The notes under the pieces are model-generated. The model was given only the letters and a program-made list of their open reading frames with translations. It had not been told where the DNA came from and did no database searches. From positions 1 through 64,000 of IMG/VR virus record IMGVR_UViG_3300007512_002757: 64,000 nucleotides of DNA. One strand, 5' to 3'. The translations under genes were made by a program, and so were the position numbers. Origin of the DNA: a virus. The stretch's first letter is position 1; every line of letters begins with the position of its first letter. Positions 1-64,000 of this stretch are shown piece after piece.

Positions 1-2475
1 TGGAAAGTCACTCAGGGGGGTCATATTCTTCCGCAATCAAATGACTCTTATGATATAGGTTCTGCAGAATATAAAGTCAGAGATCTATATGTGTCAGACT
101 CATCTCTTTGGGTAGGTGACAATCACAAGATTACAATTGACACATCTGGCAAAATGAAGTTCAGAAAGAGAAAGACGAATTCAGTCCCGGCTGCAGTCAT
201 TGCCGCTGGAGGAAATTCTGGTAATGCCCTCGCTCATTCCGGAAAAGGCGCTTTGAGTGACATGAAGCTGAAACACTGGAAGGCATACATGCAAACCCTG
301 GCGGGCCAGGGGGGGGCTCAAATAAATGATATTTTTAGACAGGATACAGAAGACTACGAAGAAGACATTTCGGTCGGCAGTGAACTGTCTTTCGGAATTC
401 CAGTGGAAAATTATGGAGAAATCGGCGGCGGCGATGATAAAGCTGCATTTATTGCGGCATTTAATTCGGGAGATAAAATAGAACTAGTGGCGGGAAAAAC
501 TTACAATCTTGCCGGATGGAGTGAGTACTCTACAGTGCAATCATTGAGATTAAACGGAAATGGTGCAACGATTTCAGTGTCTGAGCATTTCATAAGAGCC
601 TTGCATTCTGTTGAAATAACAAATTGCAAATTTGTTGGGGACGACACGCTTGCCAAAACTGTAGTAAGAAATTTATTGAGTGACACCAGCAGTGATTCTG
701 ACCTAATGCTGGACTTTATAAATAATACATGCAATTATATAAATCCAGTATATATCGAGCGACCATTTGAAAGGGTTAGGATAGAGCGAAATATTATAAA
801 GAATAACAAAGGTGTCTCTATTCGTCTTGGAACAAATAATAGGTCCTCTCAGGACTTGTGGAAGAATATGTATATTCAAGATAATATTATTGATGGCGTA
901 AGCGCCGCGCTTGGACACACCAGCGATATAGGAATACTGGTCTATGGCCAACAAGCACATATTAAAAATAATATAATAAAGAATATTGATGGCCTTAGCG
1001 TGGCGACAGAGTGTCATGGAATATACACCAAGTGTAGGATGGCTATTATATCTGGAAATATAATAGAGAATATAGTTTCAGAGGCTACCACAACAGGCAT
1101 AACCATAAAGGGTGTTCCTAGAGACTTGCACACAGATTTTGTAGCAGATATGCTGGCGAATTCGGGTATTCCAGTGAGTGTAGATGGGTATTCAACCCAG
1201 GTTCTGAATAATAACATTGAAGACTCGGGGAAGATGTCGGCTTTAAGAGTTTTGTGCGACGATTGTTTGGTTGCAAACAATGTTGTAAATGACCCGTGGA
1301 TAGGGCTGTATCTTCACACCGGGGGGCATAATCAGTCTAGGGTTAAATTTTCTAATAACATAGTACGAGGAACTGGCAGGGATGGTGCGTTCGGAGCAAA
1401 GTTTTCTTTGTCAGGAGAGTTTATTGATTTGGTAGGTAATGACTTTTTTGACTTCGGAGGAAGCGGCGGCGGGGGGCTCAGCCTTACAACGGGGCCCGCT
1501 CTTGCTAACCCTCAAGAGCCGGTGGACGCTAAATTTGTAACCATTAGAGGCAATAAGTTTCATAATTGTTATATGGGGTCGAACATTGGGCCAAGAGACG
1601 TTGTAAACTTGTCTGTTATTGATAATCACATTTATGGAACTTCTGATTATATATTTTATTTTGGTGTAAATTCGCTTGCTCCTCAGGCTGTAGATTATGT
1701 TTATATAGCTGCAACCATTGCCGGAGGAGGGCCTGTTCCTTCTCTTAGTACGGATACGGGAAGTGGAGTACCGGGGGTTACGGCGGTAGCTAATGCGGGG
1801 GCTAATCAAGCTGTCGCCATAGGGGCCTTAGTTTCGCTAGACGGATCAGGGTCCTCAGATCTAGGCGGAGGAAGCTTGGTGTATAGTTGGACGCTAACTT
1901 CGCCGGAAGGCTCTTCGGCCTCCTTGAGCGATCCGGCTGTCGAGTCGCCCACTTTTACGCCTGATGTTGAAGGGGAGTACGTTTTAGCCCTGAGTGTTCG
2001 CGGAGCCAAGACGGCCAAGTTTAGAGACGTAGAATTTAGGGGGAATAGGCATCATGGAACACTGGGCGTTGCCGCAGTAAACTGGGGAGCAGGAAATACG
2101 CCTATAAATTATACAATCGAACAAGAGCTTAGCTTACAGACAACTGATCATTCTGATGTATTTCCCTTTGGAACTCGAATGTTAATAAATGAAGTTTTAT
2201 ATATAGAAACAGATATTATAGCAAAAAGCGAAAATAGCACAAATAGAGCCTGCTATAAAAAGAGAGCGGTATTATATGCTGAAGACAATGGCGGTGGTGG
2301 AGTATCCATTTCAATTGATTTGAATGAAGATATTGGAACGCCATTCGAAACTGATGAGGCATTAGATCATACAATTTATTCATCGGGAAATCAGCCAATA
2401 ATCCGAATAAAGGGCCTCAACGAGGTTATGGATTGGAATGTAAAATTCAAAGCAACGTCTATAGGCAGTGGGTAA
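1..2475 (+). CDS. Tail fibre/tailspike with right-handed beta-helix, 5' end outside window
   Basis: The reading frame is open from base 1, so the true start lies upstream; a GTG at 91 is in frame but is not the start. The first ~40 codons contain 'DSYDIGSAEYKVRDLYVSDS', a phrase type common in fibres of marine T4-like phages. From about base 540 to 1720 the protein is rich in short N/I/V strands (NNIIKN, SGNII, NNVVND), as in pectate-lyase-like right-handed beta-helices. A PKD-like beta-sandwich (about 1780-2005: ANAGAN, DGSGSSD, YSWTL, 'GEYVLALSV') interrupts the helix, which resumes at 'FRDVEFRGN'. Probable receptor-binding or polysaccharide-degrading spike; no catalytic residues can be assigned. 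Confidence 0.85.
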   Translation, partial: WKVTQGGHILPQSNDSYDIGSAEYKVRDLYVSDSSLWVGDNHKITIDTSGKMKFRKRKTNSVPAAVIAAGGNSGNALAHSGKGALSDMKLKHWKAYMQTLAGQGGAQINDIFRQDTEDYEEDISVGSELSFGIPVENYGEIGGGDDKAAFIAAFNSGDKIELVAGKTYNLAGWSEYSTVQSLRLNGNGATISVSEHFIRALHSVEITNCKFVGDDTLAKTVVRNLLSDTSSDSDLMLDFINNTCNYINPVYIERPFERVRIERNIIKNNKGVSIRLGTNNRSSQDLWKNMYIQDNIIDGVSAALGHTSDIGILVYGQQAHIKNNIIKNIDGLSVATECHGIYTKCRMAIISGNIIENIVSEATTTGITIKGVPRDLHTDFVADMLANSGIPVSVDGYSTQVLNNNIEDSGKMSALRVLCDDCLVANNVVNDPWIGLYLHTGGHNQSRVKFSNNIVRGTGRDGAFGAKFSLSGEFIDLVGNDFFDFGGSGGGGLSLTTGPALANPQEPVDAKFVTIRGNKFHNCYMGSNIGPRDVVNLSVIDNHIYGTSDYIFYFGVNSLAPQAVDYVYIAATIAGGGPVPSLSTDTGSGVPGVTAVANAGANQAVAIGALVSLDGSGSSDLGGGSLVYSWTLTSPEGSSASLSDPAVESPTFTPDVEGEYVLALSVRGAKTAKFRDVEFRGNRHHGTLGVAAVNWGAGNTPINYTIEQELSLQTTDHSDVFPFGTRMLINEVLYIETDIIAKSENSTNRACYKKRAVLYAEDNGGGGVSISIDLNEDIGTPFETDEALDHTIYSSGNQPIIRIKGLNEVMDWNVKFKATSIGSG

Positions 2476-2508
2476 AGATTAATAAATTAATTTTAGTATT
2501 ATATAGGC

Positions 2509-2919
2509 ATGCCTCATAAAGATGCCATTGGTGCTTTAGAGTATTGGGCCTATACCAAAGGTTACTGCGTTGATTTCTCTCGCGATGGAGATGATTCCGT
2601 AGATCAAGAGTCTAAAATTATATCTATAAATACAACTCGATCATTAGAGACGCAGCTTTATACGTTACTTCATGAGTGTGGTCATATTCTTATATATGGA
2701 AGTGATAAGGTTACAAATGTTAAAGAGGTTACAGATAATTATAATGAAAAAAGCAATATGTATAGAGTATTTACTGTAATTGAAGAAGTTGAGGCTTGGA
2801 AGAGAGGCCTGTCTTTAGCTAATAGGCTGGGGATTCCAGTCGATAAAGACAAATGGAATAGAGATGTTGCAAGGGCTCTCAAGCTTTATATGCAATGGTG
2901 TTTGGATCCAAAGTTTTAA
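2509..2919 (+). CDS. ImmA/IrrE-like zinc metallopeptidase domain protein
   Basis: A 136-residue protein with the zinc-peptidase motif 'LLHECGHIL' (HExxH) near residue 53 and a downstream 'EEVEAWKRG', which fits the third zinc ligand and the E-x-x-AWxxG signature of small phage peptidases related to ImmA/IrrE or SprT. It lacks a signal peptide and is presumably cytoplasmic. It follows the fibre gene by 33 bases and its last four bases overlap the end of a convergent gene. Substrate unknown; in other systems such peptidases cleave repressors, but no repressor is visible nearby. Confidence 0.6.
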   Translation: MPHKDAIGALEYWAYTKGYCVDFSRDGDDSVDQESKIISINTTRSLETQLYTLLHECGHILIYGSDKVTNVKEVTDNYNEKSNMYRVFTVIEEVEAWKRGLSLANRLGIPVDKDKWNRDVARALKLYMQWCLDPKF

Positions 2920-3137
2920 TTTTCTTCACCAAAATCTATATTTGCCAATGAGTACATTAGATTTTTTTCTGCAATTAAATTCATACTTGTATTAAGATGT
3001 ACTGCATCTTCACCTTTTAGTATCTTATAGATTAGTTTATTAATCCTATCTATTGTAGCTTCTTTTTTCTTTCCATCAATTTCTAATACGCATTCTATAT
3101 TGATTTCCAAAAAGTATTTATCTTGTCTATTGCTCAT
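2916..3137 (-). CDS. Small hypothetical protein
   Basis: A 73-residue protein of mixed charge without recognisable motifs. An AAAGG sequence lies ten bases upstream of the ATG, which supports this start. It overlaps the end of the convergent metallopeptidase gene by four bases. Function unknown. Confidence 0.5.
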   Translation of the reverse strand: MSNRQDKYFLEINIECVLEIDGKKKEATIDRINKLIYKILKGEDAVHLNTSMNLIAEKNLMYSLANIDFGEEN

Positions 3138-3248
3138 TGACGATTAACCTTTAAGATCTACTGAGTAAAATTCTATTCATAGACATTAAATATTTTACTG
3201 TTCTATTTCGAGCTACGCAGTATTATTTTTAAAGCTTAGGAGGATTGC

Positions 3249-3773
3249 ATGGCTAATGTTAAAGTTAAGGTAGAGTTGTTAGATGAAAAAGCACAAGTCC
3301 CATCAAGGGCGCACAATACAGATACGGGATATGATCTGACGTTTATTGGTGTAGAAAAGATTGTTGGAGACGTTATTTTATTTAATACGGGCATCTCCAT
3401 GCAACCTTCAAATGGTTATTATTTTGAAGTGGTACCAAGAAGCAGCATATCAAAGCTTCCGTTGTCTATGGCAAACTCGGTTGGTGTTATAGATGAATCT
3501 TATACGGGAGAAATTCTTGTACCGGTAAGAGTACACCATCAAGATATGGGCGGCGACCCTTCAAGGATTACATTCCCCAATGGCATTGTAAAGATATTTG
3601 GACTAAGGCCGCAGACCATGCCAGCCTTGGCTGACTTGATTTTAAGAAATAAGCCAAAGCTTTTTCAGGCTATTCTTAGAAAAAGAAACAACTGCAGCTT
3701 TGCAGTGCAAGAGTTGGAAGAAACAATCAGAAGCAATGGAGGCTTTGGCAGCACAGATTTATCTTTAGGCTAA
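3249..3773 (+). CDS. dut: dUTP diphosphatase (dUTPase)
   Basis: Hydrolyses dUTP to dUMP and pyrophosphate, limiting uracil in DNA and supplying dTTP synthesis. The trimeric dUTPase motifs are in order: motif 1 'DTGYDLT', motif 2 'PRSSISK', motif 3 'GVIDESYTGEI' and the C-terminal motif 5 'GGFGSTD'. The 174 residues exceed the usual ~150 because of an insert of about 30 residues between motifs 3 and 5. The ATG follows a strong AGGAGG. The C-terminal arm is complete, so it is probably active. Confidence 0.9.
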   Translation: MANVKVKVELLDEKAQVPSRAHNTDTGYDLTFIGVEKIVGDVILFNTGISMQPSNGYYFEVVPRSSISKLPLSMANSVGVIDESYTGEILVPVRVHHQDMGGDPSRITFPNGIVKIFGLRPQTMPALADLILRNKPKLFQAILRKRNNCSFAVQELEETIRSNGGFGSTDLSLG

Positions 3774-3831
3774 TAAAAAGATTATATATTGAAAGCATCA
3801 AGCTTTCTGATCTTTTCCAAAGGAGGGTGGC

Positions 3832-4026
3832 ATGGAAAAAACCTTCATAGACGCACTAAGTCGTCTTAATGTCCAACGAGATACTAAATCCATTATGTTC
3901 CTGGAGTATATTTTAATAAAATATTTTAATAAAAATAGATTCCTTATGCCTATGAAAGAAGCAATGCCGTTTCTTGAGAGACAGGATAGAGAACAATTAG
4001 CCACGATTCTACAGGAGGCTTTTTAA
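3832..4026 (+). CDS. Small hypothetical protein
   Basis: A 64-residue, probably helical protein with a strong Shine-Dalgarno (AAAGGAGGG) five bases before the ATG. It lies between the dUTPase gene and a long inverted repeat. No recognisable domain. Confidence 0.6.
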   Translation: MEKTFIDALSRLNVQRDTKSIMFLEYILIKYFNKNRFLMPMKEAMPFLERQDREQLATILQEAF

Positions 4027-4053
4027 GCTAGAATCATATACTTATACAAATAT

Positions 4054-4116
4054 ATACCAACGAGATTTAATAAAAACTTGTAAATTTTTATAGACAAGTA
4101 TTAATCTCGTTGGTAT
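4054..4116. terminator. Long stem-loop upstream of topA, probable terminator
   Basis: A perfect 14-base inverted repeat (ATACCAACGAGATT at 4054-4067, its complement at 4103-4116) encloses a second six-base stem (ACTTGT 4076-4081, ACAAGT 4094-4099). A T-rich stretch follows. It separates the upstream small gene from topA, where a terminator or attenuator is expected. Confidence 0.55.
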
Positions 4117-4141
4117 TATTTTATGGCAAAAGGAGTTGATC

Positions 4142-6217
4142 ATGCCACTCGTACTTATAGAGTCTCCAAATAAGATTTCTAAACTAAGAAAAATTCTTGG
4201 AAATAGCTATACCATTATGGCCTCCGTTGGTCACATTATGGATCTGTCCAAAAAGCAGATGGGTATAGACATAGAAACGTTTGAAGCAACATACAAAGTA
4301 AATACAGATAAAAAAGATATTGCGAAAGAAATAAAACGTGAAGCAAAAAATCACGAAGTTATCTATATAGCAACAGACCCGGATAGGGAGGGTGAAGCAA
4401 TCGCTTTTCACTTGGCAACCTTGTTGCCAAAACGAGGAGTTAAGGTTCATCGTACAAGGTTTAACGCAATAACCAAAGAAGCTGTAAAGAAAGCTATTAA
4501 GAATCCAGAAATACTGGATGACAATCTATATAATGCACAGCAGGCTCGCAGGATAACCGACAGGCTTGTTGGCTTTAAGGTTAGCCCTGTTATGTGGAAC
4601 AAGGGCCTTAGAGGCACCAGCGCTGGCAGAGTGCAGTCTGTGGCTCTTAAGGTTATCTCCGATAGAGAAAAGGAGATAAGAGCCTTTACTCCAGAGGAAT
4701 ATTGGGAAATAATTGTTGAAACAAATTCTGGATTTAATGTAGATTTCTGGGGAGTTAACGGCAAAGATTTTAAGATAAAGAATAAAGCTGAAGCAGATAA
4801 GATTGTTTCTGCTATGAATGGTGATAAGTTAGACCTTGTTGTTACAGAGCATACAAACAAAAAGAGGAGCAGAAAACCTGCCCCTCCCTTTATAACCTCT
4901 ACACTTCAACAGGCTGCGAGCAACAGCTTCGGCTGGGGTGCAAAAAAGACTATGAGTATTGCACAAAGTTTGTTTGGTAACGGATTGATTACATATCACA
5001 GAACTGATAGCACTAGGTCTGATCCGCAAAAAATAAAAGACCTTAGAGTAAAGATAAAGAATGATCATGGTAAAAAGTATTTATCTGCAAATACTATAAA
5101 TTATGGACCAAAGTCTTCATCGCAAGATGCGCACGAAGCTATCAGGCCTACTTATGACTCGCCGGTATCTGCTTTGAATTCGGATGAGAAAAAGCTTTTA
5201 AAGTTAATTGACGATAGGTTTACAGCATCTCAAATGACAGATGCACAATTTGAACAAGTCGCTGTGAAATTGAAGTATCCTGGGAAAAAGGATGCATACA
5301 ACTTTAAAAAGAATGGAAGTACATTAATTTTCGACGGCTTCTTAAAGGTTTATGGAGAGACCAAGAGTGATGTCATACTTCCTGTTCTTTCGGTTGGTCA
5401 AAAATTACCATGGGATGAAGTTATTCCTTCACAACACTTTACAAAGCCTCCGCCCAGATTTTCTGATGCATCAATTGTTAAGATGTTAGAAAAAGAAGGC
5501 GTTGGAAGGCCAAGTACGTATGCTTCAATTATAGATACGTTATTAAAGAGGAAGTATGTAGAAAGACAGAAGAAATCATTAGCGGCCACTGAGATCGGAA
5601 TAATGGTTTCTGATTATTTATCTGCAAATTTTCCATCCATTGTTGATACAAAGTTTACTTCTAGAATGGAGCAAAACTTAGACAAGATAGCAGATGGTCA
5701 GCTTGATTATATAGATACTCTTAAGTTATTTAATGAAGATCTAGATTCTCAAATCAATAGTGCGACAACATCGAGTCTTCCAGACGCTTTTGTTGTAGAT
5801 GTTGAGTGTCCAAAGTGCTCTTCTAAAATGGTTAAAAAGATATCGAAACATGGTCCGTTCTTGGGATGTTTAGACTGGCCGAATTGTGACGGAACACTTT
5901 CAATAAGCGGAGAAGATAAGGCGAAAGAAGCGATAGAAACCGGACATAAGTGTCCAGACTGTTCAAATATTTTAATAAGGAGAGCCGGAAGAAACGGTGA
6001 TTTTTACGGGTGCAAGTCATATCCTGCATGTAAGTTTACAGCAGCAATAGGCGAAAATGAAGAAGTTGTCGTAAAGAAAAAGCCGAAGGTAAAAAAGACG
6101 GGTGTAACTTGTCCGAAGTGTAAGAAGAGTGAGATGGTAGAAAGAACGGGAAAGTATGGGAAGTTTTATGGGTGCTCCGGCTTTCCAAAGTGTAGAAATA
6201 TAATGAAAACTGTATAG
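4142..6217 (+). CDS. topA: DNA topoisomerase I (type IA)
   Basis: Relaxes negative supercoils through a transient 5'-phosphotyrosine link. The N-terminal TOPRIM domain has Glu7 in 'IESPNK' and the acidic motif 'DPDREGE' (79-85). The catalytic tyrosine is Tyr285 in 'GLITYHRTDST', and the conserved 'EGVGRPSTYA' follows. Three C-terminal four-cysteine zinc ribbons (about residues 555-690) bind DNA. All core elements are present, so it looks functional. I chose ATG 4142, six bases after AGGAG; an in-frame TTG at 4136 would add two residues. Uncommon in phages apart from large ones. Confidence 0.95.
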   Translation: MPLVLIESPNKISKLRKILGNSYTIMASVGHIMDLSKKQMGIDIETFEATYKVNTDKKDIAKEIKREAKNHEVIYIATDPDREGEAIAFHLATLLPKRGVKVHRTRFNAITKEAVKKAIKNPEILDDNLYNAQQARRITDRLVGFKVSPVMWNKGLRGTSAGRVQSVALKVISDREKEIRAFTPEEYWEIIVETNSGFNVDFWGVNGKDFKIKNKAEADKIVSAMNGDKLDLVVTEHTNKKRSRKPAPPFITSTLQQAASNSFGWGAKKTMSIAQSLFGNGLITYHRTDSTRSDPQKIKDLRVKIKNDHGKKYLSANTINYGPKSSSQDAHEAIRPTYDSPVSALNSDEKKLLKLIDDRFTASQMTDAQFEQVAVKLKYPGKKDAYNFKKNGSTLIFDGFLKVYGETKSDVILPVLSVGQKLPWDEVIPSQHFTKPPPRFSDASIVKMLEKEGVGRPSTYASIIDTLLKRKYVERQKKSLAATEIGIMVSDYLSANFPSIVDTKFTSRMEQNLDKIADGQLDYIDTLKLFNEDLDSQINSATTSSLPDAFVVDVECPKCSSKMVKKISKHGPFLGCLDWPNCDGTLSISGEDKAKEAIETGHKCPDCSNILIRRAGRNGDFYGCKSYPACKFTAAIGENEEVVVKKKPKVKKTGVTCPKCKKSEMVERTGKYGKFYGCSGFPKCRNIMKTV

Positions 6218-6264
6218 TTTTCCTCTATTAATTATTTTATAATTTACGAACTTAAAGGTATATT

Positions 6265-6522
6265 ATGTCTTGCAAGATAAAAGATGATGTTATAAAGATA
6301 ATAGATGAGCAAATAAACCCAGGCTTAGCCTCGCATGGCGGATATGTTGAGTTAAACAGCATAGATCCATGCGGAGATAGTTGGGAGATTACGCTTGATT
6401 TTATGGGAGGGTGTCATGGATGCCCAAGCTCTCTTGGATATACTCTTAGTTCAATAGAATTTTTATTAAGAGAGGAATTACATGCACCCACACTCCTGGT
6501 TAAAAGCTCAGCAGCTTTATAG
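6265..6522 (+). CDS. Nfu-type iron-sulfur cluster carrier
   Basis: An 85-residue protein matching the NifU C-terminal (Nfu) domain, with 'LASHGGYVEL' and the cluster-binding CxxC in 'GGCHGCPSS'. Two such proteins bridge a [4Fe-4S] cluster and pass it to apo-enzymes. It stands alone, without the degenerate A-type domain of NfuA. An IscU-type scaffold is encoded about 40 kb away. AAAGG precedes the ATG. Confidence 0.8.
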   Translation: MSCKIKDDVIKIIDEQINPGLASHGGYVELNSIDPCGDSWEITLDFMGGCHGCPSSLGYTLSSIEFLLREELHAPTLLVKSSAAL

Positions 6523-6556
6523 TATATTAAAAAAAGCTAAGGCAAAGGAAGAGTAA
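6482..6556 (+). CDS. Possible 24-residue leader peptide overlapping the Nfu gene
   Basis: A mini-ORF inside the end of the Nfu gene in another frame, beginning MHPHSWLKAQQLY. AGAGG lies six bases before its ATG and its stop overlaps the next start as TAATG. The C-terminal part (LYSILKKAKAK) resembles the second helix of the tag. It may couple translation into the following gene, or be a real micro-protein, or be fortuitous. Confidence 0.35.
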   Translation: MHPHSWLKAQQLYSILKKAKAKEE

Positions 6557-8910
6557 TGTCTGAAGCTTTTGATAATCCAATTATAATGGAAATTCCTATG
6601 GAAATTCCTGAAAGCCTTTATCAACTAAGGGATGTAATGGCTTCTGCTGGATTTGAAATGTACATTGCTGGAGGAGCAGTAAGGGACACCATTCTTGGAA
6701 AGTCTCCAAAGGATTATGATATAGCAACAAACGCAACTCCGGAAGATGTCATTAGAATTTTAAGCCCGTACGTTAAGCGCATAGGGGTTCAGGGCGAAAA
6801 GTCATTCGCAGTAGCAAGGATGATAGCTTATGATGGAAACGAGTATGAATTTGCTCCATATCGAGTAGAGCGCGGAACCAGGATGGGTGGTGAGGCCACC
6901 CTTTCCACAAAAGAGAATCCGTTATCAATAAAAGATGACGCAATGCGTCGAGATCTCACCATAAATGCTTTGTTTTATAGAATTCCAACACGCAAAGAGA
7001 GGGAGGATGGAGTTGCGGGAGAGGTCGTTGACTATGTTGGTGGAATAGACGACATTAAGAATGAGGTTATAAGAACCGTTGGAGATCCTGATGAAAGATT
7101 CGGAGAAGATCGTTTAAGAATCCTTAGAGCCTTTAGATTTGCAGGAAGAATGGGCGGAGAGGTTGATGAAGAAACTGCTAATGCAATTAGAAGTAATAAT
7201 TCACTTACAGAGAATAGTGAAGCAGCGGTTTCTGATGAAAGAATTCAGGATGAAGTAAAAAAAGGAATTAAAACATCAAAGTCTCCATCTCATTATATTA
7301 ATATGTTAAAAGATTTTGATTTGTTTCCACAAATATTGCCAGGATTAAAAGTTTCTAAAGCAATATCTTCAAGCAGAAATGTTGCTGTTCAACTTGCTAC
7401 GATTCTTCAAGAAAACAATAGTAGCGATGTAGCTAATGTTTTGTTTCAAAAGAAATATGGAAATGATATAAAAGATTCTGTAAAATTTCTCTTAAATTTA
7501 ACTAAATTAAATGCCGAAAGTTTAATCGGACTAAAGAGAGAGTTGATACGAATGAAAAAAGCTTCAAAGACAATTATGAGCAACGAGGCAATAATGGACT
7601 TTGGAGGGGCTATAGGGCAGGACTTTAATAAGTTTATAAACTTTGCATCTGCCCCACCGGTTGTATCTGCGCGAGATCTTATAGCGGGAGGTATGAAGCC
7701 TGGGCCAGAGATGGGCGAAGCCATTAGGAGCGCTGAGGTTGATGCTTATTTTGAAAAAAATCCAGAGAATACTGAAGGAATATCTGAGGCCAGTTCTGAT
7801 ATAACAGAAAAATTGATTAAGCTTTCTTTAGAATTAAGCAAACTTGGAAAATTTTCTGAGACTAATTTTTTAAATAATCATATAAAAAAAGCGCATTCTT
7901 TGAATGGTGATAAAATAGAAAATCCACTAAATATACCTATTCCACCGCTTAGTGGAGAAGTGTATATTTTTGATATGGATGACACACTGTTCTGGACTCC
8001 TGAGTGGCACACTATAGTGGAGACCAACGAGGAGGGTGATGCAACCTCTGTAGACATGGACCTTCCAAATATGTTTCATAAGGCTATTTCTTTTGTGCAA
8101 AGAGCTAATGAAAATCATGTAGAATTAATCAAAAAAGATAAAAAGGGAAAAGAAATACAAGGGTTGGCAGACTCATATAGGCAAGAGGTGGGAAACCTTA
8201 GGCTTATAAAGAGGATTGTGGATTTACCTATGCTTGGAAAGGATAGGCAGGTAGTGTTTGTTCTTTCCGACGAAAGCGGAAGCCCAATAGGAATTCCGAT
8301 GTTGAAAAAATATTTTTCATCAAAAAATTTGAAAGCATTTGATTTAAGGGGCAAGTATGTTCCCGAGCAAGCGGTTGTAGCTGGAGACGCTGTGTTTTAT
8401 CAAAGCCCTAAAACATTGGGGACCATACCGAATGAAGAGATTTTAAACACATACAAGACTCATAGTGATAACGCCGTTATATTGACAGCAAGAGAAACAA
8501 GAGAAGGTATGGCAGAGGGTATAATGGATCGACTCACAAGCGTTGGCCTTAAGCTTCCTATATCTATATTTACAAAGCCAACCAATATTTCTAGTGGAAA
8601 ATATAAGGCGCATATAATTGGACAAATTGCACAGCAAGATTCTGTAAGTTCAATAAAATTTTATGACGATAATTTGAAATATATAAATGATGTAAATAAT
8701 ATACTAGAAAACGTTTATGGTCCAGATCTTCATTCAAAAGTAACTATTTATAGAGTAAGCATTAGCGCTAAACCCAAAGAATCGCTTCGAGTAAAGGCGT
8801 CGAATGATAAAGTGAGTATATTAAAAAAATTAATTACAGTAGCAAACGAGTTAGATGAGAGAGGCCTTATTGAAGAGGCAGATTATTTAGATAATATGGA
8901 GATAATATGA
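6556..8910 (+). CDS. CCA-adding/poly(A) polymerase-type nucleotidyltransferase fused to a HAD phosphatase, with two tags
   Basis: Residues 20-260 are a class II tRNA nucleotidyltransferase: 'GGAVRD' (39-44), the metal-binding 'DYDIATNATP' (53-62), 'RRDLTINAL' (131-139) and 'EDRLRILRAFRFAGRMG' (184-200). A tag copy follows at 416-448. Residues 468-735 are a HAD phosphatase with nucleophile Asp473 and Asp475 in 'IFDMDDTLFW', motif II Thr644 in 'VILTARE', and the acidic motif 'FYDDN' (702-706). A second tag forms the C-terminus (753-784). The HAD part resembles those of 'Swiss Army Knife' RNA-repair proteins. The gene overlaps the following 2H phosphoesterase gene by ATGA. Together they suggest repair of RNA ends, for example of cleaved tRNA. 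CCA addition itself is not proven by sequence. Confidence 0.8.
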   Translation: MSEAFDNPIIMEIPMEIPESLYQLRDVMASAGFEMYIAGGAVRDTILGKSPKDYDIATNATPEDVIRILSPYVKRIGVQGEKSFAVARMIAYDGNEYEFAPYRVERGTRMGGEATLSTKENPLSIKDDAMRRDLTINALFYRIPTRKEREDGVAGEVVDYVGGIDDIKNEVIRTVGDPDERFGEDRLRILRAFRFAGRMGGEVDEETANAIRSNNSLTENSEAAVSDERIQDEVKKGIKTSKSPSHYINMLKDFDLFPQILPGLKVSKAISSSRNVAVQLATILQENNSSDVANVLFQKKYGNDIKDSVKFLLNLTKLNAESLIGLKRELIRMKKASKTIMSNEAIMDFGGAIGQDFNKFINFASAPPVVSARDLIAGGMKPGPEMGEAIRSAEVDAYFEKNPENTEGISEASSDITEKLIKLSLELSKLGKFSETNFLNNHIKKAHSLNGDKIENPLNIPIPPLSGEVYIFDMDDTLFWTPEWHTIVETNEEGDATSVDMDLPNMFHKAISFVQRANENHVELIKKDKKGKEIQGLADSYRQEVGNLRLIKRIVDLPMLGKDRQVVFVLSDESGSPIGIPMLKKYFSSKNLKAFDLRGKYVPEQAVVAGDAVFYQSPKTLGTIPNEEILNTYKTHSDNAVILTARETREGMAEGIMDRLTSVGLKLPISIFTKPTNISSGKYKAHIIGQIAQQDSVSSIKFYDDNLKYINDVNNILENVYGPDLHSKVTIYRVSISAKPKESLRVKASNDKVSILKKLITVANELDERGLIEEADYLDNMEII

Positions 8911-9437
8911 TTAAAGCATTAGAGGAATTAAAAGATAAAATAGAAAAAGAAGGTGGCTCTGCATATTTAAAGTCTGTAGAAGAAATTATAAAATATGCAA
9001 AAAAGAAAAAGAAAGCCTTATATACTGCGGCATTTTTAACACCATCTGGTAAAGAAATGTTGGAAAATTGGTGGGGAACCGTAGTTCAGAAGGAGCTTCA
9101 TTCTAAGCATTTTATGCACCATATGACTATAAAGTTTAAACCATCGGAAGAAGAGGTTCTAGCTTTGCCAATAGATGGAAAGATTGTTAAGTTAAAAATT
9201 ATTGGATACAATGAAGATGATCGAGGCCAGGCCGTTATGGTTGCTGGGGTAGCCTCTTCAAACAGCATTCCTCATATAACAGTGTCAACCACAGAGGAAA
9301 CCAGCCCTGTTTATTCGAATGAATTACTTGGCGTGGGAATCAACGAAGTTGACGGAGTAGAGTTGGATGCGAGAATAGGGTTCTTTAATGGGAAAGAGGC
9401 CAGATACGATTTCGAAGGATCTATATATGAGGATTGA
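8907..9437 (+). CDS. 2H phosphoesterase-like protein (RNA cyclic phosphodiesterase/ligase family)
   Basis: A 176-residue protein with the paired HxT signatures of 2H phosphoesterases: His72-Met-Thr74 in 'HHMTIKF' and His123-Ile-Thr125 in 'PHITVST'. Members open 2',3'-cyclic phosphates on RNA or ADP-ribose products, and the domain occurs in fungal tRNA ligase. The first 36 residues (ALEELKDKIEKEGG, then YLKSVEEIIKYAKKK) look like a divergent tag. Its four-base overlap with the nucleotidyltransferase-HAD gene supports a shared RNA-repair role. The spacing of the motifs is compact, so assignment is by motif only. Confidence 0.6.
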   Translation: MIKALEELKDKIEKEGGSAYLKSVEEIIKYAKKKKKALYTAAFLTPSGKEMLENWWGTVVQKELHSKHFMHHMTIKFKPSEEEVLALPIDGKIVKLKIIGYNEDDRGQAVMVAGVASSNSIPHITVSTTEETSPVYSNELLGVGINEVDGVELDARIGFFNGKEARYDFEGSIYED

Positions 9438-9439
9438 TA

Positions 9440-9685
9440 ATGAAAGAATTTTTAAAAGATGTTTTTAAATCTTTTAAAAGATTATTTACAGAACACCCTA
9501 ATAGCGTTGGAGAGTCATATATAAAACATTGTGTTGTTGCAATATTTTTTAGCATATCTCTTTTGTTCGCTGGAGTAGTATGTCTTATACACGCTATATT
9601 TCCATTCCTATTTGTAGATACTGCTTCTTCAATAGCTGGATGGATTATTGATACAAATGATGAAAGGAGAAATTATTATGAGTGA
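9440..9685 (+). CDS. Small membrane protein, DUF6356-like
   Basis: An 81-residue protein with the pattern 'HPNSVGESYIKHC' followed by a hydrophobic hairpin containing 'LIHAIFPFLF' and 'TASS', which matches the DUF6356 pattern as I remember it. It is predicted to have one or two membrane segments. I chose ATG 9440 behind a GAGG; a TTG at 9434 is the alternative. It overlaps the deformylase gene by eight bases. Confidence 0.6.
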   Translation: MKEFLKDVFKSFKRLFTEHPNSVGESYIKHCVVAIFFSISLLFAGVVCLIHAIFPFLFVDTASSIAGWIIDTNDERRNYYE

Positions 9686-10214
9686 AGTAAATATTGTTTT
9701 TGCACCCAGTTCTAGCCTTAGAGATGTGAGCGATGATGTTCATGAGGATGATTTGGGAGAAGAGTTAGAGGCCCACATGAAGGGTATGTTGAGTAAGATG
9801 TATGAGCTAAATGGGGTTGGGCTTGCCGGCATTCAGGTTGGAGACTCAAGAAGACTTCTTGTTGCAGATGCTGGATCGAATCCGTTGATGATGGTAAATC
9901 CAAAAGTTGTTAGCAAATCGGAAGAAACCATAACCTTTCAGGAGGGGTGCCTATCCCTGCCGGGATTTATACTTGATGTCGAAAGAAGCGAGTCAATAAA
10001 GGTTCAGTATGTAACTCCGCTTGGCGAAGAAAAGGAAGAGGAACTCTTTGGGGCCGAAGCTGTTGTTGTTCAGCATGAATTAGATCATTTGGATGGAGTA
10101 ACCTTGCTGGATAAGGTTAGCAAGCTTAAAAGAGATATGTATACTCGTAAAATTAAAAAGCTCAAAAGACGTATTAAAAGGCGAATAGAGCAGATGAATC
10201 AAGTCTACTATTAA
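9678..10214 (+). CDS. def: Peptide deformylase
   Basis: Removes the N-terminal formyl group from nascent proteins; phage-encoded deformylases are common in marine phages. All three metal-site motifs are present: motif 1 'GVGLAGIQ', motif 2 'EGCLS' (Cys91) and motif 3 'QHELDH' (His133, His137). The C-terminus is an unusually long basic helix (KKLKRRIKRRIEQ). ATG 9678 is preferred because AAAGGAG lies eight bases upstream, inside the end of the previous gene. Confidence 0.93.
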   Translation: MSEVNIVFAPSSSLRDVSDDVHEDDLGEELEAHMKGMLSKMYELNGVGLAGIQVGDSRRLLVADAGSNPLMMVNPKVVSKSEETITFQEGCLSLPGFILDVERSESIKVQYVTPLGEEKEEELFGAEAVVVQHELDHLDGVTLLDKVSKLKRDMYTRKIKKLKRRIKRRIEQMNQVYY

Positions 10215-10242
10215 AAGGTAATATCTTGTATAAGGAGATGTA

Positions 10243-12531
10243 ATGTCAACGGATAGATATTCGGGCAGTCACACTATAAAAGTAACAGATGGGAGTATAA
10301 CTCTTGATGCCAACGATATAGAGTTTGGCGGAGCTTTGGAGTTGGCGTCTGGCCTAACAATAAGCAGCGGCGGTTTGATTGTGAGCAGCGGAAGCATAAC
10401 AGCTTCTTCGAGCGCTATTTCTGCAGCAAGCCTGACTGCTTCTGGGGCCGTATCCGCAACTGGTGGGTTTACAGGGGATGTAACAGGGGATGTGACAGGC
10501 AATGTGACTGGATCATCAAGCTCCTGCACGGGCAACGCTGCTACAGCAACTATTGCTGCCGCAGCAACTATTTTAGAAACTGCAAGAACCATTGGAGGAG
10601 TATCTTTTGACGGTAGCGCAAATATCATTCCTGATACCATATCAGTTTCCACGACAACAAACTCTAGCTCTTATCTGGGCATTTGGACAGCAGCTTCCCA
10701 CTCGGGCTTGGGACCAAAAACATCTTCTAAAATTACTTGTGATGCAAGCACTGGAAACATATCTCTTAACAGTGGAAATGGAAGGCTGTATGCCAATGTG
10801 ACGGGAGACCTTACGGGCGAAGTTACCGGATCGTTAATTGCCGACACCCCTGGAGGCTATACCATCAAGGTTGACGGCCCTTCCTTTGGCGTTTATGATG
10901 GTGCTAATGATTTTCAAGGCGGGATTCAATTTGATGAATCTACTTTGTTTCCAAAGTTTCAATTCAATCCAGAAAACTATATAGCATGGGATGAATATCT
11001 TCATATAGATTTAACGGATATGTTTGTTATAGATTGGCCGGGGATGCCAGGCCCCTGGGAAGGCCCGCCAGAGGATAATCCCTATACTCTTAGATTTGGA
11101 GATATAGCCAATGATATTGGAATGATTCTTCGAGTTGATCAAGATAACTTGGGCATGAATCCAATTGATGAGTCGCAGTTCTTTAGAACAGGGGGCATTG
11201 AGTTGAGAGCTTATGGTGGCCACCAGTCGATGGGCAATATAACTCTAAAAGATGCTGATATGCTGAGCGTGCTTGATGGAGCCTTAACCTTCTCAACCGG
11301 TCTTGGAACAATCAATGGCCAAGCCTGGGGGCTGGATGGTAATGACTTTATGATTGGAGACTTAAAGTTTAATACTGTAACAAGGGATCTTACAAGCGAC
11401 TTAGGGGGTCTTATGTTCGATGGCGAAAGCATTACCGACATGGCTTCCAATATATCAACCAATGCATATGATATTGGTTTGATTGATGTATCTTTTCTAA
11501 ATTGGGACGATGGAATTAAAGATCTTGGCATTCCGGATATGATAAGTATTAACACTTTGCCCTTCCGGATGGATGCAGGTATTTTTGAGTTTGGAAACTT
11601 AAGATTTAATACATCAACATTGGATATGTACTTAGACTCTGGAGACTTTACCGTTAATGGCTTGGATGTGTATAGATCTGGAAATACAGATTATATGGGC
11701 AGTTTAAGATTTGATACATCAACTTATGACTTGTCTCATGTTTCAGCAAATATCAAGATGAATGGCATGGACATGTATAGCTCTGGAAGCACAGAGTATA
11801 TGGGCAATTTAAGATTTAATACATCAACTTATAATTTGTCTCATGCTACAGAAGAACTCAAATTTAATGGCATGGATATGTATAGCTCTGGAGGCGTAGA
11901 TCATATAGGTGATTATGCTCAGTTTGCATCCTCCGTTGTGACCCAGGTCGGTGGCGGAGTTGTTTTTGACAATGGCTTTACAATGAATGGCAGTGGAGAT
12001 ATAACTTCTGCGGTAGATATAGGTCAGATATCCGTAGCTGCTAATGGGTCGGTGGCAATGGGGTATATGAATGTTGCAACTTCTGGGGCTATATCCGGAG
12101 ATATCGGAGACTTTACTATAGCATCAAACGGTGCAATATCGATAGGCGTAGGCATTATTTCCTCTATTAGTTATCTTTCAGATAGAAATATGAAAACAAA
12201 TATATCTACCATAGATAATGGTTTAGAAAAAGTTCTCGGAATGCGAGCAGTCTCTTATAATTGGAATGAAGAATTTTTAGCCAACAGACTAAAGCCAGGC
12301 ATAAATGACGTTGCTCTTAATAAGAGCAAGTATGGATTTATAGCGCAAGAGATTGCAGAGCTTGTTCCAGATCTTGTTTTGGATCCGAAAGATTTAGATC
12401 CAGAGTTTGATGGTAAGCCGTTGAGTTTAGACTTTAACGGAATTCTTCCATTTCTTGTCTCTGCAATTCAAGAGCAGCAAGTTATGATCGAAGAGCTTCA
12501 GGCAGAAGTCGCAGCTCTTAAATCTAATTAG
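10243..12531 (+). CDS. Tail fibre with C-terminal S74 intramolecular chaperone
   Basis: A 762-residue fibre. Residues 75-105 contain the collagen-free repeat 'GDVTGDVTGNVTG' typical of phage fibres. A middle region has tandem repeats of about 39 residues (LRFNTSTYxLSH, then MNGMDMYSSG). The C-terminal ~120 residues are a peptidase S74 chaperone: 'SDRNMKTNIS', 'SYNWN', 'KYGFIAQEIAELVPDLV', then a terminal coiled coil. Such domains trimerise the fibre and cut themselves off. AAGGAG precedes the ATG. The last four bases overlap a convergent gene. Confidence 0.9.
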   Translation: MSTDRYSGSHTIKVTDGSITLDANDIEFGGALELASGLTISSGGLIVSSGSITASSSAISAASLTASGAVSATGGFTGDVTGDVTGNVTGSSSSCTGNAATATIAAAATILETARTIGGVSFDGSANIIPDTISVSTTTNSSSYLGIWTAASHSGLGPKTSSKITCDASTGNISLNSGNGRLYANVTGDLTGEVTGSLIADTPGGYTIKVDGPSFGVYDGANDFQGGIQFDESTLFPKFQFNPENYIAWDEYLHIDLTDMFVIDWPGMPGPWEGPPEDNPYTLRFGDIANDIGMILRVDQDNLGMNPIDESQFFRTGGIELRAYGGHQSMGNITLKDADMLSVLDGALTFSTGLGTINGQAWGLDGNDFMIGDLKFNTVTRDLTSDLGGLMFDGESITDMASNISTNAYDIGLIDVSFLNWDDGIKDLGIPDMISINTLPFRMDAGIFEFGNLRFNTSTLDMYLDSGDFTVNGLDVYRSGNTDYMGSLRFDTSTYDLSHVSANIKMNGMDMYSSGSTEYMGNLRFNTSTYNLSHATEELKFNGMDMYSSGGVDHIGDYAQFASSVVTQVGGGVVFDNGFTMNGSGDITSAVDIGQISVAANGSVAMGYMNVATSGAISGDIGDFTIASNGAISIGVGIISSISYLSDRNMKTNISTIDNGLEKVLGMRAVSYNWNEEFLANRLKPGINDVALNKSKYGFIAQEIAELVPDLVLDPKDLDPEFDGKPLSLDFNGILPFLVSAIQEQQVMIEELQAEVAALKSN
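11580..11905 (+). repeat. Tandem coding repeats in the S74 fibre
   Basis: Three imperfect in-frame repeats of roughly 110-120 bases, each encoding F(N/D)TSTxxL, a spacer, and xGxDxYxSG. They probably lengthen the fibre shaft and could expand or contract by recombination. Confidence 0.7.
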
Positions 12532-13004
12532 GTTTTCGTAAACCTATCAGCTACGGCGCTGCTGGCCCAACTGTTTGGCTTAACTTCACAGCCAAACCCT
12601 TGAGATCGCACAAGTATTTGCAGTTCTTTTTTGAACTTGGCAGTCTTGCATTTCTTAAAATCTGATCCTATATCGAGATGGACGGTTAGCCGACCCGCAG
12701 CATAGGGATCAACGTCAAGGGCTGCCTCCAGGCTCTTATAAGCTTCAAAGAGCATTCTGGATCTTAGTGTGGGATAATTCTTTGCAGGCAATCTGTTCTT
12801 TACATAAAATATTTGAGATTTACCTGTTCCGTTTTTATAAAGACATACGCACGTTACAATAGATAGCTTTGTTTTTATAACTTGAGAATCGGTTCCTATA
12901 AATACATCATAACCTTCTAAGGTTAATTTTTCTATTCGTTTAACAAGATCATCGTATTCGATTGTTCCGTTGTCAAAATTTCGTATAACATTTTCTTTTA
13001 ACAT
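12528..13004 (-). CDS. YkuK/DUF458-like RNase H-fold protein
   Basis: A 158-residue protein with 'IGTDSQVI' near the N-terminus, 'HLDIGSD' in the middle and a C-terminal 'KPNSWASSAVADRFTK', the layout of the YkuK (DUF458) family, a predicted ribonuclease H-like fold. The acidic residues suit a two-metal site, but activity in this family is not established to my knowledge. It is convergent to the fibre gene, overlapping by four bases, and has GAGGG upstream of its ATG. Confidence 0.75.
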   Translation of the reverse strand: MLKENVIRNFDNGTIEYDDLVKRIEKLTLEGYDVFIGTDSQVIKTKLSIVTCVCLYKNGTGKSQIFYVKNRLPAKNYPTLRSRMLFEAYKSLEAALDVDPYAAGRLTVHLDIGSDFKKCKTAKFKKELQILVRSQGFGCEVKPNSWASSAVADRFTKT

Positions 13005-13114
13005 GCGACCCTCTTTAGAAAGATTATACTGGCTACATCAGGTAATATTATATTAATAATTGGTGAGGATCTATAGTTTTTAAATGTTCAGCATAAACAA
13101 TAAGCGAGTCTGTA

Positions 13115-13447
13115 ATGAAAAAAATAGAATTATCAAAAATCAAAACAGAAAGAGATTTGCAGCTGGCCTTGTTTGCATTGGACAAGAGATGGAGAGCCGC
13201 ATTTGATATAGAAGATCCGAGAAGAAGAGGCAAAGAGGTTTTGAGGCTCAGAAACGAAATTAGACATATATTAGATGAGTTTAAAAGATATAGAAGAACA
13301 GCTAATTTAAATGATAATAATGATAATTTATGTAATAAGATATTTAGAAATATAATTGACTGGTTAAGAAAAATCGAGAAGAAAGATAGAGATGCCCAAA
13401 AGAAAATTCAAAATAATAAAAGACTTCGGAAATCCAAGAAAATCTGA
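13115..13447 (+). CDS. Basic hypothetical protein
   Basis: A 110-residue, strongly basic, probably all-helical protein ending in KKIQNNKRLRKSKK. It could bind nucleic acid, which is only inferred from charge. Its 3' end overlaps the next gene by 56 bases in another frame. Confidence 0.5.
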   Translation: MKKIELSKIKTERDLQLALFALDKRWRAAFDIEDPRRRGKEVLRLRNEIRHILDEFKRYRRTANLNDNNDNLCNKIFRNIIDWLRKIEKKDRDAQKKIQNNKRLRKSKKI

Positions 13448-14849
13448 AAGAAGAAAGTATTTGGAAACTATGATGGCAGACATGGGTTTGACCTCTTTGG
13501 ACGAATTACGTTCGGATGAAGAAAGAAGAAGGTGGGTTCTAGCTGCCACGCCTTCGCCTATCGTTGAAAAAAAACTTATAGAAATGGGCTATAGTATGAA
13601 TGCCGACACAAATATAGGTTCTTTGGGCTCGAAGGATAGAGCCGATAGTATTGGCGGTCTTTATAAAGTTGCAAATCTTAATGTTGCAGCATCTGATTTG
13701 ACAGTATCTATTAGAGAGTTTCGATCCAAAGTAGGACCAGAAACTTCTTATGAAATTTTAAGAATATTATCTAGTGATAAATTGCAAGATAAAAACTTTA
13801 GTTCAAATGCAATAAAATTAGAAATAGAAACAGTTATTAACAACAAAGAGGAAGATCCAGCGTATTTTAAATTTTTTATTCAAGATTTAGTTGAAAAATC
13901 ATCAAAATACAACAGTGAATATTTAAAGTCTTCAGAGGTTTTTGAGAGAAAAGATCCTACTGTAGTAAAAGAAACCATGGATATCGATCCAAACCTTAAT
14001 ATAACAAAGGATCATGAAAATCGTGATCAAGTAGCTTATATTCAACAAAGACTCGAAGGGTTAGGATATAACCTGGGAAGCTACGGTGTTGATGGAAAGT
14101 TTGGAGATATAACGGCAGATGCGGTTGTTAGGTTTCAGCAGGAAAATAAATTGCCAACAACCGGCATTGTTGATAAGGCAACGCTATCTACTCTTATTTC
14201 AAATCCCAAACCATTTCCTGTAGAATCTAGGCGAGAACATCGAAGGATGCAGAGGCAGGAGAGGCTTGGGGGTCGAGAGTGGCAAAGAAGTTGTTCTCCA
14301 AATTGTTCATCCGAATTATCTGATAGCTTAACTCATGTACAGTTTACAAGCAGCCGGGTAGATGTTGATGGAGGCTCTCCTATGTTGCATGAGCTTCTGA
14401 AGATAATTAATAATGCTGCCAGTCAAATGAATGCAAAGGTTAAAATAACAAGCGCTTATAGAGGCCCTTATGATCAAGCAAGGATTATGTATAACAATTA
14501 CAAAAGAAGAGGGGTAGGCAGCAACAGGGCTAACAAGTATCTTTCAAGTCTATATAGAAAGTTTCCAAGAATTAGTGAGATTGTATCTATTTTTTCGGGG
14601 TCTGCAGAGGCAGAGGGTAAAAGAAAAGCTGCAGAAAAAGTAATTGCAGAATCTTGGCCCAAAACTGGTCATAGGGGAGGCAAGTCTCTTGATATTAGGC
14701 TTGGGAGTAATATCAAAGAGGTTTTGTTTGAAGCTCAAAAGATGGCTACAGTTGATATTCTTAGAGAGACAGATCATTTTCATGTTACAGTAAAATCATT
14801 AACGCCCGGCGGCATTCCAAGCGGCAAGATGCGGAGATTTAGAAAGTGA
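13392..14849 (+). CDS. Endolysin: peptidoglycan-binding domain plus M15/LAS-type metallopeptidase
   Basis: A 485-residue protein. Residues 1-200 are unassigned. Residues 212-270 are a PG_binding_1 domain ('YIQQRLEGLGY', 'GVDGKFGDITADAV'). Residues 330-470 look like a LAS/M15 peptidase, with 'ITSAYRGPYDQA', the zinc motif His427-x6-Asp434 ('HRGGKSLDI') and 'DHFHV' (His464). It should cut peptide crosslinks of murein. There is no signal peptide, so it is either virion-borne or depends on a holin. It overlaps the next gene by four bases. Confidence 0.8.
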   Translation: MPKRKFKIIKDFGNPRKSERRKYLETMMADMGLTSLDELRSDEERRRWVLAATPSPIVEKKLIEMGYSMNADTNIGSLGSKDRADSIGGLYKVANLNVAASDLTVSIREFRSKVGPETSYEILRILSSDKLQDKNFSSNAIKLEIETVINNKEEDPAYFKFFIQDLVEKSSKYNSEYLKSSEVFERKDPTVVKETMDIDPNLNITKDHENRDQVAYIQQRLEGLGYNLGSYGVDGKFGDITADAVVRFQQENKLPTTGIVDKATLSTLISNPKPFPVESRREHRRMQRQERLGGREWQRSCSPNCSSELSDSLTHVQFTSSRVDVDGGSPMLHELLKIINNAASQMNAKVKITSAYRGPYDQARIMYNNYKRRGVGSNRANKYLSSLYRKFPRISEIVSIFSGSAEAEGKRKAAEKVIAESWPKTGHRGGKSLDIRLGSNIKEVLFEAQKMATVDILRETDHFHVTVKSLTPGGIPSGKMRRFRK

Positions 14850-15451
14850 TTTCAAGGTTAAAGCTTCTTGTTAAACAGCTTAAGAAACTTGGCCTTTCTA
14901 ATGATGCACTTAAAATAAAACGCATTATAAAAATATGCTCTATGCCCGGAATAGATTATCCTACCGAGGAGATAGACGTAGAGGGCATTGATAGTGTTTT
15001 GGAATACCTGGATGAAAATCCGGGTAAATTTATATTTCTAGACAATCCAAAGGGCAGCAAAAAAAGGTTTGGACAAAAACTTCGCAAGAAGATGCCTTTT
15101 CACTATGGAGAGTTTACAGAGGTAAATAATCCTGCTGACGATATGGGCTGGGATGTTATAATCGTACCAAGCGCCAAAACTACTGTGGATCCAGAAGACG
15201 AAGAAGAAGATGTGAAGCATATTCCGCAGGGCCATAACCTTATTGCCGTTGGGTATGTTCCTGTTAATGATAGTGATGAAGAGTGGCGAGAAAAAACGAA
15301 GTCACCTTCTCGACCGGAGGGCAAGCCTGCTCCAAAGGGTAATGATAAGATAGTTCTAGCACCCGATGGGGTTATTACAGATGATGATAAAAAGAAAATT
15401 GAAAATTTTTTTAAACCTATGTGGAATTTTAAAGATGTCATATGGTTATAA
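14846..15451 (+). CDS. Tagged protein with divergent inorganic-pyrophosphatase-like domain
   Basis: Residues 1-33 are a tag copy (LLVKQLKKLGLSNDALKI). Residues 80-200 follow the order of soluble family I pyrophosphatase: 'FHYGEF' (like HYGYI), 'DDMGWDVIIV' (like DGDPVDVLV), 'LIAVGYVPV', 'GNDKIVLAP' (like DDKIIAVP), and 'KIENFFKPMWNFKDVIW' (like IxHFFExYKDLE). One of the three clustered catalytic aspartates is a methionine, so activity may be lost. InPase-type domains occur in injected phage 'polyvalent' proteins. The match is from memory of motifs and needs a structure search. Confidence 0.55.
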   Translation: MISRLKLLVKQLKKLGLSNDALKIKRIIKICSMPGIDYPTEEIDVEGIDSVLEYLDENPGKFIFLDNPKGSKKRFGQKLRKKMPFHYGEFTEVNNPADDMGWDVIIVPSAKTTVDPEDEEEDVKHIPQGHNLIAVGYVPVNDSDEEWREKTKSPSRPEGKPAPKGNDKIVLAPDGVITDDDKKKIENFFKPMWNFKDVIWL

Positions 15452-15516
15452 TCATACATTTAGATGAACGAAGTAATTTCTAATAATATTATGAATATTG
15501 TTAGCTTGGAGATACA

Positions 15517-16260
15517 ATGAACCTTAATTTTCCGCCAATAGTTATGCAAGAGTTTTTTATAGACACGAATTATTCACCTGGTGGTGCAGGACATAAGCTT
15601 ACCGATTATAATAGCTCTGTAGGCCCAATCTCAGGGTGGGGAGCGTTGCATGACCTTGCTCCGTATCCAAACCAGGGATGGCTTAGAGACCTGGATTATT
15701 CATTTCCTGCCGTAGGCTCGGGTGGACCCGCTAGGCCTTTAAACTTTGATTTGGAAAATCTTGGAAATGAAGGCGAGTTATTGTCTATAATGGCTTGGCT
15801 TGGAGACATACATACGAACCCTCCTTCGGGAGGAATTTTGTCTGGAAGTGTTACAGAAAGTTCTTTTAAGCATATGAAAATATTTATTGGGAAATTTAAT
15901 TTTAATGTTATAGGAGAGGCCTCTCCCCCGTTGTCGCCCGAAGAAGTTTTAGATTATCCAGACCCTTTCCATGGCCCAATGCCTACAGATCTTTTTTATG
16001 AATCGGATACATTATATCCTGGATTTTCAGAATCTGTCACCCCGGGCGCAGCAGGTGTGGCGGTCGCCGGGACTCGTACTCCATTCTTTCAAGAAAATTT
16101 TTCTACGCCAATTCCGTATGTTCGCGGTTCAGACCCTCATAATACCGGAGATCTTGGGATGGGCATTGTTTGGAAACTTTGGCATCCAGCTATTGGCGGA
16201 CCCGCCACTGGTGGAAGGTCGATTTTGAGAATAAGGATAACCGCAAGGAGGTTTAGATGA
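15517..16260 (+). CDS. Probable virion structural protein
   Basis: A 247-residue protein rich in Gly, Pro and Ser with beta-type composition, and no enzymatic motif. A GGAG precedes the ATG. It overlaps the next, similarly built gene by four bases, suggesting the two products are made together, perhaps as head or tail decorations. Confidence 0.5.
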   Translation: MNLNFPPIVMQEFFIDTNYSPGGAGHKLTDYNSSVGPISGWGALHDLAPYPNQGWLRDLDYSFPAVGSGGPARPLNFDLENLGNEGELLSIMAWLGDIHTNPPSGGILSGSVTESSFKHMKIFIGKFNFNVIGEASPPLSPEEVLDYPDPFHGPMPTDLFYESDTLYPGFSESVTPGAAGVAVAGTRTPFFQENFSTPIPYVRGSDPHNTGDLGMGIVWKLWHPAIGGPATGGRSILRIRITARRFR

Positions 16261-16898
16261 GTCGAATTCCAAGCAGCAGAGGTAGCGCTGCTGGTATAAA
16301 AGTGCCTGTACAAAAGTTTGACAATACTCATGGATCAATGACAATAGGCTCTCCCGGAAACGCAGCAGCAGGATGGGGGGTTGGTGATTATTCTACAACA
16401 GCACCCATTAATGTAAGCGAGTTTGATGAAGTAGTTTTGAACATAACTTGTTTAGATAATTTTGGAGATGCATCTGCTTGGGGCGGTTACTTTGCTTCAA
16501 GCCCGATTGTGCTTGCTCAGGATTTAGAGATTAAAGTTATATATTCTAATATGGTTGATTTCGTAGAGCTTCCGCCTACTTTTGCAAATCCGGAATCAAA
16601 GCATTGGTCTCCGCTTTTCTTAGAGGAGGTGGTAACACCATTTGTAGGATCTGTTGATGTTGCTAAATATTCTGTTTTAATTAAAGACATACAGATAGGC
16701 GCATTCGATCCTGTACCCTCAAGCGGTGCTACTCAAGCTCCAGTTGAGAGGCAGATAAGCCTTAGAGTGCCTACTACAATGGCTGAATGGATAGCCTTTA
16801 TTATCAGCGTAGACGTGACGGCCAGTAATAGCGGAGCTGCTACCCTTAGTTGTCAGCCTATTGTAGAGTTTAGTTTGTATAGAGGCGTTACCTTATAA
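16257..16898 (+). CDS. Probable virion structural protein
   Basis: A 213-residue beta-rich protein (VVLNITCLDNFGD, 'IKDIQIGAF', 'IISVDVTASNSG') coupled by ATGA to the previous gene. Composition suggests a jelly-roll-like virion protein. No specific family is recognised. Confidence 0.5.
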   Translation: MSRIPSSRGSAAGIKVPVQKFDNTHGSMTIGSPGNAAAGWGVGDYSTTAPINVSEFDEVVLNITCLDNFGDASAWGGYFASSPIVLAQDLEIKVIYSNMVDFVELPPTFANPESKHWSPLFLEEVVTPFVGSVDVAKYSVLIKDIQIGAFDPVPSSGATQAPVERQISLRVPTTMAEWIAFIISVDVTASNSGAATLSCQPIVEFSLYRGVTL

Positions 16899-16935
16899 CA
16901 TTATAACTTTATTTGTACTTTTAAAAAGTATAATC

Positions 16936-16986
16936 CCTATTTAAGTAACCTTACTAATTTTCAAACGTAGTTAGAAGGTAAATAGG
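16936..16986 (+). promoter_or_regulatory. 5' leader stem-loop covering the ribosome-binding region of the 1450-residue gene
   Basis: CCTATTTA at 16936-16943 pairs with TAAATAGG at 16979-16986, and inside it ACCTT...CTAA pairs with TTAGAAGGT. The right arm contains the only AGG-type ribosome-binding sequences before the ATG at 16995. It may control translation. Confidence 0.4.
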
Positions 16987-16994
16987 TTTGTTTA

Positions 16995-19900
16995 ATGTCT
17001 CACTCTATTAACAATAGATCAAAGAAAATGCTCGATATTCTTTTTAAAAGTAATATCGATGTATCGGGCCTTAATATATTAAGAAAGTTTGCCGAGGATT
17101 GGACTCGTGAGTGGGCCGAAGCAAAGCTTGATCCAAATTCTCCTATAGACATAGGAGGCTATGATCCAGGAAGCGTTTATACATTGGGGACATTTTTTAC
17201 AAACCCTATGTCTGGTGGAACTCCTGCTTATCAGCTATATCCGGATCTTGGTCTGGCCGCAGCCAAAAGGCTTTTGAAATTACGAGAAGAGAGTCCCAAC
17301 GGCTCTGCTTTGTATACGATCCTTAAATATAAAATTAATGAAAAGGTTCCAGAGGTTGCACAGGATATAGTAAATATTTTAATTAATTCCGGCGATACGT
17401 TTAATTATTTTGGACATAATTTTCACAAAACAAACCCTGAAGCCCTTGAGCCGCTTATGCTTTCTTTGTTAAAAGCAACGCCGTCCAATTATTTTTATCT
17501 CAAAAAAAGAAGCAAAGGAAAGACAGATGCTGAATCGGAAATGGTAAATGAAATTAGCTTTCCGGAGGAAGAGCGAGCCATAATTGGAGATATAATTGAT
17601 GGACTGGAAGGTAAAGAGCCGAAATATGGATCCACAGCTTACAATATACTCATGGAGCATGATGGATGGAGGAGCAATCCGGAGGCAGCAAGGCCATTCA
17701 TGCAATCTTCTATTGATTGGGTTGGCTCAGGAGGGGGAGGGGCTGGAAAATATATAGAAGCATATCCGGAAGAGACGATAAATGCGCTTAGGGGGTGGGC
17801 AAAAAAAGATCCAAAGAGATTCGTAGAATCAAGAACTGTCGCGTATGATGCTGAAGCTTTTAATATAGCCATTAGCGCCTTAGCCAAAGAAGATCCTGCT
17901 TCATATTTTCATGCAATGTACTTTAAAGGTAAAGATAGGCCAGAAGTATTTTATAATGAAAGCATAAACCATAGAGAGAACATAGCGAACGCCATAGACA
18001 GTCAGATGAACAAAGATCCTTCTGAAGCTGGAGCGCATGGTTCTGGTTCTGAATACTTTTTAACATCGGATGTATGGTCTGACGCCATGGAGGCAGTTGG
18101 GATTCAGCAAGAAGTAAGCGGTAAATCAATAAGAGATTATGCTATGAACAAGCTGCTTGAAGAGGCTGGCAGCCTTAGAGCTGCTTTTGCAGATCCAGAT
18201 TATGATCCAGATCCCGATAAGTCTGGGCGCTTTAAGGATATTGTAGAAAAATTATTTGGAATAAGAGCCGCCTATGGCATCGACGTAACGGGAAGATTTG
18301 AAGAATATATAGATCATCCTATGGTAAAGCAGCTGGCAGAATTTTATGCAAGAAATAATATTAAACAATTTTTTGAATCTAGCTCTAGGTTGCATGATCA
18401 CTTTCCAGAAGTTGCAAGAAATAATCTGTTAAAATATATTGAATTTAAACCTTTGGAATATTTCACAAAAGACTTTCATACGAAATTCCCAGAGTTTATA
18501 GAGGTTGCGTTATCTAAGTACAAGTCCCAAGCCAGTTCGCATCTTGAGTCGGGCGTTGTTATACGTATGAAGAGGGCAGAAAGACTGTTTGATTATTTTA
18601 AATGGCATCTTGATGATTTAGATTCAGAGGGCGAAAAAAGCGCAATGGCCATCATGGCCTTCCTTGAAGACCTTGGCAGATCTACAGAAGAAGGAATTGC
18701 TGCAAAATATCCCAAAGCTTTATTGGCATTTTTAAATAAACAAAAAAGGGTAGATTTGGAAAAGGCCGATAAGCCGGATAGTTTTTTCAGAAATAACTTA
18801 CCCAGTATATTGAGGGGCGCATCTGATGATGGTGATGAAAACAAAGTTGATGAAATAATATCATCATTTGCTTATAGCTTGGCCGAAAAAGATCCGTTAT
18901 TCTTTTTTACAAGACAATTAAGTGGAGAGAGTAATTCTTATTATCACATAATGATTAATGAACAGTTTAGCGAAGGCCTTCAGGACGAAGAGCTTAAGGC
19001 TAAGATAGAGGAGAAAGAGCACGAGCATGATAAAAATCTATTGATAGCAAATTTATATCCAGAGTTTATAGAGACGGCTCTAGAGGCGCTTCTTAAGAGC
19101 GGAAAGATATATAGCTTTTATAATGTTATAAAGAATTATAATGTAGAATTATCTCTAGAAGATGAAGAATATTTATTAAAAAGATTTATATATGGAAAAA
19201 ATGCAGGAATAGATTCAAATTATTTGGAAACATCTGCCGGGAGCCCCCCATTGAGCGCGGCAAAACTTTTTAAATATATGAAGGATTCTAATGATTATTC
19301 TTTAAAGGATAAATTTCCAGAATTTATTAAAAAAGTTGCAGAAAATTTTGCACTCATAGATTCTGCAAATTTTGATAAATACGAAGTATCTAAATTATAT
19401 CCAGATATAAAATACAAAAATATATCTTCATTAAGACAAATAGAAAATAAAGAAGAAGCCTTAAACCATTTTAATGGAGCAGCCAGCTCTTTGGTAAGAG
19501 GCGATTTGCCAAATCATATAAAAATAAATAGGTCTATGTATCAAGATGATCAGCGACCAGATGAGTGGGAGGGTCATGAAAGATTTACTATATCTCAAAA
19601 TAATACAAATCCAACCGATCTTCTTTATAATATAAATAAAAAGTTAATTCATGCCGGAGATGGAGTTCAACATACAAATGTTGGAGCAAGTGGGTTTACG
19701 TCTGCTTGGGCATTGGCTACAGTGCATGGGTCTATAAGTAAACACGAGGGAGATATCTCCACCACTGATCATTCTAGCAATTTAAAAATCTTAGAGGCTG
19801 TTGAGGATTTAAAGCAATATTTTTGGCAGCTATCAAAGGACGATAAAAATGAAGAAATTTTAAATATCTTAAAAGAAAAGGGCGTAAAAGATTACTTGGC

Positions 19901-21347
19901 AGATGAAGCTGCAACAGATACTTTTCATAGACTATTACAAGCTCCAATAGTTGGAAGCATGGAAAACCCAATGGGGTATGAGCCTGTGGAGGCGGGGCTT
20001 GCAGATAACGATATAAGCTATATTGTTAAAATGATAGACAGAGAGATTGGCGTACCAGACTATAAAATTGGAGGTTTGATTTATATAGTTTTAAAGAATT
20101 TTGATGTTATAAAGGCATGGAAGGTAGCAAATCAGCCTGAGTGGCTAGTCAAGATACTGGCAGATATTTTTAGACCAATAATAAATTTGCAAAAGAAAAC
20201 GAAAGAAGGCGAAGAGGGTCCGGAGGACTTTCCGGAAGAAACGCTGGTCATTGAACAATACCAAAGCGATTATCCAGTAGTCTATGATAGAATATTTCTT
20301 GGAAACCTACGAGATGACGATGGTGGGGTTACAGGCAAAGAGTATACCCAGTTAAATAATATGATTTTGCAGCATTTAGACGTAGATGCAGCAAAGGCTT
20401 GGTTGGAAAAATCTAACTTTTCTGAACAGTGGAACGATCATATATCTAATTATCGGGAAGTACATGGCGATGAGCATTTTAGAACTGGCGGGGAAGAATT
20501 GGAGAAAACAATTATAAATGTATTTTTCAAAGAACATGTAATTAATGATTTTGATCCCGAAGAGCATTTTCCTTTGGAGGCTTCCCCACAGGCTAAGGAT
20601 GCAAGAAAGCATTTTGATATAATATCAAAAGTTTATCCATATCTTGTTATTATTAATACAATTGAGGTTGCAAAAAAATTAGACCATAAATATATTTATA
20701 TATTAAAGAATGCTCCATTTTATGCTAGTATACAAAATGTAGAAAAAGCCACAAAACTATATAAGAATATACCGGAGTTGGTAGCTACATCGAGAAGCAT
20801 TGATAAAGATCTTTATGTTTCCAATAAAATAGGCACTGCGGGGTATGACGAAAAACATTTGGAGACTGTATATGAGGTTCCTGCAAATGATGAATCTATT
20901 GCGGTTTTGCGATCAGCGGCGCAAAAACTTTCGGGCCAAAATGATCAATATGACTTTAGTTTAACTCCGGCACAAAACAAGACTAATATAGCGCCCGTCA
21001 AAAAAGATTCCACATGGAATCCGACACCTGAAAAGATTGAAAAACTTAAGGAGCTATCTGGGGTAGTTCAAGCAGAGCTTTCGGGTATTGATGTTCCGGA
21101 TTTTTATGATCCGGTTAGTATTATGAGGTATTTGAACTCAGAGATCAAAACCAAAATAGTTCCAAAGAAAAGATTTAATTCAACATTTGGACCAATAATG
21201 CGAGAGCTTGGAAAGCTTTCCCGAGCCAGCAGGTTGTTGCTGCTTATGAACGAAATGATTGTAAAAACGTCTTCACATAATTTTGACAGAAAAAGAGAAT
21301 TAAGAAAGCTTTCTTTCTTAAGAATCATAAATTTTATTAGAGAATAA
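16995..21347 (+). CDS. Giant helical-repeat protein (1450 residues)
   Basis: Unrecognised. It is nearly all helical, with a recurrent unit centred on (F/Y)P-E-(F/V/T)-(I/A): 'KVPEVAQDI', 'AYPEETINAL', 'HFPEVARNNLL', 'KFPEFIEVAL', 'LYPEFIETAL', 'KFPEFIKKVAE', suggesting an alpha-solenoid. The N-terminus may be a very divergent tag. The C-terminal tail (RKRELRKLSFLRI) resembles tails of other large proteins here. A stem-loop precedes the start. Size and repeats would suit a virion-internal or scaffold protein; a tape measure is less likely given the irregular repeats and absence of transmembrane segments. Confidence 0.75.
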   Translation: MSHSINNRSKKMLDILFKSNIDVSGLNILRKFAEDWTREWAEAKLDPNSPIDIGGYDPGSVYTLGTFFTNPMSGGTPAYQLYPDLGLAAAKRLLKLREESPNGSALYTILKYKINEKVPEVAQDIVNILINSGDTFNYFGHNFHKTNPEALEPLMLSLLKATPSNYFYLKKRSKGKTDAESEMVNEISFPEEERAIIGDIIDGLEGKEPKYGSTAYNILMEHDGWRSNPEAARPFMQSSIDWVGSGGGGAGKYIEAYPEETINALRGWAKKDPKRFVESRTVAYDAEAFNIAISALAKEDPASYFHAMYFKGKDRPEVFYNESINHRENIANAIDSQMNKDPSEAGAHGSGSEYFLTSDVWSDAMEAVGIQQEVSGKSIRDYAMNKLLEEAGSLRAAFADPDYDPDPDKSGRFKDIVEKLFGIRAAYGIDVTGRFEEYIDHPMVKQLAEFYARNNIKQFFESSSRLHDHFPEVARNNLLKYIEFKPLEYFTKDFHTKFPEFIEVALSKYKSQASSHLESGVVIRMKRAERLFDYFKWHLDDLDSEGEKSAMAIMAFLEDLGRSTEEGIAAKYPKALLAFLNKQKRVDLEKADKPDSFFRNNLPSILRGASDDGDENKVDEIISSFAYSLAEKDPLFFFTRQLSGESNSYYHIMINEQFSEGLQDEELKAKIEEKEHEHDKNLLIANLYPEFIETALEALLKSGKIYSFYNVIKNYNVELSLEDEEYLLKRFIYGKNAGIDSNYLETSAGSPPLSAAKLFKYMKDSNDYSLKDKFPEFIKKVAENFALIDSANFDKYEVSKLYPDIKYKNISSLRQIENKEEALNHFNGAASSLVRGDLPNHIKINRSMYQDDQRPDEWEGHERFTISQNNTNPTDLLYNINKKLIHAGDGVQHTNVGASGFTSAWALATVHGSISKHEGDISTTDHSSNLKILEAVEDLKQYFWQLSKDDKNEEILNILKEKGVKDYLADEAATDTFHRLLQAPIVGSMENPMGYEPVEAGLADNDISYIVKMIDREIGVPDYKIGGLIYIVLKNFDVIKAWKVANQPEWLVKILADIFRPIINLQKKTKEGEEGPEDFPEETLVIEQYQSDYPVVYDRIFLGNLRDDDGGVTGKEYTQLNNMILQHLDVDAAKAWLEKSNFSEQWNDHISNYREVHGDEHFRTGGEELEKTIINVFFKEHVINDFDPEEHFPLEASPQAKDARKHFDIISKVYPYLVIINTIEVAKKLDHKYIYILKNAPFYASIQNVEKATKLYKNIPELVATSRSIDKDLYVSNKIGTAGYDEKHLETVYEVPANDESIAVLRSAAQKLSGQNDQYDFSLTPAQNKTNIAPVKKDSTWNPTPEKIEKLKELSGVVQAELSGIDVPDFYDPVSIMRYLNSEIKTKIVPKKRFNSTFGPIMRELGKLSRASRLLLLMNEMIVKTSSHNFDRKRELRKLSFLRIINFIRE

Positions 21348-21388
21348 TAGTTACTAATTATTTATTTACTTATACCAAGGAGTATCTT

Positions 21389-22726
21389 ATGGATAAAGCT
21401 GCCATTTCAAAATTAAATATCAATGAGTTGATAGATCTGTCTAATAAGTTTGATCAAAAAGGAATGATTAGAGAGGCTGATGTCTGCGATAAGTTGGCAT
21501 ACCACTTTGATAAATTAGGAATGGCAAGAAGGATTCCGGAAGAACTAGCGAAGCTGAAAGAAGAGACTCAAGATCTGAAGGTAAATATTCCTGAAAAAAA
21601 GGATAAAGAGGCAAATTATACACAGCTTACAGAGTTAATAGGGGATAATCAAAATAACAGAATAACTATGGCGGCAGAAGAGTTGACTAGAATTCCAAAC
21701 TTTCCTGCGCAACAAAAGGGACCAAAACCTTCGGGCATTTGGTATGCATGCGGAAATGAGTGGATTAGCTGGCTGACTTATGAGATGCCACAATGGATTG
21801 GTGGTTATGTTTATTCTTTCAAGGTTGATGAAAGCAGAATGCTTATGATAACGAATGAGCAAGAGTTTGTCGCCTTTGAGAGAGAGTATTCGGTTCCAGA
21901 TAGTTCTTGGGGGAAGACTATTGATTGGGCAAAAGTTGCTATGAAATATTCTGGCATTGAGATCTGCCCTTATCAGTATAGCTTTAGGCACAGTAGTATG
22001 TGGTATTATGGTTGGGATGTGGCCTCCGGCTGTGTCTGGGAAGGCTCGGCAGTTCTTGAGGCTACATTGGTTGCGAAAAGAACAAAAGAAGTAGATGCAC
22101 CCTCGTGGGATGACGACGAAGAGGGTGAGGCTAATTGGGATTGGTATGGCCTCGGAGAAGGCGCTGCTGACTCCGGAAGCTCCAAAGATCCTGAGGAGAT
22201 TGCTGCAGAGGTTGACGAAAGAATAGGCGATGAAGTACAGCAGCTAAAAGATGATCTTGACCCAACGTCTGATGTTCAAGCTCGTCCCGGATCGCATCCA
22301 GAGGGAAGAATGGATGAAATGGTAAGTCAAATGGTAAGCCAAATAAGTTCTGACGATAAGCCTTGGGATAAGCCTTGGGCAGATAGGGGTGTTTCTTTAA
22401 ACACTATGACCGAAAAACCCTATCATGGTCGGGGGCAGAATCTTTTGGATGCAGAGCAATTGTCAAAAAGCAAAACGGCAAAGCGTATAAAAACCTTGGA
22501 TAATTTCAGAGGAGATGCTGCCCTTTATGAGTTAAGCGAACCATTGGATGGTCACACACACGTTGTAGTGTCAGCCAATGAGGTGCCGATGTCTGGTCCG
22601 GAAACATATATTTTTGGAGCAGATGAAAGTGGAGAAATAGAGGATTGGACAGAGCTGTCTGGATCAACGCCTGGAATTATGTGCCATAACTCGGCGCTGA
22701 AGAATGCTGGGTATCAGATTAGTTAG
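21389..22726 (+). CDS. Tagged protein with aromatic/Cys-rich domain
   Basis: The N-terminus carries a tag (INELIDLSNKFDQKG, MIREADVCDKL). Residues 110-235 are a compact domain with 'SGIWYACGNEWISWL', 'IDWAKVAMKYSGIEICPY' and 'WYYGWDVASGCVWEG'. Its layout vaguely recalls ADP-ribosyltransferase-type folds (GxWY..., later acidic segment), but I cannot assign it. An acidic, low-complexity linker (240-330) and a C-terminal beta-rich region follow. AAGGAG lies upstream of the ATG. Confidence 0.7.
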   Translation: MDKAAISKLNINELIDLSNKFDQKGMIREADVCDKLAYHFDKLGMARRIPEELAKLKEETQDLKVNIPEKKDKEANYTQLTELIGDNQNNRITMAAEELTRIPNFPAQQKGPKPSGIWYACGNEWISWLTYEMPQWIGGYVYSFKVDESRMLMITNEQEFVAFEREYSVPDSSWGKTIDWAKVAMKYSGIEICPYQYSFRHSSMWYYGWDVASGCVWEGSAVLEATLVAKRTKEVDAPSWDDDEEGEANWDWYGLGEGAADSGSSKDPEEIAAEVDERIGDEVQQLKDDLDPTSDVQARPGSHPEGRMDEMVSQMVSQISSDDKPWDKPWADRGVSLNTMTEKPYHGRGQNLLDAEQLSKSKTAKRIKTLDNFRGDAALYELSEPLDGHTHVVVSANEVPMSGPETYIFGADESGEIEDWTELSGSTPGIMCHNSALKNAGYQIS

Positions 22727-22734
22727 AAAAATTT

Positions 22735-23178
22735 ATGTCTTCAAGTGAGTTCAAATTTATAGTTGTTGAAGTACCAAAAGTTATAAATTTAGATTCTATA
22801 AAAAGTATAAAAAATTCTATAAGAGATATATCTGCCGAAGATGCCTTATTAATTAATGAATTAATTGATCTAGATGTTTCAGATATACAGGTTGAAGATC
22901 TCTCTGAGGATGACTTGTTTCATATTGGGGAAAATAGATTAAAAATAAAGAGCGCTATACATCTATTCTTAGAAGAAGCTGTAAATTTTATACTTTTGCC
23001 AAGATTAAACACAGAGAAGAGAAGCGGCTCTCCCGTAAATAGTAAAGAGTTTGCTTATTTAGAAATTGAGAATAAAGTTTATGCAGTCTCTGGCGATCAA
23101 ACAAGTTATTATGGATCAAAATCCAATACAGCATATGATTATTTGCTGGCATTGAATTTATCGGGAATTTTAAAATAA
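22735..23178 (+). CDS. Hypothetical protein
   Basis: A 147-residue acidic protein starting eight bases after the tagged 445-residue gene. The C-terminal half has alternating strands ('FAYLEIENKVYAVSG'). No family is recognised. Confidence 0.55.
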   Translation: MSSSEFKFIVVEVPKVINLDSIKSIKNSIRDISAEDALLINELIDLDVSDIQVEDLSEDDLFHIGENRLKIKSAIHLFLEEAVNFILLPRLNTEKRSGSPVNSKEFAYLEIENKVYAVSGDQTSYYGSKSNTAYDYLLALNLSGILK

Positions 23179-23231
23179 ACTTTTGAATATTATACACTTC
23201 TTGTTCGTCTAGTCGCCACAAGGAGTTAGTC

Positions 23232-23510
23232 ATGAATAAGTTTTTATTAATTATAGCATCATTCTTTTTCTCAGGATGTGCTTCAGCACATGCTGTAAAG
23301 CATGTTGAAACGGCCCCTGTTGTTCGCTCTCACCCTATAACCGTAAAGGTTTGGGTTAGCGGTCGTTGGGTCCACAGAGGGCCCCACAGGCATTGGACAA
23401 AGGGTCATTGGGTTGTGCGTCCGGCCCCAAGGCGTCCTCATTCTCATAGCGCTTGGGTGCCTGGACATTATAATCATCATGGAGCTTGGACTCCTGGGCA
23501 TTGGCGATAA
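23232..23510 (+). CDS. WxxGxW-repeat lipoprotein
   Basis: A 92-residue protein with a lipoprotein signal peptide (lipobox FSGC, Cys16), then five W-x-x-G-x-(W/Y) type units (VSGRW, TKGHW, VPGHY, TPGHW) embedded in a His/Arg-rich sequence. This is the YXWGXW/WXXGXW repeat type of bacterial periplasmic proteins. It would be anchored in the outer or inner membrane of a diderm host. AAGGAG precedes the start. Confidence 0.75.
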   Translation: MNKFLLIIASFFFSGCASAHAVKHVETAPVVRSHPITVKVWVSGRWVHRGPHRHWTKGHWVVRPAPRRPHSHSAWVPGHYNHHGAWTPGHWR

Positions 23511-23529
23511 AGGTTTGATATTTTTAAAA

Positions 23530-23582
23530 ACAAAAACCGGGGCAACTTGGTAGTTGCTTTGTCCTTATCTTAAAGTTTTTGT
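23530..23582. terminator. Bidirectional terminator between convergent genes
   Basis: GCAACT (23542-23547) pairs with AGTTGC (23552-23557) across a TGGT loop, and an outer arm ACAAAAAC (23530-23537) pairs with GTTTTTGT (23575-23582). It gives U-rich tails on both strands between two convergent genes. Confidence 0.65.
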
Positions 23583-23586
23583 TTGG

Positions 23587-23808
23587 TTATGGATCCGGAT
23601 GTGTATGGGTTGATTCATCTAAAAGAGCAAGCTGTTTTTCGATAGCATTTACTCGTTCCCATAGTTTGCGTATATTAGACCGGGTTCCTCCGCCTTCTGG
23701 ATACGAGGTATTTAAAGCGGTTTTTATAATTGAATCTAAGAAATCAGCTTCTTTGTGAAAGCCCTTTTTGTCTAAATGATTTGCTAGTTTAATTAATTCA
23801 TTATTCAT
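23587..23808 (-). CDS. Tag plus short coiled coil
   Basis: A 73-residue protein that is mostly a canonical tag (NELIKLANHLDKKG, HKEADFLDSIIKTA) followed by a short heptad helix (IRKLWERVNAIEKQLALL). The near absence of other sequence suggests the tag folds or docks on its own and that the coiled coil oligomerises. Confidence 0.8.
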   Translation of the reverse strand: MNNELIKLANHLDKKGFHKEADFLDSIIKTALNTSYPEGGGTRSNIRKLWERVNAIEKQLALLDESTHTHPDP

Positions 23809-23848
23809 ATTTTTATATATATAATTAATAGAGAATTAAAACTGAAGT

Positions 23849-24205
23849 TTAGTAAGTTACACCTTCTGTATAAAGAAGGATTAAACCTTCATCTGCACAC
23901 AATGGTACCGCGTTTACAGGAGCATATCCTCCCCATAGAGTCGTGATTATATAATAATCTCTCATGGCCCATTCGGTCTGCCTCTTTGGTTCGGAGCAGT
24001 ATACTCTAAGCTGTTCTCCCCAGCTTCCTTCTTCCTCTATTTCTTTGCACTTAGCATAAGCGAAGTTTGCGGTCAAAGCATCAAGGCAAGCGCTGTTTGT
24101 TGGTTCGAAAGTTATATGCCTAGGAAGGATCTTCGTAGAGCATCCGGTTAACATGATGCTTAAAGCGGATAGTATTCCTATTTTATTTAAAATTCGTTTA
24201 ATCAT
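23849..24205 (-). CDS. Small lipoprotein
   Basis: A 118-residue protein with a lipoprotein signal peptide (lipobox LTGC) and several cysteines (CLDAL, CKEI, YCSEP, LCADE) that could form disulfides in the periplasm. Its start overlaps the end of the upstream gene by eight bases. Function unknown. Confidence 0.65.
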   Translation of the reverse strand: MIKRILNKIGILSALSIMLTGCSTKILPRHITFEPTNSACLDALTANFAYAKCKEIEEEGSWGEQLRVYCSEPKRQTEWAMRDYYIITTLWGGYAPVNAVPLCADEGLILLYTEGVTY

Positions 24206-24650
24206 CCTGTAGTATATTTATAAGGCTGTTATCAAAGCCTCTAACTTTTTCAACATATATCCGAAGTGTAAAGCTTATATTGGTGTCGCTACTTACTGCG
24301 TTTATATCTGTTGACGTAACATAGTATCCGCTCGTCGTGGTCGAGGCAGCCGGAGGGGTGCATGAAAGGGTTGTTACGGTATGCCCAACAGGCAATGTTA
24401 AAAAGGCTGTCTCAGTTACTCCATCGTCCCATTCCAGGGTAACGTTTCCACCTGCGCCTGAATTATCGCACACTAGGGCAATTACCTTTGTCACCCTTAG
24501 CATGTGGTTCGTCTGTCCGCTAACATTTGCACCGGTTAATGTCGATGCAGTAATGATGGTTGCATCAACAGCCGTGCCATCGGCACTGACTATTTCGAAT
24601 ACAGCTCGGGAGCTGTCATCCCTAAGGGTTCTGTTTATTGCTAATGCCAT
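24198..24650 (-). CDS. Probable virion structural protein
   Basis: A 150-residue beta-rich protein (FEIVSADGTAVDATI, VTLEWDDG, 'FTLRIYVEKV') resembling phage head or tail decoration proteins in composition. A GGAGGAAG lies a few bases before the ATG. It faces the 818-residue structural gene across a divergent promoter region. Confidence 0.5.
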   Translation of the reverse strand: MALAINRTLRDDSSRAVFEIVSADGTAVDATIITASTLTGANVSGQTNHMLRVTKVIALVCDNSGAGGNVTLEWDDGVTETAFLTLPVGHTVTTLSCTPPAASTTTSGYYVTSTDINAVSSDTNISFTLRIYVEKVRGFDNSLINILQDD

Positions 24651-24670
24651 ATTTCTTCCTCCAAGTACAA

Positions 24671-24692
24671 CATACTAATTCATATTAGTATG
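24671..24692. promoter_or_regulatory. Palindromic candidate operator in a divergent intergenic region
   Basis: CATACTAAT and ATTAGTATG form a perfect nine-base dyad with a four-base centre (TCAT), located 21 bases upstream of the minus-strand gene and about 85 bases before the plus-strand gene. A dimeric regulator could bind here; it lacks a terminator-like U-tail. Confidence 0.4.
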
Positions 24693-24776
24693 TATGATGA
24701 TATACATTTGCTATTTTTATTAATAATATAAGTAAAATGTATCCTGTGTTTTGGACAACGAATAGGTTAGATAAAT

Positions 24777-27233
24777 ATGAGACATGAAATAAGAGATTCT
24801 GAATCACTACACTTTACTATGGAAGTGATTATCGGTGGAACTCCAACGTCTGGTTTGGCTCCAAAGATTCGTATTTATAGTATTAACAATGATGAGTATT
24901 GGCAGTTCACCTCTGGTGGTGCCCCTTCTAATGTGTGGGTTACGAATGCGGATTACGTCTCTAGCCCCTCTGATTGTGAGGGCGACATGGGAGAGCTTCA
25001 GGCTGATGGGTTACCTGGCGTTTATGATTTTAACGCCTCGGTCTCAGGGGTGGGTATATTTTGGTCAAACAGTGTTGCAACCACATCTCCCGATTCTGCA
25101 GATGAGGGATATGTAATAAGAATGGAAGAGTCAACCTCTGGTTTCTTGGAATACATCCATGTTGTTGTAAGCGATGTCATGGTCTCATCTACATCGTTCT
25201 CTGGAGCTATAGATGCAAATGTTGTACAATGGGAGGGCAATAACGTTACTGCGACAACTACTAATGGCGTTCCAAATGTTAATGTTGTAGAGTGGGATGG
25301 ATCCGGAGTTTCTGGATCAGGTGGAATTCCCGATGTGGATGTTGTATCTTCAATAACTGTTGATGCAAACGTAGTAGATTGGAATAATCTTGGACCATAC
25401 GCTGATCCGGGAAATACAACTGGTGTTATACTTTCGGCAGATAGTACAACACACTTTCCGAATGTTGATGCGGCAAGCGGGGGGACGATTAGTGCAAATG
25501 TCGTAGACTGGGGCGGACTTAATCCATCTCTTTCTGTTGGTTCAAGCACAAGCTTTCCCGTGATTAGTGTTGGAGGCTGGAGAGATGGAAGTTCAGCAAC
25601 TGATGCCGAGACAGCCCTTGGCTCAAGCTCAGGCCTGCCAAGTATTAATGTTGAAGCTTGGAATGATAACACAGGATCAGTAACGGTTAGAACCTCTGGA
25701 GCCAATCTCAGTGTTGGTCTTCCGGCAGTAACGGTTGAGGGCTGGGGAGGCGATGGCGATGCGGCATTTTCGATAGGCGATACCTCCAAAGCTCCAGAAA
25801 TTAGCGTTAGAGCGTGGAATACCAGCGATGGAAACGCTTCACATGCAGATGCATATGTTCAGACCAGCGCTGGAGGGGACGCAGTAAGCGGCGACTCTCT
25901 TCCTATGATTAGTGTTGGCGGTTGGGGAGGAGATAGTGATGCCTCGTTCACAGTGGGCAACACATCTGCTGTTCCTGAGATTAGCGTTAAGGCTTGGAAT
26001 ACAACCAATAATGCTACCACCCCAACGAGTGCCGATGCATATGTCTTTTCTGCTCCCGGCGGTTCTGAATATGACCACAGTGTTAATACCGTATTGCTTC
26101 CCGCTATAACAGTCAAGGGCTGGGCGGGAGTGAGTGATGCAGCTGTTTCGGTCGGAACAACCAATAGATTTCCCCGTATTTCGGTCAAGACCTGGGAGGG
26201 CGCGGGCACCAGCGTTACAGGCGGAAGCCCAACAAGTCCTGATGATATTCTTGTAACTTGGACCCAAGATTACCTACCAGATGGTAACTCTGTTGTTCGG
26301 AGGCCAAATATTAGAACGCAGATAATTGCAAACAATGCAATTGATGAAGATGCAATACAGGTTGATTCTGTAACATATGAAGAAATATCGGCCACTGCCG
26401 CTCAAGAGATTAGTGATGCAGTTTGGAATGCCGATATATTTAATACAATTTACAACCCACACACCGGCACAGCCGCTCCGCCAAATACCAACACAATGGC
26501 TGAAGCCATGATTATTCGGTATCTAAGTGAAAACATGAATCATTGGACAGGAGGCGGGACTCCGGTGGGAACCCCTGTGCATACATGCAATAATGCAGAT
26601 CCCAATGGTCAGAAATTTTATTCAAACCGGCTATTGGCGCATCCTTTGACAGAGGCTGAGATGATATCTTATGTAGATAGGTCAATTGTTGTTATAAAGG
26701 GGTTTGATTTTGGAACAATGTCTTTTGATCAAGATACACAGAGTTATTTGGGAAGAATTGTATCTGTTGGCGAAGAAGAAGGCTCTGGCACTCAATATTT
26801 TGAAATAAAATTAGTAAATGAAGATGAGAGCTCTGTTCCCTCTCCCGGCCTTGAAGCAAGTGATGTCTTAATCGTCAAGGCAGAGACTGATAGCACAATG
26901 CATGAGATTGCTCATGAAGTTTGGGAAGAGGAAGTTGCGGATCACGAAACCAAGCATACATTCGGTATGTTCAACAGGATTATAGCAGGACTTGCTCAGT
27001 ATAACCATAGAATCACAGATTCCATATATGATGAGACAGGTAGGCTTTTGGCTTGCAGGTTGGTAGTCTACGCATCTGCGGAAGACGCAGATGCTGCCTT
27101 GCCCGATACTGCTCTTACTACGGTCGTTGTGACATCAGAATATGATGAAAAGCAAAACATGACTAAATTCTTATCCAAGGAGGAGGGGGCATATGCAGAC
27201 GTTGACCCCGACCCAGAAGATTCAAATCAATAA
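24777..27233 (+). CDS. Repeat-rich phage structural protein
   Basis: An 818-residue protein. After an N-terminal beta domain (1-150) comes a long series of units of the type (S/P)xIxVxxW...(N)VVxWxG, such as 'NVVQWEGN', 'PNVNVVEWDGS', 'AVTVEGWGGDGDAAFSIGDT' and 'PEISVRAWNTSDGNA'. Such NVxxWxG repeats are found in large phage tail or appendage proteins. The C-terminal 250 residues include a helical region (TMHEIAHEVWEEEV) and a domain resembling baseplate/tail-attached modules. Probably a tail appendage. Confidence 0.65.
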   Translation: MRHEIRDSESLHFTMEVIIGGTPTSGLAPKIRIYSINNDEYWQFTSGGAPSNVWVTNADYVSSPSDCEGDMGELQADGLPGVYDFNASVSGVGIFWSNSVATTSPDSADEGYVIRMEESTSGFLEYIHVVVSDVMVSSTSFSGAIDANVVQWEGNNVTATTTNGVPNVNVVEWDGSGVSGSGGIPDVDVVSSITVDANVVDWNNLGPYADPGNTTGVILSADSTTHFPNVDAASGGTISANVVDWGGLNPSLSVGSSTSFPVISVGGWRDGSSATDAETALGSSSGLPSINVEAWNDNTGSVTVRTSGANLSVGLPAVTVEGWGGDGDAAFSIGDTSKAPEISVRAWNTSDGNASHADAYVQTSAGGDAVSGDSLPMISVGGWGGDSDASFTVGNTSAVPEISVKAWNTTNNATTPTSADAYVFSAPGGSEYDHSVNTVLLPAITVKGWAGVSDAAVSVGTTNRFPRISVKTWEGAGTSVTGGSPTSPDDILVTWTQDYLPDGNSVVRRPNIRTQIIANNAIDEDAIQVDSVTYEEISATAAQEISDAVWNADIFNTIYNPHTGTAAPPNTNTMAEAMIIRYLSENMNHWTGGGTPVGTPVHTCNNADPNGQKFYSNRLLAHPLTEAEMISYVDRSIVVIKGFDFGTMSFDQDTQSYLGRIVSVGEEEGSGTQYFEIKLVNEDESSVPSPGLEASDVLIVKAETDSTMHEIAHEVWEEEVADHETKHTFGMFNRIIAGLAQYNHRITDSIYDETGRLLACRLVVYASAEDADAALPDTALTTVVVTSEYDEKQNMTKFLSKEEGAYADVDPDPEDSNQ
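25690..26210 (+). repeat. Coding repeats in the 818-residue structural protein
   Basis: Imperfect tandem units of about 190-215 bases, each encoding VxGWxGxxDAxxSxG, a spacer, and (P)xISVxxW. DNA identity is clear but not perfect, implying old duplication. Confidence 0.6.
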
Positions 27234-27249
27234 TAGCGAGGGCTGACAG

Positions 27250-29814
27250 GTGCATGATCGGCTTTTTACATTAAAAAAGTTTCTTACAGAAAAGGGTTTT
27301 GAAAAAGAAGCTGAGATGATGCGGGCTATTAGGAATATTTCTGGCACCGGTGGCGGATCTACGGATATTCCTGATCCAGAAACGGACCCTGAGGCATATG
27401 CAGAGTTTTTTGGGTTCGATTTAGAGTGGGTTAAAAAGACTTTGCAAGATCAAAAAGCTGCAGAAGAAGCTGCGGCTGCTGCAGGCGGAGAGGCGGAGGC
27501 CTTGCAGAGAGCCGAAGAGGTGGCTCGCTCAGAGCCTTTGTCGGCAGAACCGCAAGCTGTCTCTTCTCCAGATCTTCCTCCGCCGGTGGATCAACTGGCG
27601 TCCATCAGATCTGGTTCTAGCACACTTCAGGTTGGAAGCAAAGATGTTGCTGGAAACACTCCTGTCTCAAAGATTCAAAGTCTTTTGGTAAAACATGGGT
27701 ATATTTCAGCAGGAAGATACGTAAATGGAAATTATGGAGAAGAAACAAAAAATGCTGTTATTCAGTTTCAGACAAACAATCAAATAGAGCCAACTGGCAT
27801 AGTTGATAAAAATACTTTAATAATGCTGGAAAGCATTGCTGCGGTGCCTGCAGGCCAAGGGGCAGCGACCCCGCCGGGCCAAGGCTCTGGAGCTATGCCT
27901 CCTCTGCCCTCTGATGCCATGCCTCCTCTGCCCTCTGATGCCATGCCTCCTCTGCCTGCCCCGGCGGGCACCGCTCAGGCATCAAGGGCTACAAATATAG
28001 GGTCTGCAAGTAGCATGGAAACATCAGAGGCTTTAATGAAAGAGATGGCAGATAAAGAAAGTTATCGTGGAAATGTTTATGATGATGCAACGGGAGAGCC
28101 GATTTCTTCATATGGGGAAGCTAAAGGTCGAGCAACAATTGGAATTGGACATTTGGTAAGAACCAGAGAGAAGCCTAGGTTTTCAAAGTATCTAAAAGGG
28201 CGAGGGGAGATGACAAGAGATCAGGCCTGGAGTCTTTATAAAGAGGATGTAAAAAAACATGAGTCTCCATGGAAAGGTCAGATAAAAGTTCCGATAACCC
28301 AAAGTATGTTTGATGCAATGTCATCTTTTGCATTTAATACCGGAAGGGGTGGTCCAAAAAAATATAATATATTAGGACCCCTTAATGAGGGTGATTATAT
28401 GGGGGCAGAAAAGGCTATTCGAAATGGCCCTCAAACTTCAACCGGATCAGATGGTAAAAGAAGAAAAATGCGCGGCCTTACAAAGAGAAGAAACAGAGAG
28501 GCTGATAGGTTTTTGCAAGACGGAATACCTTATGCTGGTCAGACGCCGGGAGTGGATATGCCTCAGCAGACAAGCGCTTTTGCAAGTATCGATAATAAAT
28601 TTTATAATTTAAATGAATATTTAAAGAAAAATGGTTTTACACAAGAAGCTTCTTTTTTAGAAGAGATTTTAAAATTAGCGACAACTAATTCGGATGATCA
28701 GGCAGGTTCAACCATGTCTATAGGGCCAGGGATAACCACCCCCGTTGATCCAGACGCTACAATCCCGGTGCAAACCAGGGTAGAGAGACGCAGATTTCCA
28801 AGCGAAGAGGTGTTAAAAAGAAATGGAGTGGAAATAATAAAGTATATAGCAGGGACAGAAGCAGAGCGACGAGGCGAAGGGGCCAGAACAGCAGAAGGTA
28901 ATATCTATGAGGTTCTGCATGACGGCAATAGAGCAATAGCGAAGGTGGTTACAAGCAGCAATATGGAGCCGGATATTTGGAAGAAGATTTCAGAAATTGA
29001 AGTTCCGGAAGAACAAAGAAAGCATTTGCCAAAAATTTATAAAATAGTTGAAGATATGTTTGACACTATAATTATAATGGAAGTCCTGGAACCTTTCGGA
29101 GGTCATATGGATTCTGTCTTGCGGACAAAGAGAAATAGGGAATCAGGAGATTTGTTTAAAAATGAAGAGTTTATTCATGATGCAATCTCTCGCTCTTTCA
29201 ATTCAGCCACCGAAACCTTAAGGAATACATCAAAGAATGAGGAAGAAGAAGATATATATAGATCTTTTGTTACAGAGCAGGAGGGTATAAAGAGAGAGCT
29301 GGAGAGGGCAATCCTTGTTAGGGATGTGCAAACAGATGGGGTATCTGCTTTTGTAAATAATAAATTACTAAATATTTCTAATTTATTTATGCTTGGTGAA
29401 AATGATTTCATTTCTCAAATTGCAGATGAAATTCAAAATAATATAAATTCATATTTCCAAGCTTCGGAAAGACCTATTCCAAAATATTATTCAACAGAAG
29501 GCGTAGACCAATCTATTGGAGCATTACAGGGTATGTTAGAAGATAATCCTCAGGGGTATAGCGCAGGTAGAAATCGCAGAAGATTAGAGGCATTAGAGAA
29601 GGAGAGAGAGCAAACTATTTACACAGAATCTCCTGAAGGATTCTTGTTTTCAGAAAAGTATATGCCAGAAACAGAAAGTTTATTTGCTCTTCTTCAAACA
29701 TTAAAAGATAATGGAATTAACTGGTCGGATGTGCATGCAAATAATTTAATGCAAAGGCCGGGTTCGCGAGAGCCGGTGATAATTGACGTTGGGCTGTATG
29801 AGTTGCATCAATAG
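27250..29814 (+). CDS. Two-tag fusion: peptidoglycan-binding domain, GH24 lysozyme and protein-kinase-like domain
   Basis: Residues 4-32 are a tag (KKFLTEKGFEKEAEMM). Residues 137-196 are PG_binding_1 ('KIQSLLVKHGY', 'VNGNYGEETKNAV'). A Pro-rich repeat linker follows. Residues 257-425 are a T4-type (GH24) lysozyme with likely catalytic Glu270, 'ATIGIGH' (295-301) and 'FDAMSSFAFNTG'. A second tag lies at 446-481. Residues 530-854 look like a kinase fold: 'EGNIYEVLHDGNRAIAKVV' (Lys565), hinge 'IIIMEVLEP', catalytic-loop-like Asp827-x4-Asn832 ('SDVHANN') and metal-binding Asp846 ('IIDVG'). The GTG start is the only one fitting the tag. A murein hydrolase joined to a kinase is unusual; the second tag sits exactly between the two enzymes. 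Confidence 0.8.
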   Translation: MHDRLFTLKKFLTEKGFEKEAEMMRAIRNISGTGGGSTDIPDPETDPEAYAEFFGFDLEWVKKTLQDQKAAEEAAAAAGGEAEALQRAEEVARSEPLSAEPQAVSSPDLPPPVDQLASIRSGSSTLQVGSKDVAGNTPVSKIQSLLVKHGYISAGRYVNGNYGEETKNAVIQFQTNNQIEPTGIVDKNTLIMLESIAAVPAGQGAATPPGQGSGAMPPLPSDAMPPLPSDAMPPLPAPAGTAQASRATNIGSASSMETSEALMKEMADKESYRGNVYDDATGEPISSYGEAKGRATIGIGHLVRTREKPRFSKYLKGRGEMTRDQAWSLYKEDVKKHESPWKGQIKVPITQSMFDAMSSFAFNTGRGGPKKYNILGPLNEGDYMGAEKAIRNGPQTSTGSDGKRRKMRGLTKRRNREADRFLQDGIPYAGQTPGVDMPQQTSAFASIDNKFYNLNEYLKKNGFTQEASFLEEILKLATTNSDDQAGSTMSIGPGITTPVDPDATIPVQTRVERRRFPSEEVLKRNGVEIIKYIAGTEAERRGEGARTAEGNIYEVLHDGNRAIAKVVTSSNMEPDIWKKISEIEVPEEQRKHLPKIYKIVEDMFDTIIIMEVLEPFGGHMDSVLRTKRNRESGDLFKNEEFIHDAISRSFNSATETLRNTSKNEEEEDIYRSFVTEQEGIKRELERAILVRDVQTDGVSAFVNNKLLNISNLFMLGENDFISQIADEIQNNINSYFQASERPIPKYYSTEGVDQSIGALQGMLEDNPQGYSAGRNRRRLEALEKEREQTIYTESPEGFLFSEKYMPETESLFALLQTLKDNGINWSDVHANNLMQRPGSREPVIIDVGLYELHQ
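27895..27957 (+). repeat. 24-base linker repeats
   Basis: Two perfect 24-base copies and a partial third, encoding MPPLPSDA, form the flexible linker between the peptidoglycan-binding and lysozyme domains. Confidence 0.85.
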
Positions 29815-29903
29815 ACTTTGGTTCTATTAATTAATATTGATTTTACAGAAAGTTTAGTCCAGTAAGTTTATATATAATAAAAAATTTTTAAGGAGATATA
29901 AAA

Positions 29904-31454
29904 ATGGGCATAAGTCATATGGATGGATATGAAGTAAACGCGTCTCTTGGTGACGGAATACACACTATTAACGGTGCTGCATATGGTGGCGGTAATGATA
30001 GAGCGTATGTTGCATATACAACCACTCAAGATCCAGGGTCTCAAAACGTTAACCTGTTAAGCAATATCAGTACAAATGATACTGAAGCAGGCATGATTAA
30101 CGGAGCTATTCCGCCAGGTGGTGGAAAGTGCGCCTTGGCCTTGACTGCGCCTCAGGATTCACACATAGAATTTTTATCACCCCCGAATCTTCTTGATGGT
30201 GGGGCAAGCAATATACATGGCACCGGCGGCAAGGGCCTCAAAAGAATGGGCTTTCGATTTTTCTACAGAGCGCCAGAGGCCTTTGAGGAGGGCAAGGATC
30301 AATTGTGCCGATTTTGGGACGGTGATTTAGGAAGATTGTTCTCAGATGCTGGTGGAAATAAGATAGAGGACGGCTCGCCGCTTTTTAGATTAAGCTTTAA
30401 AAACGACGCAGGCAATAACCCCAGCAAGGCCGGACTCTATGTAAAAACTCATGACAATGGAAGCATCCTCGGCCAAACAACGCAGTCTTGTTTCAATGTC
30501 AGTGCCGCAGGAACCCCTTCATGGCATCAAATTGCAATTACCGTAGTCGTTGGCGGCGCAGCCGGAGAGAATCCTCAGGATAGCGATGGGTTGTTGGTAA
30601 TCAATGTAGACGGGGTGGACGTTGTTACTATAAACGCAGAAATTCAGTTTCCGTCCACGGAGGAAGCCCCGGCCGCTCAGGCTATTGAGTATTATTCTTT
30701 TTTGACATCAAATACTGATGCAAATGAAGGTAGCGCTATTCGCACCCTCTTCGATAATGTTGTAGTTTATGATCATTGGCAACCAGGTCAGAGCCCTGAC
30801 TTTTCGGATCTGCAGGGAACCATAGCTCAGACCACAACTTTGAATCAAGTAATACAGGGTGTGTATCCGGTGAATGAATCTGGAGGCGAAGGTGGGAATG
30901 ACGATACTAATGAGTGGGGAAATTGGAAAGCATCAGATGGAAGCGCCGCCCTCGGCAATGCCACGTCCCATCTGGCTATCCAGGGAGATGACAACTTTAC
31001 TCCTACCGATCCTAATCTTCCAGAAAATCCAATTTCTTATGCGGGAGATACTTACTTGAAAACTAATGACATTGGAGAAAATTCTAAATACACTGTAGAC
31101 ACGTGGGATAGAGATATGGTTGATGCTGCTTGGGATAGTAAGATTGGTGAGATTAGAGCTATACGTGTTATAAATGTATGTAAGTTTACGGAAGCAAGTA
31201 ATGAAACGGTACAACTAACATTTAAGGCTCCGCCGACCAATGGGGCTGCCGCGACCGGTGACGCATCGATGTCTAAGGGTCTGGCTGGTACCGATTTTCA
31301 AATAGTATCTGCTGTTTTTGATCAAAATCCAGATGGCAATGGCGACGGCAATCCCGGTCCCCTTATTCCCAATGGCAACCCGGCAGACAGGTCTTTTGTA
31401 ATTGACTCTATGAGGATAGGCCTCAAGGTTGATACCGCCGGTGGTGGTGGCTGA
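29904..31454 (+). CDS. Structural protein with concanavalin/LamG-like domain
   Basis: A 516-residue Gly/Asn-rich protein. Segment 'WHQIAITVVV' followed by 'DGLLVINVDGVDVV' is the usual core of LamG/concanavalin-like sandwich domains that bind sugars, and the C-terminal half is another beta domain. AAGGAGATATA precedes the ATG. It is likely a tail or capsid-surface adhesin. The call rests on fold-like patterns only. Confidence 0.6.
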   Translation: MGISHMDGYEVNASLGDGIHTINGAAYGGGNDRAYVAYTTTQDPGSQNVNLLSNISTNDTEAGMINGAIPPGGGKCALALTAPQDSHIEFLSPPNLLDGGASNIHGTGGKGLKRMGFRFFYRAPEAFEEGKDQLCRFWDGDLGRLFSDAGGNKIEDGSPLFRLSFKNDAGNNPSKAGLYVKTHDNGSILGQTTQSCFNVSAAGTPSWHQIAITVVVGGAAGENPQDSDGLLVINVDGVDVVTINAEIQFPSTEEAPAAQAIEYYSFLTSNTDANEGSAIRTLFDNVVVYDHWQPGQSPDFSDLQGTIAQTTTLNQVIQGVYPVNESGGEGGNDDTNEWGNWKASDGSAALGNATSHLAIQGDDNFTPTDPNLPENPISYAGDTYLKTNDIGENSKYTVDTWDRDMVDAAWDSKIGEIRAIRVINVCKFTEASNETVQLTFKAPPTNGAAATGDASMSKGLAGTDFQIVSAVFDQNPDGNGDGNPGPLIPNGNPADRSFVIDSMRIGLKVDTAGGGG

Positions 31455-31469
31455 TAATGGGAGGTCAAG

Positions 31470-31850
31470 TTGGGGCAGATATACAGTTCTTCTGCTATTG
31501 CAGAAGTATTAACAGTAGTATCTCAAGCTACTGAGGTTCAAAGCTCTGCATCCGTTGCAGAGATTCTCACGGTTCTTGCCGAATCTGCTGAGGTTCAAAG
31601 CTCTGCATCCGTTGCAGAGATTCTCACGGTTCTTGCCGAATCTGCTGAGGTTCAAAGCTCTGCATCTATTGCGGAGATATTGACAATACTAGTACAAGAT
31701 GAGGGAATAAGCAGAATTCACAAACAAGGACTTCTGGTATATGATACAGATTTTCAAGGACATCTTTTTGATGATATAATGGCAAAGGGTATAGACGTTG
31801 TTCAATATAGAAGAAGAAAACGCAGAAAAAGACGAAAAAAGAATAAATAA
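31470..31850 (+). CDS. Tandem-repeat protein with poly-basic C-terminus
   Basis: A 126-residue protein beginning at TTG behind GGGAGG. Residues 5-75 are four copies of a 19-residue amphipathic unit (EVQSSASVAEILTVLAESA), two of them identical at the DNA level. The C-terminus is a run of Arg/Lys (RRRKRRKRRKK) that could bind DNA or acidic protein. It follows the ConA-like gene by 15 bases. Function unknown. Confidence 0.65.
   Translation: MGQIYSSSAIAEVLTVVSQATEVQSSASVAEILTVLAESAEVQSSASVAEILTVLAESAEVQSSASIAEILTILVQDEGISRIHKQGLLVYDTDFQGHLFDDIMAKGIDVVQYRRRKRRKRRKKNK
31533..31690 (+). repeat. 57-base tandem repeats
   Basis: Two perfect 57-base copies (31533-31589 and 31590-31646) and a third partial, diverging copy. 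Perfect identity shows very recent duplication or gene-conversion. Confidence 0.95.
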
Positions 31851-32005
31851 TATTTGTTATTGATTATCAAAGAGATAATATATAATGCCCAAATGCTGTT
31901 CTCAGACACGACATATCAAAACCAATGTTATACTTAAACCACATGTAAAAAACAATTAATATTCAATGCTTATATAGGTACTATTAAGTTTATTGGTGGG
32001 TTTAA

Positions 32006-32878
32006 GTGAAGTTTTTCTACATAGCATTATTTGCGTTGCTGGTCGGGGGATGTCAAAGTGACATTTCAATTGTAGAACAAAGAGAAACTCGTGTAATTGT
32101 AGATTCATTCATACAGGCAGATCCAGTAGAGGAGCTAGACGTTTTAATATCGCTGGACACCTCCGGCTCAATGAATGACAACTTTGATGCAGTAGCTGGC
32201 GGAATGGAGCTTTTGCGCTCTGATATTGAAGGCCTCACTTTAGATTATCAGTTTGGATATATAACAATGGATCCGACCAACCTAAGTTATGTTGGTCCGT
32301 ATGATTCGTCCTCAACAACAATAGACATGTTGATGGCCCCATACCTGCTTTCATCCGCCGGGTATGAAGAGGGTTTTGCTGCAACATATTCGTTTATGAC
32401 ATCAGAAGAGGGTATGGAGTTTTCTCGCCCTGAAGCAGATTTTCTTTTATTTTTGATTTCCGACGAAGATGAACAAAGCGGCATCACAGCTGCGGTTTTT
32501 CAAGAATGGCTCCAACAGGAGTTTTATGAAGTTAGGCACGATGTTGTTACAATTATTCAGGTTGAAGACAGCAGCTGCGGATACGTATATGATGTGGGAT
32601 ATAAATATGAAGAGCTTTCATCTCTTTATGGAAAAAATTCTATAGATATTTGCGAAGAAGATTGGTCTATGTGGCTTTCAGAATCTTCATACTTAACAGA
32701 GATAAGAGATTATATAATCCTTAGTGAAGAAACGCCCATTTTAGATTCATTAATAGTTTATATAGATGGTCAAGTTACAAGTGGTTGGAAATATATTGAG
32801 GAGACAAACACGGTTAAGCTTGACTTTCTGCCAGATTATGGAACTCTGGTGGAGGTTGGATATCAAGTGTATGCTTAG
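32006..32878 (+). CDS. von Willebrand factor A lipoprotein
   Basis: A 290-residue protein with a lipoprotein signal peptide (lipobox LVGGC, Cys16) and a VWA domain whose metal site (MIDAS) is 'DTSGSM' (51-56). It would be a surface or periplasmic adhesion/metal-binding protein. It begins with GTG; no in-frame ATG precedes the signal peptide. It is followed eight bases later by a second VWA lipoprotein that shares the C-terminal beta domain (SGWKYIEETNTVKLDF versus STDWTYSSSSNSVTF). Confidence 0.8.
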   Translation: MKFFYIALFALLVGGCQSDISIVEQRETRVIVDSFIQADPVEELDVLISLDTSGSMNDNFDAVAGGMELLRSDIEGLTLDYQFGYITMDPTNLSYVGPYDSSSTTIDMLMAPYLLSSAGYEEGFAATYSFMTSEEGMEFSRPEADFLLFLISDEDEQSGITAAVFQEWLQQEFYEVRHDVVTIIQVEDSSCGYVYDVGYKYEELSSLYGKNSIDICEEDWSMWLSESSYLTEIRDYIILSEETPILDSLIVYIDGQVTSGWKYIEETNTVKLDFLPDYGTLVEVGYQVYA

Positions 32879-32886
32879 GAGAAAAA

Positions 32887-34506
32887 ATGTTTAGGTTAGT
32901 TATAGCGAGTTTGTGTTTAATATTTTTTACTGGGTGTAGCGATTATAAGTTATCAGTGATACCAGAAGAAACCGAACCGCCAGTGTTAGCTCCGGAGATA
33001 GATGTAACTCCAGTGGAGCATGCGTTTGGAGCAATAGACGCCAATGGCTATGGTGATCAGATCATTATAAGCATATCAAACATTGGTAGTGACACCTTAA
33101 CTTTGGATGGAGTATCTCTTGTGAATGGAGATTCGACCTTTGCTCTAAGTGCTCTATCGGTTTCGTCGTTAGAGCCTTGGGAGTCAACAGATCTTGCCGT
33201 TACATATAATCCGGATACATACGAAACAAATAGTGATATTGTCAGCATATTATCTAATGATGAAGACGAACCAGATACATGGGTTCCAATCGGAGGCTCG
33301 GGCGATGCTCCGGTCATAGAGATAAGTCCAGAGTATTATGACTTTGGATCTGTATATTTAGGGTGTGATGATACACTTGAGGTCGTTATAGGAAATGTTG
33401 GAAATGTTTCATTGGAGATTAGTGACGTAGAATATTTTGCAACCCTTCCTGTTGACTTTGATCTTGGAGAATATGAAATAGAATATGGACCCCTGCCTTG
33501 GACGATGACTCCGGGAGAAACAATTAGTTTGGACGTTTCATATACGCCCCTAGACATATATGATGACTCAGCCTATATAGAGGTTACGTCTAGTGATCCC
33601 TTGAATCCGATTGTAACCTCAGACCAAGATGGGCTAGGCGACTATGAAAGTTATGTTATTGATAACTTCGAACAAGATGGTATGGCAATCACTGATATTC
33701 TATTTGTTATAGATAATTCAGGATCTATGTGGTCCAATCAGCTTAATTTTAAAAATAATTTTGACTCATTTATAGCAGTATTTTCCTCTGCTGGTGTTGA
33801 CTATCAAATTGCATTTATCACAACAGATGATGAAAACTTTGTAAACGGAACCATTGTAACTGCATCCTCTCCAGATCCGATTACAGAGGTTGGAGATATT
33901 GTTGATAGCATTGGAACTACAGGTAGTGCGATGGAGAAGGGCCTTTATTATTCATACCTTGCAACCCAACCCGGAGCAGATGCCGGTATTGGAAGTGCGT
34001 TTTTAAGATCAGATGCAAAGCTGGCTGTTATATATGTGTCTGACGAGCCAGATGGGTCTAGCGCCTATGTAACTCCGTCCGAAGTAAGCAGTCATCTTGC
34101 AAGTCTTAAATCTTCAAGCTCAATGGTTGCAGCTCATGCTGTCGCTGGAGATTATCCGAGCGGGTGCTCAACAAATGGTGGAGCACAATTTGGAGACGGA
34201 TACTATGATGTGGTAAATGATCTAGGCGGAACCTTTATGTCTATTTGCGCATCTGATTGGGGAACCCAGATGGACACTCTTGCTAGAGAGTCGATGGCAT
34301 TAATGGATTTTCCTCTTTCTGGCGATCCAATAGAAGATACCATAGAAGTGTTGGTTGACAGTTCTATCAGTACAGATTGGACATACAGTAGCTCTTCAAA
34401 CTCTGTAACATTCACTATAGCGCCAGCAGATGGAAGTTTGATAGATATTTCATATGCAGTTTGGGCAGACTGTAGTGAAGAACCAAATGAAGATGGATCT
34501 CAATAA
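32887..34506 (+). CDS. Lipoprotein with two ASH domains and a VWA domain
   Basis: A 539-residue protein: lipobox FTGC (Cys17), two ASH/choice-of-anchor-D beta domains (about 38-138 and 142-235, each with 'DFGSVYLG'-type openings and 'ISNIGSDTL'), then a VWA domain with MIDAS 'DNSGSM' (276-281), and a C-terminal beta domain. This architecture is characteristic of Myxococcota-like bacteria rather than of phages. It may have been captured from a host and could alter the host surface. Confidence 0.8.
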   Translation: MFRLVIASLCLIFFTGCSDYKLSVIPEETEPPVLAPEIDVTPVEHAFGAIDANGYGDQIIISISNIGSDTLTLDGVSLVNGDSTFALSALSVSSLEPWESTDLAVTYNPDTYETNSDIVSILSNDEDEPDTWVPIGGSGDAPVIEISPEYYDFGSVYLGCDDTLEVVIGNVGNVSLEISDVEYFATLPVDFDLGEYEIEYGPLPWTMTPGETISLDVSYTPLDIYDDSAYIEVTSSDPLNPIVTSDQDGLGDYESYVIDNFEQDGMAITDILFVIDNSGSMWSNQLNFKNNFDSFIAVFSSAGVDYQIAFITTDDENFVNGTIVTASSPDPITEVGDIVDSIGTTGSAMEKGLYYSYLATQPGADAGIGSAFLRSDAKLAVIYVSDEPDGSSAYVTPSEVSSHLASLKSSSSMVAAHAVAGDYPSGCSTNGGAQFGDGYYDVVNDLGGTFMSICASDWGTQMDTLARESMALMDFPLSGDPIEDTIEVLVDSSISTDWTYSSSSNSVTFTIAPADGSLIDISYAVWADCSEEPNEDGSQ

Positions 34507-34531
34507 ACAGCAACAAACATAGGGAGTTAAA

Positions 34532-35128
34532 ATGTTTGGTAAAAAAATATGTTTATTTTTTATTTCAGTAATGCTTACGGCATGTTCTGCTTGCACGCAA
34601 AATATTGAAAGCGAAAATGATACAGCAAATAACGGTGAAAATGGTAGTGAAGAATATTCTTTTGCGACATGGGAGACTTGTTCGCAAAACATGGGAGATC
34701 ATCCATGCAATTTCACTTTAACAGATCAAAATGGTAATGACGTATCTTTGTATGATTTTTATGGAGATACTATAGTTTTGGATTTTAGCGTAATGTGGTG
34801 CGGCCCTTGCAATAGTGCGGCTTCTGAGGTTCAAGCTGTTGCAGATGCGTATGAAAATCTTTCATATCTAACGGTCTTAATTGAAACACCCCAAGGTACT
34901 GCCCCTACGGTTGATGACTGTAAAGGTTGGGCAGATGATTATGGTATTTCAGAGCCGGTTCTTGCGGGTGATCGTTCGATAATTGATTACAGTTCAACAT
35001 CCGGATGGAACATCACAAGTTGGCCGACCTTTTATTTCATTACAGATGAAATGGTTTTAAATACAAGTATGCGGGGATATAGCTCTTCTTATATTGATAT
35101 GTTGATTCAAGACACCATGGGAGAATAA
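34532..35128 (+). CDS. Thioredoxin-like lipoprotein (TlpA type)
   Basis: A 198-residue lipoprotein (lipobox LTAC) with a thioredoxin fold of the TlpA/ResA type: 'FTLTDQNGNDVSLYDFYGD', then 'WCGPC' (Cys90, Cys93) and the cis-proline 'SWPTFYF'. It would reduce or exchange disulfides in the periplasm. Its closest relative in the window is at 44928. It sits in the lipoprotein run, 25 bases after the ASH/VWA gene. Confidence 0.85.
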   Translation: MFGKKICLFFISVMLTACSACTQNIESENDTANNGENGSEEYSFATWETCSQNMGDHPCNFTLTDQNGNDVSLYDFYGDTIVLDFSVMWCGPCNSAASEVQAVADAYENLSYLTVLIETPQGTAPTVDDCKGWADDYGISEPVLAGDRSIIDYSSTSGWNITSWPTFYFITDEMVLNTSMRGYSSSYIDMLIQDTMGE

Positions 35129-35590
35129 TTGTTAAATGCAAAAGGAATTTTTTTAAGTTTATTATTAATTTTAACAACTGGTTGCTCAGAACTTTTTAAA
35201 GAAAAAGAGGGTGACTTTGAACTTTCATGCGCTAGATGGGGCGAGACAATTACCTTGTGCGAAGAGGATGTCGCAACAGACCCATTAACGGGACATATAA
35301 AGCTTTATTATTTTCAAGATGATCCATATTATGACACAACATTATTTCTATGTGGAGCAAATTTAGAATTAAACACAGGTCATCTCATCAAAGATGCCAT
35401 GGCCGCTCGTGCAACTGAGAACGAATTACTTTGCTCAAATGCAGAGGAGGATGACCTAGAGTGGGGGTGGGAAACAGAGACCTGTCTGAATGTAGTTTGG
35501 GAAAATTTATATTTAGAATTAGAAATACCAAAATGCTCATATGATGACAGGCTTTGTGTAGTTAAAGGCTTTGGATATATTTCTGTATAA
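35129..35590 (+). CDS. Cys-rich small lipoprotein
   Basis: A 153-residue protein starting at TTG directly after the previous stop, with GGGAG upstream. It has a lipobox TTGC and eight further cysteines spread through the mature part, suggesting disulfides; the neighbouring thioredoxin-like lipoprotein could act on them. No family recognised. Confidence 0.65.
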   Translation: MLNAKGIFLSLLLILTTGCSELFKEKEGDFELSCARWGETITLCEEDVATDPLTGHIKLYYFQDDPYYDTTLFLCGANLELNTGHLIKDAMAARATENELLCSNAEEDDLEWGWETETCLNVVWENLYLELEIPKCSYDDRLCVVKGFGYISV

Positions 35591-35697
35591 TAAATATCAC
35601 ATATTTTTATTACATGCTAATTATTTAGACATAAAGTGTTAGTATTTGTTAAGTTCTTAAAAGTTAATTTATTTATAATTATTATTTGGAGAACGTA

Positions 35698-35961
35698 ATG
35701 AAAGCCTGTAGAGAAAATTTAAATAAGCTTAAAGCTTTATGCGATGATTTAGAAGATCGCGACGAACAATTAAAAATTAACGCCTCAACGCTGTGGGATA
35801 TATTGTTAAATATTCAGGAGGCGAAAGATGCCCTTGGCGAAATCTCAGTAGAAAATAGGGAAAATCAAAATAATATCAATACAGTTATTGAAAGATTGAA
35901 TGGAATATCCAGCTTAGTTTCGGAAAGAGGATGCAAGAAGGTTGTTGAAGATGGCGGATAA
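35698..35961 (+). CDS. Coiled-coil protein
   Basis: An 87-residue, charged, wholly helical protein. ATG 35698 follows GGAG by five bases; an upstream TTG at 35686 is less likely. It overlaps the next gene, which is also a coiled coil. Possibly both assemble. Confidence 0.6.
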   Translation: MKACRENLNKLKALCDDLEDRDEQLKINASTLWDILLNIQEAKDALGEISVENRENQNNINTVIERLNGISSLVSERGCKKVVEDGG

Positions 35962-36277
35962 TCATCAAAATGGTTGGAATGAATATTCTAAGCTTGTGCT
36001 CAAAGAACTTGAGTCGCTTGCTGATAGCCTTGACAATCTAAACACACAAATACAAGAATTAAAGCAAGAGATAATTGAGATAAAAGTAAAAGAAGATCGC
36101 ATTGACGAATTAAGAGCCTGGAAAGAAAAGATGGACGACGTGTCTTCTCCAACTCAATTAAAAGAGCTTATTGCAAAGGTGGATGATCTTAATTCTTTTA
36201 AGACAAAAGCTATTGGCGTATTTATAGCTGCTCAATTTATGATGGGCGCTATTTTGTGGATTCTAAAAGTATTTTAA
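35951..36277 (+). CDS. Coiled-coil protein with C-terminal membrane anchor
   Basis: A 108-residue protein: a long heptad helix ('LADSLDNLNTQIQELKQEI') followed by one transmembrane segment near the C-terminus (AIGVFIAAQFMMGAILWIL). This layout is common among phage holin/spanin-region proteins, so a lysis role is possible but unproved. ATG 35951 is preferred over the TTG codons upstream. Confidence 0.6.
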   Translation: MADNHQNGWNEYSKLVLKELESLADSLDNLNTQIQELKQEIIEIKVKEDRIDELRAWKEKMDDVSSPTQLKELIAKVDDLNSFKTKAIGVFIAAQFMMGAILWILKVF

Positions 36278-36282
36278 AATAA

Positions 36283-36290
36283 TATAAATA
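36283..36290 (+). promoter_or_regulatory. Candidate T4-like late promoter (TATAAATA)
   Basis: TATAAATA 22 bases before the CPBP protease start, in an intergenic stretch. The same octamer precedes other genes (46038, 61813). In this AT-rich sequence several chance matches are expected. Confidence 0.25.
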
Positions 36291-36311
36291 TTTGGTATAA
36301 TTTTTATAGCT

Positions 36312-36812
36312 ATGATTAAGGCTGTAAAAAAATACCTAAAAGATACATTTGCTTTAAGGGCCGGTGAGGTTAGCGATTATTTGTGGGCTATCTTCGGAAC
36401 AATATTGATGGCAATGGTTCCAATGTGGTTCAGAAGCCCCTTGATTGATGAGTCTGTAAAGGAAGTCCCAGACGGACTGCAGCCTTGGTATGAGGTGATC
36501 ATGGGCCCTCAGACTTATGACTTCTATTTAATATTATTATCAGTATGCATTATAACTCCAATTTTAGAAGAGCTTTTTTTCAGAGGAATTTTTTGGAAGC
36601 TTTTAAAGAAATTTTCCGATGAAACTTATGCTTTCTTTTTAACAAGCATTTTGTTTGCATTTGCCCATGTAGATCCAGAACATATTGTTGGTGTTTTTCC
36701 AATAGGAATATACATTGGATGGCTTAGACTTCGGTCAGATTCAATATTTCCATCTATATTAGCTCACGTTATAAACAACTCTATTGTGTGCTTTTTGTTG
36801 CTAAATCTATAA
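36312..36812 (+). CDS. CPBP-family intramembrane metalloprotease
   Basis: A 166-residue membrane protein of the CAAX-protease/bacteriocin-processing family. The three motifs are present: Glu86-Glu87-x3-Arg91 ('EELFFRG'), 'FAFAH' (His119) and His152-x3-Asn156 ('HVINN'). It is shorter than usual, with about four membrane segments. In bacteria such enzymes act on membrane substrates and in some cases give immunity to peptides. Role in a phage is unclear, perhaps superinfection control. Confidence 0.85.
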   Translation: MIKAVKKYLKDTFALRAGEVSDYLWAIFGTILMAMVPMWFRSPLIDESVKEVPDGLQPWYEVIMGPQTYDFYLILLSVCIITPILEELFFRGIFWKLLKKFSDETYAFFLTSILFAFAHVDPEHIVGVFPIGIYIGWLRLRSDSIFPSILAHVINNSIVCFLLLNL

Positions 36813-36850
36813 TCGGCTAATAATTTTCCTATAAACAGGAGGAAAGCCGA
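36813..36850 (+). promoter_or_regulatory. Hairpin enclosing the ribosome-binding site of the serine-protease gene
   Basis: TCGGCT (36813-36818) pairs with AGCCGA (36845-36850) and TTTCCT (36825-36830) pairs with AGGAAA (36840-36845). AGGAGG (36837-36842) is partly inside the stem, directly before ATG 36851. It could be a translational switch, or also a terminator for the CPBP gene. Confidence 0.4.
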
Positions 36851-37639
36851 ATGAAGCACAAAGCATACCTATTTCTTTTTCCGTTAATATTGGCCCTTTT
36901 GCTAATTCCTGCAAACCAAACAAATGGTATTGCACAAGAAGCTGGATCAAGCGAAGAGCCTGTTGCGACCACGGGCGAAGACACAAGCGCAAGTACAAGC
37001 CCAAGCCTAAGTGAAAATGTAAAAAAAGATTTTGAAATAGAATTGGCATCTATGTCAAGAATAGAAGTCGCAACCAGGAATGCTTCTGTGAAAGTTTCAA
37101 CACAAAGCGGGGGTCATGGGTCTGGAGCATACTTCTTGTTTGAAGGGCATCATGTGGTTTTTACTGCAGCACATCTAACTGATGATAGTGGTATTTATCT
37201 GGTTACTGATCAATGGAATAATGCCAGGCTTGGGGTCTTGGTGCATAAGGATTCACAGAGGGATTTTGCAATAATATTGATTCCAGAGTTTAAAAAAATT
37301 AAACCTTTAAAGCTTAAACTTCCGAGATATGATATAGAAGATAGAGTTGGATCTGAATTGGTATTTTCTGGATATCCAGCTCAACATAGCTTGACAACAA
37401 TCCGAGGATATATGGCCGGAACCGAAGGAGATAACCTTATAATGCATGCAGCAGCATGGATGGGATCATCTGGATCTTGCGTGTTTGATAAACATGGAAA
37501 CTTGACAGGTATATTATTCGCCATAAGTGTTGGTAGTTTTAGAGAAGGTCCGGTATTAATGGAGGATATGGTTTGGGTTTTACCTTCGTCTAAAATAGAT
37601 TGGGAAGCAGCAAGAAATTCTGTAATAGCATTAGACTAA
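36851..37639 (+). CDS. Secreted trypsin-like serine protease
   Basis: A 262-residue protein with an N-terminal signal peptide and a Ser/Thr/Glu-rich spacer. The chymotrypsin-fold triad is visible: His108 ('FTAAH'), Asp138 ('QRDFA') and Ser207 ('GSSGS'), preceded by 'GSGAYF', as in HtrA-like enzymes. There is no PDZ domain. It should act in the periplasm or outside the cell. It follows the CPBP protease; a hairpin may control its translation. Confidence 0.85.
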   Translation: MKHKAYLFLFPLILALLLIPANQTNGIAQEAGSSEEPVATTGEDTSASTSPSLSENVKKDFEIELASMSRIEVATRNASVKVSTQSGGHGSGAYFLFEGHHVVFTAAHLTDDSGIYLVTDQWNNARLGVLVHKDSQRDFAIILIPEFKKIKPLKLKLPRYDIEDRVGSELVFSGYPAQHSLTTIRGYMAGTEGDNLIMHAAAWMGSSGSCVFDKHGNLTGILFAISVGSFREGPVLMEDMVWVLPSSKIDWEAARNSVIALD

Positions 37640-37678
37640 AAATACTAATAATTTTTATAGAAAATAGAGACTTTAATT

Positions 37679-38215
37679 ATGTTAGAAAAACTTATAAATT
37701 TAGCAAATGAATTAGACCAAAGAGGCTTGATCAAAGAAGCTGGAAAGGTTGATGATATTATGGCTACATTAACAAAGTTGGTTAATGGCCTGGAAGGCGT
37801 AAGTGGGGACGCTCCAGAGGAAGATGCTCCAGAAGAAGATGCTCCAGAAGAAGACGAGCAAGTAGAGTTTAATGGAGAAAGTACGGAGCATTTTGACATA
37901 TGTCCTGGAGCGGTTAAGGCTTTTAAAATGCTTAGAGAAGAAGTAAAGAATGACGGAGTAGATGAGGACTCTATAGATATAGCCTTGGAGGCTCTTGGGG
38001 AAACTGATGAACTACTTGGTTTGGAAAAGGAAATTCTTAAAGAAAAATCTGCAACACAAGATGAGTTGAAAAAAGCTCTTGAGCTTTCGCATAATATAGC
38101 ATATAAGGCTGGGGTTCTTTCGCAAAAATTAGATTCTGATCTTTCAGATGATTTTGGATTTTTAGGCATGCATGTAGAGGCTATCTCTGATCATGTTGAT
38201 AATAAAAAAGATTAA
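37679..38215 (+). CDS. Tagged acidic helical protein
   Basis: A 178-residue protein: tag (EKLINLANELDQRG, LIKEAGKVDDIM), then three DAPEE repeats and an acidic helical C-terminal domain (120 residues) without known family. It starts a series of four tagged genes on this strand. Confidence 0.75.
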   Translation: MLEKLINLANELDQRGLIKEAGKVDDIMATLTKLVNGLEGVSGDAPEEDAPEEDAPEEDEQVEFNGESTEHFDICPGAVKAFKMLREEVKNDGVDEDSIDIALEALGETDELLGLEKEILKEKSATQDELKKALELSHNIAYKAGVLSQKLDSDLSDDFGFLGMHVEAISDHVDNKKD

Positions 38216-38236
38216 AACAATATAGGGATTAATATT

Positions 38237-38890
38237 ATGAATGCAAAAATAGAATTAATATGGTTGGCAGATAAACTTGACAGAGCAGGCATGACTGCAG
38301 AGGCAAATACTGTGGATATGATTATAAGCAAAACAGCAGAAGGTGAGGAGACTAAAATATTTCCAGATGAGCCAGACTCAGGTACGGAGCCAGACTCAGG
38401 TACGGAGCCAGATGATTTAACGGATAAAGGTGGAACATCTTCAGAAACAACTAGTGATATTGCAGCTATATTGGCAGCCATACAAGATATAGATGATTTG
38501 GGAGAGGTGGTTTTTCAGGCACTGCATCGGCCGGGTGCCGCTGCTGAGCCGCCCCTTGTTGGCATGGCAGGTCCGCAGCCGGTAATTGAAGATGAAGAAA
38601 TTCATGAAAAAGTTACATCAAATCTTCTCTCTATGCATCAAGGGCTAGACAGCCTAAAGGCTCTTGTGAACAACCTAGATCATTCTGGCCCTTGCCCACC
38701 ATGCCCTGATCCCGAACCTCTAGACCCTGAGGATCCAGAAGACCCAGAGGATGTTGGCGGACGATATAGTGGCCGAGGCGGAGTAAACGTAACGCAAACA
38801 TTGGAAAATATAGGAAATACTTCTGGAGAATTAACCGTAAATGCTTCTTACAAATATGTAAATCGATTTGAAGATCTTTTAGACGATTAA
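38237..38890 (+). CDS. Tagged acidic Pro-rich protein
   Basis: A 217-residue protein: tag (IELIWLADKLDRAG, MTAEANTVDMIISKTA), two 18-base repeats (PDSGTE), a helical part, then a 'PCPPCPDPEP' segment and DPED repeats. It overlaps the next start as TAATG. Function unknown; low-complexity linkers suggest an extended virion protein. Confidence 0.7.
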   Translation: MNAKIELIWLADKLDRAGMTAEANTVDMIISKTAEGEETKIFPDEPDSGTEPDSGTEPDDLTDKGGTSSETTSDIAAILAAIQDIDDLGEVVFQALHRPGAAAEPPLVGMAGPQPVIEDEEIHEKVTSNLLSMHQGLDSLKALVNNLDHSGPCPPCPDPEPLDPEDPEDPEDVGGRYSGRGGVNVTQTLENIGNTSGELTVNASYKYVNRFEDLLDD

Positions 38891-39903
38891 TGGTGCAATA
38901 TGAGTGCAAAATGTATGATAAATTAGAAAAAATTAATGCACTAGAAGATAACTTGGAGGATTTTGCAGAGGATTTTGCAGAGGATTTTTTAGAAGACTTT
39001 GTAGAAGATGAGGCAAGGGATATAACCGACAAGTTTGACTTAAAAGATGAAGAGGCTCCCAATCTTGAAGTAAGAGTTAATGAAGCTTCCTGCCCAAAGG
39101 CTAGGTTGACAAAGCTTAGTTCTTTTCTTAAAAAGAATAATTTTAGAAAAGAAAGCTATGAAGTTCTAAAGCTAGCAAATATTTCAATCTTAGATGATGG
39201 AAATGAATTAAAAGAAAAGCTAAAAAGAGAGGCTTTAAACACTCTTGCCGAAGAATATTCTGAAAACTTTGTTGATTGGAATTACGATACAGACTTTAGA
39301 GAGTCTATCTTTGAGCTTGGTTTTTCCGATCTAGAAAAGCAATTTGCGCAATTAATGGATGACGGATTAGCTTCTTTGGAGGACTTAAATATGGATGAAG
39401 CTTCAGAGGTTTTGTGGGCAGCATCGGGATTAACTCCCGAAGGCCATCATGATTTTGATAATAATCTTATTTCTTTGCAGGATTATCAAAATGAAGATTT
39501 AAATCGTCAAACAGAGCGTCCAGGAAGAGGTGAGGTATTAGAGGTAAGGGATGAAATCGCTAAAAAGTTTTCTGAATGGGTTGAGTACCGGGAACCAAAT
39601 CTTGAGTCATTAGAAGATTTGGAGTTTGAAGATTTATTAAATAAAATAAAAACAGACCTTCCAAACTTAAGTGGTTCAATGAGCACTATCTATGAAGAGT
39701 GGGAAGAGTTTTTAGACTCTATTCCAGATGATCAAAGACAGCTTTTTGAAGACGAAAGCTTTTCCGTTCCAGAAGAGGTGCCCTTATACGGCGATACCTC
39801 CTCTTATGAAAAAGAAGAGCCAGTAGGAACCTCTGGTGATCTAGAAAGGCTTGAGGAAAAACGCTATGGTCAAGGCTATGAAGATTTGCAAGATTATATC
39901 TAG
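38890..39903 (+). CDS. Acidic helical protein with internal tag
   Basis: A 337-residue, strongly acidic protein. A leading repeat of (E)DFAEDF type precedes a tag at about residues 71-100 (LTKLSSFLKKNNFRKESYEV). The remainder is helical and acidic (DLEDLEFEDLLNK), with no recognised family. Its start overlaps the previous stop by one base. Confidence 0.7.
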   Translation: MVQYECKMYDKLEKINALEDNLEDFAEDFAEDFLEDFVEDEARDITDKFDLKDEEAPNLEVRVNEASCPKARLTKLSSFLKKNNFRKESYEVLKLANISILDDGNELKEKLKREALNTLAEEYSENFVDWNYDTDFRESIFELGFSDLEKQFAQLMDDGLASLEDLNMDEASEVLWAASGLTPEGHHDFDNNLISLQDYQNEDLNRQTERPGRGEVLEVRDEIAKKFSEWVEYREPNLESLEDLEFEDLLNKIKTDLPNLSGSMSTIYEEWEEFLDSIPDDQRQLFEDESFSVPEEVPLYGDTSSYEKEEPVGTSGDLERLEEKRYGQGYEDLQDYI

Positions 39904-39911
39904 AGGTTTAG

Positions 39912-42900
39912 ATGAAAGACTGTTTGTTAAAATTAGCAAGTTACTTGCAAAAAGAATCTCATGATACTGAGTTTTTATATTTAGAAGATTTAATAAAGAC
40001 TGCAGCAGAAAGAGATGCTAAATATTTATCTGGAATCAACCTAGGTGCTTTGAGGAAAGAGTTTCCAAAGAAAGAAGGAGAAGAGCCTAGAGAGTATTAT
40101 AGAATGCTTAATCAATTGGCTGCGAATGGTCCTTACTTTTCTTCAAAAGCAATAGAGTTTGTTCGAAATAATATAGATGAAGATTTAATTCCAGCAAATA
40201 GAAAAGAGTTTATTAAATGGTTAGCGACAGAGCTTAATAAAGCCAGTGATAGGCAATACCCAGATGTAAATGACATAGCCATGATAAAGGATTGGCTCTT
40301 GGGCTCTGGGTGGCCAGAGGGTGAGGCTATAGTTTTGGCAGATCTCGATTTGGAATATGCTTTGATGGCGTCTAAAGAGTGGCACGATGCTCCTGCCGGC
40401 CCTGTTGTTGCAGCCTCAGAGGCAGAGAAAAAGGTGATATACTCTTTTAGCAATGGCAGCAAAATTGTTTATGAACCTATTGCGTCTGTAGATCCAGTTG
40501 CAAGAAAAAAGCTTGGACAAAAGCTAGGCCTTTGTCTTCGGCAGGGTTTATATTCAAATGATGAACAGGGTGAGATTTATTCTATAAGATCTCCAAATGG
40601 AAAGGCGGGTGCTTGTATAAGGATAGAGAGAAATGCTGTAAAGGAGATAAAGGGCCCGGGCAATCACGCCTCTTCCGTTTCTATTCCAAATTCAAAAATG
40701 ATAAAAGAATGGCTAAAGGAAGGCGGCTATAGCTTTTCGCACTTGGGTCAAACAGATTATAACAGGATGCCACCAACCTCCTGGAAAGAAGCCAAGGAGG
40801 TTTGGAATAAAAGTCGTGCTGATTTTATAAGAAAAGGATGGTTTAGAGGTTATAGGGAGGAGTTTAAGCCAGAGCTGATAAATACTTTGAAATTTATATT
40901 TTCTGAATACAGAGGGAAAGAGCACAATAATGATCGCTATTTGTTAAGCGTACTCTTAAAGGAGCGAGTTCATCATGTATACTCAAATGAGTTTGCCAAA
41001 CATCTTGATGATATTGCAAGAGATTATCCTGAATTATACTTGCTCAACAATCTTCCAAAGACTTATTCTAGCACAGCCTTCTCAGAAGCCCATGAAGAGG
41101 CTGTTGACAACCTTACAGAGATGCGTCCAAATAAGATAATTGATTATCTAAATCCAAAACATAATTGGAGAGGGAAAGTCTTTGATGACAATATAATGGA
41201 TATGATCAAAAAAAGAGAAGAAACCGCTGTACATAAAATTGTAGGAATGTCAGAAAAGATTTTGTTAGACGATAGGAGCTTGGGGTGGAACAGTAACGAG
41301 TCTGGCGGGAATGATTGGATGATCATGTCTTTGTTTAAGAATTCTTATATTTTGAAAAAATATCCAGATTTAGCAGAAAGTATTGCTGAAAACTTTGGAG
41401 GATTGGACGCACATTCTGGATCGCCTTATTCTTTCCCTGAAATTGTAAAAGGAGCTGTAGACAGCAGGCTGTATAGAAGGGGTGGAATATTTAAAAGAAT
41501 AGTTGATGAAGCTGTTAGCAATATAGAAAAAGAATTAGAAGAGCCCGACTCATTAAAGAGGGAGGACGACGACCAGCCTGAGGATGATCTTGAGGCTGGA
41601 TCTCGGGGAGGTGGGTCAGATGAGCTTCCGGCGAGTGCGGATGAATTTAACGTCGATCCTTCCAGCGGGGCTGAGCCCGAACAAGGGGTGAGGACGGATC
41701 CAGGTTCATTTTTTCGTCTTGGTTTGCATATGACAAAGGAATATAAGCACTTAACAGATTCTGTTGCAAAAAATATAGTTGATAATTTTGATGGAACAAA
41801 GCATATGCAAGTAGTTCCTGAATGGAATAGGATCGTAAGGCTGAAGGGGGTATCTGATGAAACAAAAAAGAGGATAGCAAATTTATATTTAAACGATACA
41901 TTATCTTCGCGTTATGGTTCTCGTTATGGTTCTAATTACTTGAGAAATAGGCTTTTTTATAAAAATCCATTATTTTTAGAAACTACAATAAGAGCTATTA
42001 AATCTACGGATCTTTTTAGAACTTATGCTGGTCGCCGTGATGTTGAACGAAATTCTCAAGTTTCTAGAAAAAAGGAAAATCCAGAAAGATATGGCCATGG
42101 AACAATGACTCTTCCAGATGTTCGTGGCAATATTAACTCTTGGTCTATATTTAGCTTTTTCCCCAGATTAATAAAAGAAACAGAGGGCCTAGTTCCTGAT
42201 GAATTGACCCATGATATGAGAGAGGCTATTGTTGATGTAGCTAAAAAAGAAGACTTAAAAGATGATTATGCTACTAGTGCTTTCTTGAGAAAAGCAACAT
42301 CAAGAAAAAACTTTCCAGAGTTATATAAATTTATAATTAAAAATACTCTTCAAGATAGATGGCGATCTCTTTTTAGTTCTTTGCAAAAATTAAACGAAGA
42401 ACGACATCCGACCCGGCACTTGCAAATGCATGTTTTGGGGAATATGATATGGGACCTTAAGCACTCAGTTAGAATGCTTCATTTGATAAGAAAGCATGAT
42501 TTGCATTCCGAGCTAGAGGATCTTCCAAAGTTTATTCGTCTATTTGGGAAGGTTAATTATACATTGGCAGTTAAATTAAAGGAATATATTAAAAATACGA
42601 TTGAAAATAATCTTAATCCAGATAACTACAATGATCAGGTCCTTAAACATATAGGGGTTTTGAGAATGTATATTAACTTTGGATGGCATAAGCCTAACTC
42701 TTCTTATAGCGAAAAGTTATCTCGTGCAATTGAAGAGGTTAGCAAGTCTTTGTTTCCAGCAATTAAAGAGATATACGAAAAAGAACTTGAAGAAAAGAAA
42801 ATGTCATTATGGAATATCTTCGGCCCCAGAGCCGATGTTGATAAGCTTTTGGCTAAATATTATTACAATGATCCTGACTATCCGGAAAGCCTCGTCTTTA

Positions 42901-43469
42901 AAGACGAAGAGTTTATAGAATTCTTAAAAGAGGAGTTGACAAAATTAGGTGGAGAAAATCCGAAAGCTAAAGAGGAAGTTTTTGCAGAGTTTATTTATGG
43001 ATTTATGTACTGGTCTATTTCGACATTTAATGAGATGGGCGAAGAGGCTGCGATTCAAGAAGCAGATGTCGAAAATTATATTGAACAAATGAAAAACATT
43101 TGGCCCAAGCGAACAGGGCTTGGATATGATGAATTTTTTAAAAAAGGATTTAGCCTAAGAGATCAATGGGAACGCACAAGCTATGATGGCCCTTGGAAAC
43201 CCGTTCCTTATGATGAAGAAGAGGTAGAGCAGCAGTTATCTAAAGATTATATGAGCGAATATTACGAAGATTTAAATGAACCAGAACTTGATATGGAAGA
43301 GCCTGATGTCCAAAGGGTTCTAGAGCAAGAGCCGCAAGAAGAGAAGCTGGGAGTCTCTGAGGAGTCCCGGGAAGATACGGTGTGGAGGTCAGAGCCTTTG
43401 GATGATTCAGAAGAGGAAAAGAGAGCTAGGGCTAGAAAGCTTTGGATGCTTAGCAAATTTGCTATTTAG
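39912..43469 (+). CDS. Tagged giant protein with PcfJ-like segment and helical repeats (1185 residues)
   Basis: Residues 3-33 are a tag (LLKLASYLQKESHDTEFLYL). Residues 170-260 contain 'KLGLCLRQGLY', 'GEIYSIRSPNGKAGACIRI' and 'VKEIKGPGN', the pattern of PcfJ-like segments (usually GHCV...IYSLR...P...I.G..N) in mobile-element polyvalent proteins. The rest is helical, with (Y/F)PEL repeats like those of the 1450-residue protein ('RDYPELYLL', 'KKYPDLAES', 'KNFPELYKF'). The tail RKLWMLSKFAI recurs in other proteins here. A large cargo or virion protein is likely. Confidence 0.75.
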   Translation: MKDCLLKLASYLQKESHDTEFLYLEDLIKTAAERDAKYLSGINLGALRKEFPKKEGEEPREYYRMLNQLAANGPYFSSKAIEFVRNNIDEDLIPANRKEFIKWLATELNKASDRQYPDVNDIAMIKDWLLGSGWPEGEAIVLADLDLEYALMASKEWHDAPAGPVVAASEAEKKVIYSFSNGSKIVYEPIASVDPVARKKLGQKLGLCLRQGLYSNDEQGEIYSIRSPNGKAGACIRIERNAVKEIKGPGNHASSVSIPNSKMIKEWLKEGGYSFSHLGQTDYNRMPPTSWKEAKEVWNKSRADFIRKGWFRGYREEFKPELINTLKFIFSEYRGKEHNNDRYLLSVLLKERVHHVYSNEFAKHLDDIARDYPELYLLNNLPKTYSSTAFSEAHEEAVDNLTEMRPNKIIDYLNPKHNWRGKVFDDNIMDMIKKREETAVHKIVGMSEKILLDDRSLGWNSNESGGNDWMIMSLFKNSYILKKYPDLAESIAENFGGLDAHSGSPYSFPEIVKGAVDSRLYRRGGIFKRIVDEAVSNIEKELEEPDSLKREDDDQPEDDLEAGSRGGGSDELPASADEFNVDPSSGAEPEQGVRTDPGSFFRLGLHMTKEYKHLTDSVAKNIVDNFDGTKHMQVVPEWNRIVRLKGVSDETKKRIANLYLNDTLSSRYGSRYGSNYLRNRLFYKNPLFLETTIRAIKSTDLFRTYAGRRDVERNSQVSRKKENPERYGHGTMTLPDVRGNINSWSIFSFFPRLIKETEGLVPDELTHDMREAIVDVAKKEDLKDDYATSAFLRKATSRKNFPELYKFIIKNTLQDRWRSLFSSLQKLNEERHPTRHLQMHVLGNMIWDLKHSVRMLHLIRKHDLHSELEDLPKFIRLFGKVNYTLAVKLKEYIKNTIENNLNPDNYNDQVLKHIGVLRMYINFGWHKPNSSYSEKLSRAIEEVSKSLFPAIKEIYEKELEEKKMSLWNIFGPRADVDKLLAKYYYNDPDYPESLVFKDEEFIEFLKEELTKLGGENPKAKEEVFAEFIYGFMYWSISTFNEMGEEAAIQEADVENYIEQMKNIWPKRTGLGYDEFFKKGFSLRDQWERTSYDGPWKPVPYDEEEVEQQLSKDYMSEYYEDLNEPELDMEEPDVQRVLEQEPQEEKLGVSEESREDTVWRSEPLDDSEEEKRARARKLWMLSKFAI

Positions 43470-43767
43470 CTTCTTCCTCAAAGGTATCGCGTAAATATTT
43501 AACTACCTTTAAGATATCTTCGTCTTCAAATAACCAACTATATGCTGGCATCATCCCCTTGCCATTCTTTATAGATAATAATAATTCTTCATCAGACTTT
43601 GCCAGTCTTGTTTTGTCTTCAACAAAGCTTGGACACATTCCGCTGCCTTGACCTTCGTCGCCATGACATCCTGCGCAATATGTTTTATAGATTTGTTTGC
43701 CTGTCATATCAGAGGCGAAAGAGGGTGTTGAGAAGAAGACCGCAGATATGGCAAAAAGATTTATCAT
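43462..43767 (-). CDS. Secreted monohaem c-type cytochrome
   Basis: A 101-residue protein with a short signal peptide (cleavage near 'SFAS-D', residue 19), a haem motif Cys31-Ala-Gly-Cys34-His35 and the axial ligand Met73 in 'GMMPAYSWL', followed by the terminal helix 'DEDILKVVKYL'. It is a class I cytochrome c that would carry electrons in the periplasm and needs the host's haem-attachment system. It is the last gene of a minus-strand operon and overlaps the upstream gene by ATGA. Cytochromes are rare in phages. Confidence 0.88.
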   Translation of the reverse strand: MINLFAISAVFFSTPSFASDMTGKQIYKTYCAGCHGDEGQGSGMCPSFVEDKTRLAKSDEELLLSIKNGKGMMPAYSWLFEDEDILKVVKYLRDTFEEEAK

Positions 43768-44180
43768 TTTCTAGCGGTTTTTAATAATTGATTTACCTTA
43801 TTAATTCTTGATCGCTTTTCCCATGTTTCATCGTCTTCATCAAACCAGGTCCAGCCACTGCCTTCGTCGTCTTCGCCGCCGCTTACTCCGCAGCTTGGGC
43901 AGGGATCTCCAGGGCTATCAAGTTGGTGAAAAGATTCTCCACAAGAATGCTTCCAGCCATACGGATCGCGATGCTCTTCCTGCTCTTCCCGTTCTGGCTT
44001 GAGCTTCTTCCATAGATCCCTCATGTCCATGCGGCCAATATTTGAAACAACCGTTGCGGCCATTTCTTCAGGCAGTCCGCTTGCAACTAATGCATCAAAT
44101 ATGTTTTGTTGAACCTGCTTGTCCGGATCGTCGTGCATTGCAAGCTTCTGTAGTTTGGAAATTTTTTGTAGTCTATTCAC
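43764..44180 (-). CDS. Hypothetical protein with zinc-ribbon-like cysteines
   Basis: A 138-residue protein starting at GTG with GGGGAG upstream. It contains 'HSCGESF' and 'CPSCG', possibly one zinc knuckle, an acidic stretch, and a basic C-terminus RINKVNQLLKTARK like the end of a tag. The N-terminus (LQKISKLQKLAM) is also tag-like. It overlaps the cytochrome gene by four bases. Confidence 0.6.
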   Translation of the reverse strand: MNRLQKISKLQKLAMHDDPDKQVQQNIFDALVASGLPEEMAATVVSNIGRMDMRDLWKKLKPEREEQEEHRDPYGWKHSCGESFHQLDSPGDPCPSCGVSGGEDDEGSGWTWFDEDDETWEKRSRINKVNQLLKTARK

Positions 44181-44181
44181 T

Positions 44182-44340
44182 TTACACTCCCCATATCCAA
44201 TATCCAGCGCCTAGTCCTAGTGCGAATGAACATAGTTTGGCAATAGTAAATAAAACATAGTCTTCTAGGTCTCCATTTAGCATTGCCAAATCTTTCCATT
44301 TTGCAAATGTAGATTTCATTAAGTCCTTTGGTGTGCTCAT
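44182..44340 (-). CDS. 52-residue membrane protein
   Basis: A mini-gene starting MSTPKDLMKSTFAKW and ending in one transmembrane helix (FTIAKLCSFALGLGAGYWIW). It lies one base before the GTG of the next gene in the same operon. An ATG at 44343 would add one residue. It fills what would otherwise be a 210-base gap. Confidence 0.6.
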   Translation of the reverse strand: MSTPKDLMKSTFAKWKDLAMLNGDLEDYVLFTIAKLCSFALGLGAGYWIWGV

Positions 44341-44389
44341 CATACTATCTCGTTATCATATTGATTTATTTTATTAGTAGGCATAAATA

Positions 44390-44812
44390 TCATTTTTTAT
44401 TCTTTGGCTTTAAGGTTTTGATCATAGAGCCTAGATCTTTCGCCTCTTGCTTATGTTTTCTTTTTTTCAAAGTTTTAGACAAACGCTTTAAGCGACGTTC
44501 TACTTTTTCCAAGTAGTCACCTTCGTAATCATGATTTCTTCTAAAGAAATCAAATTCTGGCTCGCCCTTTTCATTTTTACTTTTTAGATTAAATTTGCCA
44601 GGAGCAAAGTGAGCTTGTCTTTTGAAATACTTTGGATCATTTTCTATTTTACAAATCATTGTAGATAATTCACTTTCCGACATATCGTCGAGATGCTTCT
44701 TCTCGGTCAGCTTGTGCGATGCTTCCATAAAATTATCATCATCGTCCCATACTATATCTGCTTTATCCGCAGCCTTGTGAACATCTTTGGGTGTAAGTTT
44801 TTCTTTTGACAT
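44390..44812 (-). CDS. Basic protein with C-terminal tag
   Basis: A 140-residue protein. Residues 105-136 are a C-terminal tag copy (RLKRLSKTLKKRKHKQEAKD, LGSMIKTL) that is much more basic than most. The N-terminal 100 residues are charged and unassigned. It is the first gene of the minus-strand operon leading to the cytochrome. Confidence 0.65.
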   Translation of the reverse strand: MSKEKLTPKDVHKAADKADIVWDDDDNFMEASHKLTEKKHLDDMSESELSTMICKIENDPKYFKRQAHFAPGKFNLKSKNEKGEPEFDFFRRNHDYEGDYLEKVERRLKRLSKTLKKRKHKQEAKDLGSMIKTLKPKNKK

Positions 44813-44927
44813 TTTATTGCTCTATATATTCCTTTAACATTAATAGTCAATAATTTTATATATTTATTATAAATCACTTTTAATTATACTTACACTTAGT
44901 ATTATTAAAATAGAAGGATTAAATAAA

Positions 44928-45680
44928 ATGATTAATACAAAAAATATAATTATAATATTGTTTGCAATGCTTGCCGGATGCACTTCAAGCTCAAATGATA
45001 AAAACCTTGACGATGTTGCTGATGTTCCGGAAGATACGGTAACTGTGGTTGACGACGATGATTCTGCTGTGGACACCTCGGGAGATGATGACTCGGGAGA
45101 TGATGACGACTCTGCTGTGGACACCTCGGGAGATGATGACGATTCCGCCGTAGATACGGGCACAGGAGACGATCCAGGGTCTTCTATTCACGGAGGTAGC
45201 CCAACCCCTGTAACGTGGACAGACTGCGATCAGTGGCCAGGCAGCCACCCTTGCGACTTCTCTCTTACAGATCAGTATGGTGATACGTTTACTCTCTATG
45301 ATAATTATGACACAGTAATGGTATTAGACTTCTCAACCATATGGTGCGGTGTATGCAAAAACATAGCTGGTGATGTTCAGACCCATCAAGACACTTATGG
45401 CCCACAAGGATTTTTATGGGTGACTGTTTTGATTGAAGATGCTCAAGGCAATGACCCTGACGAAACGGATATACAAGATTGGGCGACTACATATGGAATA
45501 GTGGATTCGCCAGTTCTTGCTGGAAATAGAGCAGACTTTGTTGACTTAACCGGAATGACAGGATATCCCATATCTGCTTGGCCAACACTTGTTGTTATTG
45601 ATAGAGGCATGGTATTGACCAACGGTCTCAATGGTTGGAACGAAGACGTTATATTAGGCTGGGTTGAAGACGCTCTCTAG
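44928..45680 (+). CDS. Thioredoxin-like lipoprotein with DDDDSAVDTSG linker
   Basis: A 250-residue lipoprotein (lipobox LAGC) with an Asp/Ser/Gly repeat linker (45-85) and a TlpA-like thioredoxin domain with Cys140-Gly-Val-Cys143 and cis-Pro in 'AWPTLVV'. It shares domain layout with the protein at 34532, including 'HPCDFSLTDQYGD' against 'HPCNFTLTDQNGN'. The linker type is typical of Myxococcota-like lipoproteins. CGVC instead of CGPC should change the redox potential. Confidence 0.85.
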   Translation: MINTKNIIIILFAMLAGCTSSSNDKNLDDVADVPEDTVTVVDDDDSAVDTSGDDDSGDDDDSAVDTSGDDDDSAVDTGTGDDPGSSIHGGSPTPVTWTDCDQWPGSHPCDFSLTDQYGDTFTLYDNYDTVMVLDFSTIWCGVCKNIAGDVQTHQDTYGPQGFLWVTVLIEDAQGNDPDETDIQDWATTYGIVDSPVLAGNRADFVDLTGMTGYPISAWPTLVVIDRGMVLTNGLNGWNEDVILGWVEDAL

Positions 45681-45838
45681 AAACGTTTAGAGAGCTCAAG
45701 GCTTGCGGAAAACTCCCACCATAAAAAATATATGGTGAAGTTTACAACTTTATTTCTAAACATATTTGATCCCGCATGTAAAGTTACACCCAATCCAAAC
45801 TGATGACTCTTATAGGTTTTTATTCGCGGAGTGATCAT
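45677..45838 (-). CDS. 53-residue hypothetical protein
   Basis: A mini-gene beginning MITPRIKTYKSHQFGLG and ending in a hydrophobic stretch (VVNFTIYFLWWEFS) then SLELSKRF. It starts one base after the stop of the tag mini-gene and ends four bases into the convergent lipoprotein gene. The composition is that of a real protein, and it explains an apparent non-coding gap of nearly 400 bases. Confidence 0.55.
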   Translation of the reverse strand: MITPRIKTYKSHQFGLGVTLHAGSNMFRNKVVNFTIYFLWWEFSASLELSKRF

Positions 45839-45839
45839 T

Positions 45840-45911
45840 TTATATAACTAATGATTCTTTTTTAAAACCATTAGTATTTAACCATACAGATAACTTTCTT
45901 AGCTTGTCCAT
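45840..45911 (-). CDS. 23-residue tag-only peptide
   Basis: Encodes MDKLRKLSVWLNTNGFKKES followed by LVI and a stop: the first helix and turn of the tag, almost nothing else. It overlaps the preceding stop (TAATG) and ends one base before the next ATG. It may be a free tag peptide or a gene truncated by a stop and now read as a separate frame. Confidence 0.5.
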   Translation of the reverse strand: MDKLRKLSVWLNTNGFKKESLVI

Positions 45912-45985
45912 TATCTTTCAAAGCCTATTTCATCATCTTTAACGTCATCGATTTCAGATATTAATAAAGAGATAATTTTTTTCAT
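45911..45985 (-). CDS. 24-residue peptide, first in micro-gene operon
   Basis: Encodes MKKIISLLISEIDDVKDDEI then GFER. It is first of three consecutive mini-ORFs with one-base spacing. A TATAAT sequence on the minus strand (46021-46016) lies 31 bases upstream, within a dyad. Product unproved. Confidence 0.4.
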   Translation of the reverse strand: MKKIISLLISEIDDVKDDEIGFER

Positions 45986-46000
45986 AACATAACCTATTGT

Positions 46001-46031
46001 ACGTTGATAAAGTACATTATATTTATCACGT
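46001..46031. promoter_or_regulatory. Dyad over a -10-like element between divergent genes
   Basis: ACGTTGATAAA (46001-46011) and TTTATCACGT (46022-46031) form an inverted repeat with one bulged base, around a minus-strand TATAAT. It is placed to control the micro-gene operon and perhaps the membrane-protein/iscU genes on the other side. Confidence 0.4.
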
Positions 46032-46037
46032 TTTAAC

Positions 46038-46045
46038 TATAAATA
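46038..46045 (+). promoter_or_regulatory. Candidate T4-like late promoter (TATAAATA)
   Basis: TATAAATA located 31 bases before the GTG of the membrane-protein gene that leads into iscU. Significance is limited by AT-richness. Confidence 0.3.
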
Positions 46046-46075
46046 ATAATAGTTGATCATTAAGAAGAGAAGCTT

Positions 46076-46423
46076 GTGAATAAGCCCATTATAATTGCAG
46101 TTATACTTTTTATCTTAGGAAATACACTGGCTTGGTTTCAAGCTAATTCTCAATTCTTATGGAAGTGGTGGTATGATCATCCTTTCTTGACTATATTTAT
46201 GTACTCCATACCAACATCCATGGCTTTCTATTTTGGCTGGCGCTATGCCGTAGAGGCTACAGGTTCATTATGGTCCGCAAGGATGTTGGGTTTTGGCGTA
46301 TCAACAATAATCTTTGGAGCAATATCATATTTGTTAAAGGGAGAGGGTATAACTACAAAGACGGCAGTATGTTTATTGCTATCTATTGCTATTATTTTAA
46401 TACAAGCATTATGGAGGGAGTGA
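46076..46423 (+). CDS. Four-helix membrane protein
   Basis: A 115-residue protein with about four transmembrane segments ('IIIAVILFILGNTLAW', 'FLTIFMYSIPTSMAFYFGW', 'GFGVSTIIFGAISYLL', 'LLLSIAIILIQALW'). Similar small membrane proteins occur in marine phages; function unknown, though the layout recalls small multidrug-type transporters. It starts at GTG after AAGAAGAGAAG. One base separates its stop from iscU. Confidence 0.65.
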   Translation: MNKPIIIAVILFILGNTLAWFQANSQFLWKWWYDHPFLTIFMYSIPTSMAFYFGWRYAVEATGSLWSARMLGFGVSTIIFGAISYLLKGEGITTKTAVCLLLSIAIILIQALWRE

Positions 46424-46424
46424 C

Positions 46425-46829
46425 ATGTCTTATTCGGATAAGGTTATAGATCATTTTGAAAATCCCAAGAATGTAGGTTCGTTTGATAAAGACGAAGAGG
46501 GAGTCGGAACAGGAGTCGTCGGCGCGCCTGCCTGTGGTGACGTGATGAAGCTTCAGCTAAAGATCAACAGCAATGGTGTTATCGAGGATGCCAAGTTTAA
46601 AACTTTTGGTTGCGGTTCGGCCATTGCATCTTCATCTTTTATAACAGAGTTGGTAAAAGGATTGAGCAAAGATGAGGCAAAGGATATTAAGAATTCAGTA
46701 ATTGCTCAAGAGCTTTGCCTGCCGCCGGTCAAGATACATTGTTCTGTACTTGCCGAAGATGCGATCAAAGCTGCGGTTAAAGATTGGGAAGATAAAAATG
46801 TTCAGCTTAGTATAGTTGCAACCAAATGA
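46425..46829 (+). CDS. iscU: IscU-type iron-sulfur cluster scaffold
   Basis: Assembles [2Fe-2S] clusters for transfer to apo-proteins. The conserved residues appear at the same numbers as in E. coli IscU: Cys37 and Asp39 ('PACGD'), Cys63 ('FGCGSA'), His105-Cys106 ('KIHCSVLAEDAI'). The scaffold/chaperone motif is 'LCLPPVKIHC' (LPPVK). The 134-residue length is normal. A GGAGGGAG precedes the ATG. A DnaJ gene 3 kb away could serve as its co-chaperone only if it mimics HscB, which its zinc fingers do not suggest. Confidence 0.92.
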   Translation: MSYSDKVIDHFENPKNVGSFDKDEEGVGTGVVGAPACGDVMKLQLKINSNGVIEDAKFKTFGCGSAIASSSFITELVKGLSKDEAKDIKNSVIAQELCLPPVKIHCSVLAEDAIKAAVKDWEDKNVQLSIVATK

Positions 46830-47359
46830 ATGCGATCTTCTTCGCCGCCATTGATTGCCGTATGATATTTTATTGTATTCATAAAATAGATTGATCCGTC
46901 AGCAGGCATGTTCGTTGCAAAATTTTCAACGACAGTTAGTGCTCCGGGATTTGTTAATATGGGGATGTGAATTCTTGGCTCTGGATCTCTGTGCCAACTC
47001 AATGAAGTCCTAGGCTTTAGTTTTAAAATTCTAACTCGACCAATTTTATAATGCTCACAGAGTGTTTGATATACTTCAAAGTAATAAGTATTTTTTGCTT
47101 CTTCTAAGAACTTTGTATAACTTGATTCGTCAACATACTTTTCTCGTTGCTCTTCAGCGCCGGAGGCATTAGGCTTTGTCCAAAATATGCCTCTAGCATC
47201 ATCCTCTGAGCCATCTGCTGGCCTGGTTAGGCTTATGCCATATACAGCGCCTTCCTTGTATTGAACAGCTGTATAAATTGTTTTTAAGTCTTTTTTGAGT
47301 TTGTTTATATTGAAATATAAATCATCGATGGGATGAATATCATCATTGAATCTATCCAT
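46802..47359 (-). CDS. Aspartyl/asparaginyl beta-hydroxylase-like 2OG-Fe(II) oxygenase
   Basis: A 185-residue protein with the C-terminal double-stranded beta-helix of this family: iron ligands His123-x-Asp125 ('WHRDPEPRIHIP') and His166 ('KYHTAIN'), and the oxoglutarate-binding Arg176 ('DRIHL'). It would hydroxylate protein side chains, and such genes occur in T4-like marine phages. It overlaps the end of convergent iscU by 28 bases. Confidence 0.85.
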   Translation of the reverse strand: MDRFNDDIHPIDDLYFNINKLKKDLKTIYTAVQYKEGAVYGISLTRPADGSEDDARGIFWTKPNASGAEEQREKYVDESSYTKFLEEAKNTYYFEVYQTLCEHYKIGRVRILKLKPRTSLSWHRDPEPRIHIPILTNPGALTVVENFATNMPADGSIYFMNTIKYHTAINGGEEDRIHLVATILS

Positions 47360-47368
47360 TGATAATTA

Positions 47369-47899
47369 TTATTTATTTAATATAATTTTATCAAGCTCAT
47401 CAGCTTCTTTCGCAAGACCACGATTGTCTAATTCATTTGCAATCTTGGCTAATTCATTAATAAAAGATGCTTCGGCTAATGGAATTGTTGGAGGAAACAT
47501 TCCAAACTCTGGATCTCCGGGCTTTCGTGCGCCCCATCCAAGATACTCTGAAGGTTGGCCGAATTCTTGCTTGATGTCTTGATATACATCATCCGGCAAG
47601 TCTATTTCCGCTAAGGCTCCTTGCCCCAGGTATTGGTCAGTTAGTATATTCATTTCGTTCTTGAACTTGTCTAAGTTGGCAACAACTTCTGCAACTTCTT
47701 GCAATTCTTCGTCAGACATTTCAGAGAAATTTCTTTCACGAATTATTTTTAATGACTCTTCAATTTTGTTAATGGTATCTTGAAGGTGAGTCAAATCCTC
47801 TTCGGTCTCTTCTCTATCTAGCTGCTCAAGAAGAGCCTCCATAGCGTCTCTGTCTTCGGGAGACTTTTTGTCAAACATACTACCTGCTGTTTTAATCAT
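47369..47899 (-). CDS. Helical protein with C-terminal tag
   Basis: A 176-residue protein: acidic coiled coil (50-100), a Gly/Pro-rich segment, and a C-terminal canonical tag (INELAKIANELDNRG, LAKEADELDKIILNK). I chose ATG 47899, preceded by AGGG and two bases beyond the stop of the upstream mini-gene; longer in-frame starts exist. It shows that the tag works at a C-terminus. Confidence 0.75.
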   Translation of the reverse strand: MIKTAGSMFDKKSPEDRDAMEALLEQLDREETEEDLTHLQDTINKIEESLKIIRERNFSEMSDEELQEVAEVVANLDKFKNEMNILTDQYLGQGALAEIDLPDDVYQDIKQEFGQPSEYLGWGARKPGDPEFGMFPPTIPLAEASFINELAKIANELDNRGLAKEADELDKIILNK

Positions 47900-47900
47900 T

Positions 47901-48080
47901 TTAATCCCTGCCATATAATGAGTCAAGATGCTTTTTGCGAAGTTCATCACGATGTATTTGATCATTAACTTGAATACGAATAAATTCTAATCGCTTTTCG
48001 GCCGCTGCTCTGGCGGTTATAATGCCAAGCATAGCTATTACCGATCCGATGAATAATAATATGATATCTGATGCTTCCAT
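47901..48080 (-). CDS. 59-residue membrane protein
   Basis: A mini-gene starting MEASDIILLFIGSVIAMLGI: one N-terminal transmembrane helix, then a charged helix ending HLDSLYGRD. It lies upstream of, and one base from, the C-terminally tagged gene. No strong ribosome-binding site is seen. Could be a holin-like or anchoring protein. Confidence 0.55.
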   Translation of the reverse strand: MEASDIILLFIGSVIAMLGIITARAAAEKRLEFIRIQVNDQIHRDELRKKHLDSLYGRD

Positions 48081-48125
48081 GTTTTTTACATTAAAATTAG
48101 TATATATTTATTCTACAAAATTTAG

Positions 48126-49229
48126 TTATATAATTTTTGATTCCTGCAAAACTCTTTCGATACCGGATGAATCTTTCTTCGTTATGTAATTATCCATATG
48201 AGTAATTAATTCTCGCTGAGAGACATCCATGATATTCCCCAAAAATTCAACAAATTGCGCTCTACCTTCTTCGTTATCTTCTATACTTTTTACATATTCA
48301 AAACTATTCAAAGCATGAAAGGCCATTCTGTGTGCAACAATTTGACCAAAAGACATACTCCCAATGTTTGGAACCTTGCTTAAATCAAAGCCCCGAGCTA
48401 ATCTGGCTCTATTCTCATTTGTAGTAAATCCAGAAAAATTATTTTTTAAAGAAATAACATTATTATAAAATTGCCTAAGAAACTTTGGATGAGCATTTGC
48501 AAAATAAATCTTAAGAGTGTCTTTTTCATCAAAGAGTGAACCTGCAAGATAATTGAGATTTATTCCCGGATTAAACTTTAAGGCTCTAATGTAAGTTGGT
48601 GAGTTACTTTCTTTCAAAACTCTGTTTGTTTCTCCAGAATATTTAACTACTTCTAAAATCCACCTTAGATAGTTTTTAACACCCTCTAAGGCAATAGAGT
48701 GATCTTTTTTCGCCTCATCTGTTAGTTCGAAAGAGAAATACAAATCTTGTTTTAATTTAATCCCATTTAACTGCCGTCTAGCAGGATGTCTTCCGGCTTC
48801 ATCCTTGGGATATTCAAATGTAACTTCAATATGTTCACTTGGATTTATATCAACAGTTGAAACGCCAGGAGTATTTTGCATTTTTTTCCAGTATTTTTTA
48901 TTTTCTAAATTAAAATCACCAAGGCCGCCAGGGTCTACTTTTTCACTCCATTCTTTATATTCTTCTGATCCTTGAATTGCTCTTGTCAGCTTCCATTCGT
49001 TTTCAGAAAAATCAGAGTATCTTATAATTTTGTAAAAAGAGTCAGCTAAATTACTATGGTTAGGCGTATTCATTCTTTGTACAGTATTGAAAGCGTGGCG
49101 CATATGTTCCGGATGAAAAGATCCTAAGTTGCTTATTTTTACAAGATTATTTAAACTTATAGCATCTTTTTCTAATCCGTTTTTACATAGCCATCTTGAA
49201 AGTTTGTTTATTTTATCTATCGTAGTCAT
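48126..49229 (-). CDS. Tagged protein of unknown function (367 residues)
   Basis: The N-terminus is a tag (INKLSRWLCKNGLEKDAISL). The remainder is a mixed alpha/beta protein with no motif I recognise; segments 'HIEVTFEYP' and 'DLYFSFELT' suggest beta strands and 'MSFGQIVAHRMAFHAL' a His-containing helix. It overlaps the upstream cupin gene by 17 bases. Confidence 0.7.
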   Translation of the reverse strand: MTTIDKINKLSRWLCKNGLEKDAISLNNLVKISNLGSFHPEHMRHAFNTVQRMNTPNHSNLADSFYKIIRYSDFSENEWKLTRAIQGSEEYKEWSEKVDPGGLGDFNLENKKYWKKMQNTPGVSTVDINPSEHIEVTFEYPKDEAGRHPARRQLNGIKLKQDLYFSFELTDEAKKDHSIALEGVKNYLRWILEVVKYSGETNRVLKESNSPTYIRALKFNPGINLNYLAGSLFDEKDTLKIYFANAHPKFLRQFYNNVISLKNNFSGFTTNENRARLARGFDLSKVPNIGSMSFGQIVAHRMAFHALNSFEYVKSIEDNEEGRAQFVEFLGNIMDVSQRELITHMDNYITKKDSSGIERVLQESKII

Positions 49230-49593
49230 CTTCTAAGACCTCATAAGATGAATCTCTATAATCTGATGTTTCAATTATTACAGAATCCTCCAAAGCTTCA
49301 AGTCTATATGGACACATGGATGGAACAGATAATATCTGGTCTGGTTCAAGAATTCCTTGGTGCATATAATTTATATCTGTTGTTTTTTCATCCCCATATA
49401 TAACAGCGATTTTGCCAGAGAGAAGATAGAAGGCCTCACTTTTTACTCTGTATCTCTTTAGAGATGTTCTATGACCTTTGTTAATCTTTATAATCTTTCC
49501 ATGCATATAGCCAGCGCCAGACCACGAGCGCTCATTGCCCCATGGTTTTTCTTCAGTCTTTATGTCGCTTATCCAAGCTACCTTTCTGCTCAT
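49213..49593 (-). CDS. Cupin-fold protein, sugar-phosphate isomerase type
   Basis: A 126-residue protein resembling the C-terminal cupin of mannose-6-phosphate isomerases: 'KPWGNERSW', 'KIIKINKGHRTSLKRYRVKSEAFYLLSG', 'EPDQILSVP', 'HRLEAL'-like 'PYRLEAL'. The usual metal-binding His pair is reduced (HRTSLKRY rather than HxSLQxH), so it may bind rather than isomerise sugars. Similar genes are common in large phages. Confidence 0.65.
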   Translation of the reverse strand: MSRKVAWISDIKTEEKPWGNERSWSGAGYMHGKIIKINKGHRTSLKRYRVKSEAFYLLSGKIAVIYGDEKTTDINYMHQGILEPDQILSVPSMCPYRLEALEDSVIIETSDYRDSSYEVLEDDYDR

Positions 49594-49635
49594 TAATCCA
49601 TCCCTGTGTATATAAAGTAAATAATAATATGTTAT

Positions 49636-49980
49636 TTACTCATCTTCTATAGGAATATTTTCTGATATTTTAATATACTCTTGAAGCTCTTCTGACCACA
49701 TTAAATCATGTGTTAATGAATATTTTATAAGATCATCTGATTCTCGTCTCTTCTTCAGACTCCTGTAGTCTTCTAACATATAAACGTTATCAGGTTCTGG
49801 ATCGGAATATACAGAATATTCTTTCCTGTATTTATCTAGGAGTTTTGTATATTTATTTCTTGTTCTCCATTGCTTTACCAGTAATGCAGAAACAAAAAGT
49901 GCGAATAATACAAATGCGGTAAGTAATATGTTTAATATAATCATGGGAATAATCTTGTTATATAGTACGATTTTATTCAT
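49636..49980 (-). CDS. Single-pass membrane protein
   Basis: A 114-residue protein with an N-terminal transmembrane helix (ILNILLTAFVLFALFVSALL) and a charged cytoplasmic tail. The true start may be the internal methionine near 49945. It is divergent from dnaJ with only 37 bases between. Function unknown. Confidence 0.55.
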   Translation of the reverse strand: MNKIVLYNKIIPMIILNILLTAFVLFALFVSALLVKQWRTRNKYTKLLDKYRKEYSVYSDPEPDNVYMLEDYRSLKKRRESDDLIKYSLTHDLMWSEELQEYIKISENIPIEDE

Positions 49981-50017
49981 AGGATTTTTGCTATTATCAA
50001 ACCGTTGGAGAATTTAG

Positions 50018-51070
50018 ATGAACAAAGATTATTATGAAATTCTTGGTGTTTCTAGGGGTGCAAGCGAAACAGAGATTAAGAAAGCCTTTCGAAAGCTGGC
50101 TCTTGAGCACCATCCTGATAGAAATCAAGAAGATCCCAATGCCGAAACAAAGTTCAAAGAGGTATCTGAAGCCTATAACGTGCTGTCGGATGTTGAGAAG
50201 AAACAAATGTATGATAGGTTTGGAACCTGCGACCCAGGCCCGGCCTTTGAAAGCCGTCAAGGTCCGAGATCAGGGTTTGGTGCATTTGAGGATATATTGA
50301 GAGGCTTTGGGTTTGGTAACTCATCAAGATTCAGAGGGTTTCATGAAGGCTCGTATAACAAGCCTAGGGGACAGCCTCAAAGGTCAGCACCAGAGGTTCA
50401 AATTACTGCAAGAATAACTTTTGAAGAATCTATAAAAGGAGTTAGCAAGCATATAGCTTTTGATTATAAAAACAACTGTAATGATTGCGAAGGCACAGGC
50501 GGAGAGCCCTCCTCTGGACATGTAAGCTGCTCCGACTGCGGTGGTTCTGGAAAAGTTAATTCTACGCATGGATATGTAACTATTCAGCTAACATGCTCTA
50601 AGTGTAGTGGGCGCGGCTGGGCATCGCGAAATTCATGCAAAACATGCAAAGGGTCTGGAAAGATAAGCTCAAAACACTCTATTGACCTTAAAATTCCGGC
50701 AGGAATCTTTAATGAAAATACCCTCAGGGTAAGAGGTAAGAAAAATAATGTCACGACCCTAGTAAGGATTCTGGTTGAGCCTTCTGATGATTTCATTAGA
50801 GACGGCAATAATATTTATTCAGAATTGGACATAACCATGCCAGAGGCTCTGTTGGGTTGTTCTAAAAAAGTTGGGCTAGTTAGAAAGGAGTATGTTGTTA
50901 ATATACCAGAGTGTATCCAGCCAGGAACCAAGTTGAGAATAAAAGGAGAAGGGGCTACAGATGTTCGTGGCAAAAATCTTGGAGATCATTACATAATAGT
51001 TAATGTAAAGTTGCCAAAAGAATTGACAGATGATCAGAAAGAGTTGATAAAAAAGTTTAACCAAGATTAG
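50018..51070 (+). CDS. dnaJ: DnaJ co-chaperone
   Basis: Stimulates Hsp70 (DnaK) ATPase and delivers clients. It has a J domain with HPD at 32-34, a Gly/Phe region (about 75-110), four CxxCxGxG zinc motifs ('CNDCEGTG', 'CSDCGGSG', 'CSKCSGRG', 'CKTCKGSG', residues 154-214) and the C-terminal client-binding domains. The 350-residue length is near normal. No dnaK is present here, so it must use the host's. GGAG precedes the ATG. It might assist folding of the large proteins encoded nearby. Confidence 0.95.
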
Positions 51071-51080
51071 GTTATAAATA

Positions 51081-51305
51081 ATGCAGTTAACAAACTTTGA
51101 AGCCATCGTCAAGTCTTTGGTTTGGCGATTTTTGGTAGCCATACCAATGAGTTTGACCGTATGTTATTATTATACAGGAAACTTAGATATAGCTTTAAAG
51201 ATGACGATTGTGGCCAATGTTCTGTCAACAGTTTTATACTATTTATTCGATATAATATGGTTTGGTAAGATAAGCCGTTACTTTAGGAAAAAGAATGTTA
51301 AATAA
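51081..51305 (+). CDS. DUF2061-like small membrane protein
   Basis: A 74-residue protein with 'KSLVWRFLVAIPMSLTVCYYYTG' split by a turn, and a second membrane segment with 'VLYYLFDIIWFG', matching the DUF2061 pattern (K-x-x-x-WR...TG...Y...W). Its stop lies within the next gene, an 11-base overlap. Confidence 0.7.
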   Translation: MQLTNFEAIVKSLVWRFLVAIPMSLTVCYYYTGNLDIALKMTIVANVLSTVLYYLFDIIWFGKISRYFRKKNVK

Positions 51306-53976
51306 GCTTGAGCAATTGTTGAATATCATAGGGCAAAGAGGCATGCGGGATGAGTGTGTGCATATTTGTCATTTGGAAAAGATTGCTCAAACACAACAAG
51401 TAATGTTTCCCCCTTCTGTTATCCCTGATTCAGAAATTGTTTTTCACGCAGGAAGGGTAGAGCCAAACAGCTATCGATGTGCGGGTTGCGGAGAAACTTT
51501 TCATGAAGATGATATTCATGGGTTTTATCAAGAAGAGTCTCTTGATGACAGTGATTTAGATGATGCCCCAATATATAAAGAAGAGTTTCCGGAAACAGAA
51601 TATAATCCAGACCGGATGATGCCTAATCATGATAAAGAAATTCCAAAATTATTGGGAGATTTTTTAATAGAAATACGAAAGTTAATTCAAGTCTTAAACA
51701 GGATGCCTCCACAGGTTTTAGATTTTGAAATGGGAATAAAGATATTAAATCGAGCTGAAGATGGGCTGGTTGACACTGAGACTCCTCCAACTCCTGTAAA
51801 AGCAAGGATTAAAATTGATGATATTTCTCAAATTAAAATGGAAGATATCATGGGTCTTGGCCCATATCATTCTTGGAATTATGAGAGAGTGATAAGCCAA
51901 GGGTTTATGCTATATATTAACGGAGAAGAAGTATCTTTAGATCAAGTCAAAATAATAAGTCGTGATGATTGGACGAATATAAAAGATGCAACGAAACAAA
52001 AGGTAGAAGCTTTATATAAAACTTATTTAAGCGAAAATATAGATGATATAAGGGCGAAGCTTGAGCAGATCGGGGATCAGATCAGGAGCTACAAAGCTGT
52101 ACTTCCAAATTATATCAGAAACATCATTAAAAATATATCTGAAGGTAAAGATGTTTCAAACCCTGATCGTCTATCTGGCGACCTGCACTTAAGAAGCACG
52201 CATCAAGCTCTGCAGGATCTGCAGGGGGTTGGAAGGCGAAATATGTTTGGTATATTTTTATTTGCAATAACCACAAGACAGATGTCAGGAAATGATTATG
52301 TTAATCATTTAATAGAACAAAAAATGCTTTATGGAAGCCAGTTTGTTATGCAGCTTCAAAGTGCTGCAGATAGGTATGAAGTAATTTTAAATATACTTAA
52401 TTTATACATTGATCAATTAACACCAGAATCTGAAGGGCGTGCTCCGACAATTAAGTCACCAGTATCAGGAGGCTATTCCGGCTTCGCTCAGGCCGAAAGG
52501 CTTGTGAAGTATCCTGTATGCGAAGAGTGTGCAGAAGATCTGCTAGATAAATGCGATGACTGCTGGGAAGAATACTTGAGAGAAGATTTAAAGTATTTAA
52601 ATACAGCGGGGAATCCAATATGCGAAGGATGCGTCGAAAGTTACTATGGATGCGAAGAATGTGGAGAATTGGTTCATGCCAATGAAACTCACGCAACAGA
52701 GGATGGCGATATTTATTGTGAAGGTTGCTACGAATCAGTTATGGGAGCGGATGAAGAGGCGGCTACAGAGCATTTGGAAAACGCTTTACGAGGCGGTGTT
52801 CTTGGCTTAAATACTCCACGAGAAACTGGTGGACAAACCCAGGTGGGTTTGCTGCCGGTTCCTGCATCGCTATTAAGCAGAGCCATTCCGGTCTTTAGAA
52901 GGTTAAAATTAAATGATTTAAAAAATCTTGCGAATACAGAGTGGACAACGCACGGGCCGGCACTAGAGGGGGTCGTGAAAAAGCTTCAATCGCAAGGCTT
53001 GTCAAATGAAGATGCATTACTTTTAACTTGGCATGCTCAAAAGTTTATGGCAAAACAATTTTCATCTGATCATGAGTATAGCATTGATCAGTATCAAAAT
53101 GAAATGAATAATTTTCTCGAAAGTGTGCAATCACAGGTAAGTTCTACAAATTCATTTTATGATACCTATCCATTAACAACTAAGGATGCAGATGGGAATG
53201 TGGTGACTGTCAAAAGAGAATCCGAATCAGGAGGCAAAAGCAAAAGGCTTGAAGCAATAAGAAGGTTTACTCCAATTGGTGTAGATTATAGCGTGACGAA
53301 ATCAAGGTATAATGACATTCCAAGCTTTACAATCGTTATGGAGCCATCGGCCGCCATGATTAAATCGTCAGAAATATTATTTGGCCGAGAGGGCCCAAAG
53401 GCTTGGGATACATTATCTGTTAGAGGAACTCAGCATCACTCTGGAGCTATCGCCTATGCCAGAATATCAAAGGTTGATGGCGAAAGCTATGTTATTAACA
53501 ATCTACAGAGAGATGCAGATATTTATAATCTTGGAAAAGAAACTTTAAAGCATTATAAGGAATCAAATCCACCTCTTTATAACGCTATCAAATGGTGGGA
53601 TAAAAAGATAAAGTTTTGGCATGTTCAGTTTTTGCTAACCCTAACCGAATTTGCAAAAGCTCAAGGAGAAGCAATCTTTTTAACACCATTTGATGTGCAA
53701 AAAAGAAAATGGGGGCGCATTCCCGATAGAAACAAAGATGCATACAGTACAATACCGGGAGAGATGAGCGTTGCGAATAGAGCTTCTCTGGAGGAGTTTT
53801 ATGCTGATAGAGAAGAGGAAGAGCGAAACGATATAATAGAAGAGGAGCTTTTTCCAAGAATGGAACACTATGATGGAGCGGCCGAATCTGTTGGGTCGGG
53901 AGAAGATTTATGGAGATTGGCAGAAAATTTTGAAAGAAAAAGGCTATTAAATAAAATAGCATCCATAATAAGTTAG
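51295..53976 (+). CDS. Tagged large protein with multiple zinc fingers and a polyvalent-protein-like domain
   Basis: An 893-residue protein. Residues 2-32 are a divergent tag (LEQLLNIIGQRGMRDECVHI). Two cysteines in 'YRCAGCGETFH' begin a zinc site. Residues 405-480 hold five CxxC pairs (VCEEC, KCDDC, ICEGC, GCEEC, YCEGC), like LIM or treble-clef fingers. Residues 640-800 ('AYARISKVDGESYVINNLQ', 'KFWHVQFLLTLTEFAKAQGE', 'AIFLTP') resemble the EIQSD-type domain of polyvalent proteins. The C-terminal tail is RLLNKIASIIS. Probably an injected or virion protein. Confidence 0.7.
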   Translation: MLNKLEQLLNIIGQRGMRDECVHICHLEKIAQTQQVMFPPSVIPDSEIVFHAGRVEPNSYRCAGCGETFHEDDIHGFYQEESLDDSDLDDAPIYKEEFPETEYNPDRMMPNHDKEIPKLLGDFLIEIRKLIQVLNRMPPQVLDFEMGIKILNRAEDGLVDTETPPTPVKARIKIDDISQIKMEDIMGLGPYHSWNYERVISQGFMLYINGEEVSLDQVKIISRDDWTNIKDATKQKVEALYKTYLSENIDDIRAKLEQIGDQIRSYKAVLPNYIRNIIKNISEGKDVSNPDRLSGDLHLRSTHQALQDLQGVGRRNMFGIFLFAITTRQMSGNDYVNHLIEQKMLYGSQFVMQLQSAADRYEVILNILNLYIDQLTPESEGRAPTIKSPVSGGYSGFAQAERLVKYPVCEECAEDLLDKCDDCWEEYLREDLKYLNTAGNPICEGCVESYYGCEECGELVHANETHATEDGDIYCEGCYESVMGADEEAATEHLENALRGGVLGLNTPRETGGQTQVGLLPVPASLLSRAIPVFRRLKLNDLKNLANTEWTTHGPALEGVVKKLQSQGLSNEDALLLTWHAQKFMAKQFSSDHEYSIDQYQNEMNNFLESVQSQVSSTNSFYDTYPLTTKDADGNVVTVKRESESGGKSKRLEAIRRFTPIGVDYSVTKSRYNDIPSFTIVMEPSAAMIKSSEILFGREGPKAWDTLSVRGTQHHSGAIAYARISKVDGESYVINNLQRDADIYNLGKETLKHYKESNPPLYNAIKWWDKKIKFWHVQFLLTLTEFAKAQGEAIFLTPFDVQKRKWGRIPDRNKDAYSTIPGEMSVANRASLEEFYADREEEERNDIIEEELFPRMEHYDGAAESVGSGEDLWRLAENFERKRLLNKIASIIS

Positions 53977-53986
53977 AAGGTTGATT

Positions 53987-54697
53987 GTGCCGATATTTTA
54001 TAATAAAAAAATAATATTTGTTAGAATTCCCAAAACAGCAAGCCTAAGTATGTACACCTCTATAATTGATGCAGGAGGTTTAGAGTGGGATGTTAACTTT
54101 AGGAGCAAATCCTCGAAGCCGGGGCCTCTTCATGAAAAGATTACCGAAATAAAAGGCCGGCTTAAATCGGATCTTTTTGATGATTTTTTTAAGTTCGCGT
54201 TTATTAGAAACCCTTGGGATTGGTTTTTATCTTGGATCGTTTATAAGCAAACTTTAAATAAATATAAAACATTAAAGCGTTTTGATTTTAACGAATGGGT
54301 AGAAGAAATAGGCGCAGTTATAGAGTCAAGGGGTGGCGAATATTGGACTCCAGGGCTAGAGTTTACAAAGTATATAGTTGGCGAAAAGCCAATAGGGTGC
54401 AGCTTTCAAAGCTGCAGGTCGCACATGAGAGGTGAGTGCGTATGCCTTGTGAAGAATAAACAGTATGAATATATATATGATAAAGATAAAAACCTATTGG
54501 TAGATTTCGTCGGCAGGTTTGAAAATATAGAAGAGGATTGGGCCTTCGTAACGTCAAAGGTTGGGTTAAAAGACAATCTTGTGCATTTGAACAAATCAAA
54601 TCACAAATACTACAGAGAAGTATATACAGACAAAACAGCAGAGATAGTTTATAACTTATTTAAAAAAGATATAGATTTATTTGGTTATAAATTTTAA
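53987..54697 (+). CDS. Sulfotransferase-family protein
   Basis: A 236-residue protein with the PAPS-binding elements of the sulfotransferase family: 5'-phosphosulfate loop 'FVRIPKTASLSMY' and 3'-phosphate motif 'FAFIRNPWDWFLSW'. The usual His of HIPKTAG is Arg, which may matter for catalysis. Start GTG 53987 has AGAAGG seven bases upstream. It could sulfate host glycans or virion proteins; the acceptor is unknown. Confidence 0.8.
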   Translation: MPIFYNKKIIFVRIPKTASLSMYTSIIDAGGLEWDVNFRSKSSKPGPLHEKITEIKGRLKSDLFDDFFKFAFIRNPWDWFLSWIVYKQTLNKYKTLKRFDFNEWVEEIGAVIESRGGEYWTPGLEFTKYIVGEKPIGCSFQSCRSHMRGECVCLVKNKQYEYIYDKDKNLLVDFVGRFENIEEDWAFVTSKVGLKDNLVHLNKSNHKYYREVYTDKTAEIVYNLFKKDIDLFGYKF

Positions 54698-54741
54698 AGG
54701 TATTTAATAATATTAAATATTTAGTTACAGCGAGTTAAAAT

Positions 54742-55068
54742 ATGATTGCTTATATTAGATTAAAAGACATTTTGGATATACAGACCAACTTTGAAGATGC
54801 CAATTTTTGGATCATCCGCAAGGGCGATGCCAAGAAGGTCGGAGAGCCGACCAAGAGCTTTAAGTCCAGTCACATCGGTTTCCGGCTGAATGATGTTGGT
54901 AGATCTATTCTTGATCCCAATTATCTCTATTATCTTTTCGTCTACCTTCACGGCCAGGGGGTCTGGCACCAAATGGCCAAAGGGTCATTGTCCTTGCAAC
55001 ATATAACTGTTTCTGACGCGAAAAATTTTTCAATACCTGTGGAGGTTCCCGAAAACTTCGGAGACTAA
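54742..55068 (+). CDS. Short protein resembling part of a type I restriction HsdS specificity domain
   Basis: A 108-residue protein. 'RSILDPNYLYYLFVYLHGQG', then 'AKGSLSLQHITVSDAKNFSIP' follow the pattern of the end of an HsdS target-recognition domain (YLYYYL...G...I....IP.P). HsdS normally has two such domains and ~400 residues, and no hsdM or hsdR is nearby. It may be an independent small DNA-binding protein or an antagonist of host HsdS. Confidence 0.5.
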   Translation: MIAYIRLKDILDIQTNFEDANFWIIRKGDAKKVGEPTKSFKSSHIGFRLNDVGRSILDPNYLYYLFVYLHGQGVWHQMAKGSLSLQHITVSDAKNFSIPVEVPENFGD

Positions 55069-55071
55069 ACG

Positions 55072-57642
55072 ATGATGAATAGAGCAAGCCAAATACAAGA
55101 GCTATTACTCACCGCCTACGGCGGTTTGGAAAAAGATGCTATGGCTATGCGTACCACAACTCCGGGTGGCAAAGAGCTTGATATAAAGATGGGGGATGAT
55201 AATGGTGATTGGGTATATATCTTAAAGCTTGAAAACCTGGATGAATCGCAAAGCCCTCCGGTGCAGATTGTGGATGAGAATGGAAAGCCAAAATATAATT
55301 GGTATGTTGGCGAGACAAACAATGTAGGACGCAGATGGCTTCAGCACAGGGCTGTTTTTTATTATAATGAAGAAATAGAAAAACGTCTTGCCGAGCTAAA
55401 GCTGATGAGAAAGAAGTTAAGTCCTCGTGATTATAATGAAATGAGATCTGTGGTTGCGCGAGAGATAAAGCTTTTTAGAAACATAATTGAAGATATCGAT
55501 TCTGCCGAAGATGGCTTTGATATTTCCGCAACATCCTGTGGGGCCATTTGGACGAGGGCTCATAGGCCTATAGAGATTTTTTATTTAGAAAACCTAAACC
55601 TCAGAAGTCCAGATACGCCACCTTGGGACAAAGAGGATGGCAGAGTAAGAAGGAACTTGAGAATCGAAAGAGAACAAGACCTAACGATAATGCTTTATAA
55701 TCTGGTCGGAACAAGATTTGTCAGAGGCGTATCCGGTGGCCAGTGCTCTTTGGAGCAAGCTCCTTGGATTCCGATAAAATGGCCCGGTGCTCAAGCAGGC
55801 AGCAACCATCCTGAAAATATAGAAAGAGCATTGGCAAGCGAATATGATGATGAAATGAAGGATGTGGCCGCAGGCCTAACCTCTTTTGATACAGAGAATT
55901 TAGAACCAGAAGAAGATTCATACTTGCGAAGAAAGATCAGAGGAAACTTGGTCGGAAGAGTCAAAAGAAGGTCTGATAGCGGAGCGAGAAGGCAAGAGAA
56001 TTTTATGTCTGTAATCAGAAGAATCAACGACAAATATGTTGACAACATAGAAGAGGAGTCTTTAGAAGAGTTTGTTTATAAAATTATCAATAAAGAATTA
56101 TCAATAAAGACTCTGTGGGACGTGCAGGGCAAGCCGGGAAGGCAATGGAACCATGTGCGCAGCCCTCTTGTTCAAGAGTTAACAAAAATTATTCTATTAA
56201 ATGGATTTTCGGAAGATGTTCAAAAAGACTTAGAAGCACTCAGCTATGCTGCAATACCTGCATTTAAACAAAATGCCACCAACTTTTTGCCTTGTGAATA
56301 TAGAAAAAAAAGAAACGAATGGGAGCAAGAGCAGTATAGAGAGAAGTATACATGGGCTCGTGAGCAATACCGAAAAGGAATGAGCGAAGAAGACATGTAT
56401 GCCAATCAGCCAAGTCATAATGTATCTGGACAAGCCCTGGAGATGGAGATGGGCGAAAAATGGCTCACAAGGCATAAGCTTCAAGGATATTATGGTAAGG
56501 CTGCTAAATTAGATATCGGTAAAGATACAAGGTTTGGAAGAGCGGCAAACCCAGAGCATAGCACAAGCCTTATAACCGACCCAATGGTTCGCACATATGC
56601 CAAAAAAACATACTTTCGAACAATTGGCGATGTAAGAAAATACATAAGAAGTGTTGTATTAAAGTCCAATAGGATAATTAAAAAGCCGATAACTCATGAG
56701 ACCCCCATTATGGGAGAGCCTTGCGCGCATACCATAGAGGCCATCGTAACCGATGGAGCGTCGGAAATTGAGCAGCTGGAAAGAGATCGAGTCGAGGCCA
56801 TTAAGCTTTTGGATGAGTCTCGACCGTATAATGAAAGAGTGTCTGCATCTTCCGAAGAAAGAGCCAAACTGAAGTTGGATAAGATGAAAGAGATTTTTTC
56901 CAAGAATAATATTTACGGACTATGTTCCGATGGCAATCTTTATTTGCGTTCTCTTCACAAAAGAAATTCGGATATCTTTGATACAGAAAGAGGCGTGGAA
57001 GATTTTGCTTTTAACTTTTTCAAGCTTATGTTAAGTGTAAACTCCAAGCTTGGAAATGCTTTGCTTTTGTATTCTGAAACAGAAACAAGTATGCTTATGT
57101 CAAAATTTTATGGATGGAGAAGAATGGATATTGCCGAAGAAGATCCCCAGCATGTAAGCTCTTATGTAAAAAAGGGAGAAAAGCAAAAGGTATGGAACAG
57201 ATCAATTAATGGCGTTAAGATTGTGATGAATAAAGTGTTAAAATTTTATGAAGGCAAAAGAAATGAATTAAATAGAATTTCAAAAAATAATAAAGAAGAA
57301 TATTTAAAAGAAGTAAAAAGTATTCCGTTTTTTAATTTCTTATTGGATGAAGAGGATTTGGAAAGGCTTTATTCTGGCGAATGTGATCAGGTTCGACGGA
57401 TGGAAAGGTTTGATATCTTTATAAAAGAAGCGCCTCCGGCTGCCGAGGAGCCGCAAGAGGCCGTGCCCGACCTTAAGAGCCTTGAGCCTGAAGGGTTTGA
57501 GCATGAGCCTGTCGAACCGCTGGGTTTGGAACAAGAAGATGAAGAGGACGAAGAAGAGGCGGGCTTGGACGAAAATATTGCTTCGGACTTTTCGAGATGG
57601 CTGGAGCTTCGAAAGTTTGCTTTAGAATCAAAACAATTATAA
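55072..57642 (+). CDS. Large protein with N-terminal GIY-YIG nuclease domain
   Basis: An 856-residue protein. The first 25 residues may be a degenerate tag. Residues 46-185 are a GIY-YIG domain: 'DWVYILKL', 'WYVGETNNVGRRWLQHR' and the later 'PIEIFYLENL' with the metal-binding Glu. Helices inserted between these parts make it longer than normal. The rest is helical with no clear family. An acidic stretch (EDEEDEEEAG) precedes the tail 'WLELRKFALESKQL'. It starts three bases after the HsdS-like gene. Confidence 0.75.
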   Translation: MMNRASQIQELLLTAYGGLEKDAMAMRTTTPGGKELDIKMGDDNGDWVYILKLENLDESQSPPVQIVDENGKPKYNWYVGETNNVGRRWLQHRAVFYYNEEIEKRLAELKLMRKKLSPRDYNEMRSVVAREIKLFRNIIEDIDSAEDGFDISATSCGAIWTRAHRPIEIFYLENLNLRSPDTPPWDKEDGRVRRNLRIEREQDLTIMLYNLVGTRFVRGVSGGQCSLEQAPWIPIKWPGAQAGSNHPENIERALASEYDDEMKDVAAGLTSFDTENLEPEEDSYLRRKIRGNLVGRVKRRSDSGARRQENFMSVIRRINDKYVDNIEEESLEEFVYKIINKELSIKTLWDVQGKPGRQWNHVRSPLVQELTKIILLNGFSEDVQKDLEALSYAAIPAFKQNATNFLPCEYRKKRNEWEQEQYREKYTWAREQYRKGMSEEDMYANQPSHNVSGQALEMEMGEKWLTRHKLQGYYGKAAKLDIGKDTRFGRAANPEHSTSLITDPMVRTYAKKTYFRTIGDVRKYIRSVVLKSNRIIKKPITHETPIMGEPCAHTIEAIVTDGASEIEQLERDRVEAIKLLDESRPYNERVSASSEERAKLKLDKMKEIFSKNNIYGLCSDGNLYLRSLHKRNSDIFDTERGVEDFAFNFFKLMLSVNSKLGNALLLYSETETSMLMSKFYGWRRMDIAEEDPQHVSSYVKKGEKQKVWNRSINGVKIVMNKVLKFYEGKRNELNRISKNNKEEYLKEVKSIPFFNFLLDEEDLERLYSGECDQVRRMERFDIFIKEAPPAAEEPQEAVPDLKSLEPEGFEHEPVEPLGLEQEDEEDEEEAGLDENIASDFSRWLELRKFALESKQL

Positions 57643-57660
57643 TAATCAAGGAGAAAATAA

Positions 57661-58449
57661 ATGCTTAATAAATTAATAAAAGTTGCAAATACTCTGGATG
57701 AGAAAGGGCATCTAAAGCTCGCGGACAGATTGGATGCTGTGATCTTAAAGTTTGCCGAAGAAATGGGAGACTCAACCTTTGAAAAGGTTGGAGATGTGAC
57801 GCTTGTAAATCGAACCGATGGCAAGGTTGTATTGGTTGGAAAAGAAGTTCTTGATCATATCGGAACGCACCAAGAGCTTGGCATTGGATCTATCTTCTCC
57901 GGAAACATAAGTCCTCAACAAATTCTTGATTTCTTGTCCACGGCTGATTTAAAATCTGGCGGCAGTCCATTTTATTCCGCAAAGTTTCCAGGAGGCGGAT
58001 ACGAGCTTGTTAAACCTTATGAACATGCTATGGAGTTGCCCGATGCCGAAAGGCAAGATGGCCCTCCTCATAAGCGAGAGTTTAGCCAAGAGGCGGGTGA
58101 TTGGGTGGACATTCCCGTGGCCAAGGTTGCAACGTCGGCAAGTATTGAAGATTTTTCAACGGATGAGACAACGGTAATTGTTCCTAACTATGACCCCAAG
58201 TATGCTGATGAAGCAACGAAAGCTTTGGTCGAAGAGCGTCTTGCGGATGTGCGCGATGATGGCGATCTATATGCTCTTGCTTCGGCCTTTCCCGGTGGTA
58301 TGACCATAGAGGGGCAGGAGGTGCCCAAGTCGTCTCAATGGGGCGGCACGGAGAGTCCTGTGTGGGCCGTGATTCTTCCAAATCAGGGAGCTTCAAGCGC
58401 CGAAGAAGAAGCGGAAGAACCGGAAGAAGAGATACCTACTAATTTTTAA
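57661..58449 (+). CDS. Tagged protein (262 residues)
   Basis: Residues 2-33 are a tag (NKLIKVANTLDEKG, HLKLADRLDAVILKFA), with the EAD core altered to LAD. The rest is a mixed alpha/beta domain with a long acidic C-terminus (EEEAEEPEEE). AAGGAGAAAATAA precedes the ATG. No family is recognised. It starts a run of seven tagged genes on the same strand. Confidence 0.75.
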   Translation: MLNKLIKVANTLDEKGHLKLADRLDAVILKFAEEMGDSTFEKVGDVTLVNRTDGKVVLVGKEVLDHIGTHQELGIGSIFSGNISPQQILDFLSTADLKSGGSPFYSAKFPGGGYELVKPYEHAMELPDAERQDGPPHKREFSQEAGDWVDIPVAKVATSASIEDFSTDETTVIVPNYDPKYADEATKALVEERLADVRDDGDLYALASAFPGGMTIEGQEVPKSSQWGGTESPVWAVILPNQGASSAEEEAEEPEEEIPTNF

Positions 58450-58479
58450 AAACAAAGTGGGATTATTATAGAGAATCAA

Positions 58480-58950
58480 ATGATTAATGAACTTATAAAA
58501 TTGGCGGACTTTTTGGATAGCAGAGGCTTGTGCAAAGAGGCTGATTATTTGGATGACATGCTTAAAAAGCACGCCGGCATGTCAGATGAGCAACAGAGTT
58601 TTCTTGAATTAATAGAATATTTCGTTGGTGAAAATGTTATTCCTAAGCTTAAAAGGAATATAATAAAAGGCCATATTGTACCTGAGGGTGCAGGTGGAAA
58701 CATATCTTACAAAGAAAAAGACTTGGGAGCATCCTTAATTACTCTTCAAGAAACAAAAGCTGCTTTTAATAGCGCAAAAGATGATTATAATCCACCGCTG
58801 ACAGATGATGACATAGGGTATTGGCTGTCTGATGCCGGGAGGCTTCATGGCGGTGCAGAGGTTGAGCCATTTATTGCAAATCTTAGAACCAGCTTCGGAT
58901 TATTGGCCGCAGCAAACACTGACTCGGCAGGAGGGGTCGCAAATGCTTAA
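58480..58950 (+). CDS. Tagged protein (156 residues)
   Basis: Canonical tag (INELIKLADFLDSRG, LCKEADYLDDMLKK) followed by a helical domain of about 120 residues (FLELIEYFVGENVIPKL...). Its last eight bases overlap the next gene, which is the common spacing in this cluster. Confidence 0.75.
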   Translation: MINELIKLADFLDSRGLCKEADYLDDMLKKHAGMSDEQQSFLELIEYFVGENVIPKLKRNIIKGHIVPEGAGGNISYKEKDLGASLITLQETKAAFNSAKDDYNPPLTDDDIGYWLSDAGRLHGGAEVEPFIANLRTSFGLLAAANTDSAGGVANA

Positions 58951-59527
58951 TGAACTTATAAAACTAGCAAATGAATTGGACAAGAAAGGCTTGAGAAAAG
59001 AAGCTGACTATCTTGATTCATTATTGAGAAAGACAGCGGGGGCCAGGGTGAGCTTCCCCGTAGAAAAAAAGCATCCAAACCCAAAGGTTGTGGACCTGGG
59101 GAATGCCAAACTTGATTCTCCCATGTCTATCTTTAATGTTTTTGGCTCCGTTTTCAAAAACGCTCGGCCATTGGGCGCAGCACACTTTGGGGTAGATGAG
59201 GACAAAATAAAAGTAGAGCTTCCGCAAGCTTTGTATGATGTAAAATATAAGGGAAGAGCATCGCCTTTGGAGTCAACAATAATGTTTACAGATACACAAG
59301 GAAATTCCAAACCATGGTCTGACCCAATGTGGGATAGGATTGTCGGAAAATCATCTAAGAAATACAGAGGAGCGGACGGTCGGTGGCTCGATGGACTGCC
59401 TTATTTTGCCTCCCAGGAAGGTCTAATTGTGTCAGTTTCTGGAGTTAAGGCAAAGGTGTGGCCCAAGGAAGAGACTGGTCATCCATCGTGGACTGATCCA
59501 AACTGGGGGCCTGAGCAGAATGATTAA
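58943..59527 (+). CDS. Tagged protein (194 residues)
   Basis: ATG 58943 has AGGAGG nine bases upstream; longer in-frame readings are artefacts because the tag should be N-terminal. The tag (NELIKLANELDKKG, LRKEADYLDSLLRK) is encoded by DNA 87/88 identical to that at 59875. The body is beta-rich with 'TDTQGNSKPWSDPMW' and 'HPSWTDPNWG'. No family recognised. Confidence 0.78.
   Translation: MLNELIKLANELDKKGLRKEADYLDSLLRKTAGARVSFPVEKKHPNPKVVDLGNAKLDSPMSIFNVFGSVFKNARPLGAAHFGVDEDKIKVELPQALYDVKYKGRASPLESTIMFTDTQGNSKPWSDPMWDRIVGKSSKKYRGADGRWLDGLPYFASQEGLIVSVSGVKAKVWPKEETGHPSWTDPNWGPEQND
58953..59040 (+). repeat. 88-base direct repeat, copy A
   Basis: Encodes most of a tag. It matches copy B at 59875-59962 at 87 of 88 bases (the single difference is A/G before GAAAGACAGCGGG). 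Confidence 0.95.
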
Positions 59528-59855
59528 CGAATTAATAAAGCTAGCAACACATTTGGATAGGAAGGGGCTTCATAGAGAGGCCAATTATATTGATGCTGTG
59601 ATTAAGAAAACGGCTAGGACATTGGTTGATGATATTACCACAAGTGATCAATGCCCAGGAGAGGATCCGTGTCCAAAAGCAAAGAGGATTGGCACTTTGA
59701 TGTCAACTCCTTATGCAAAGCCTCCCAATTACAAGTTTACTTCGTCTGATGGAAGCTATGAAAATTTTGAAGGTCCAAAGAATCTTATTGGCACCGACAC
59801 CACAGCTCGCGGGGGCGGTGATTACTCAAATCTTAAGATTATTAAATATAGATAA
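59520..59855 (+). CDS. Tagged protein (111 residues)
   Basis: ATG 59520 overlaps the previous gene by eight bases. Tag (INELIKLATHLDRKG, LHREANYIDAVIKK) then a short body with 'CPGEDPCPKAK' and Gly/Asn-rich C-terminus. Function unknown. Confidence 0.75.
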   Translation: MINELIKLATHLDRKGLHREANYIDAVIKKTARTLVDDITTSDQCPGEDPCPKAKRIGTLMSTPYAKPPNYKFTSSDGSYENFEGPKNLIGTDTTARGGGDYSNLKIIKYR

Positions 59856-59864
59856 GGTGAACTA

Positions 59865-60470
59865 ATGATTAAACAACTTATAAAACTAGCAAATGAATTG
59901 GACAAGAAAGGCTTGAGAAAAGAAGCTGACTATCTTGATTCATTATTGGGAAAGACAGCGGGAAGAGACGAGGGGATGGAGCATGAAGAACACGCTAAGT
60001 CTTTGGAAGCTCCCGGAGCAGAGGCTGGCGAAGAAATGCATAACTTCTATGCCCGAGAGAACGCAAAGATGGCCGATGCTCGAAAAGTGGCGGGATGGAT
60101 TGTCGGCGGAACTCCCGTATTTGGCCAAGACGCAGAAACGGACATTGACGAACTAACGGACATGTTAAGTGCCGATGAACATACGGCGACGGTCAAAGCT
60201 GTTTTAGATTTCTTCTCTGGAAAAAAAGAACTAGTGTTGGAGAAAGGCTCTCCTCCTGATGCAGGTGCAGAAAAAGAAGCAGAATATGATGACCTTGACC
60301 CCTATAAGGCACAAGGAGACCTCAAGCAACAAGAGGCTGAGGCTAGAGCCCGAGAGGCCATGGCGCAAACTGGGGCGACGATAAAAGAGCTTGAGAGAAC
60401 AATAGGTGGGTCAAAGAGAGAGCGATCAACACACCAGACTGTTGACTTAGGGGATCTCTTGGAGAGCTAA
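59865..60470 (+). CDS. Tagged acidic helical protein (201 residues)
   Basis: Tag (KQLIKLANELDKKG, LRKEADYLDSLLGK) followed by a highly charged helical domain (YDDLDPYKAQGDLKQQEAEA). AAGGTGAACTA precedes the ATG, and its last base overlaps the next start (TAATG). Confidence 0.75.
   Translation: MIKQLIKLANELDKKGLRKEADYLDSLLGKTAGRDEGMEHEEHAKSLEAPGAEAGEEMHNFYARENAKMADARKVAGWIVGGTPVFGQDAETDIDELTDMLSADEHTATVKAVLDFFSGKKELVLEKGSPPDAGAEKEAEYDDLDPYKAQGDLKQQEAEARAREAMAQTGATIKELERTIGGSKRERSTHQTVDLGDLLES
59875..59962 (+). repeat. 88-base direct repeat, copy B
   Basis: Second copy of the repeat at 58953-59040, in the same reading frame relative to the start of its gene. Recombination between copies would delete 922 bases and fuse the two genes in frame. 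Confidence 0.95.
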
Positions 60471-61504
60471 TGTTAAGCAGGCTGATAAAGTTGGCTGATT
60501 TTTTAGATAATAAAAATTTGATTATCGAAGCTAATTGTTTAGATGAAATAATTAAAAAATATTCTGAAAAAATGAGTCTACCAGCAGCCGGAGCTTACTC
60601 TGGCAACTGGGAAGATACAGAGGTTTCCTTTAGTGGTTCTGATTTGAATGTCACTCAGGAAGCCCAAGGTTTCGCGCTAATAATGGATAAGCTATCAGAG
60701 TTGTTGGGATTTTCAGAACCTATAGTAACAAGTGGGTTAAGACCTCCCCTTAGACAGGTCCAGGCCATGCTTGGGCTGTGGAAAAAGAATGGAGGACCAG
60801 ACGGTGTTGCGAATGGTCTTTTGGGAACTGAAAATACAGGAAGCAAATATATAGCAAATCTTTACTCCAACTGTGCAAGCTGTCATGCTAGTGCTGGATC
60901 TATCGCACAAGACTTGATTTCTGTATGGGAAGAATATGCGCAACCTCCGGAGCATCGCTATGCTATCAAACCAGAGGGGATGGAGATTTCTGCAAAGATA
61001 ATAGAAGATGCAGGCGGTATATCTTCTCATCAGGATGGGGAAGCTATAGACTATGGCATTGTAAGCAATAGTGATGAAGAAATATCTAGAATGCTACAAT
61101 ATATTATAAAGAATAATTTGGTCAGATTAGATCCAATTGACGAAAGGAGAATGGAGCTGTCCGAGGAAGAAAGGGCTAAGGCAGGGCCTCATTGGCATAT
61201 CACCGTATTGGGAGTTACCTCTGCTGGGAAGGAGTTCTTATCGACACCCAACTCAGAGCTTAAAGCGCCAGATGAATTAAGTACTTTAAATGAGGCTTTG
61301 GGAGATAGGGAGAACCGACCTCTAACCACTGAGGAGATTGCAACGCTGTTTGAAGAGCATGAAGATTCTTCTTCTTCGTTTAAGCTTGATCCAGACAGGC
61401 TCATTCATATGACTAATTATAATCTAAACGAAGAAGAAGCCGCAATTGTGGATAAGTCCAAGCAATCGACTAATATTTCAGAAGAAGGTACATTGGTAGG
61501 CTAA
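60470..61504 (+). CDS. Tagged M15-like murein peptidase (344 residues)
   Basis: Residues 2-32 are a tag (SRLIKLADFLDNKNLIIEAN). Residues 80-250 resemble a D,D-/L,D-carboxypeptidase-type M15 enzyme: 'VTSGLRPPLRQ', the zinc motif 'SSHQDGEAIDYG' (His187, Asp194) and 'GPHWHITV' (His241, His243). The C-terminal 90 residues are acidic and unassigned. This is the third murein hydrolase here and the clearest enzyme carrying an N-terminal tag. Confidence 0.78.
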   Translation: MLSRLIKLADFLDNKNLIIEANCLDEIIKKYSEKMSLPAAGAYSGNWEDTEVSFSGSDLNVTQEAQGFALIMDKLSELLGFSEPIVTSGLRPPLRQVQAMLGLWKKNGGPDGVANGLLGTENTGSKYIANLYSNCASCHASAGSIAQDLISVWEEYAQPPEHRYAIKPEGMEISAKIIEDAGGISSHQDGEAIDYGIVSNSDEEISRMLQYIIKNNLVRLDPIDERRMELSEEERAKAGPHWHITVLGVTSAGKEFLSTPNSELKAPDELSTLNEALGDRENRPLTTEEIATLFEEHEDSSSSFKLDPDRLIHMTNYNLNEEEAAIVDKSKQSTNISEEGTLVG

Positions 61505-61506
61505 AG

Positions 61507-61734
61507 ATGATAAGTGAACTAATTAAACTTGCAGACTTCTTAGACAGCAACGGCTTGCAGGTCGAGGCTGATTATTTGGATGTTATAATTAAAAAGATAT
61601 CTCATAGTCTTGAAAGAGATGAATCAGATTGCGAGCAAAGCCTTGGTGATGAGCTATATTATTTTAAAAATCTGTCTGAAATGCTTGAAGATACAGAGCA
61701 GGAAAATGAAACCCATGATTTGGTCGATACGTGA
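61507..61734 (+). CDS. Tag with short acidic tail (75 residues)
   Basis: Canonical tag (SELIKLADFLDSNG, LQVEADYLDVIIKK) plus an acidic helical tail of 40 residues. It starts two bases after the M15-like gene and has no other domain. With the genes at 23587 and 45840 it shows the tag can be nearly the whole product. Confidence 0.75.
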   Translation: MISELIKLADFLDSNGLQVEADYLDVIIKKISHSLERDESDCEQSLGDELYYFKNLSEMLEDTEQENETHDLVDT

Positions 61735-61747
61735 GCGGACCAAGAGT

Positions 61748-61764
61748 CTTCCCGGGGCGGGAAG
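61748..61764. other. GC-rich hairpin
   Basis: CTTCCCG and CGGGAAG (61748-61754, 61758-61764) form a perfect seven-pair stem with a GGG loop, directly before an A-rich stretch. It may stop transcription leaving the tagged cluster, although the U-tract would be on the other strand. Confidence 0.4.
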
Positions 61765-61812
61765 AAAAAAAGAAAAAGATGGTAAATAATATCATAAAAT
61801 GGTTGAAAAACC

Positions 61813-61820
61813 TATAAATA
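61813..61820 (+). promoter_or_regulatory. Candidate T4-like late promoter (TATAAATA)
   Basis: The octamer lies in a 166-base intergenic stretch, 80 bases before the GTG of the next gene and after the GC-rich hairpin, a reasonable place for a new transcript to start. Confidence 0.3.
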
Positions 61821-61899
61821 ATGCAATTTTAACTACTTAAAATAGTTTAACACAAATTTGAACTCTTATTACTGTAAATGTAATTGGCAGGAGATTCAG

Positions 61900-62190
61900 G
61901 TGAAAAAAATTGCTGCAAAAGGTAATTATCAGCGACTAAAACAGCTTTGGGATAAAGCCGTTGATGTACAGCCCTGTCCTCTTGATGAAGAGTCGCAAGC
62001 TCGCCTGACAAGCACCGAAGAGAGGCTCAGGGGTCTTGAGATTGAATTGGTTTATATTATACGAGATCTACGCAATGCAATAGTTGCAATTGAAGAGCTT
62101 TACGCGTGGAGAGAATCGCTTCCAGATCTTGATGTGCTAAATAATATCTGGGGATCTTTTCATTCAAATTCTAAAGAAACTTTAAACTAA
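61900..62190 (+). CDS. Helical hypothetical protein (96 residues)
   Basis: The GTG start lies six bases after AGGAG; an upstream TTG at 61858 is less likely. It is an all-helical protein (RLTSTEERLRGLEIELVYII). No domain recognised. Confidence 0.6.
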   Translation: MKKIAAKGNYQRLKQLWDKAVDVQPCPLDEESQARLTSTEERLRGLEIELVYIIRDLRNAIVAIEELYAWRESLPDLDVLNNIWGSFHSNSKETLN

Positions 62191-62221
62191 TTAATAGTAT
62201 AATATAAAATGGAATATCAAA

Positions 62222-62626
62222 ATGCTTTATGCTGGTGTCATAATTGTTTTCAACGAAAAAGAGGAGATTCTCATTGTCAAGAGAAGTCCCGCAGTGGAGA
62301 CCTTTGTGGGCTACTGGTGCTTTCCTGGCGGTGGCGCAGATGAGGGAGAGACGGCTAAAGAATGTGCTGTTCGAGAAACCTTTGAAGAAACATCCCTGAA
62401 GGTAAACCCTTTAACTTTAATGTATTTAGATACAATAATTAAAGATGAAGACAAAGAAATTCATTTCTTTACATCATTTGACTGGGAAGGAGAAGTCAAG
62501 ATAGACTGGGAGAGTGATGACTATCAATGGGTTCATCCTACAAAGCTTCGAGAGTTACAATTTATACCAACGCCGGAATCTTTAATAAAGATATTGGAAA
62601 TATGGTCTCAATATAGTAAAGACTAA
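62222..62626 (+). CDS. Nudix hydrolase
   Basis: A 134-residue Nudix protein. The box runs from Gly37 with Glu43, Arg51-Glu52 and Glu55-Glu56 ('REVxEE' pattern, here RETFEE); its late Gly is Ser58. It hydrolyses a nucleoside diphosphate linked to another group; candidates are oxidised dNTPs, NDP sugars or RNA caps. A terminator follows directly after the stop. Confidence 0.9.
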   Translation: MLYAGVIIVFNEKEEILIVKRSPAVETFVGYWCFPGGGADEGETAKECAVRETFEETSLKVNPLTLMYLDTIIKDEDKEIHFFTSFDWEGEVKIDWESDDYQWVHPTKLRELQFIPTPESLIKILEIWSQYSKD

Positions 62627-62652
62627 AAAAGCAAGGCCGAAGCCTTGCTTTT
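62627..62652. terminator. Strong bidirectional intrinsic terminator
   Basis: AAAAGCAAGGC-CGAA-GCCTTGCTTTT: an 11-pair stem with a tetraloop and T-tract on each strand, between convergent genes ending at 62626 and 62683. Confidence 0.92.
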
Positions 62653-62682
62653 AAAGTATCAAAATAACAATGATTATTATCG

Positions 62683-63093
62683 TTATTCTGACTTTCTCTT
62701 AAGCTTGGACAGAAGTCCTTTTAATAGATTCATATTCCAGTTGTATAATCCCACAACCTTATTGCGAACCCATCCTAAAGATCCTTTTACCCAATTCTTT
62801 GCTGTTCCCAATACATCCTGAAGAACTTCAACACATTGGTCCCACACTAAGTCAAGTATGTCCAAGACAAGCTTGAGCGGTGCGCTTAAAGCGCGAAGCA
62901 GTGGGTGTTTGTTTCGCCTTGCCATCAACCATGCTAGCAAAACTCCTGCTAGCAAGCCTTCAAGGCGAGGCATCTCTGTATGCAACAAGTGAAGTGTTTC
63001 CGCTGAAAAGCTAAGAAGTAACATCAACAAGCCCCATAGAGACATACCTAGTTCTACGGCAAGATTTAGTAAGTTTTGTAATAATTCTAACAT
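62683..63093 (-). CDS. Amphipathic/membrane protein
   Basis: A 136-residue Leu-rich protein with two hydrophobic helices near the N-terminus (GMSLWGLLMLLLSF, LEGLLAGVLLAWLMA) and long amphipathic helices after them. AAAGGAG precedes the start. Similar proteins are, as I remember, frequent in marine phages; no function is known. A holin-like role is possible. Confidence 0.6.
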   Translation of the reverse strand: MLELLQNLLNLAVELGMSLWGLLMLLLSFSAETLHLLHTEMPRLEGLLAGVLLAWLMARRNKHPLLRALSAPLKLVLDILDLVWDQCVEVLQDVLGTAKNWVKGSLGWVRNKVVGLYNWNMNLLKGLLSKLKRKSE

Positions 63094-63186
63094 ATTACGG
63101 CTCCTTTGTATCGACAGTCTTCATGACCATCTTGTAAGTTTTTGAAAATATTAATATAACATCAAACTGTGTAAGGTTAGAAGAAT

Positions 63187-63462
63187 ATGCGAAAAAAAAG
63201 ACTAAAAAAAAGAAAAGATAGTATAAAAACCCTTGATTTACATGGGATGGACTATGATCAAGCGGAGACTGCTGTAACTAATTTTGTTTTATTGGAAAAC
63301 TTCCCCATTCAGATTATTACAGGCAACAGTGCTGGCATGAAAGATCTTGTTTTTGGCATCCTAAAGGAGCATGGCTTCTATTATTATTTTAAGGATTGGT
63401 ACAATCTTGGATGCTTAATTATCATAGAAAGGCTGGAAGGAAATAGTGGCCTAAAGTGTTAA
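63187..63462 (+). CDS. Stand-alone Smr domain protein
   Basis: A 91-residue protein with a basic N-terminus and the Smr (MutS2 C-terminal) signatures 'LDLHGMDYDQA' and 'IITGNSAGMKDL'. Smr domains nick or cut DNA or RNA; stand-alone forms occur in bacteria. It overlaps the following tagged gene by seven bases. Confidence 0.8.
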   Translation: MRKKRLKKRKDSIKTLDLHGMDYDQAETAVTNFVLLENFPIQIITGNSAGMKDLVFGILKEHGFYYYFKDWYNLGCLIIIERLEGNSGLKC

Positions 63463-63923
63463 AGGAATTAATTAAAATAGCAAACGAACTGGACAGCAGA
63501 GGTCTTCTGAAAGAAGCGGATCTTTTGGATTCCCTTGTAAAGCTTTCGACAGAACTGGATAGTCCAGAAGGCTTTGGCGAATTAGTTGACCTTGATGAAT
63601 ATAGAGAAAAGAAGAAAGATCGATCAGAAAGGCGTAGAACTCCAGAGGAATACAGAAGTTATCTTGCAGAAAATTGGCCAGAAATACAAAAGGCTATAGA
63701 CGAGTTAGACAAAGAGCCGCCTGGAGATATGAACTTTCATATAGTCGTTTTAGATGATGAGGAAACATATTCTGGCGAAGCATCCGTGGTAAAGGTTAGT
63801 CCAGAACAGATGGAAGAAATAGAGGAAGGCCGAAAGGTTTACGATGTTGTTCCTCCTGATCATCAAAAGCCCAGCGCAAGATGGCAGGATATATGGAGCC
63901 TTATAAACCCCGAAGATGTTTAA
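63456..63923 (+). CDS. Tagged protein (155 residues)
   Basis: Starts at GTG. Canonical tag (KELIKIANELDSRG, LLKEADLLDSLVK) followed by a charged body with 'FHIVVLDDEETYSG'. It overlaps the end of the Smr gene. Function unknown. Confidence 0.7.
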   Translation: MLKELIKIANELDSRGLLKEADLLDSLVKLSTELDSPEGFGELVDLDEYREKKKDRSERRRTPEEYRSYLAENWPEIQKAIDELDKEPPGDMNFHIVVLDDEETYSGEASVVKVSPEQMEEIEEGRKVYDVVPPDHQKPSARWQDIWSLINPEDV

Positions 63924-63929
63924 TCTTAA

Positions 63930-64000
63930 ATGAATTTTAAATTATCTATATTCTTTTTTGTAATGATTAGTTATTGTGAACCGCCCCGCGAACCGGAATG
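63930..64000 (+). CDS. Start of a possible lipoprotein, cut by window end
   Basis: An ATG seven bases after the previous stop opens a frame MNFKLSIFFVMISYCEPPRE that continues to the window edge. It looks like a lipoprotein signal peptide with Cys15, although Tyr before the Cys is unusual. The ribosome-binding site is weak. Confidence 0.4.
   Translation, partial: MNFKLSIFFFVMISYCEPPREPE

Follow-up and report, generated by a model that had tools for sequence, protein, structure and literature searches.

A peptide of 33 residues recurs on otherwise unrelated proteins of an uncultivated clade of giant tailed phages and resembles an address label of a kind not described before, which may serve to load them into the virion. 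The window analysed here, a stretch of 64,000 nucleotides, matches part of a 223-kb contig from this clade exactly. That a common partner or destination lies behind the tag is well supported, since the hairpin that it is predicted to form is undescribed, is under purifying selection, sits on unrelated protein bodies and is not bound to one end of its carriers. The preferred reading, which is given a probability of about 40%, is that the tag is a docking module that gathers client proteins for packaging together with the genome.

Occurrence, fold and carriers of the tag

The two-part motif LIKLAxxLDxKG followed by LxKEADxLDxIIKK recurs on unrelated frames of both strands from 7801 to 63554 (Table 1), as had been claimed. 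With the final profile, 16 frames of the window hold 18 copies at E < 0.01, and counting one marginal copy (39103-39153, E = 0.038) brings this to 19 copies in 17 frames, fewer than the about 24 copies on at least 22 frames of the original prediction. The 67,671-base record to which the window belongs has four further copies just beyond it, and a profile search of 12 related contigs yielded 105 copies (E < 0.01) on 97 of 1,695 predicted proteins; neither reversed nor shuffled proteins of these contigs gave any match. The 106 copies for which placement was recorded comprise 76 N-terminal, 26 internal and four C-terminal ones. Some of the internal copies, including two in the window, are N-terminal in the true, shorter frame, the start having been called too early.

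Table 1. Copies of the tag, and a second shared module, in the window.
Position	Strand	Feature	Support
7801..7896	+	Tag, internal, at nucleotidyltransferase / HAD-like (by eye) junction, frame 6556-8910	Profile E 1.5e-13; final profile 4e-6
8818..8898	+	Tag, C-terminal end, frame 6556-8910 (CCA nucleotidyltransferase, PF01743)	Profile and Pfam
21416..21514	+	Tag, N-terminal, frame 21389-22726 (ArdC_N match)	Profile
23716..23808	-	Tag, N-terminal, 73-residue frame 23587-23808	Profile
27253..27342	+	Tag, N-terminal, frame 27250-29814 (PG_binding_1 and phage lysozyme)	Profile
28588..28686	+	Second tag of frame 27250-29814, internal, after lysozyme part	Profile
37679..37777	+	Tag, N-terminal, frame 37679-38215	Profile
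38246..38341	+	Tag, N-terminal, frame 38237-38890	Profile
39103..39153	+	Marginal partial tag, internal, frame 38890-39903	E 0.014; final profile 0.038
44417..44494	-	Divergent tag near C-terminus (residues 107-132), frame 44390-44812	E 6.3e-6
47378..47464	-	Tag, C-terminal, frame 47369-47965	Profile
57661..57759	+	Tag, N-terminal, first in run of seven consecutive tagged genes	Profile
58480..58578	+	Tag, N-terminal; predicted helical hairpin when folded alone	Profile and structure prediction
58943..59041	+	Tag, N-terminal; DNA cassette near-identical to 59865-59963	Profile and DNA comparison
59520..59615	+	Tag, N-terminal if gene is read from ATG 59520	Profile
59865..59963	+	Tag, N-terminal; DNA cassette near-identical to 58943-59041	Profile and DNA comparison
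60470..60568	+	Tag, N-terminal, frame 60470-61504	Profile
61304..61468	+	Second shared module, 55 residues (279-333 of frame 60470-61504)	E 2e-20
61507..61605	+	Tag, N-terminal, 75-residue frame, last in run of seven	Profile
63459..63554	+	Tag, N-terminal, frame 63456-63923	Profile

Two carriers named in the original prediction, the nucleotidyltransferase-HAD fusion and the lysozyme protein, each bear two copies and are among the few multidomain carriers. The protein encoded by 60470-61504 is also tagged, while its reported likeness to M15 peptidases was seen by eye, with no Pfam or NCBIfam family and a best PDB-sequence match at E 1.2. Other carriers listed in the original prediction were not recovered: the pyrophosphatase-like (14846), zinc-finger (51295) and 1185-residue (39912) proteins have only weak N-terminal look-alikes (5.1, 1.9 and 2.4 bits), as does frame 48126 on the minus strand (3.4 bits), and these four, although suggestive, are not significant, 18 reversed N-termini reaching at least 2 bits; the 1450-residue protein of 16995-21347 has no profile match at E < 0.05.

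The profile search and fold prediction proposed as checks were both run. Structure prediction gives a helical hairpin both for the tag folded alone (mean pLDDT 91.1) and within a full protein. The tag contains an internal 12-residue repeat, six of 15 consensus positions being identical at a shift of 12 and at most three at the other shifts from 8 to 16, and its conserved residues include D13, E20 and D25. No known family was matched: scans of Pfam, PHROGs and NCBIfam over the tag region of the carriers covered gave nothing above the curated cut-offs, in agreement with the earlier claim that the tag fits no described domain. The best Pfam matches over the tag, DUF1902 (E 0.039 and 0.21) and Protein_K (E 0.14), lie below cut-off and were attributed to chance, as was a PDB profile match to a Gag protein (best E 0.15); the best PHROG over the region reaches E 0.073. 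Five giant phages whose capsid or kinase genes are related served as controls, and none of them had the tag at E <= 1. A tblastn search of phage records with one composed short consensus tag gave no match at E <= 10, which is weak evidence, and none of 122 pattern matches in prokaryote genomes was confirmed by a method that reaches close relatives only. Six tag peptides did not occur in the text of the literature searched, and no tRNA gene was found in the window.

Most of the carriers scanned have no recognised domain, the exceptions being lysozyme with PG_binding, GDSL with PG_binding, PilZ, ArdC_N and CCA nucleotidyltransferase. PG_binding_1 occurs at ten places in 11 contigs, three of them in tagged proteins (one tagged at E 5e-4 only); at three more the protein begins with a degenerate hairpin, recognised by its score in two cases and by eye and homology in the third, and the remaining four have no tag. 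Sub-threshold matches to LysM, in a tagged frame, and to OmpA, in a frame whose tag is marginal, were also observed. The profile finds at most three copies per protein, one frame carrying three, and detects no tag in the replication cluster or the tail-like cluster (158-222 kb) of contig G001.

Spread, selection and copying

Ninety-five carriers (E < 0.05, one duplicate contig left out) fall into 72 body families, 61 of which are singletons. The tag is found on 80 of 1,031 accessory proteins and on 15 of 603 core proteins, and the tagged bodies are acidic: their median charge per residue is -0.074, compared with -0.012 for accessory proteins that lack the tag. The tag peptide is under purifying selection: among 193 pairs of similar tags, related-body pairs included, median pS is 0.64 and median pN 0.18, with pN below pS in 192, and the same holds for 42 of 43 within-genome pairs. 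Within genomes, mean DNA identity among copies is about 0.53.

The tag has also been copied between two genes of the window as a sharp 33-codon cassette. The copies at 58943 and 59865 share 86 of 90 bases over codons 1-30; upstream of the start codon and beyond codon 33, identity is down to roughly one third. Tagged genes are clustered: G001 has 11 pairs of neighbouring tagged genes where 1.94 would be expected, and the window has the run of seven. No shared upstream element was evident by eye among 19 tagged genes of G001, where many genes are closely packed.

A tagged protein encoded before the terminase

A conserved protein is encoded about 7 kb, or a few genes, before the terminase and portal. 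In 28 of 55 loci it bears between one and three tags (at least two in 17), located directly after the conserved domain in 27 and at the N-terminus in one. In three loci the next gene begins with a tag, and in 24 the profile finds none; the untagged versions usually end right where the tag would begin. Of 18 contigs in which this protein is tagged or the next gene begins with a tag, 16 hold other strong tags, against three of the 13 contigs with neither (Fisher 3.2e-4); when six tag-chosen contigs are left out, the counts are 11 of 13 and two of 12 (p 0.0010). Both comparisons are uncorrected for kinship and were made on fragment contigs. The exceptions are G016 and G022, with a tagged version and no other strong tag, and G004, G044 and G046, with other tags and an untagged version, that of G046 showing a degenerate tag by eye. 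The 55-residue module lying between tags of the conserved protein recurs in the tagged window protein 60470-61504 and, among the sequences searched, is otherwise confined to the conserved protein's own family.

The terminase, portal and major capsid protein of the clade were identified, and a tagged gene lies one gene before the terminase in six contigs. The terminase-side context is inferred from relatives, since the contig of the window itself showed no gene for terminase, portal or capsid; 114 of its 283 genes fall in a cluster shared with contig G002. In G002 the conserved protein has a primase gene on its other side at a distance of about 2.6 kb, nearer than the terminase (about 7.6 kb), which weighs against a role in the head; a replication or assembly role is possible for a protein so placed. 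The conserved protein has no homologue in 50,697 phage records, and a fold search with its model (pTM 0.34) returned nothing at E <= 0.001. When the tag profile was compared with the 159 families present in at least three contigs, families with tagged members ranked first, followed by untagged genes near the terminase and portal at low probability (36%, 7% and 6%), and hidden tags in core families are not claimed.

Possible functions and comparison with known systems

The proposed mechanism is that the clade grafts a small folded two-helix hairpin onto mostly accessory proteins, which would be gathered at one site during assembly, most likely the forming head, then packaged and carried into the next cell. 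The conserved pre-terminase protein would belong to the head, it or its partner acting as the receptor or nucleus of gathering; the site would be the head interior, and the clients would be injected. The original prediction is partly supported: a common partner or destination is well supported, and the capsid as destination is suggested by context, namely the conserved protein with its associated tags and recurring module, the tagged gene before the terminase, and carriers with domains of wall enzymes or of injected types. A broader and more tentative version, held to be somewhat less probable, is a general cargo-docking system in which a hairpin that can be joined to either end of a protein or placed within it is read by, or paired with, the multi-tag pre-terminase protein and loads at least 20 interchangeable effectors, wall enzymes and repair enzymes into the capsid, with no leader cleaved beside the tag.

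The tag may instead drive homotypic or shared-partner assembly inside the cell, in a replication compartment, condensate or chaperonin complex, with nothing packaged. This is rather unlikely but the strongest of the rivals, and it draws on the multi-tag proteins (one frame has three tags, and the conserved protein can have two or three), the internal repeat, the position of the conserved protein between primase gene and terminase, and the GroEL-like proteins of the clade (one PHROG match, the family being present twice in G002, G007, G008 and G009); on the other hand, lysozyme and peptidoglycan-binding carriers fit a particle better than a cytoplasmic body, and the G001 replication cluster is untagged. 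Such wall-directed carriers would suit a dockerin-like wall or lysis complex, the hairpin anchoring wall-degrading enzymes to a scaffold located at the tail tip or in the periplasm, and six of the ten PG_binding_1 places with intact or degenerate hairpins, as well as the sub-threshold LysM and OmpA matches, agree with this; it is nonetheless improbable, given the four untagged places, the non-wall carriers (nucleotidyltransferase, ArdC_N, PilZ) and the untagged tail-like cluster.

A degron, stability or chaperone-recognition tag would explain a short, mostly terminal peptide found mainly on accessory proteins, but is very unlikely in view of the internal copies, the presence on the conserved protein and the predicted folded hairpin. 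Least likely of all, and already disfavoured by a pN far below pS, is a mobile coding cassette or recombination handle for swapping gene bodies, whose peptide would do little: the sharp-edged copy at 58943 and 59865 and the runs of neighbouring tagged genes are what it would predict, whereas C-terminal and internal copies exist and the within-genome DNA identity is low for a handle.

Proteomics is usually needed to learn which proteins a giant phage carries into its host. If these bear the tag, as the co-packaging reading would have it, sequence alone would reveal what an entire uncultivated clade injects, and a position-independent hairpin, if it is a packaging tag, would be a convenient means of filling large capsids with foreign proteins. 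Should the destination lie elsewhere than in the head, the tag still brings together a sizeable new group of linked phage proteins, many of them unannotated.

T4 Ip1-3 are described as having only the N-terminal leader in common (PMC12373910), a segment of about 10-20 residues that is cut off by the prohead protease (PMC5694885, PMC7411985). Like this capsid-targeting sequence of the internal proteins and Alt, as portrayed there, the tag is one short common segment on unrelated, variable accessory proteins, and its 72 body families among 95 carriers are the T4-type pattern of one leader on unrelated proteins. Unlike the leader so described, it is longer, is predicted to be a folded hairpin and is not strictly N-terminal. 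In 102 copies, the positions that directly follow the tag show no conserved residue pattern resembling a T4-like cleavage site. An AEI motif near N-termini after the terminase was rejected as a cleavage site, [SRT]AEI occurring 38 times against 25.7 expected, with seven from one repeat protein. The internal proteins of T4 are mostly basic, whereas the tagged bodies are acidic.

In P1, 30 N-terminal residues of DarB suffice for packaging a reporter into the capsid, and the Dar N-termini are reported to have no sequence in common (PMC9024508); here the sequence is common to dozens of proteins. The giant phage SPN3US packs many ejected proteins, thought to be targeted by propeptides, several of which exceed 100 residues; these are cleaved and are not described there as one shared hairpin (PMC5694885). 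Polyvalent proteins combine several effector domains per chain and are delivered with the DNA, ArdC-N and zincin-like domains being typical and ArdC-N reportedly rare in the phage type (PMC5512222). The resemblance lies in one carrier with ArdC_N and one carrier family with a zincin-like HExxH part seen by eye; polyvalent proteins are defined by their effector domains and not by a small tag in common, and many of the carriers here are short.

In fold, a single hairpin of the TPR kind, a helical repeat of 34 residues that usually forms arrays, is a helix-turn-helix similar in length to the tag. Unlike TPRs, the tag does not occur in tandem arrays, has conserved acidic positions of its own and, at the thresholds used, matches no Pfam TPR family in the carriers scanned; among the libraries searched, it is an undescribed hairpin.

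Copy number and predicted fold of the tag

A profile of the roughly 33-residue tag, seeded by six exact-pattern copies, expanded to 16 window copies and, once rebuilt from related giant-phage contigs, recovered 18 there at E < 0.01, spread over 16 reading frames, and one more at 0.038. Across 12 contigs (1,695 predicted proteins) it detected 105 copies in 97 proteins at E < 0.01 (106 in 98 at E < 0.05), and none at E < 0.01 in reversed and shuffled protein sets. When only the first 45 residues were scored, 100 proteins reached at least 4 bits, against three reversed sequences and eight mid-protein segments, some of the latter being true internal tags. The original prediction of about 24 copies on at least 22 frames was not confirmed; it takes in look-alikes at 14846, 39912, 51295 and 48126, which the first-45-residue test cannot individually tell from noise. 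The gene pair at 48126 recurs elsewhere (see the table); the approximately 125-residue partners in both unlinked pairs form one family, cupin-like by eye, which suggests a duplicated cassette.

The consensus is approximately M-x-K-E-L-I-K-L-A-N-x-L-D-x-K-G-L-x-K-E-A-D-Y-L-D-x-I-I-K-K-A, with L5, A9, L12, D13, G16, E20, A21 and D25 each at least 90% conserved among 29 copies, and is self-similar at a 12-residue shift (6/15 positions). The helical hairpin originally proposed agrees with AlphaFold2, which, given one window copy aligned with 28 others, predicts two helices (residues 2-14 and 18-31) at a mean pLDDT of 91.1; when a complete carrier protein of a relative was modelled, its first tag again formed two helices at a pLDDT of about 83-84 (whole model 71.5, pTM 0.34). 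Nothing exceeded the curated cut-offs of Pfam, PHROGs and NCBIfam in the tag region of the scanned carriers, and a PDB profile search gave no match below E 0.15, in agreement with the earlier remark that the tag could not be matched to a described domain.

Carriers, mobility and selection

Once tags were masked and a duplicate contig excluded, 95 carriers fell into 72 body families (BLASTP, E 1e-3). Their bodies are acidic, and the majority of those scanned contain no recognised domain; the others include CCA nucleotidyltransferase (PF01743), lysozyme with PG_binding_1, ArdC_N, GDSL with PG_binding_1, PilZ and DUF5591. OmpA, LysM and GYF_2 matched below cut-off, and HAD-like, M15-like peptidase and kinase-like parts were recognised by eye only. 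Among accessory proteins 80 of 1,031 bear the tag, and among core proteins 15 of 603.

Carriers cluster in runs, with 11 adjacent tagged pairs in G001, the contig containing the window, against 1.94 expected; runs exceed chance (p < 0.02) in only five of the 12 contigs (G001, G002, G005, G007 and G008). Two tags within the window's run of seven (58943 and 59865) are identical at 86 of 90 bases over codons 1-30, the identity collapsing upstream of the start codon and beyond codon 33, while BLASTP between their bodies gives nothing better than E 1.0. Among similar copies (193 pairs), synonymous change far exceeds replacement change (pS 0.64, pN 0.18). The sharp cassette edges and this excess therefore show, computationally, that the tag spreads as a cassette of coding sequence and that it is retained at the protein level.

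Source contig, relatives and distribution

The window takes up positions 1-64000 in a virus record 67,671 bases long, and all 64,000 bases are identical, in reverse, to part of the 223,402-base IMG/VR contig G001, which also encodes a DnaB-like helicase, ribonucleotide reductase, PhoH and a serine-kinase-like protein. Gene clustering found no counterpart in G001 of the clade's terminase, portal or capsid genes; of the 283 genes predicted in G001, 114 fall in clusters shared with G002, a 316,664-base relative in which all three are present. The G002 capsid protein shares 51% identity, across 86% of its length, with its counterpart in Bacillus phage G.

A scan with eight close tags matched 12 viral contigs at 19 loci. 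In a tag-independent sample, drawn from the best 80 of 324 terminase relatives and comprising 29 contigs above 30 kb, excluding any picked by tag, 21 match the tag at E <= 0.01, three of them weakly (0.001-0.006), and eight do not. The tag was not detected in five other giant phages (0/5), was not found in 50,697 phage records with one consensus query of limited sensitivity, and was not confirmed in 84,980 prokaryote genomes by a search likewise of limited sensitivity.

Features located in the window and in related contigs
Location	Strand	Feature
Window 31470-31850		Small protein with imperfect repeats SSASVAEILTVLAESAEVQ inside (by eye)
Window 32006-35590, 44928-45680		Several genes judged by eye to be lipoprotein-like, having a signal peptide and Cys; part of them thioredoxin-like; uncommon in phage
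Window 48126-49593	-	Protein with weak tag-like N-terminus, and ~125-residue protein
G001 146146-148043		Second such pair, unlinked
Window 57661-61734		Seven consecutive carriers
Window 60470-61504		Tagged protein with 55-residue module (E 2e-20)
G001 130966-135464		Three neighbouring genes: serine-kinase-like (also found in Thermus phages), 'sporulation protein' PHROG match, third unassigned; presumably resembling the bacterial PrkA/SpoVR set
G001 158-222 kb		Tail/baseplate-like cluster (gene sizes and order, by eye)
G002 L045:4671-6314	-	GroEL-like protein; family in two copies in G002, G007, G008, G009
G002 L047:7826-8842	-	Adenylosuccinate-synthetase-like gene (phrog_1211 match), a hint of modified purine in the clade's DNA
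G008 96296-98068		Terminase
G008 98075-99760		Portal
G008 98075, 101299, 104725 (L090-L091)		Three terminase-portal-run proteins sharing [SR]AEI near residue 20, perhaps a site of maturation; weakly enriched overall
L060:6611-8356; L087:12229-13152; L196:251-814	-; +; +	Tag-bearing family whose HExxH motif, zincin-like by eye, lies ahead of the tag; possible processing peptidase

The terminase neighbourhood and a proposed docking role

A tagged gene recurs between a core gene of 285-357 residues and the terminase, with one further gene between, in G002, G003, G004, G007, G008 and G009, and one also comes after this core gene in G006, where the contig ends. Eight relatives, including one near copy, have a CCA-type nucleotidyltransferase in the gene run before the terminase. 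About 7 kb before the terminase is encoded the conserved DQHGIFQHF family, whose domain of about 145 residues ends in LQSSMM or LQTDIM. Among 55 loci, some of them near copies, this domain runs directly into a tag in 27 and has an N-terminal tag instead in one, at least two tags being present in 17 of these 28; the next gene starts with a tag in three, and no tag was found by profile in 24, a degenerate one being visible by eye in two of these (L245, L246). Fifteen of the 24 untagged proteins end within about ten residues of the domain. Many members carry between their tags a 55-residue module found elsewhere, in the sequences searched, only in one tagged window protein.

Other strong tags (E <= 1e-6) occur in 16 of 18 contigs in which the conserved protein or the next gene is tagged, against 3 of 13 without (Fisher 3.2e-4, kinship uncorrected), and at densities of 2.79 and 0.32 per 100 kb in these fragmentary contigs. 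Thinning of near copies gave 13/13 against 3/9 (p 0.0011), and removal of the six of 31 contigs picked by tag gave 11/13 against 2/12 (p 0.0010; thinned, 9/9 against 2/8, p 0.0023), with kinship again uncorrected.

A docking element is the best reading of the tag, since the hairpin is predicted to be folded, is movable and position-independent, is under selection and occurs on unrelated proteins. It would dock its carriers to a common partner, and we consider a shared partner probable (about 0.8). The forming head is a likely place, because the tagged conserved protein is encoded before the terminase; as that protein's gene in G002 has a primase gene on its other side, at a distance of 2.6 kb, it is regarded as a putative head protein only. 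Tagged proteins may thus be packaged in the forming head and injected at infection, and the domains of several carriers fit proteins carried into or through the cell wall. Head loading, as first proposed, is a tentative reading to which we give somewhat less than even odds.

The T4 capsid-targeting sequence is defined, among other features, by a strict N-terminal place and an adjacent cleavage site; the tag occupies other places as well and, as tested, lacks such a site, and for this reason we do not class it as a T4-type member. In its manner of working, however, it would be akin to the T4 sequence (PMC12373910, PMC5694885, PMC7411985) and to the P1 DarB signal (PMC9024508).
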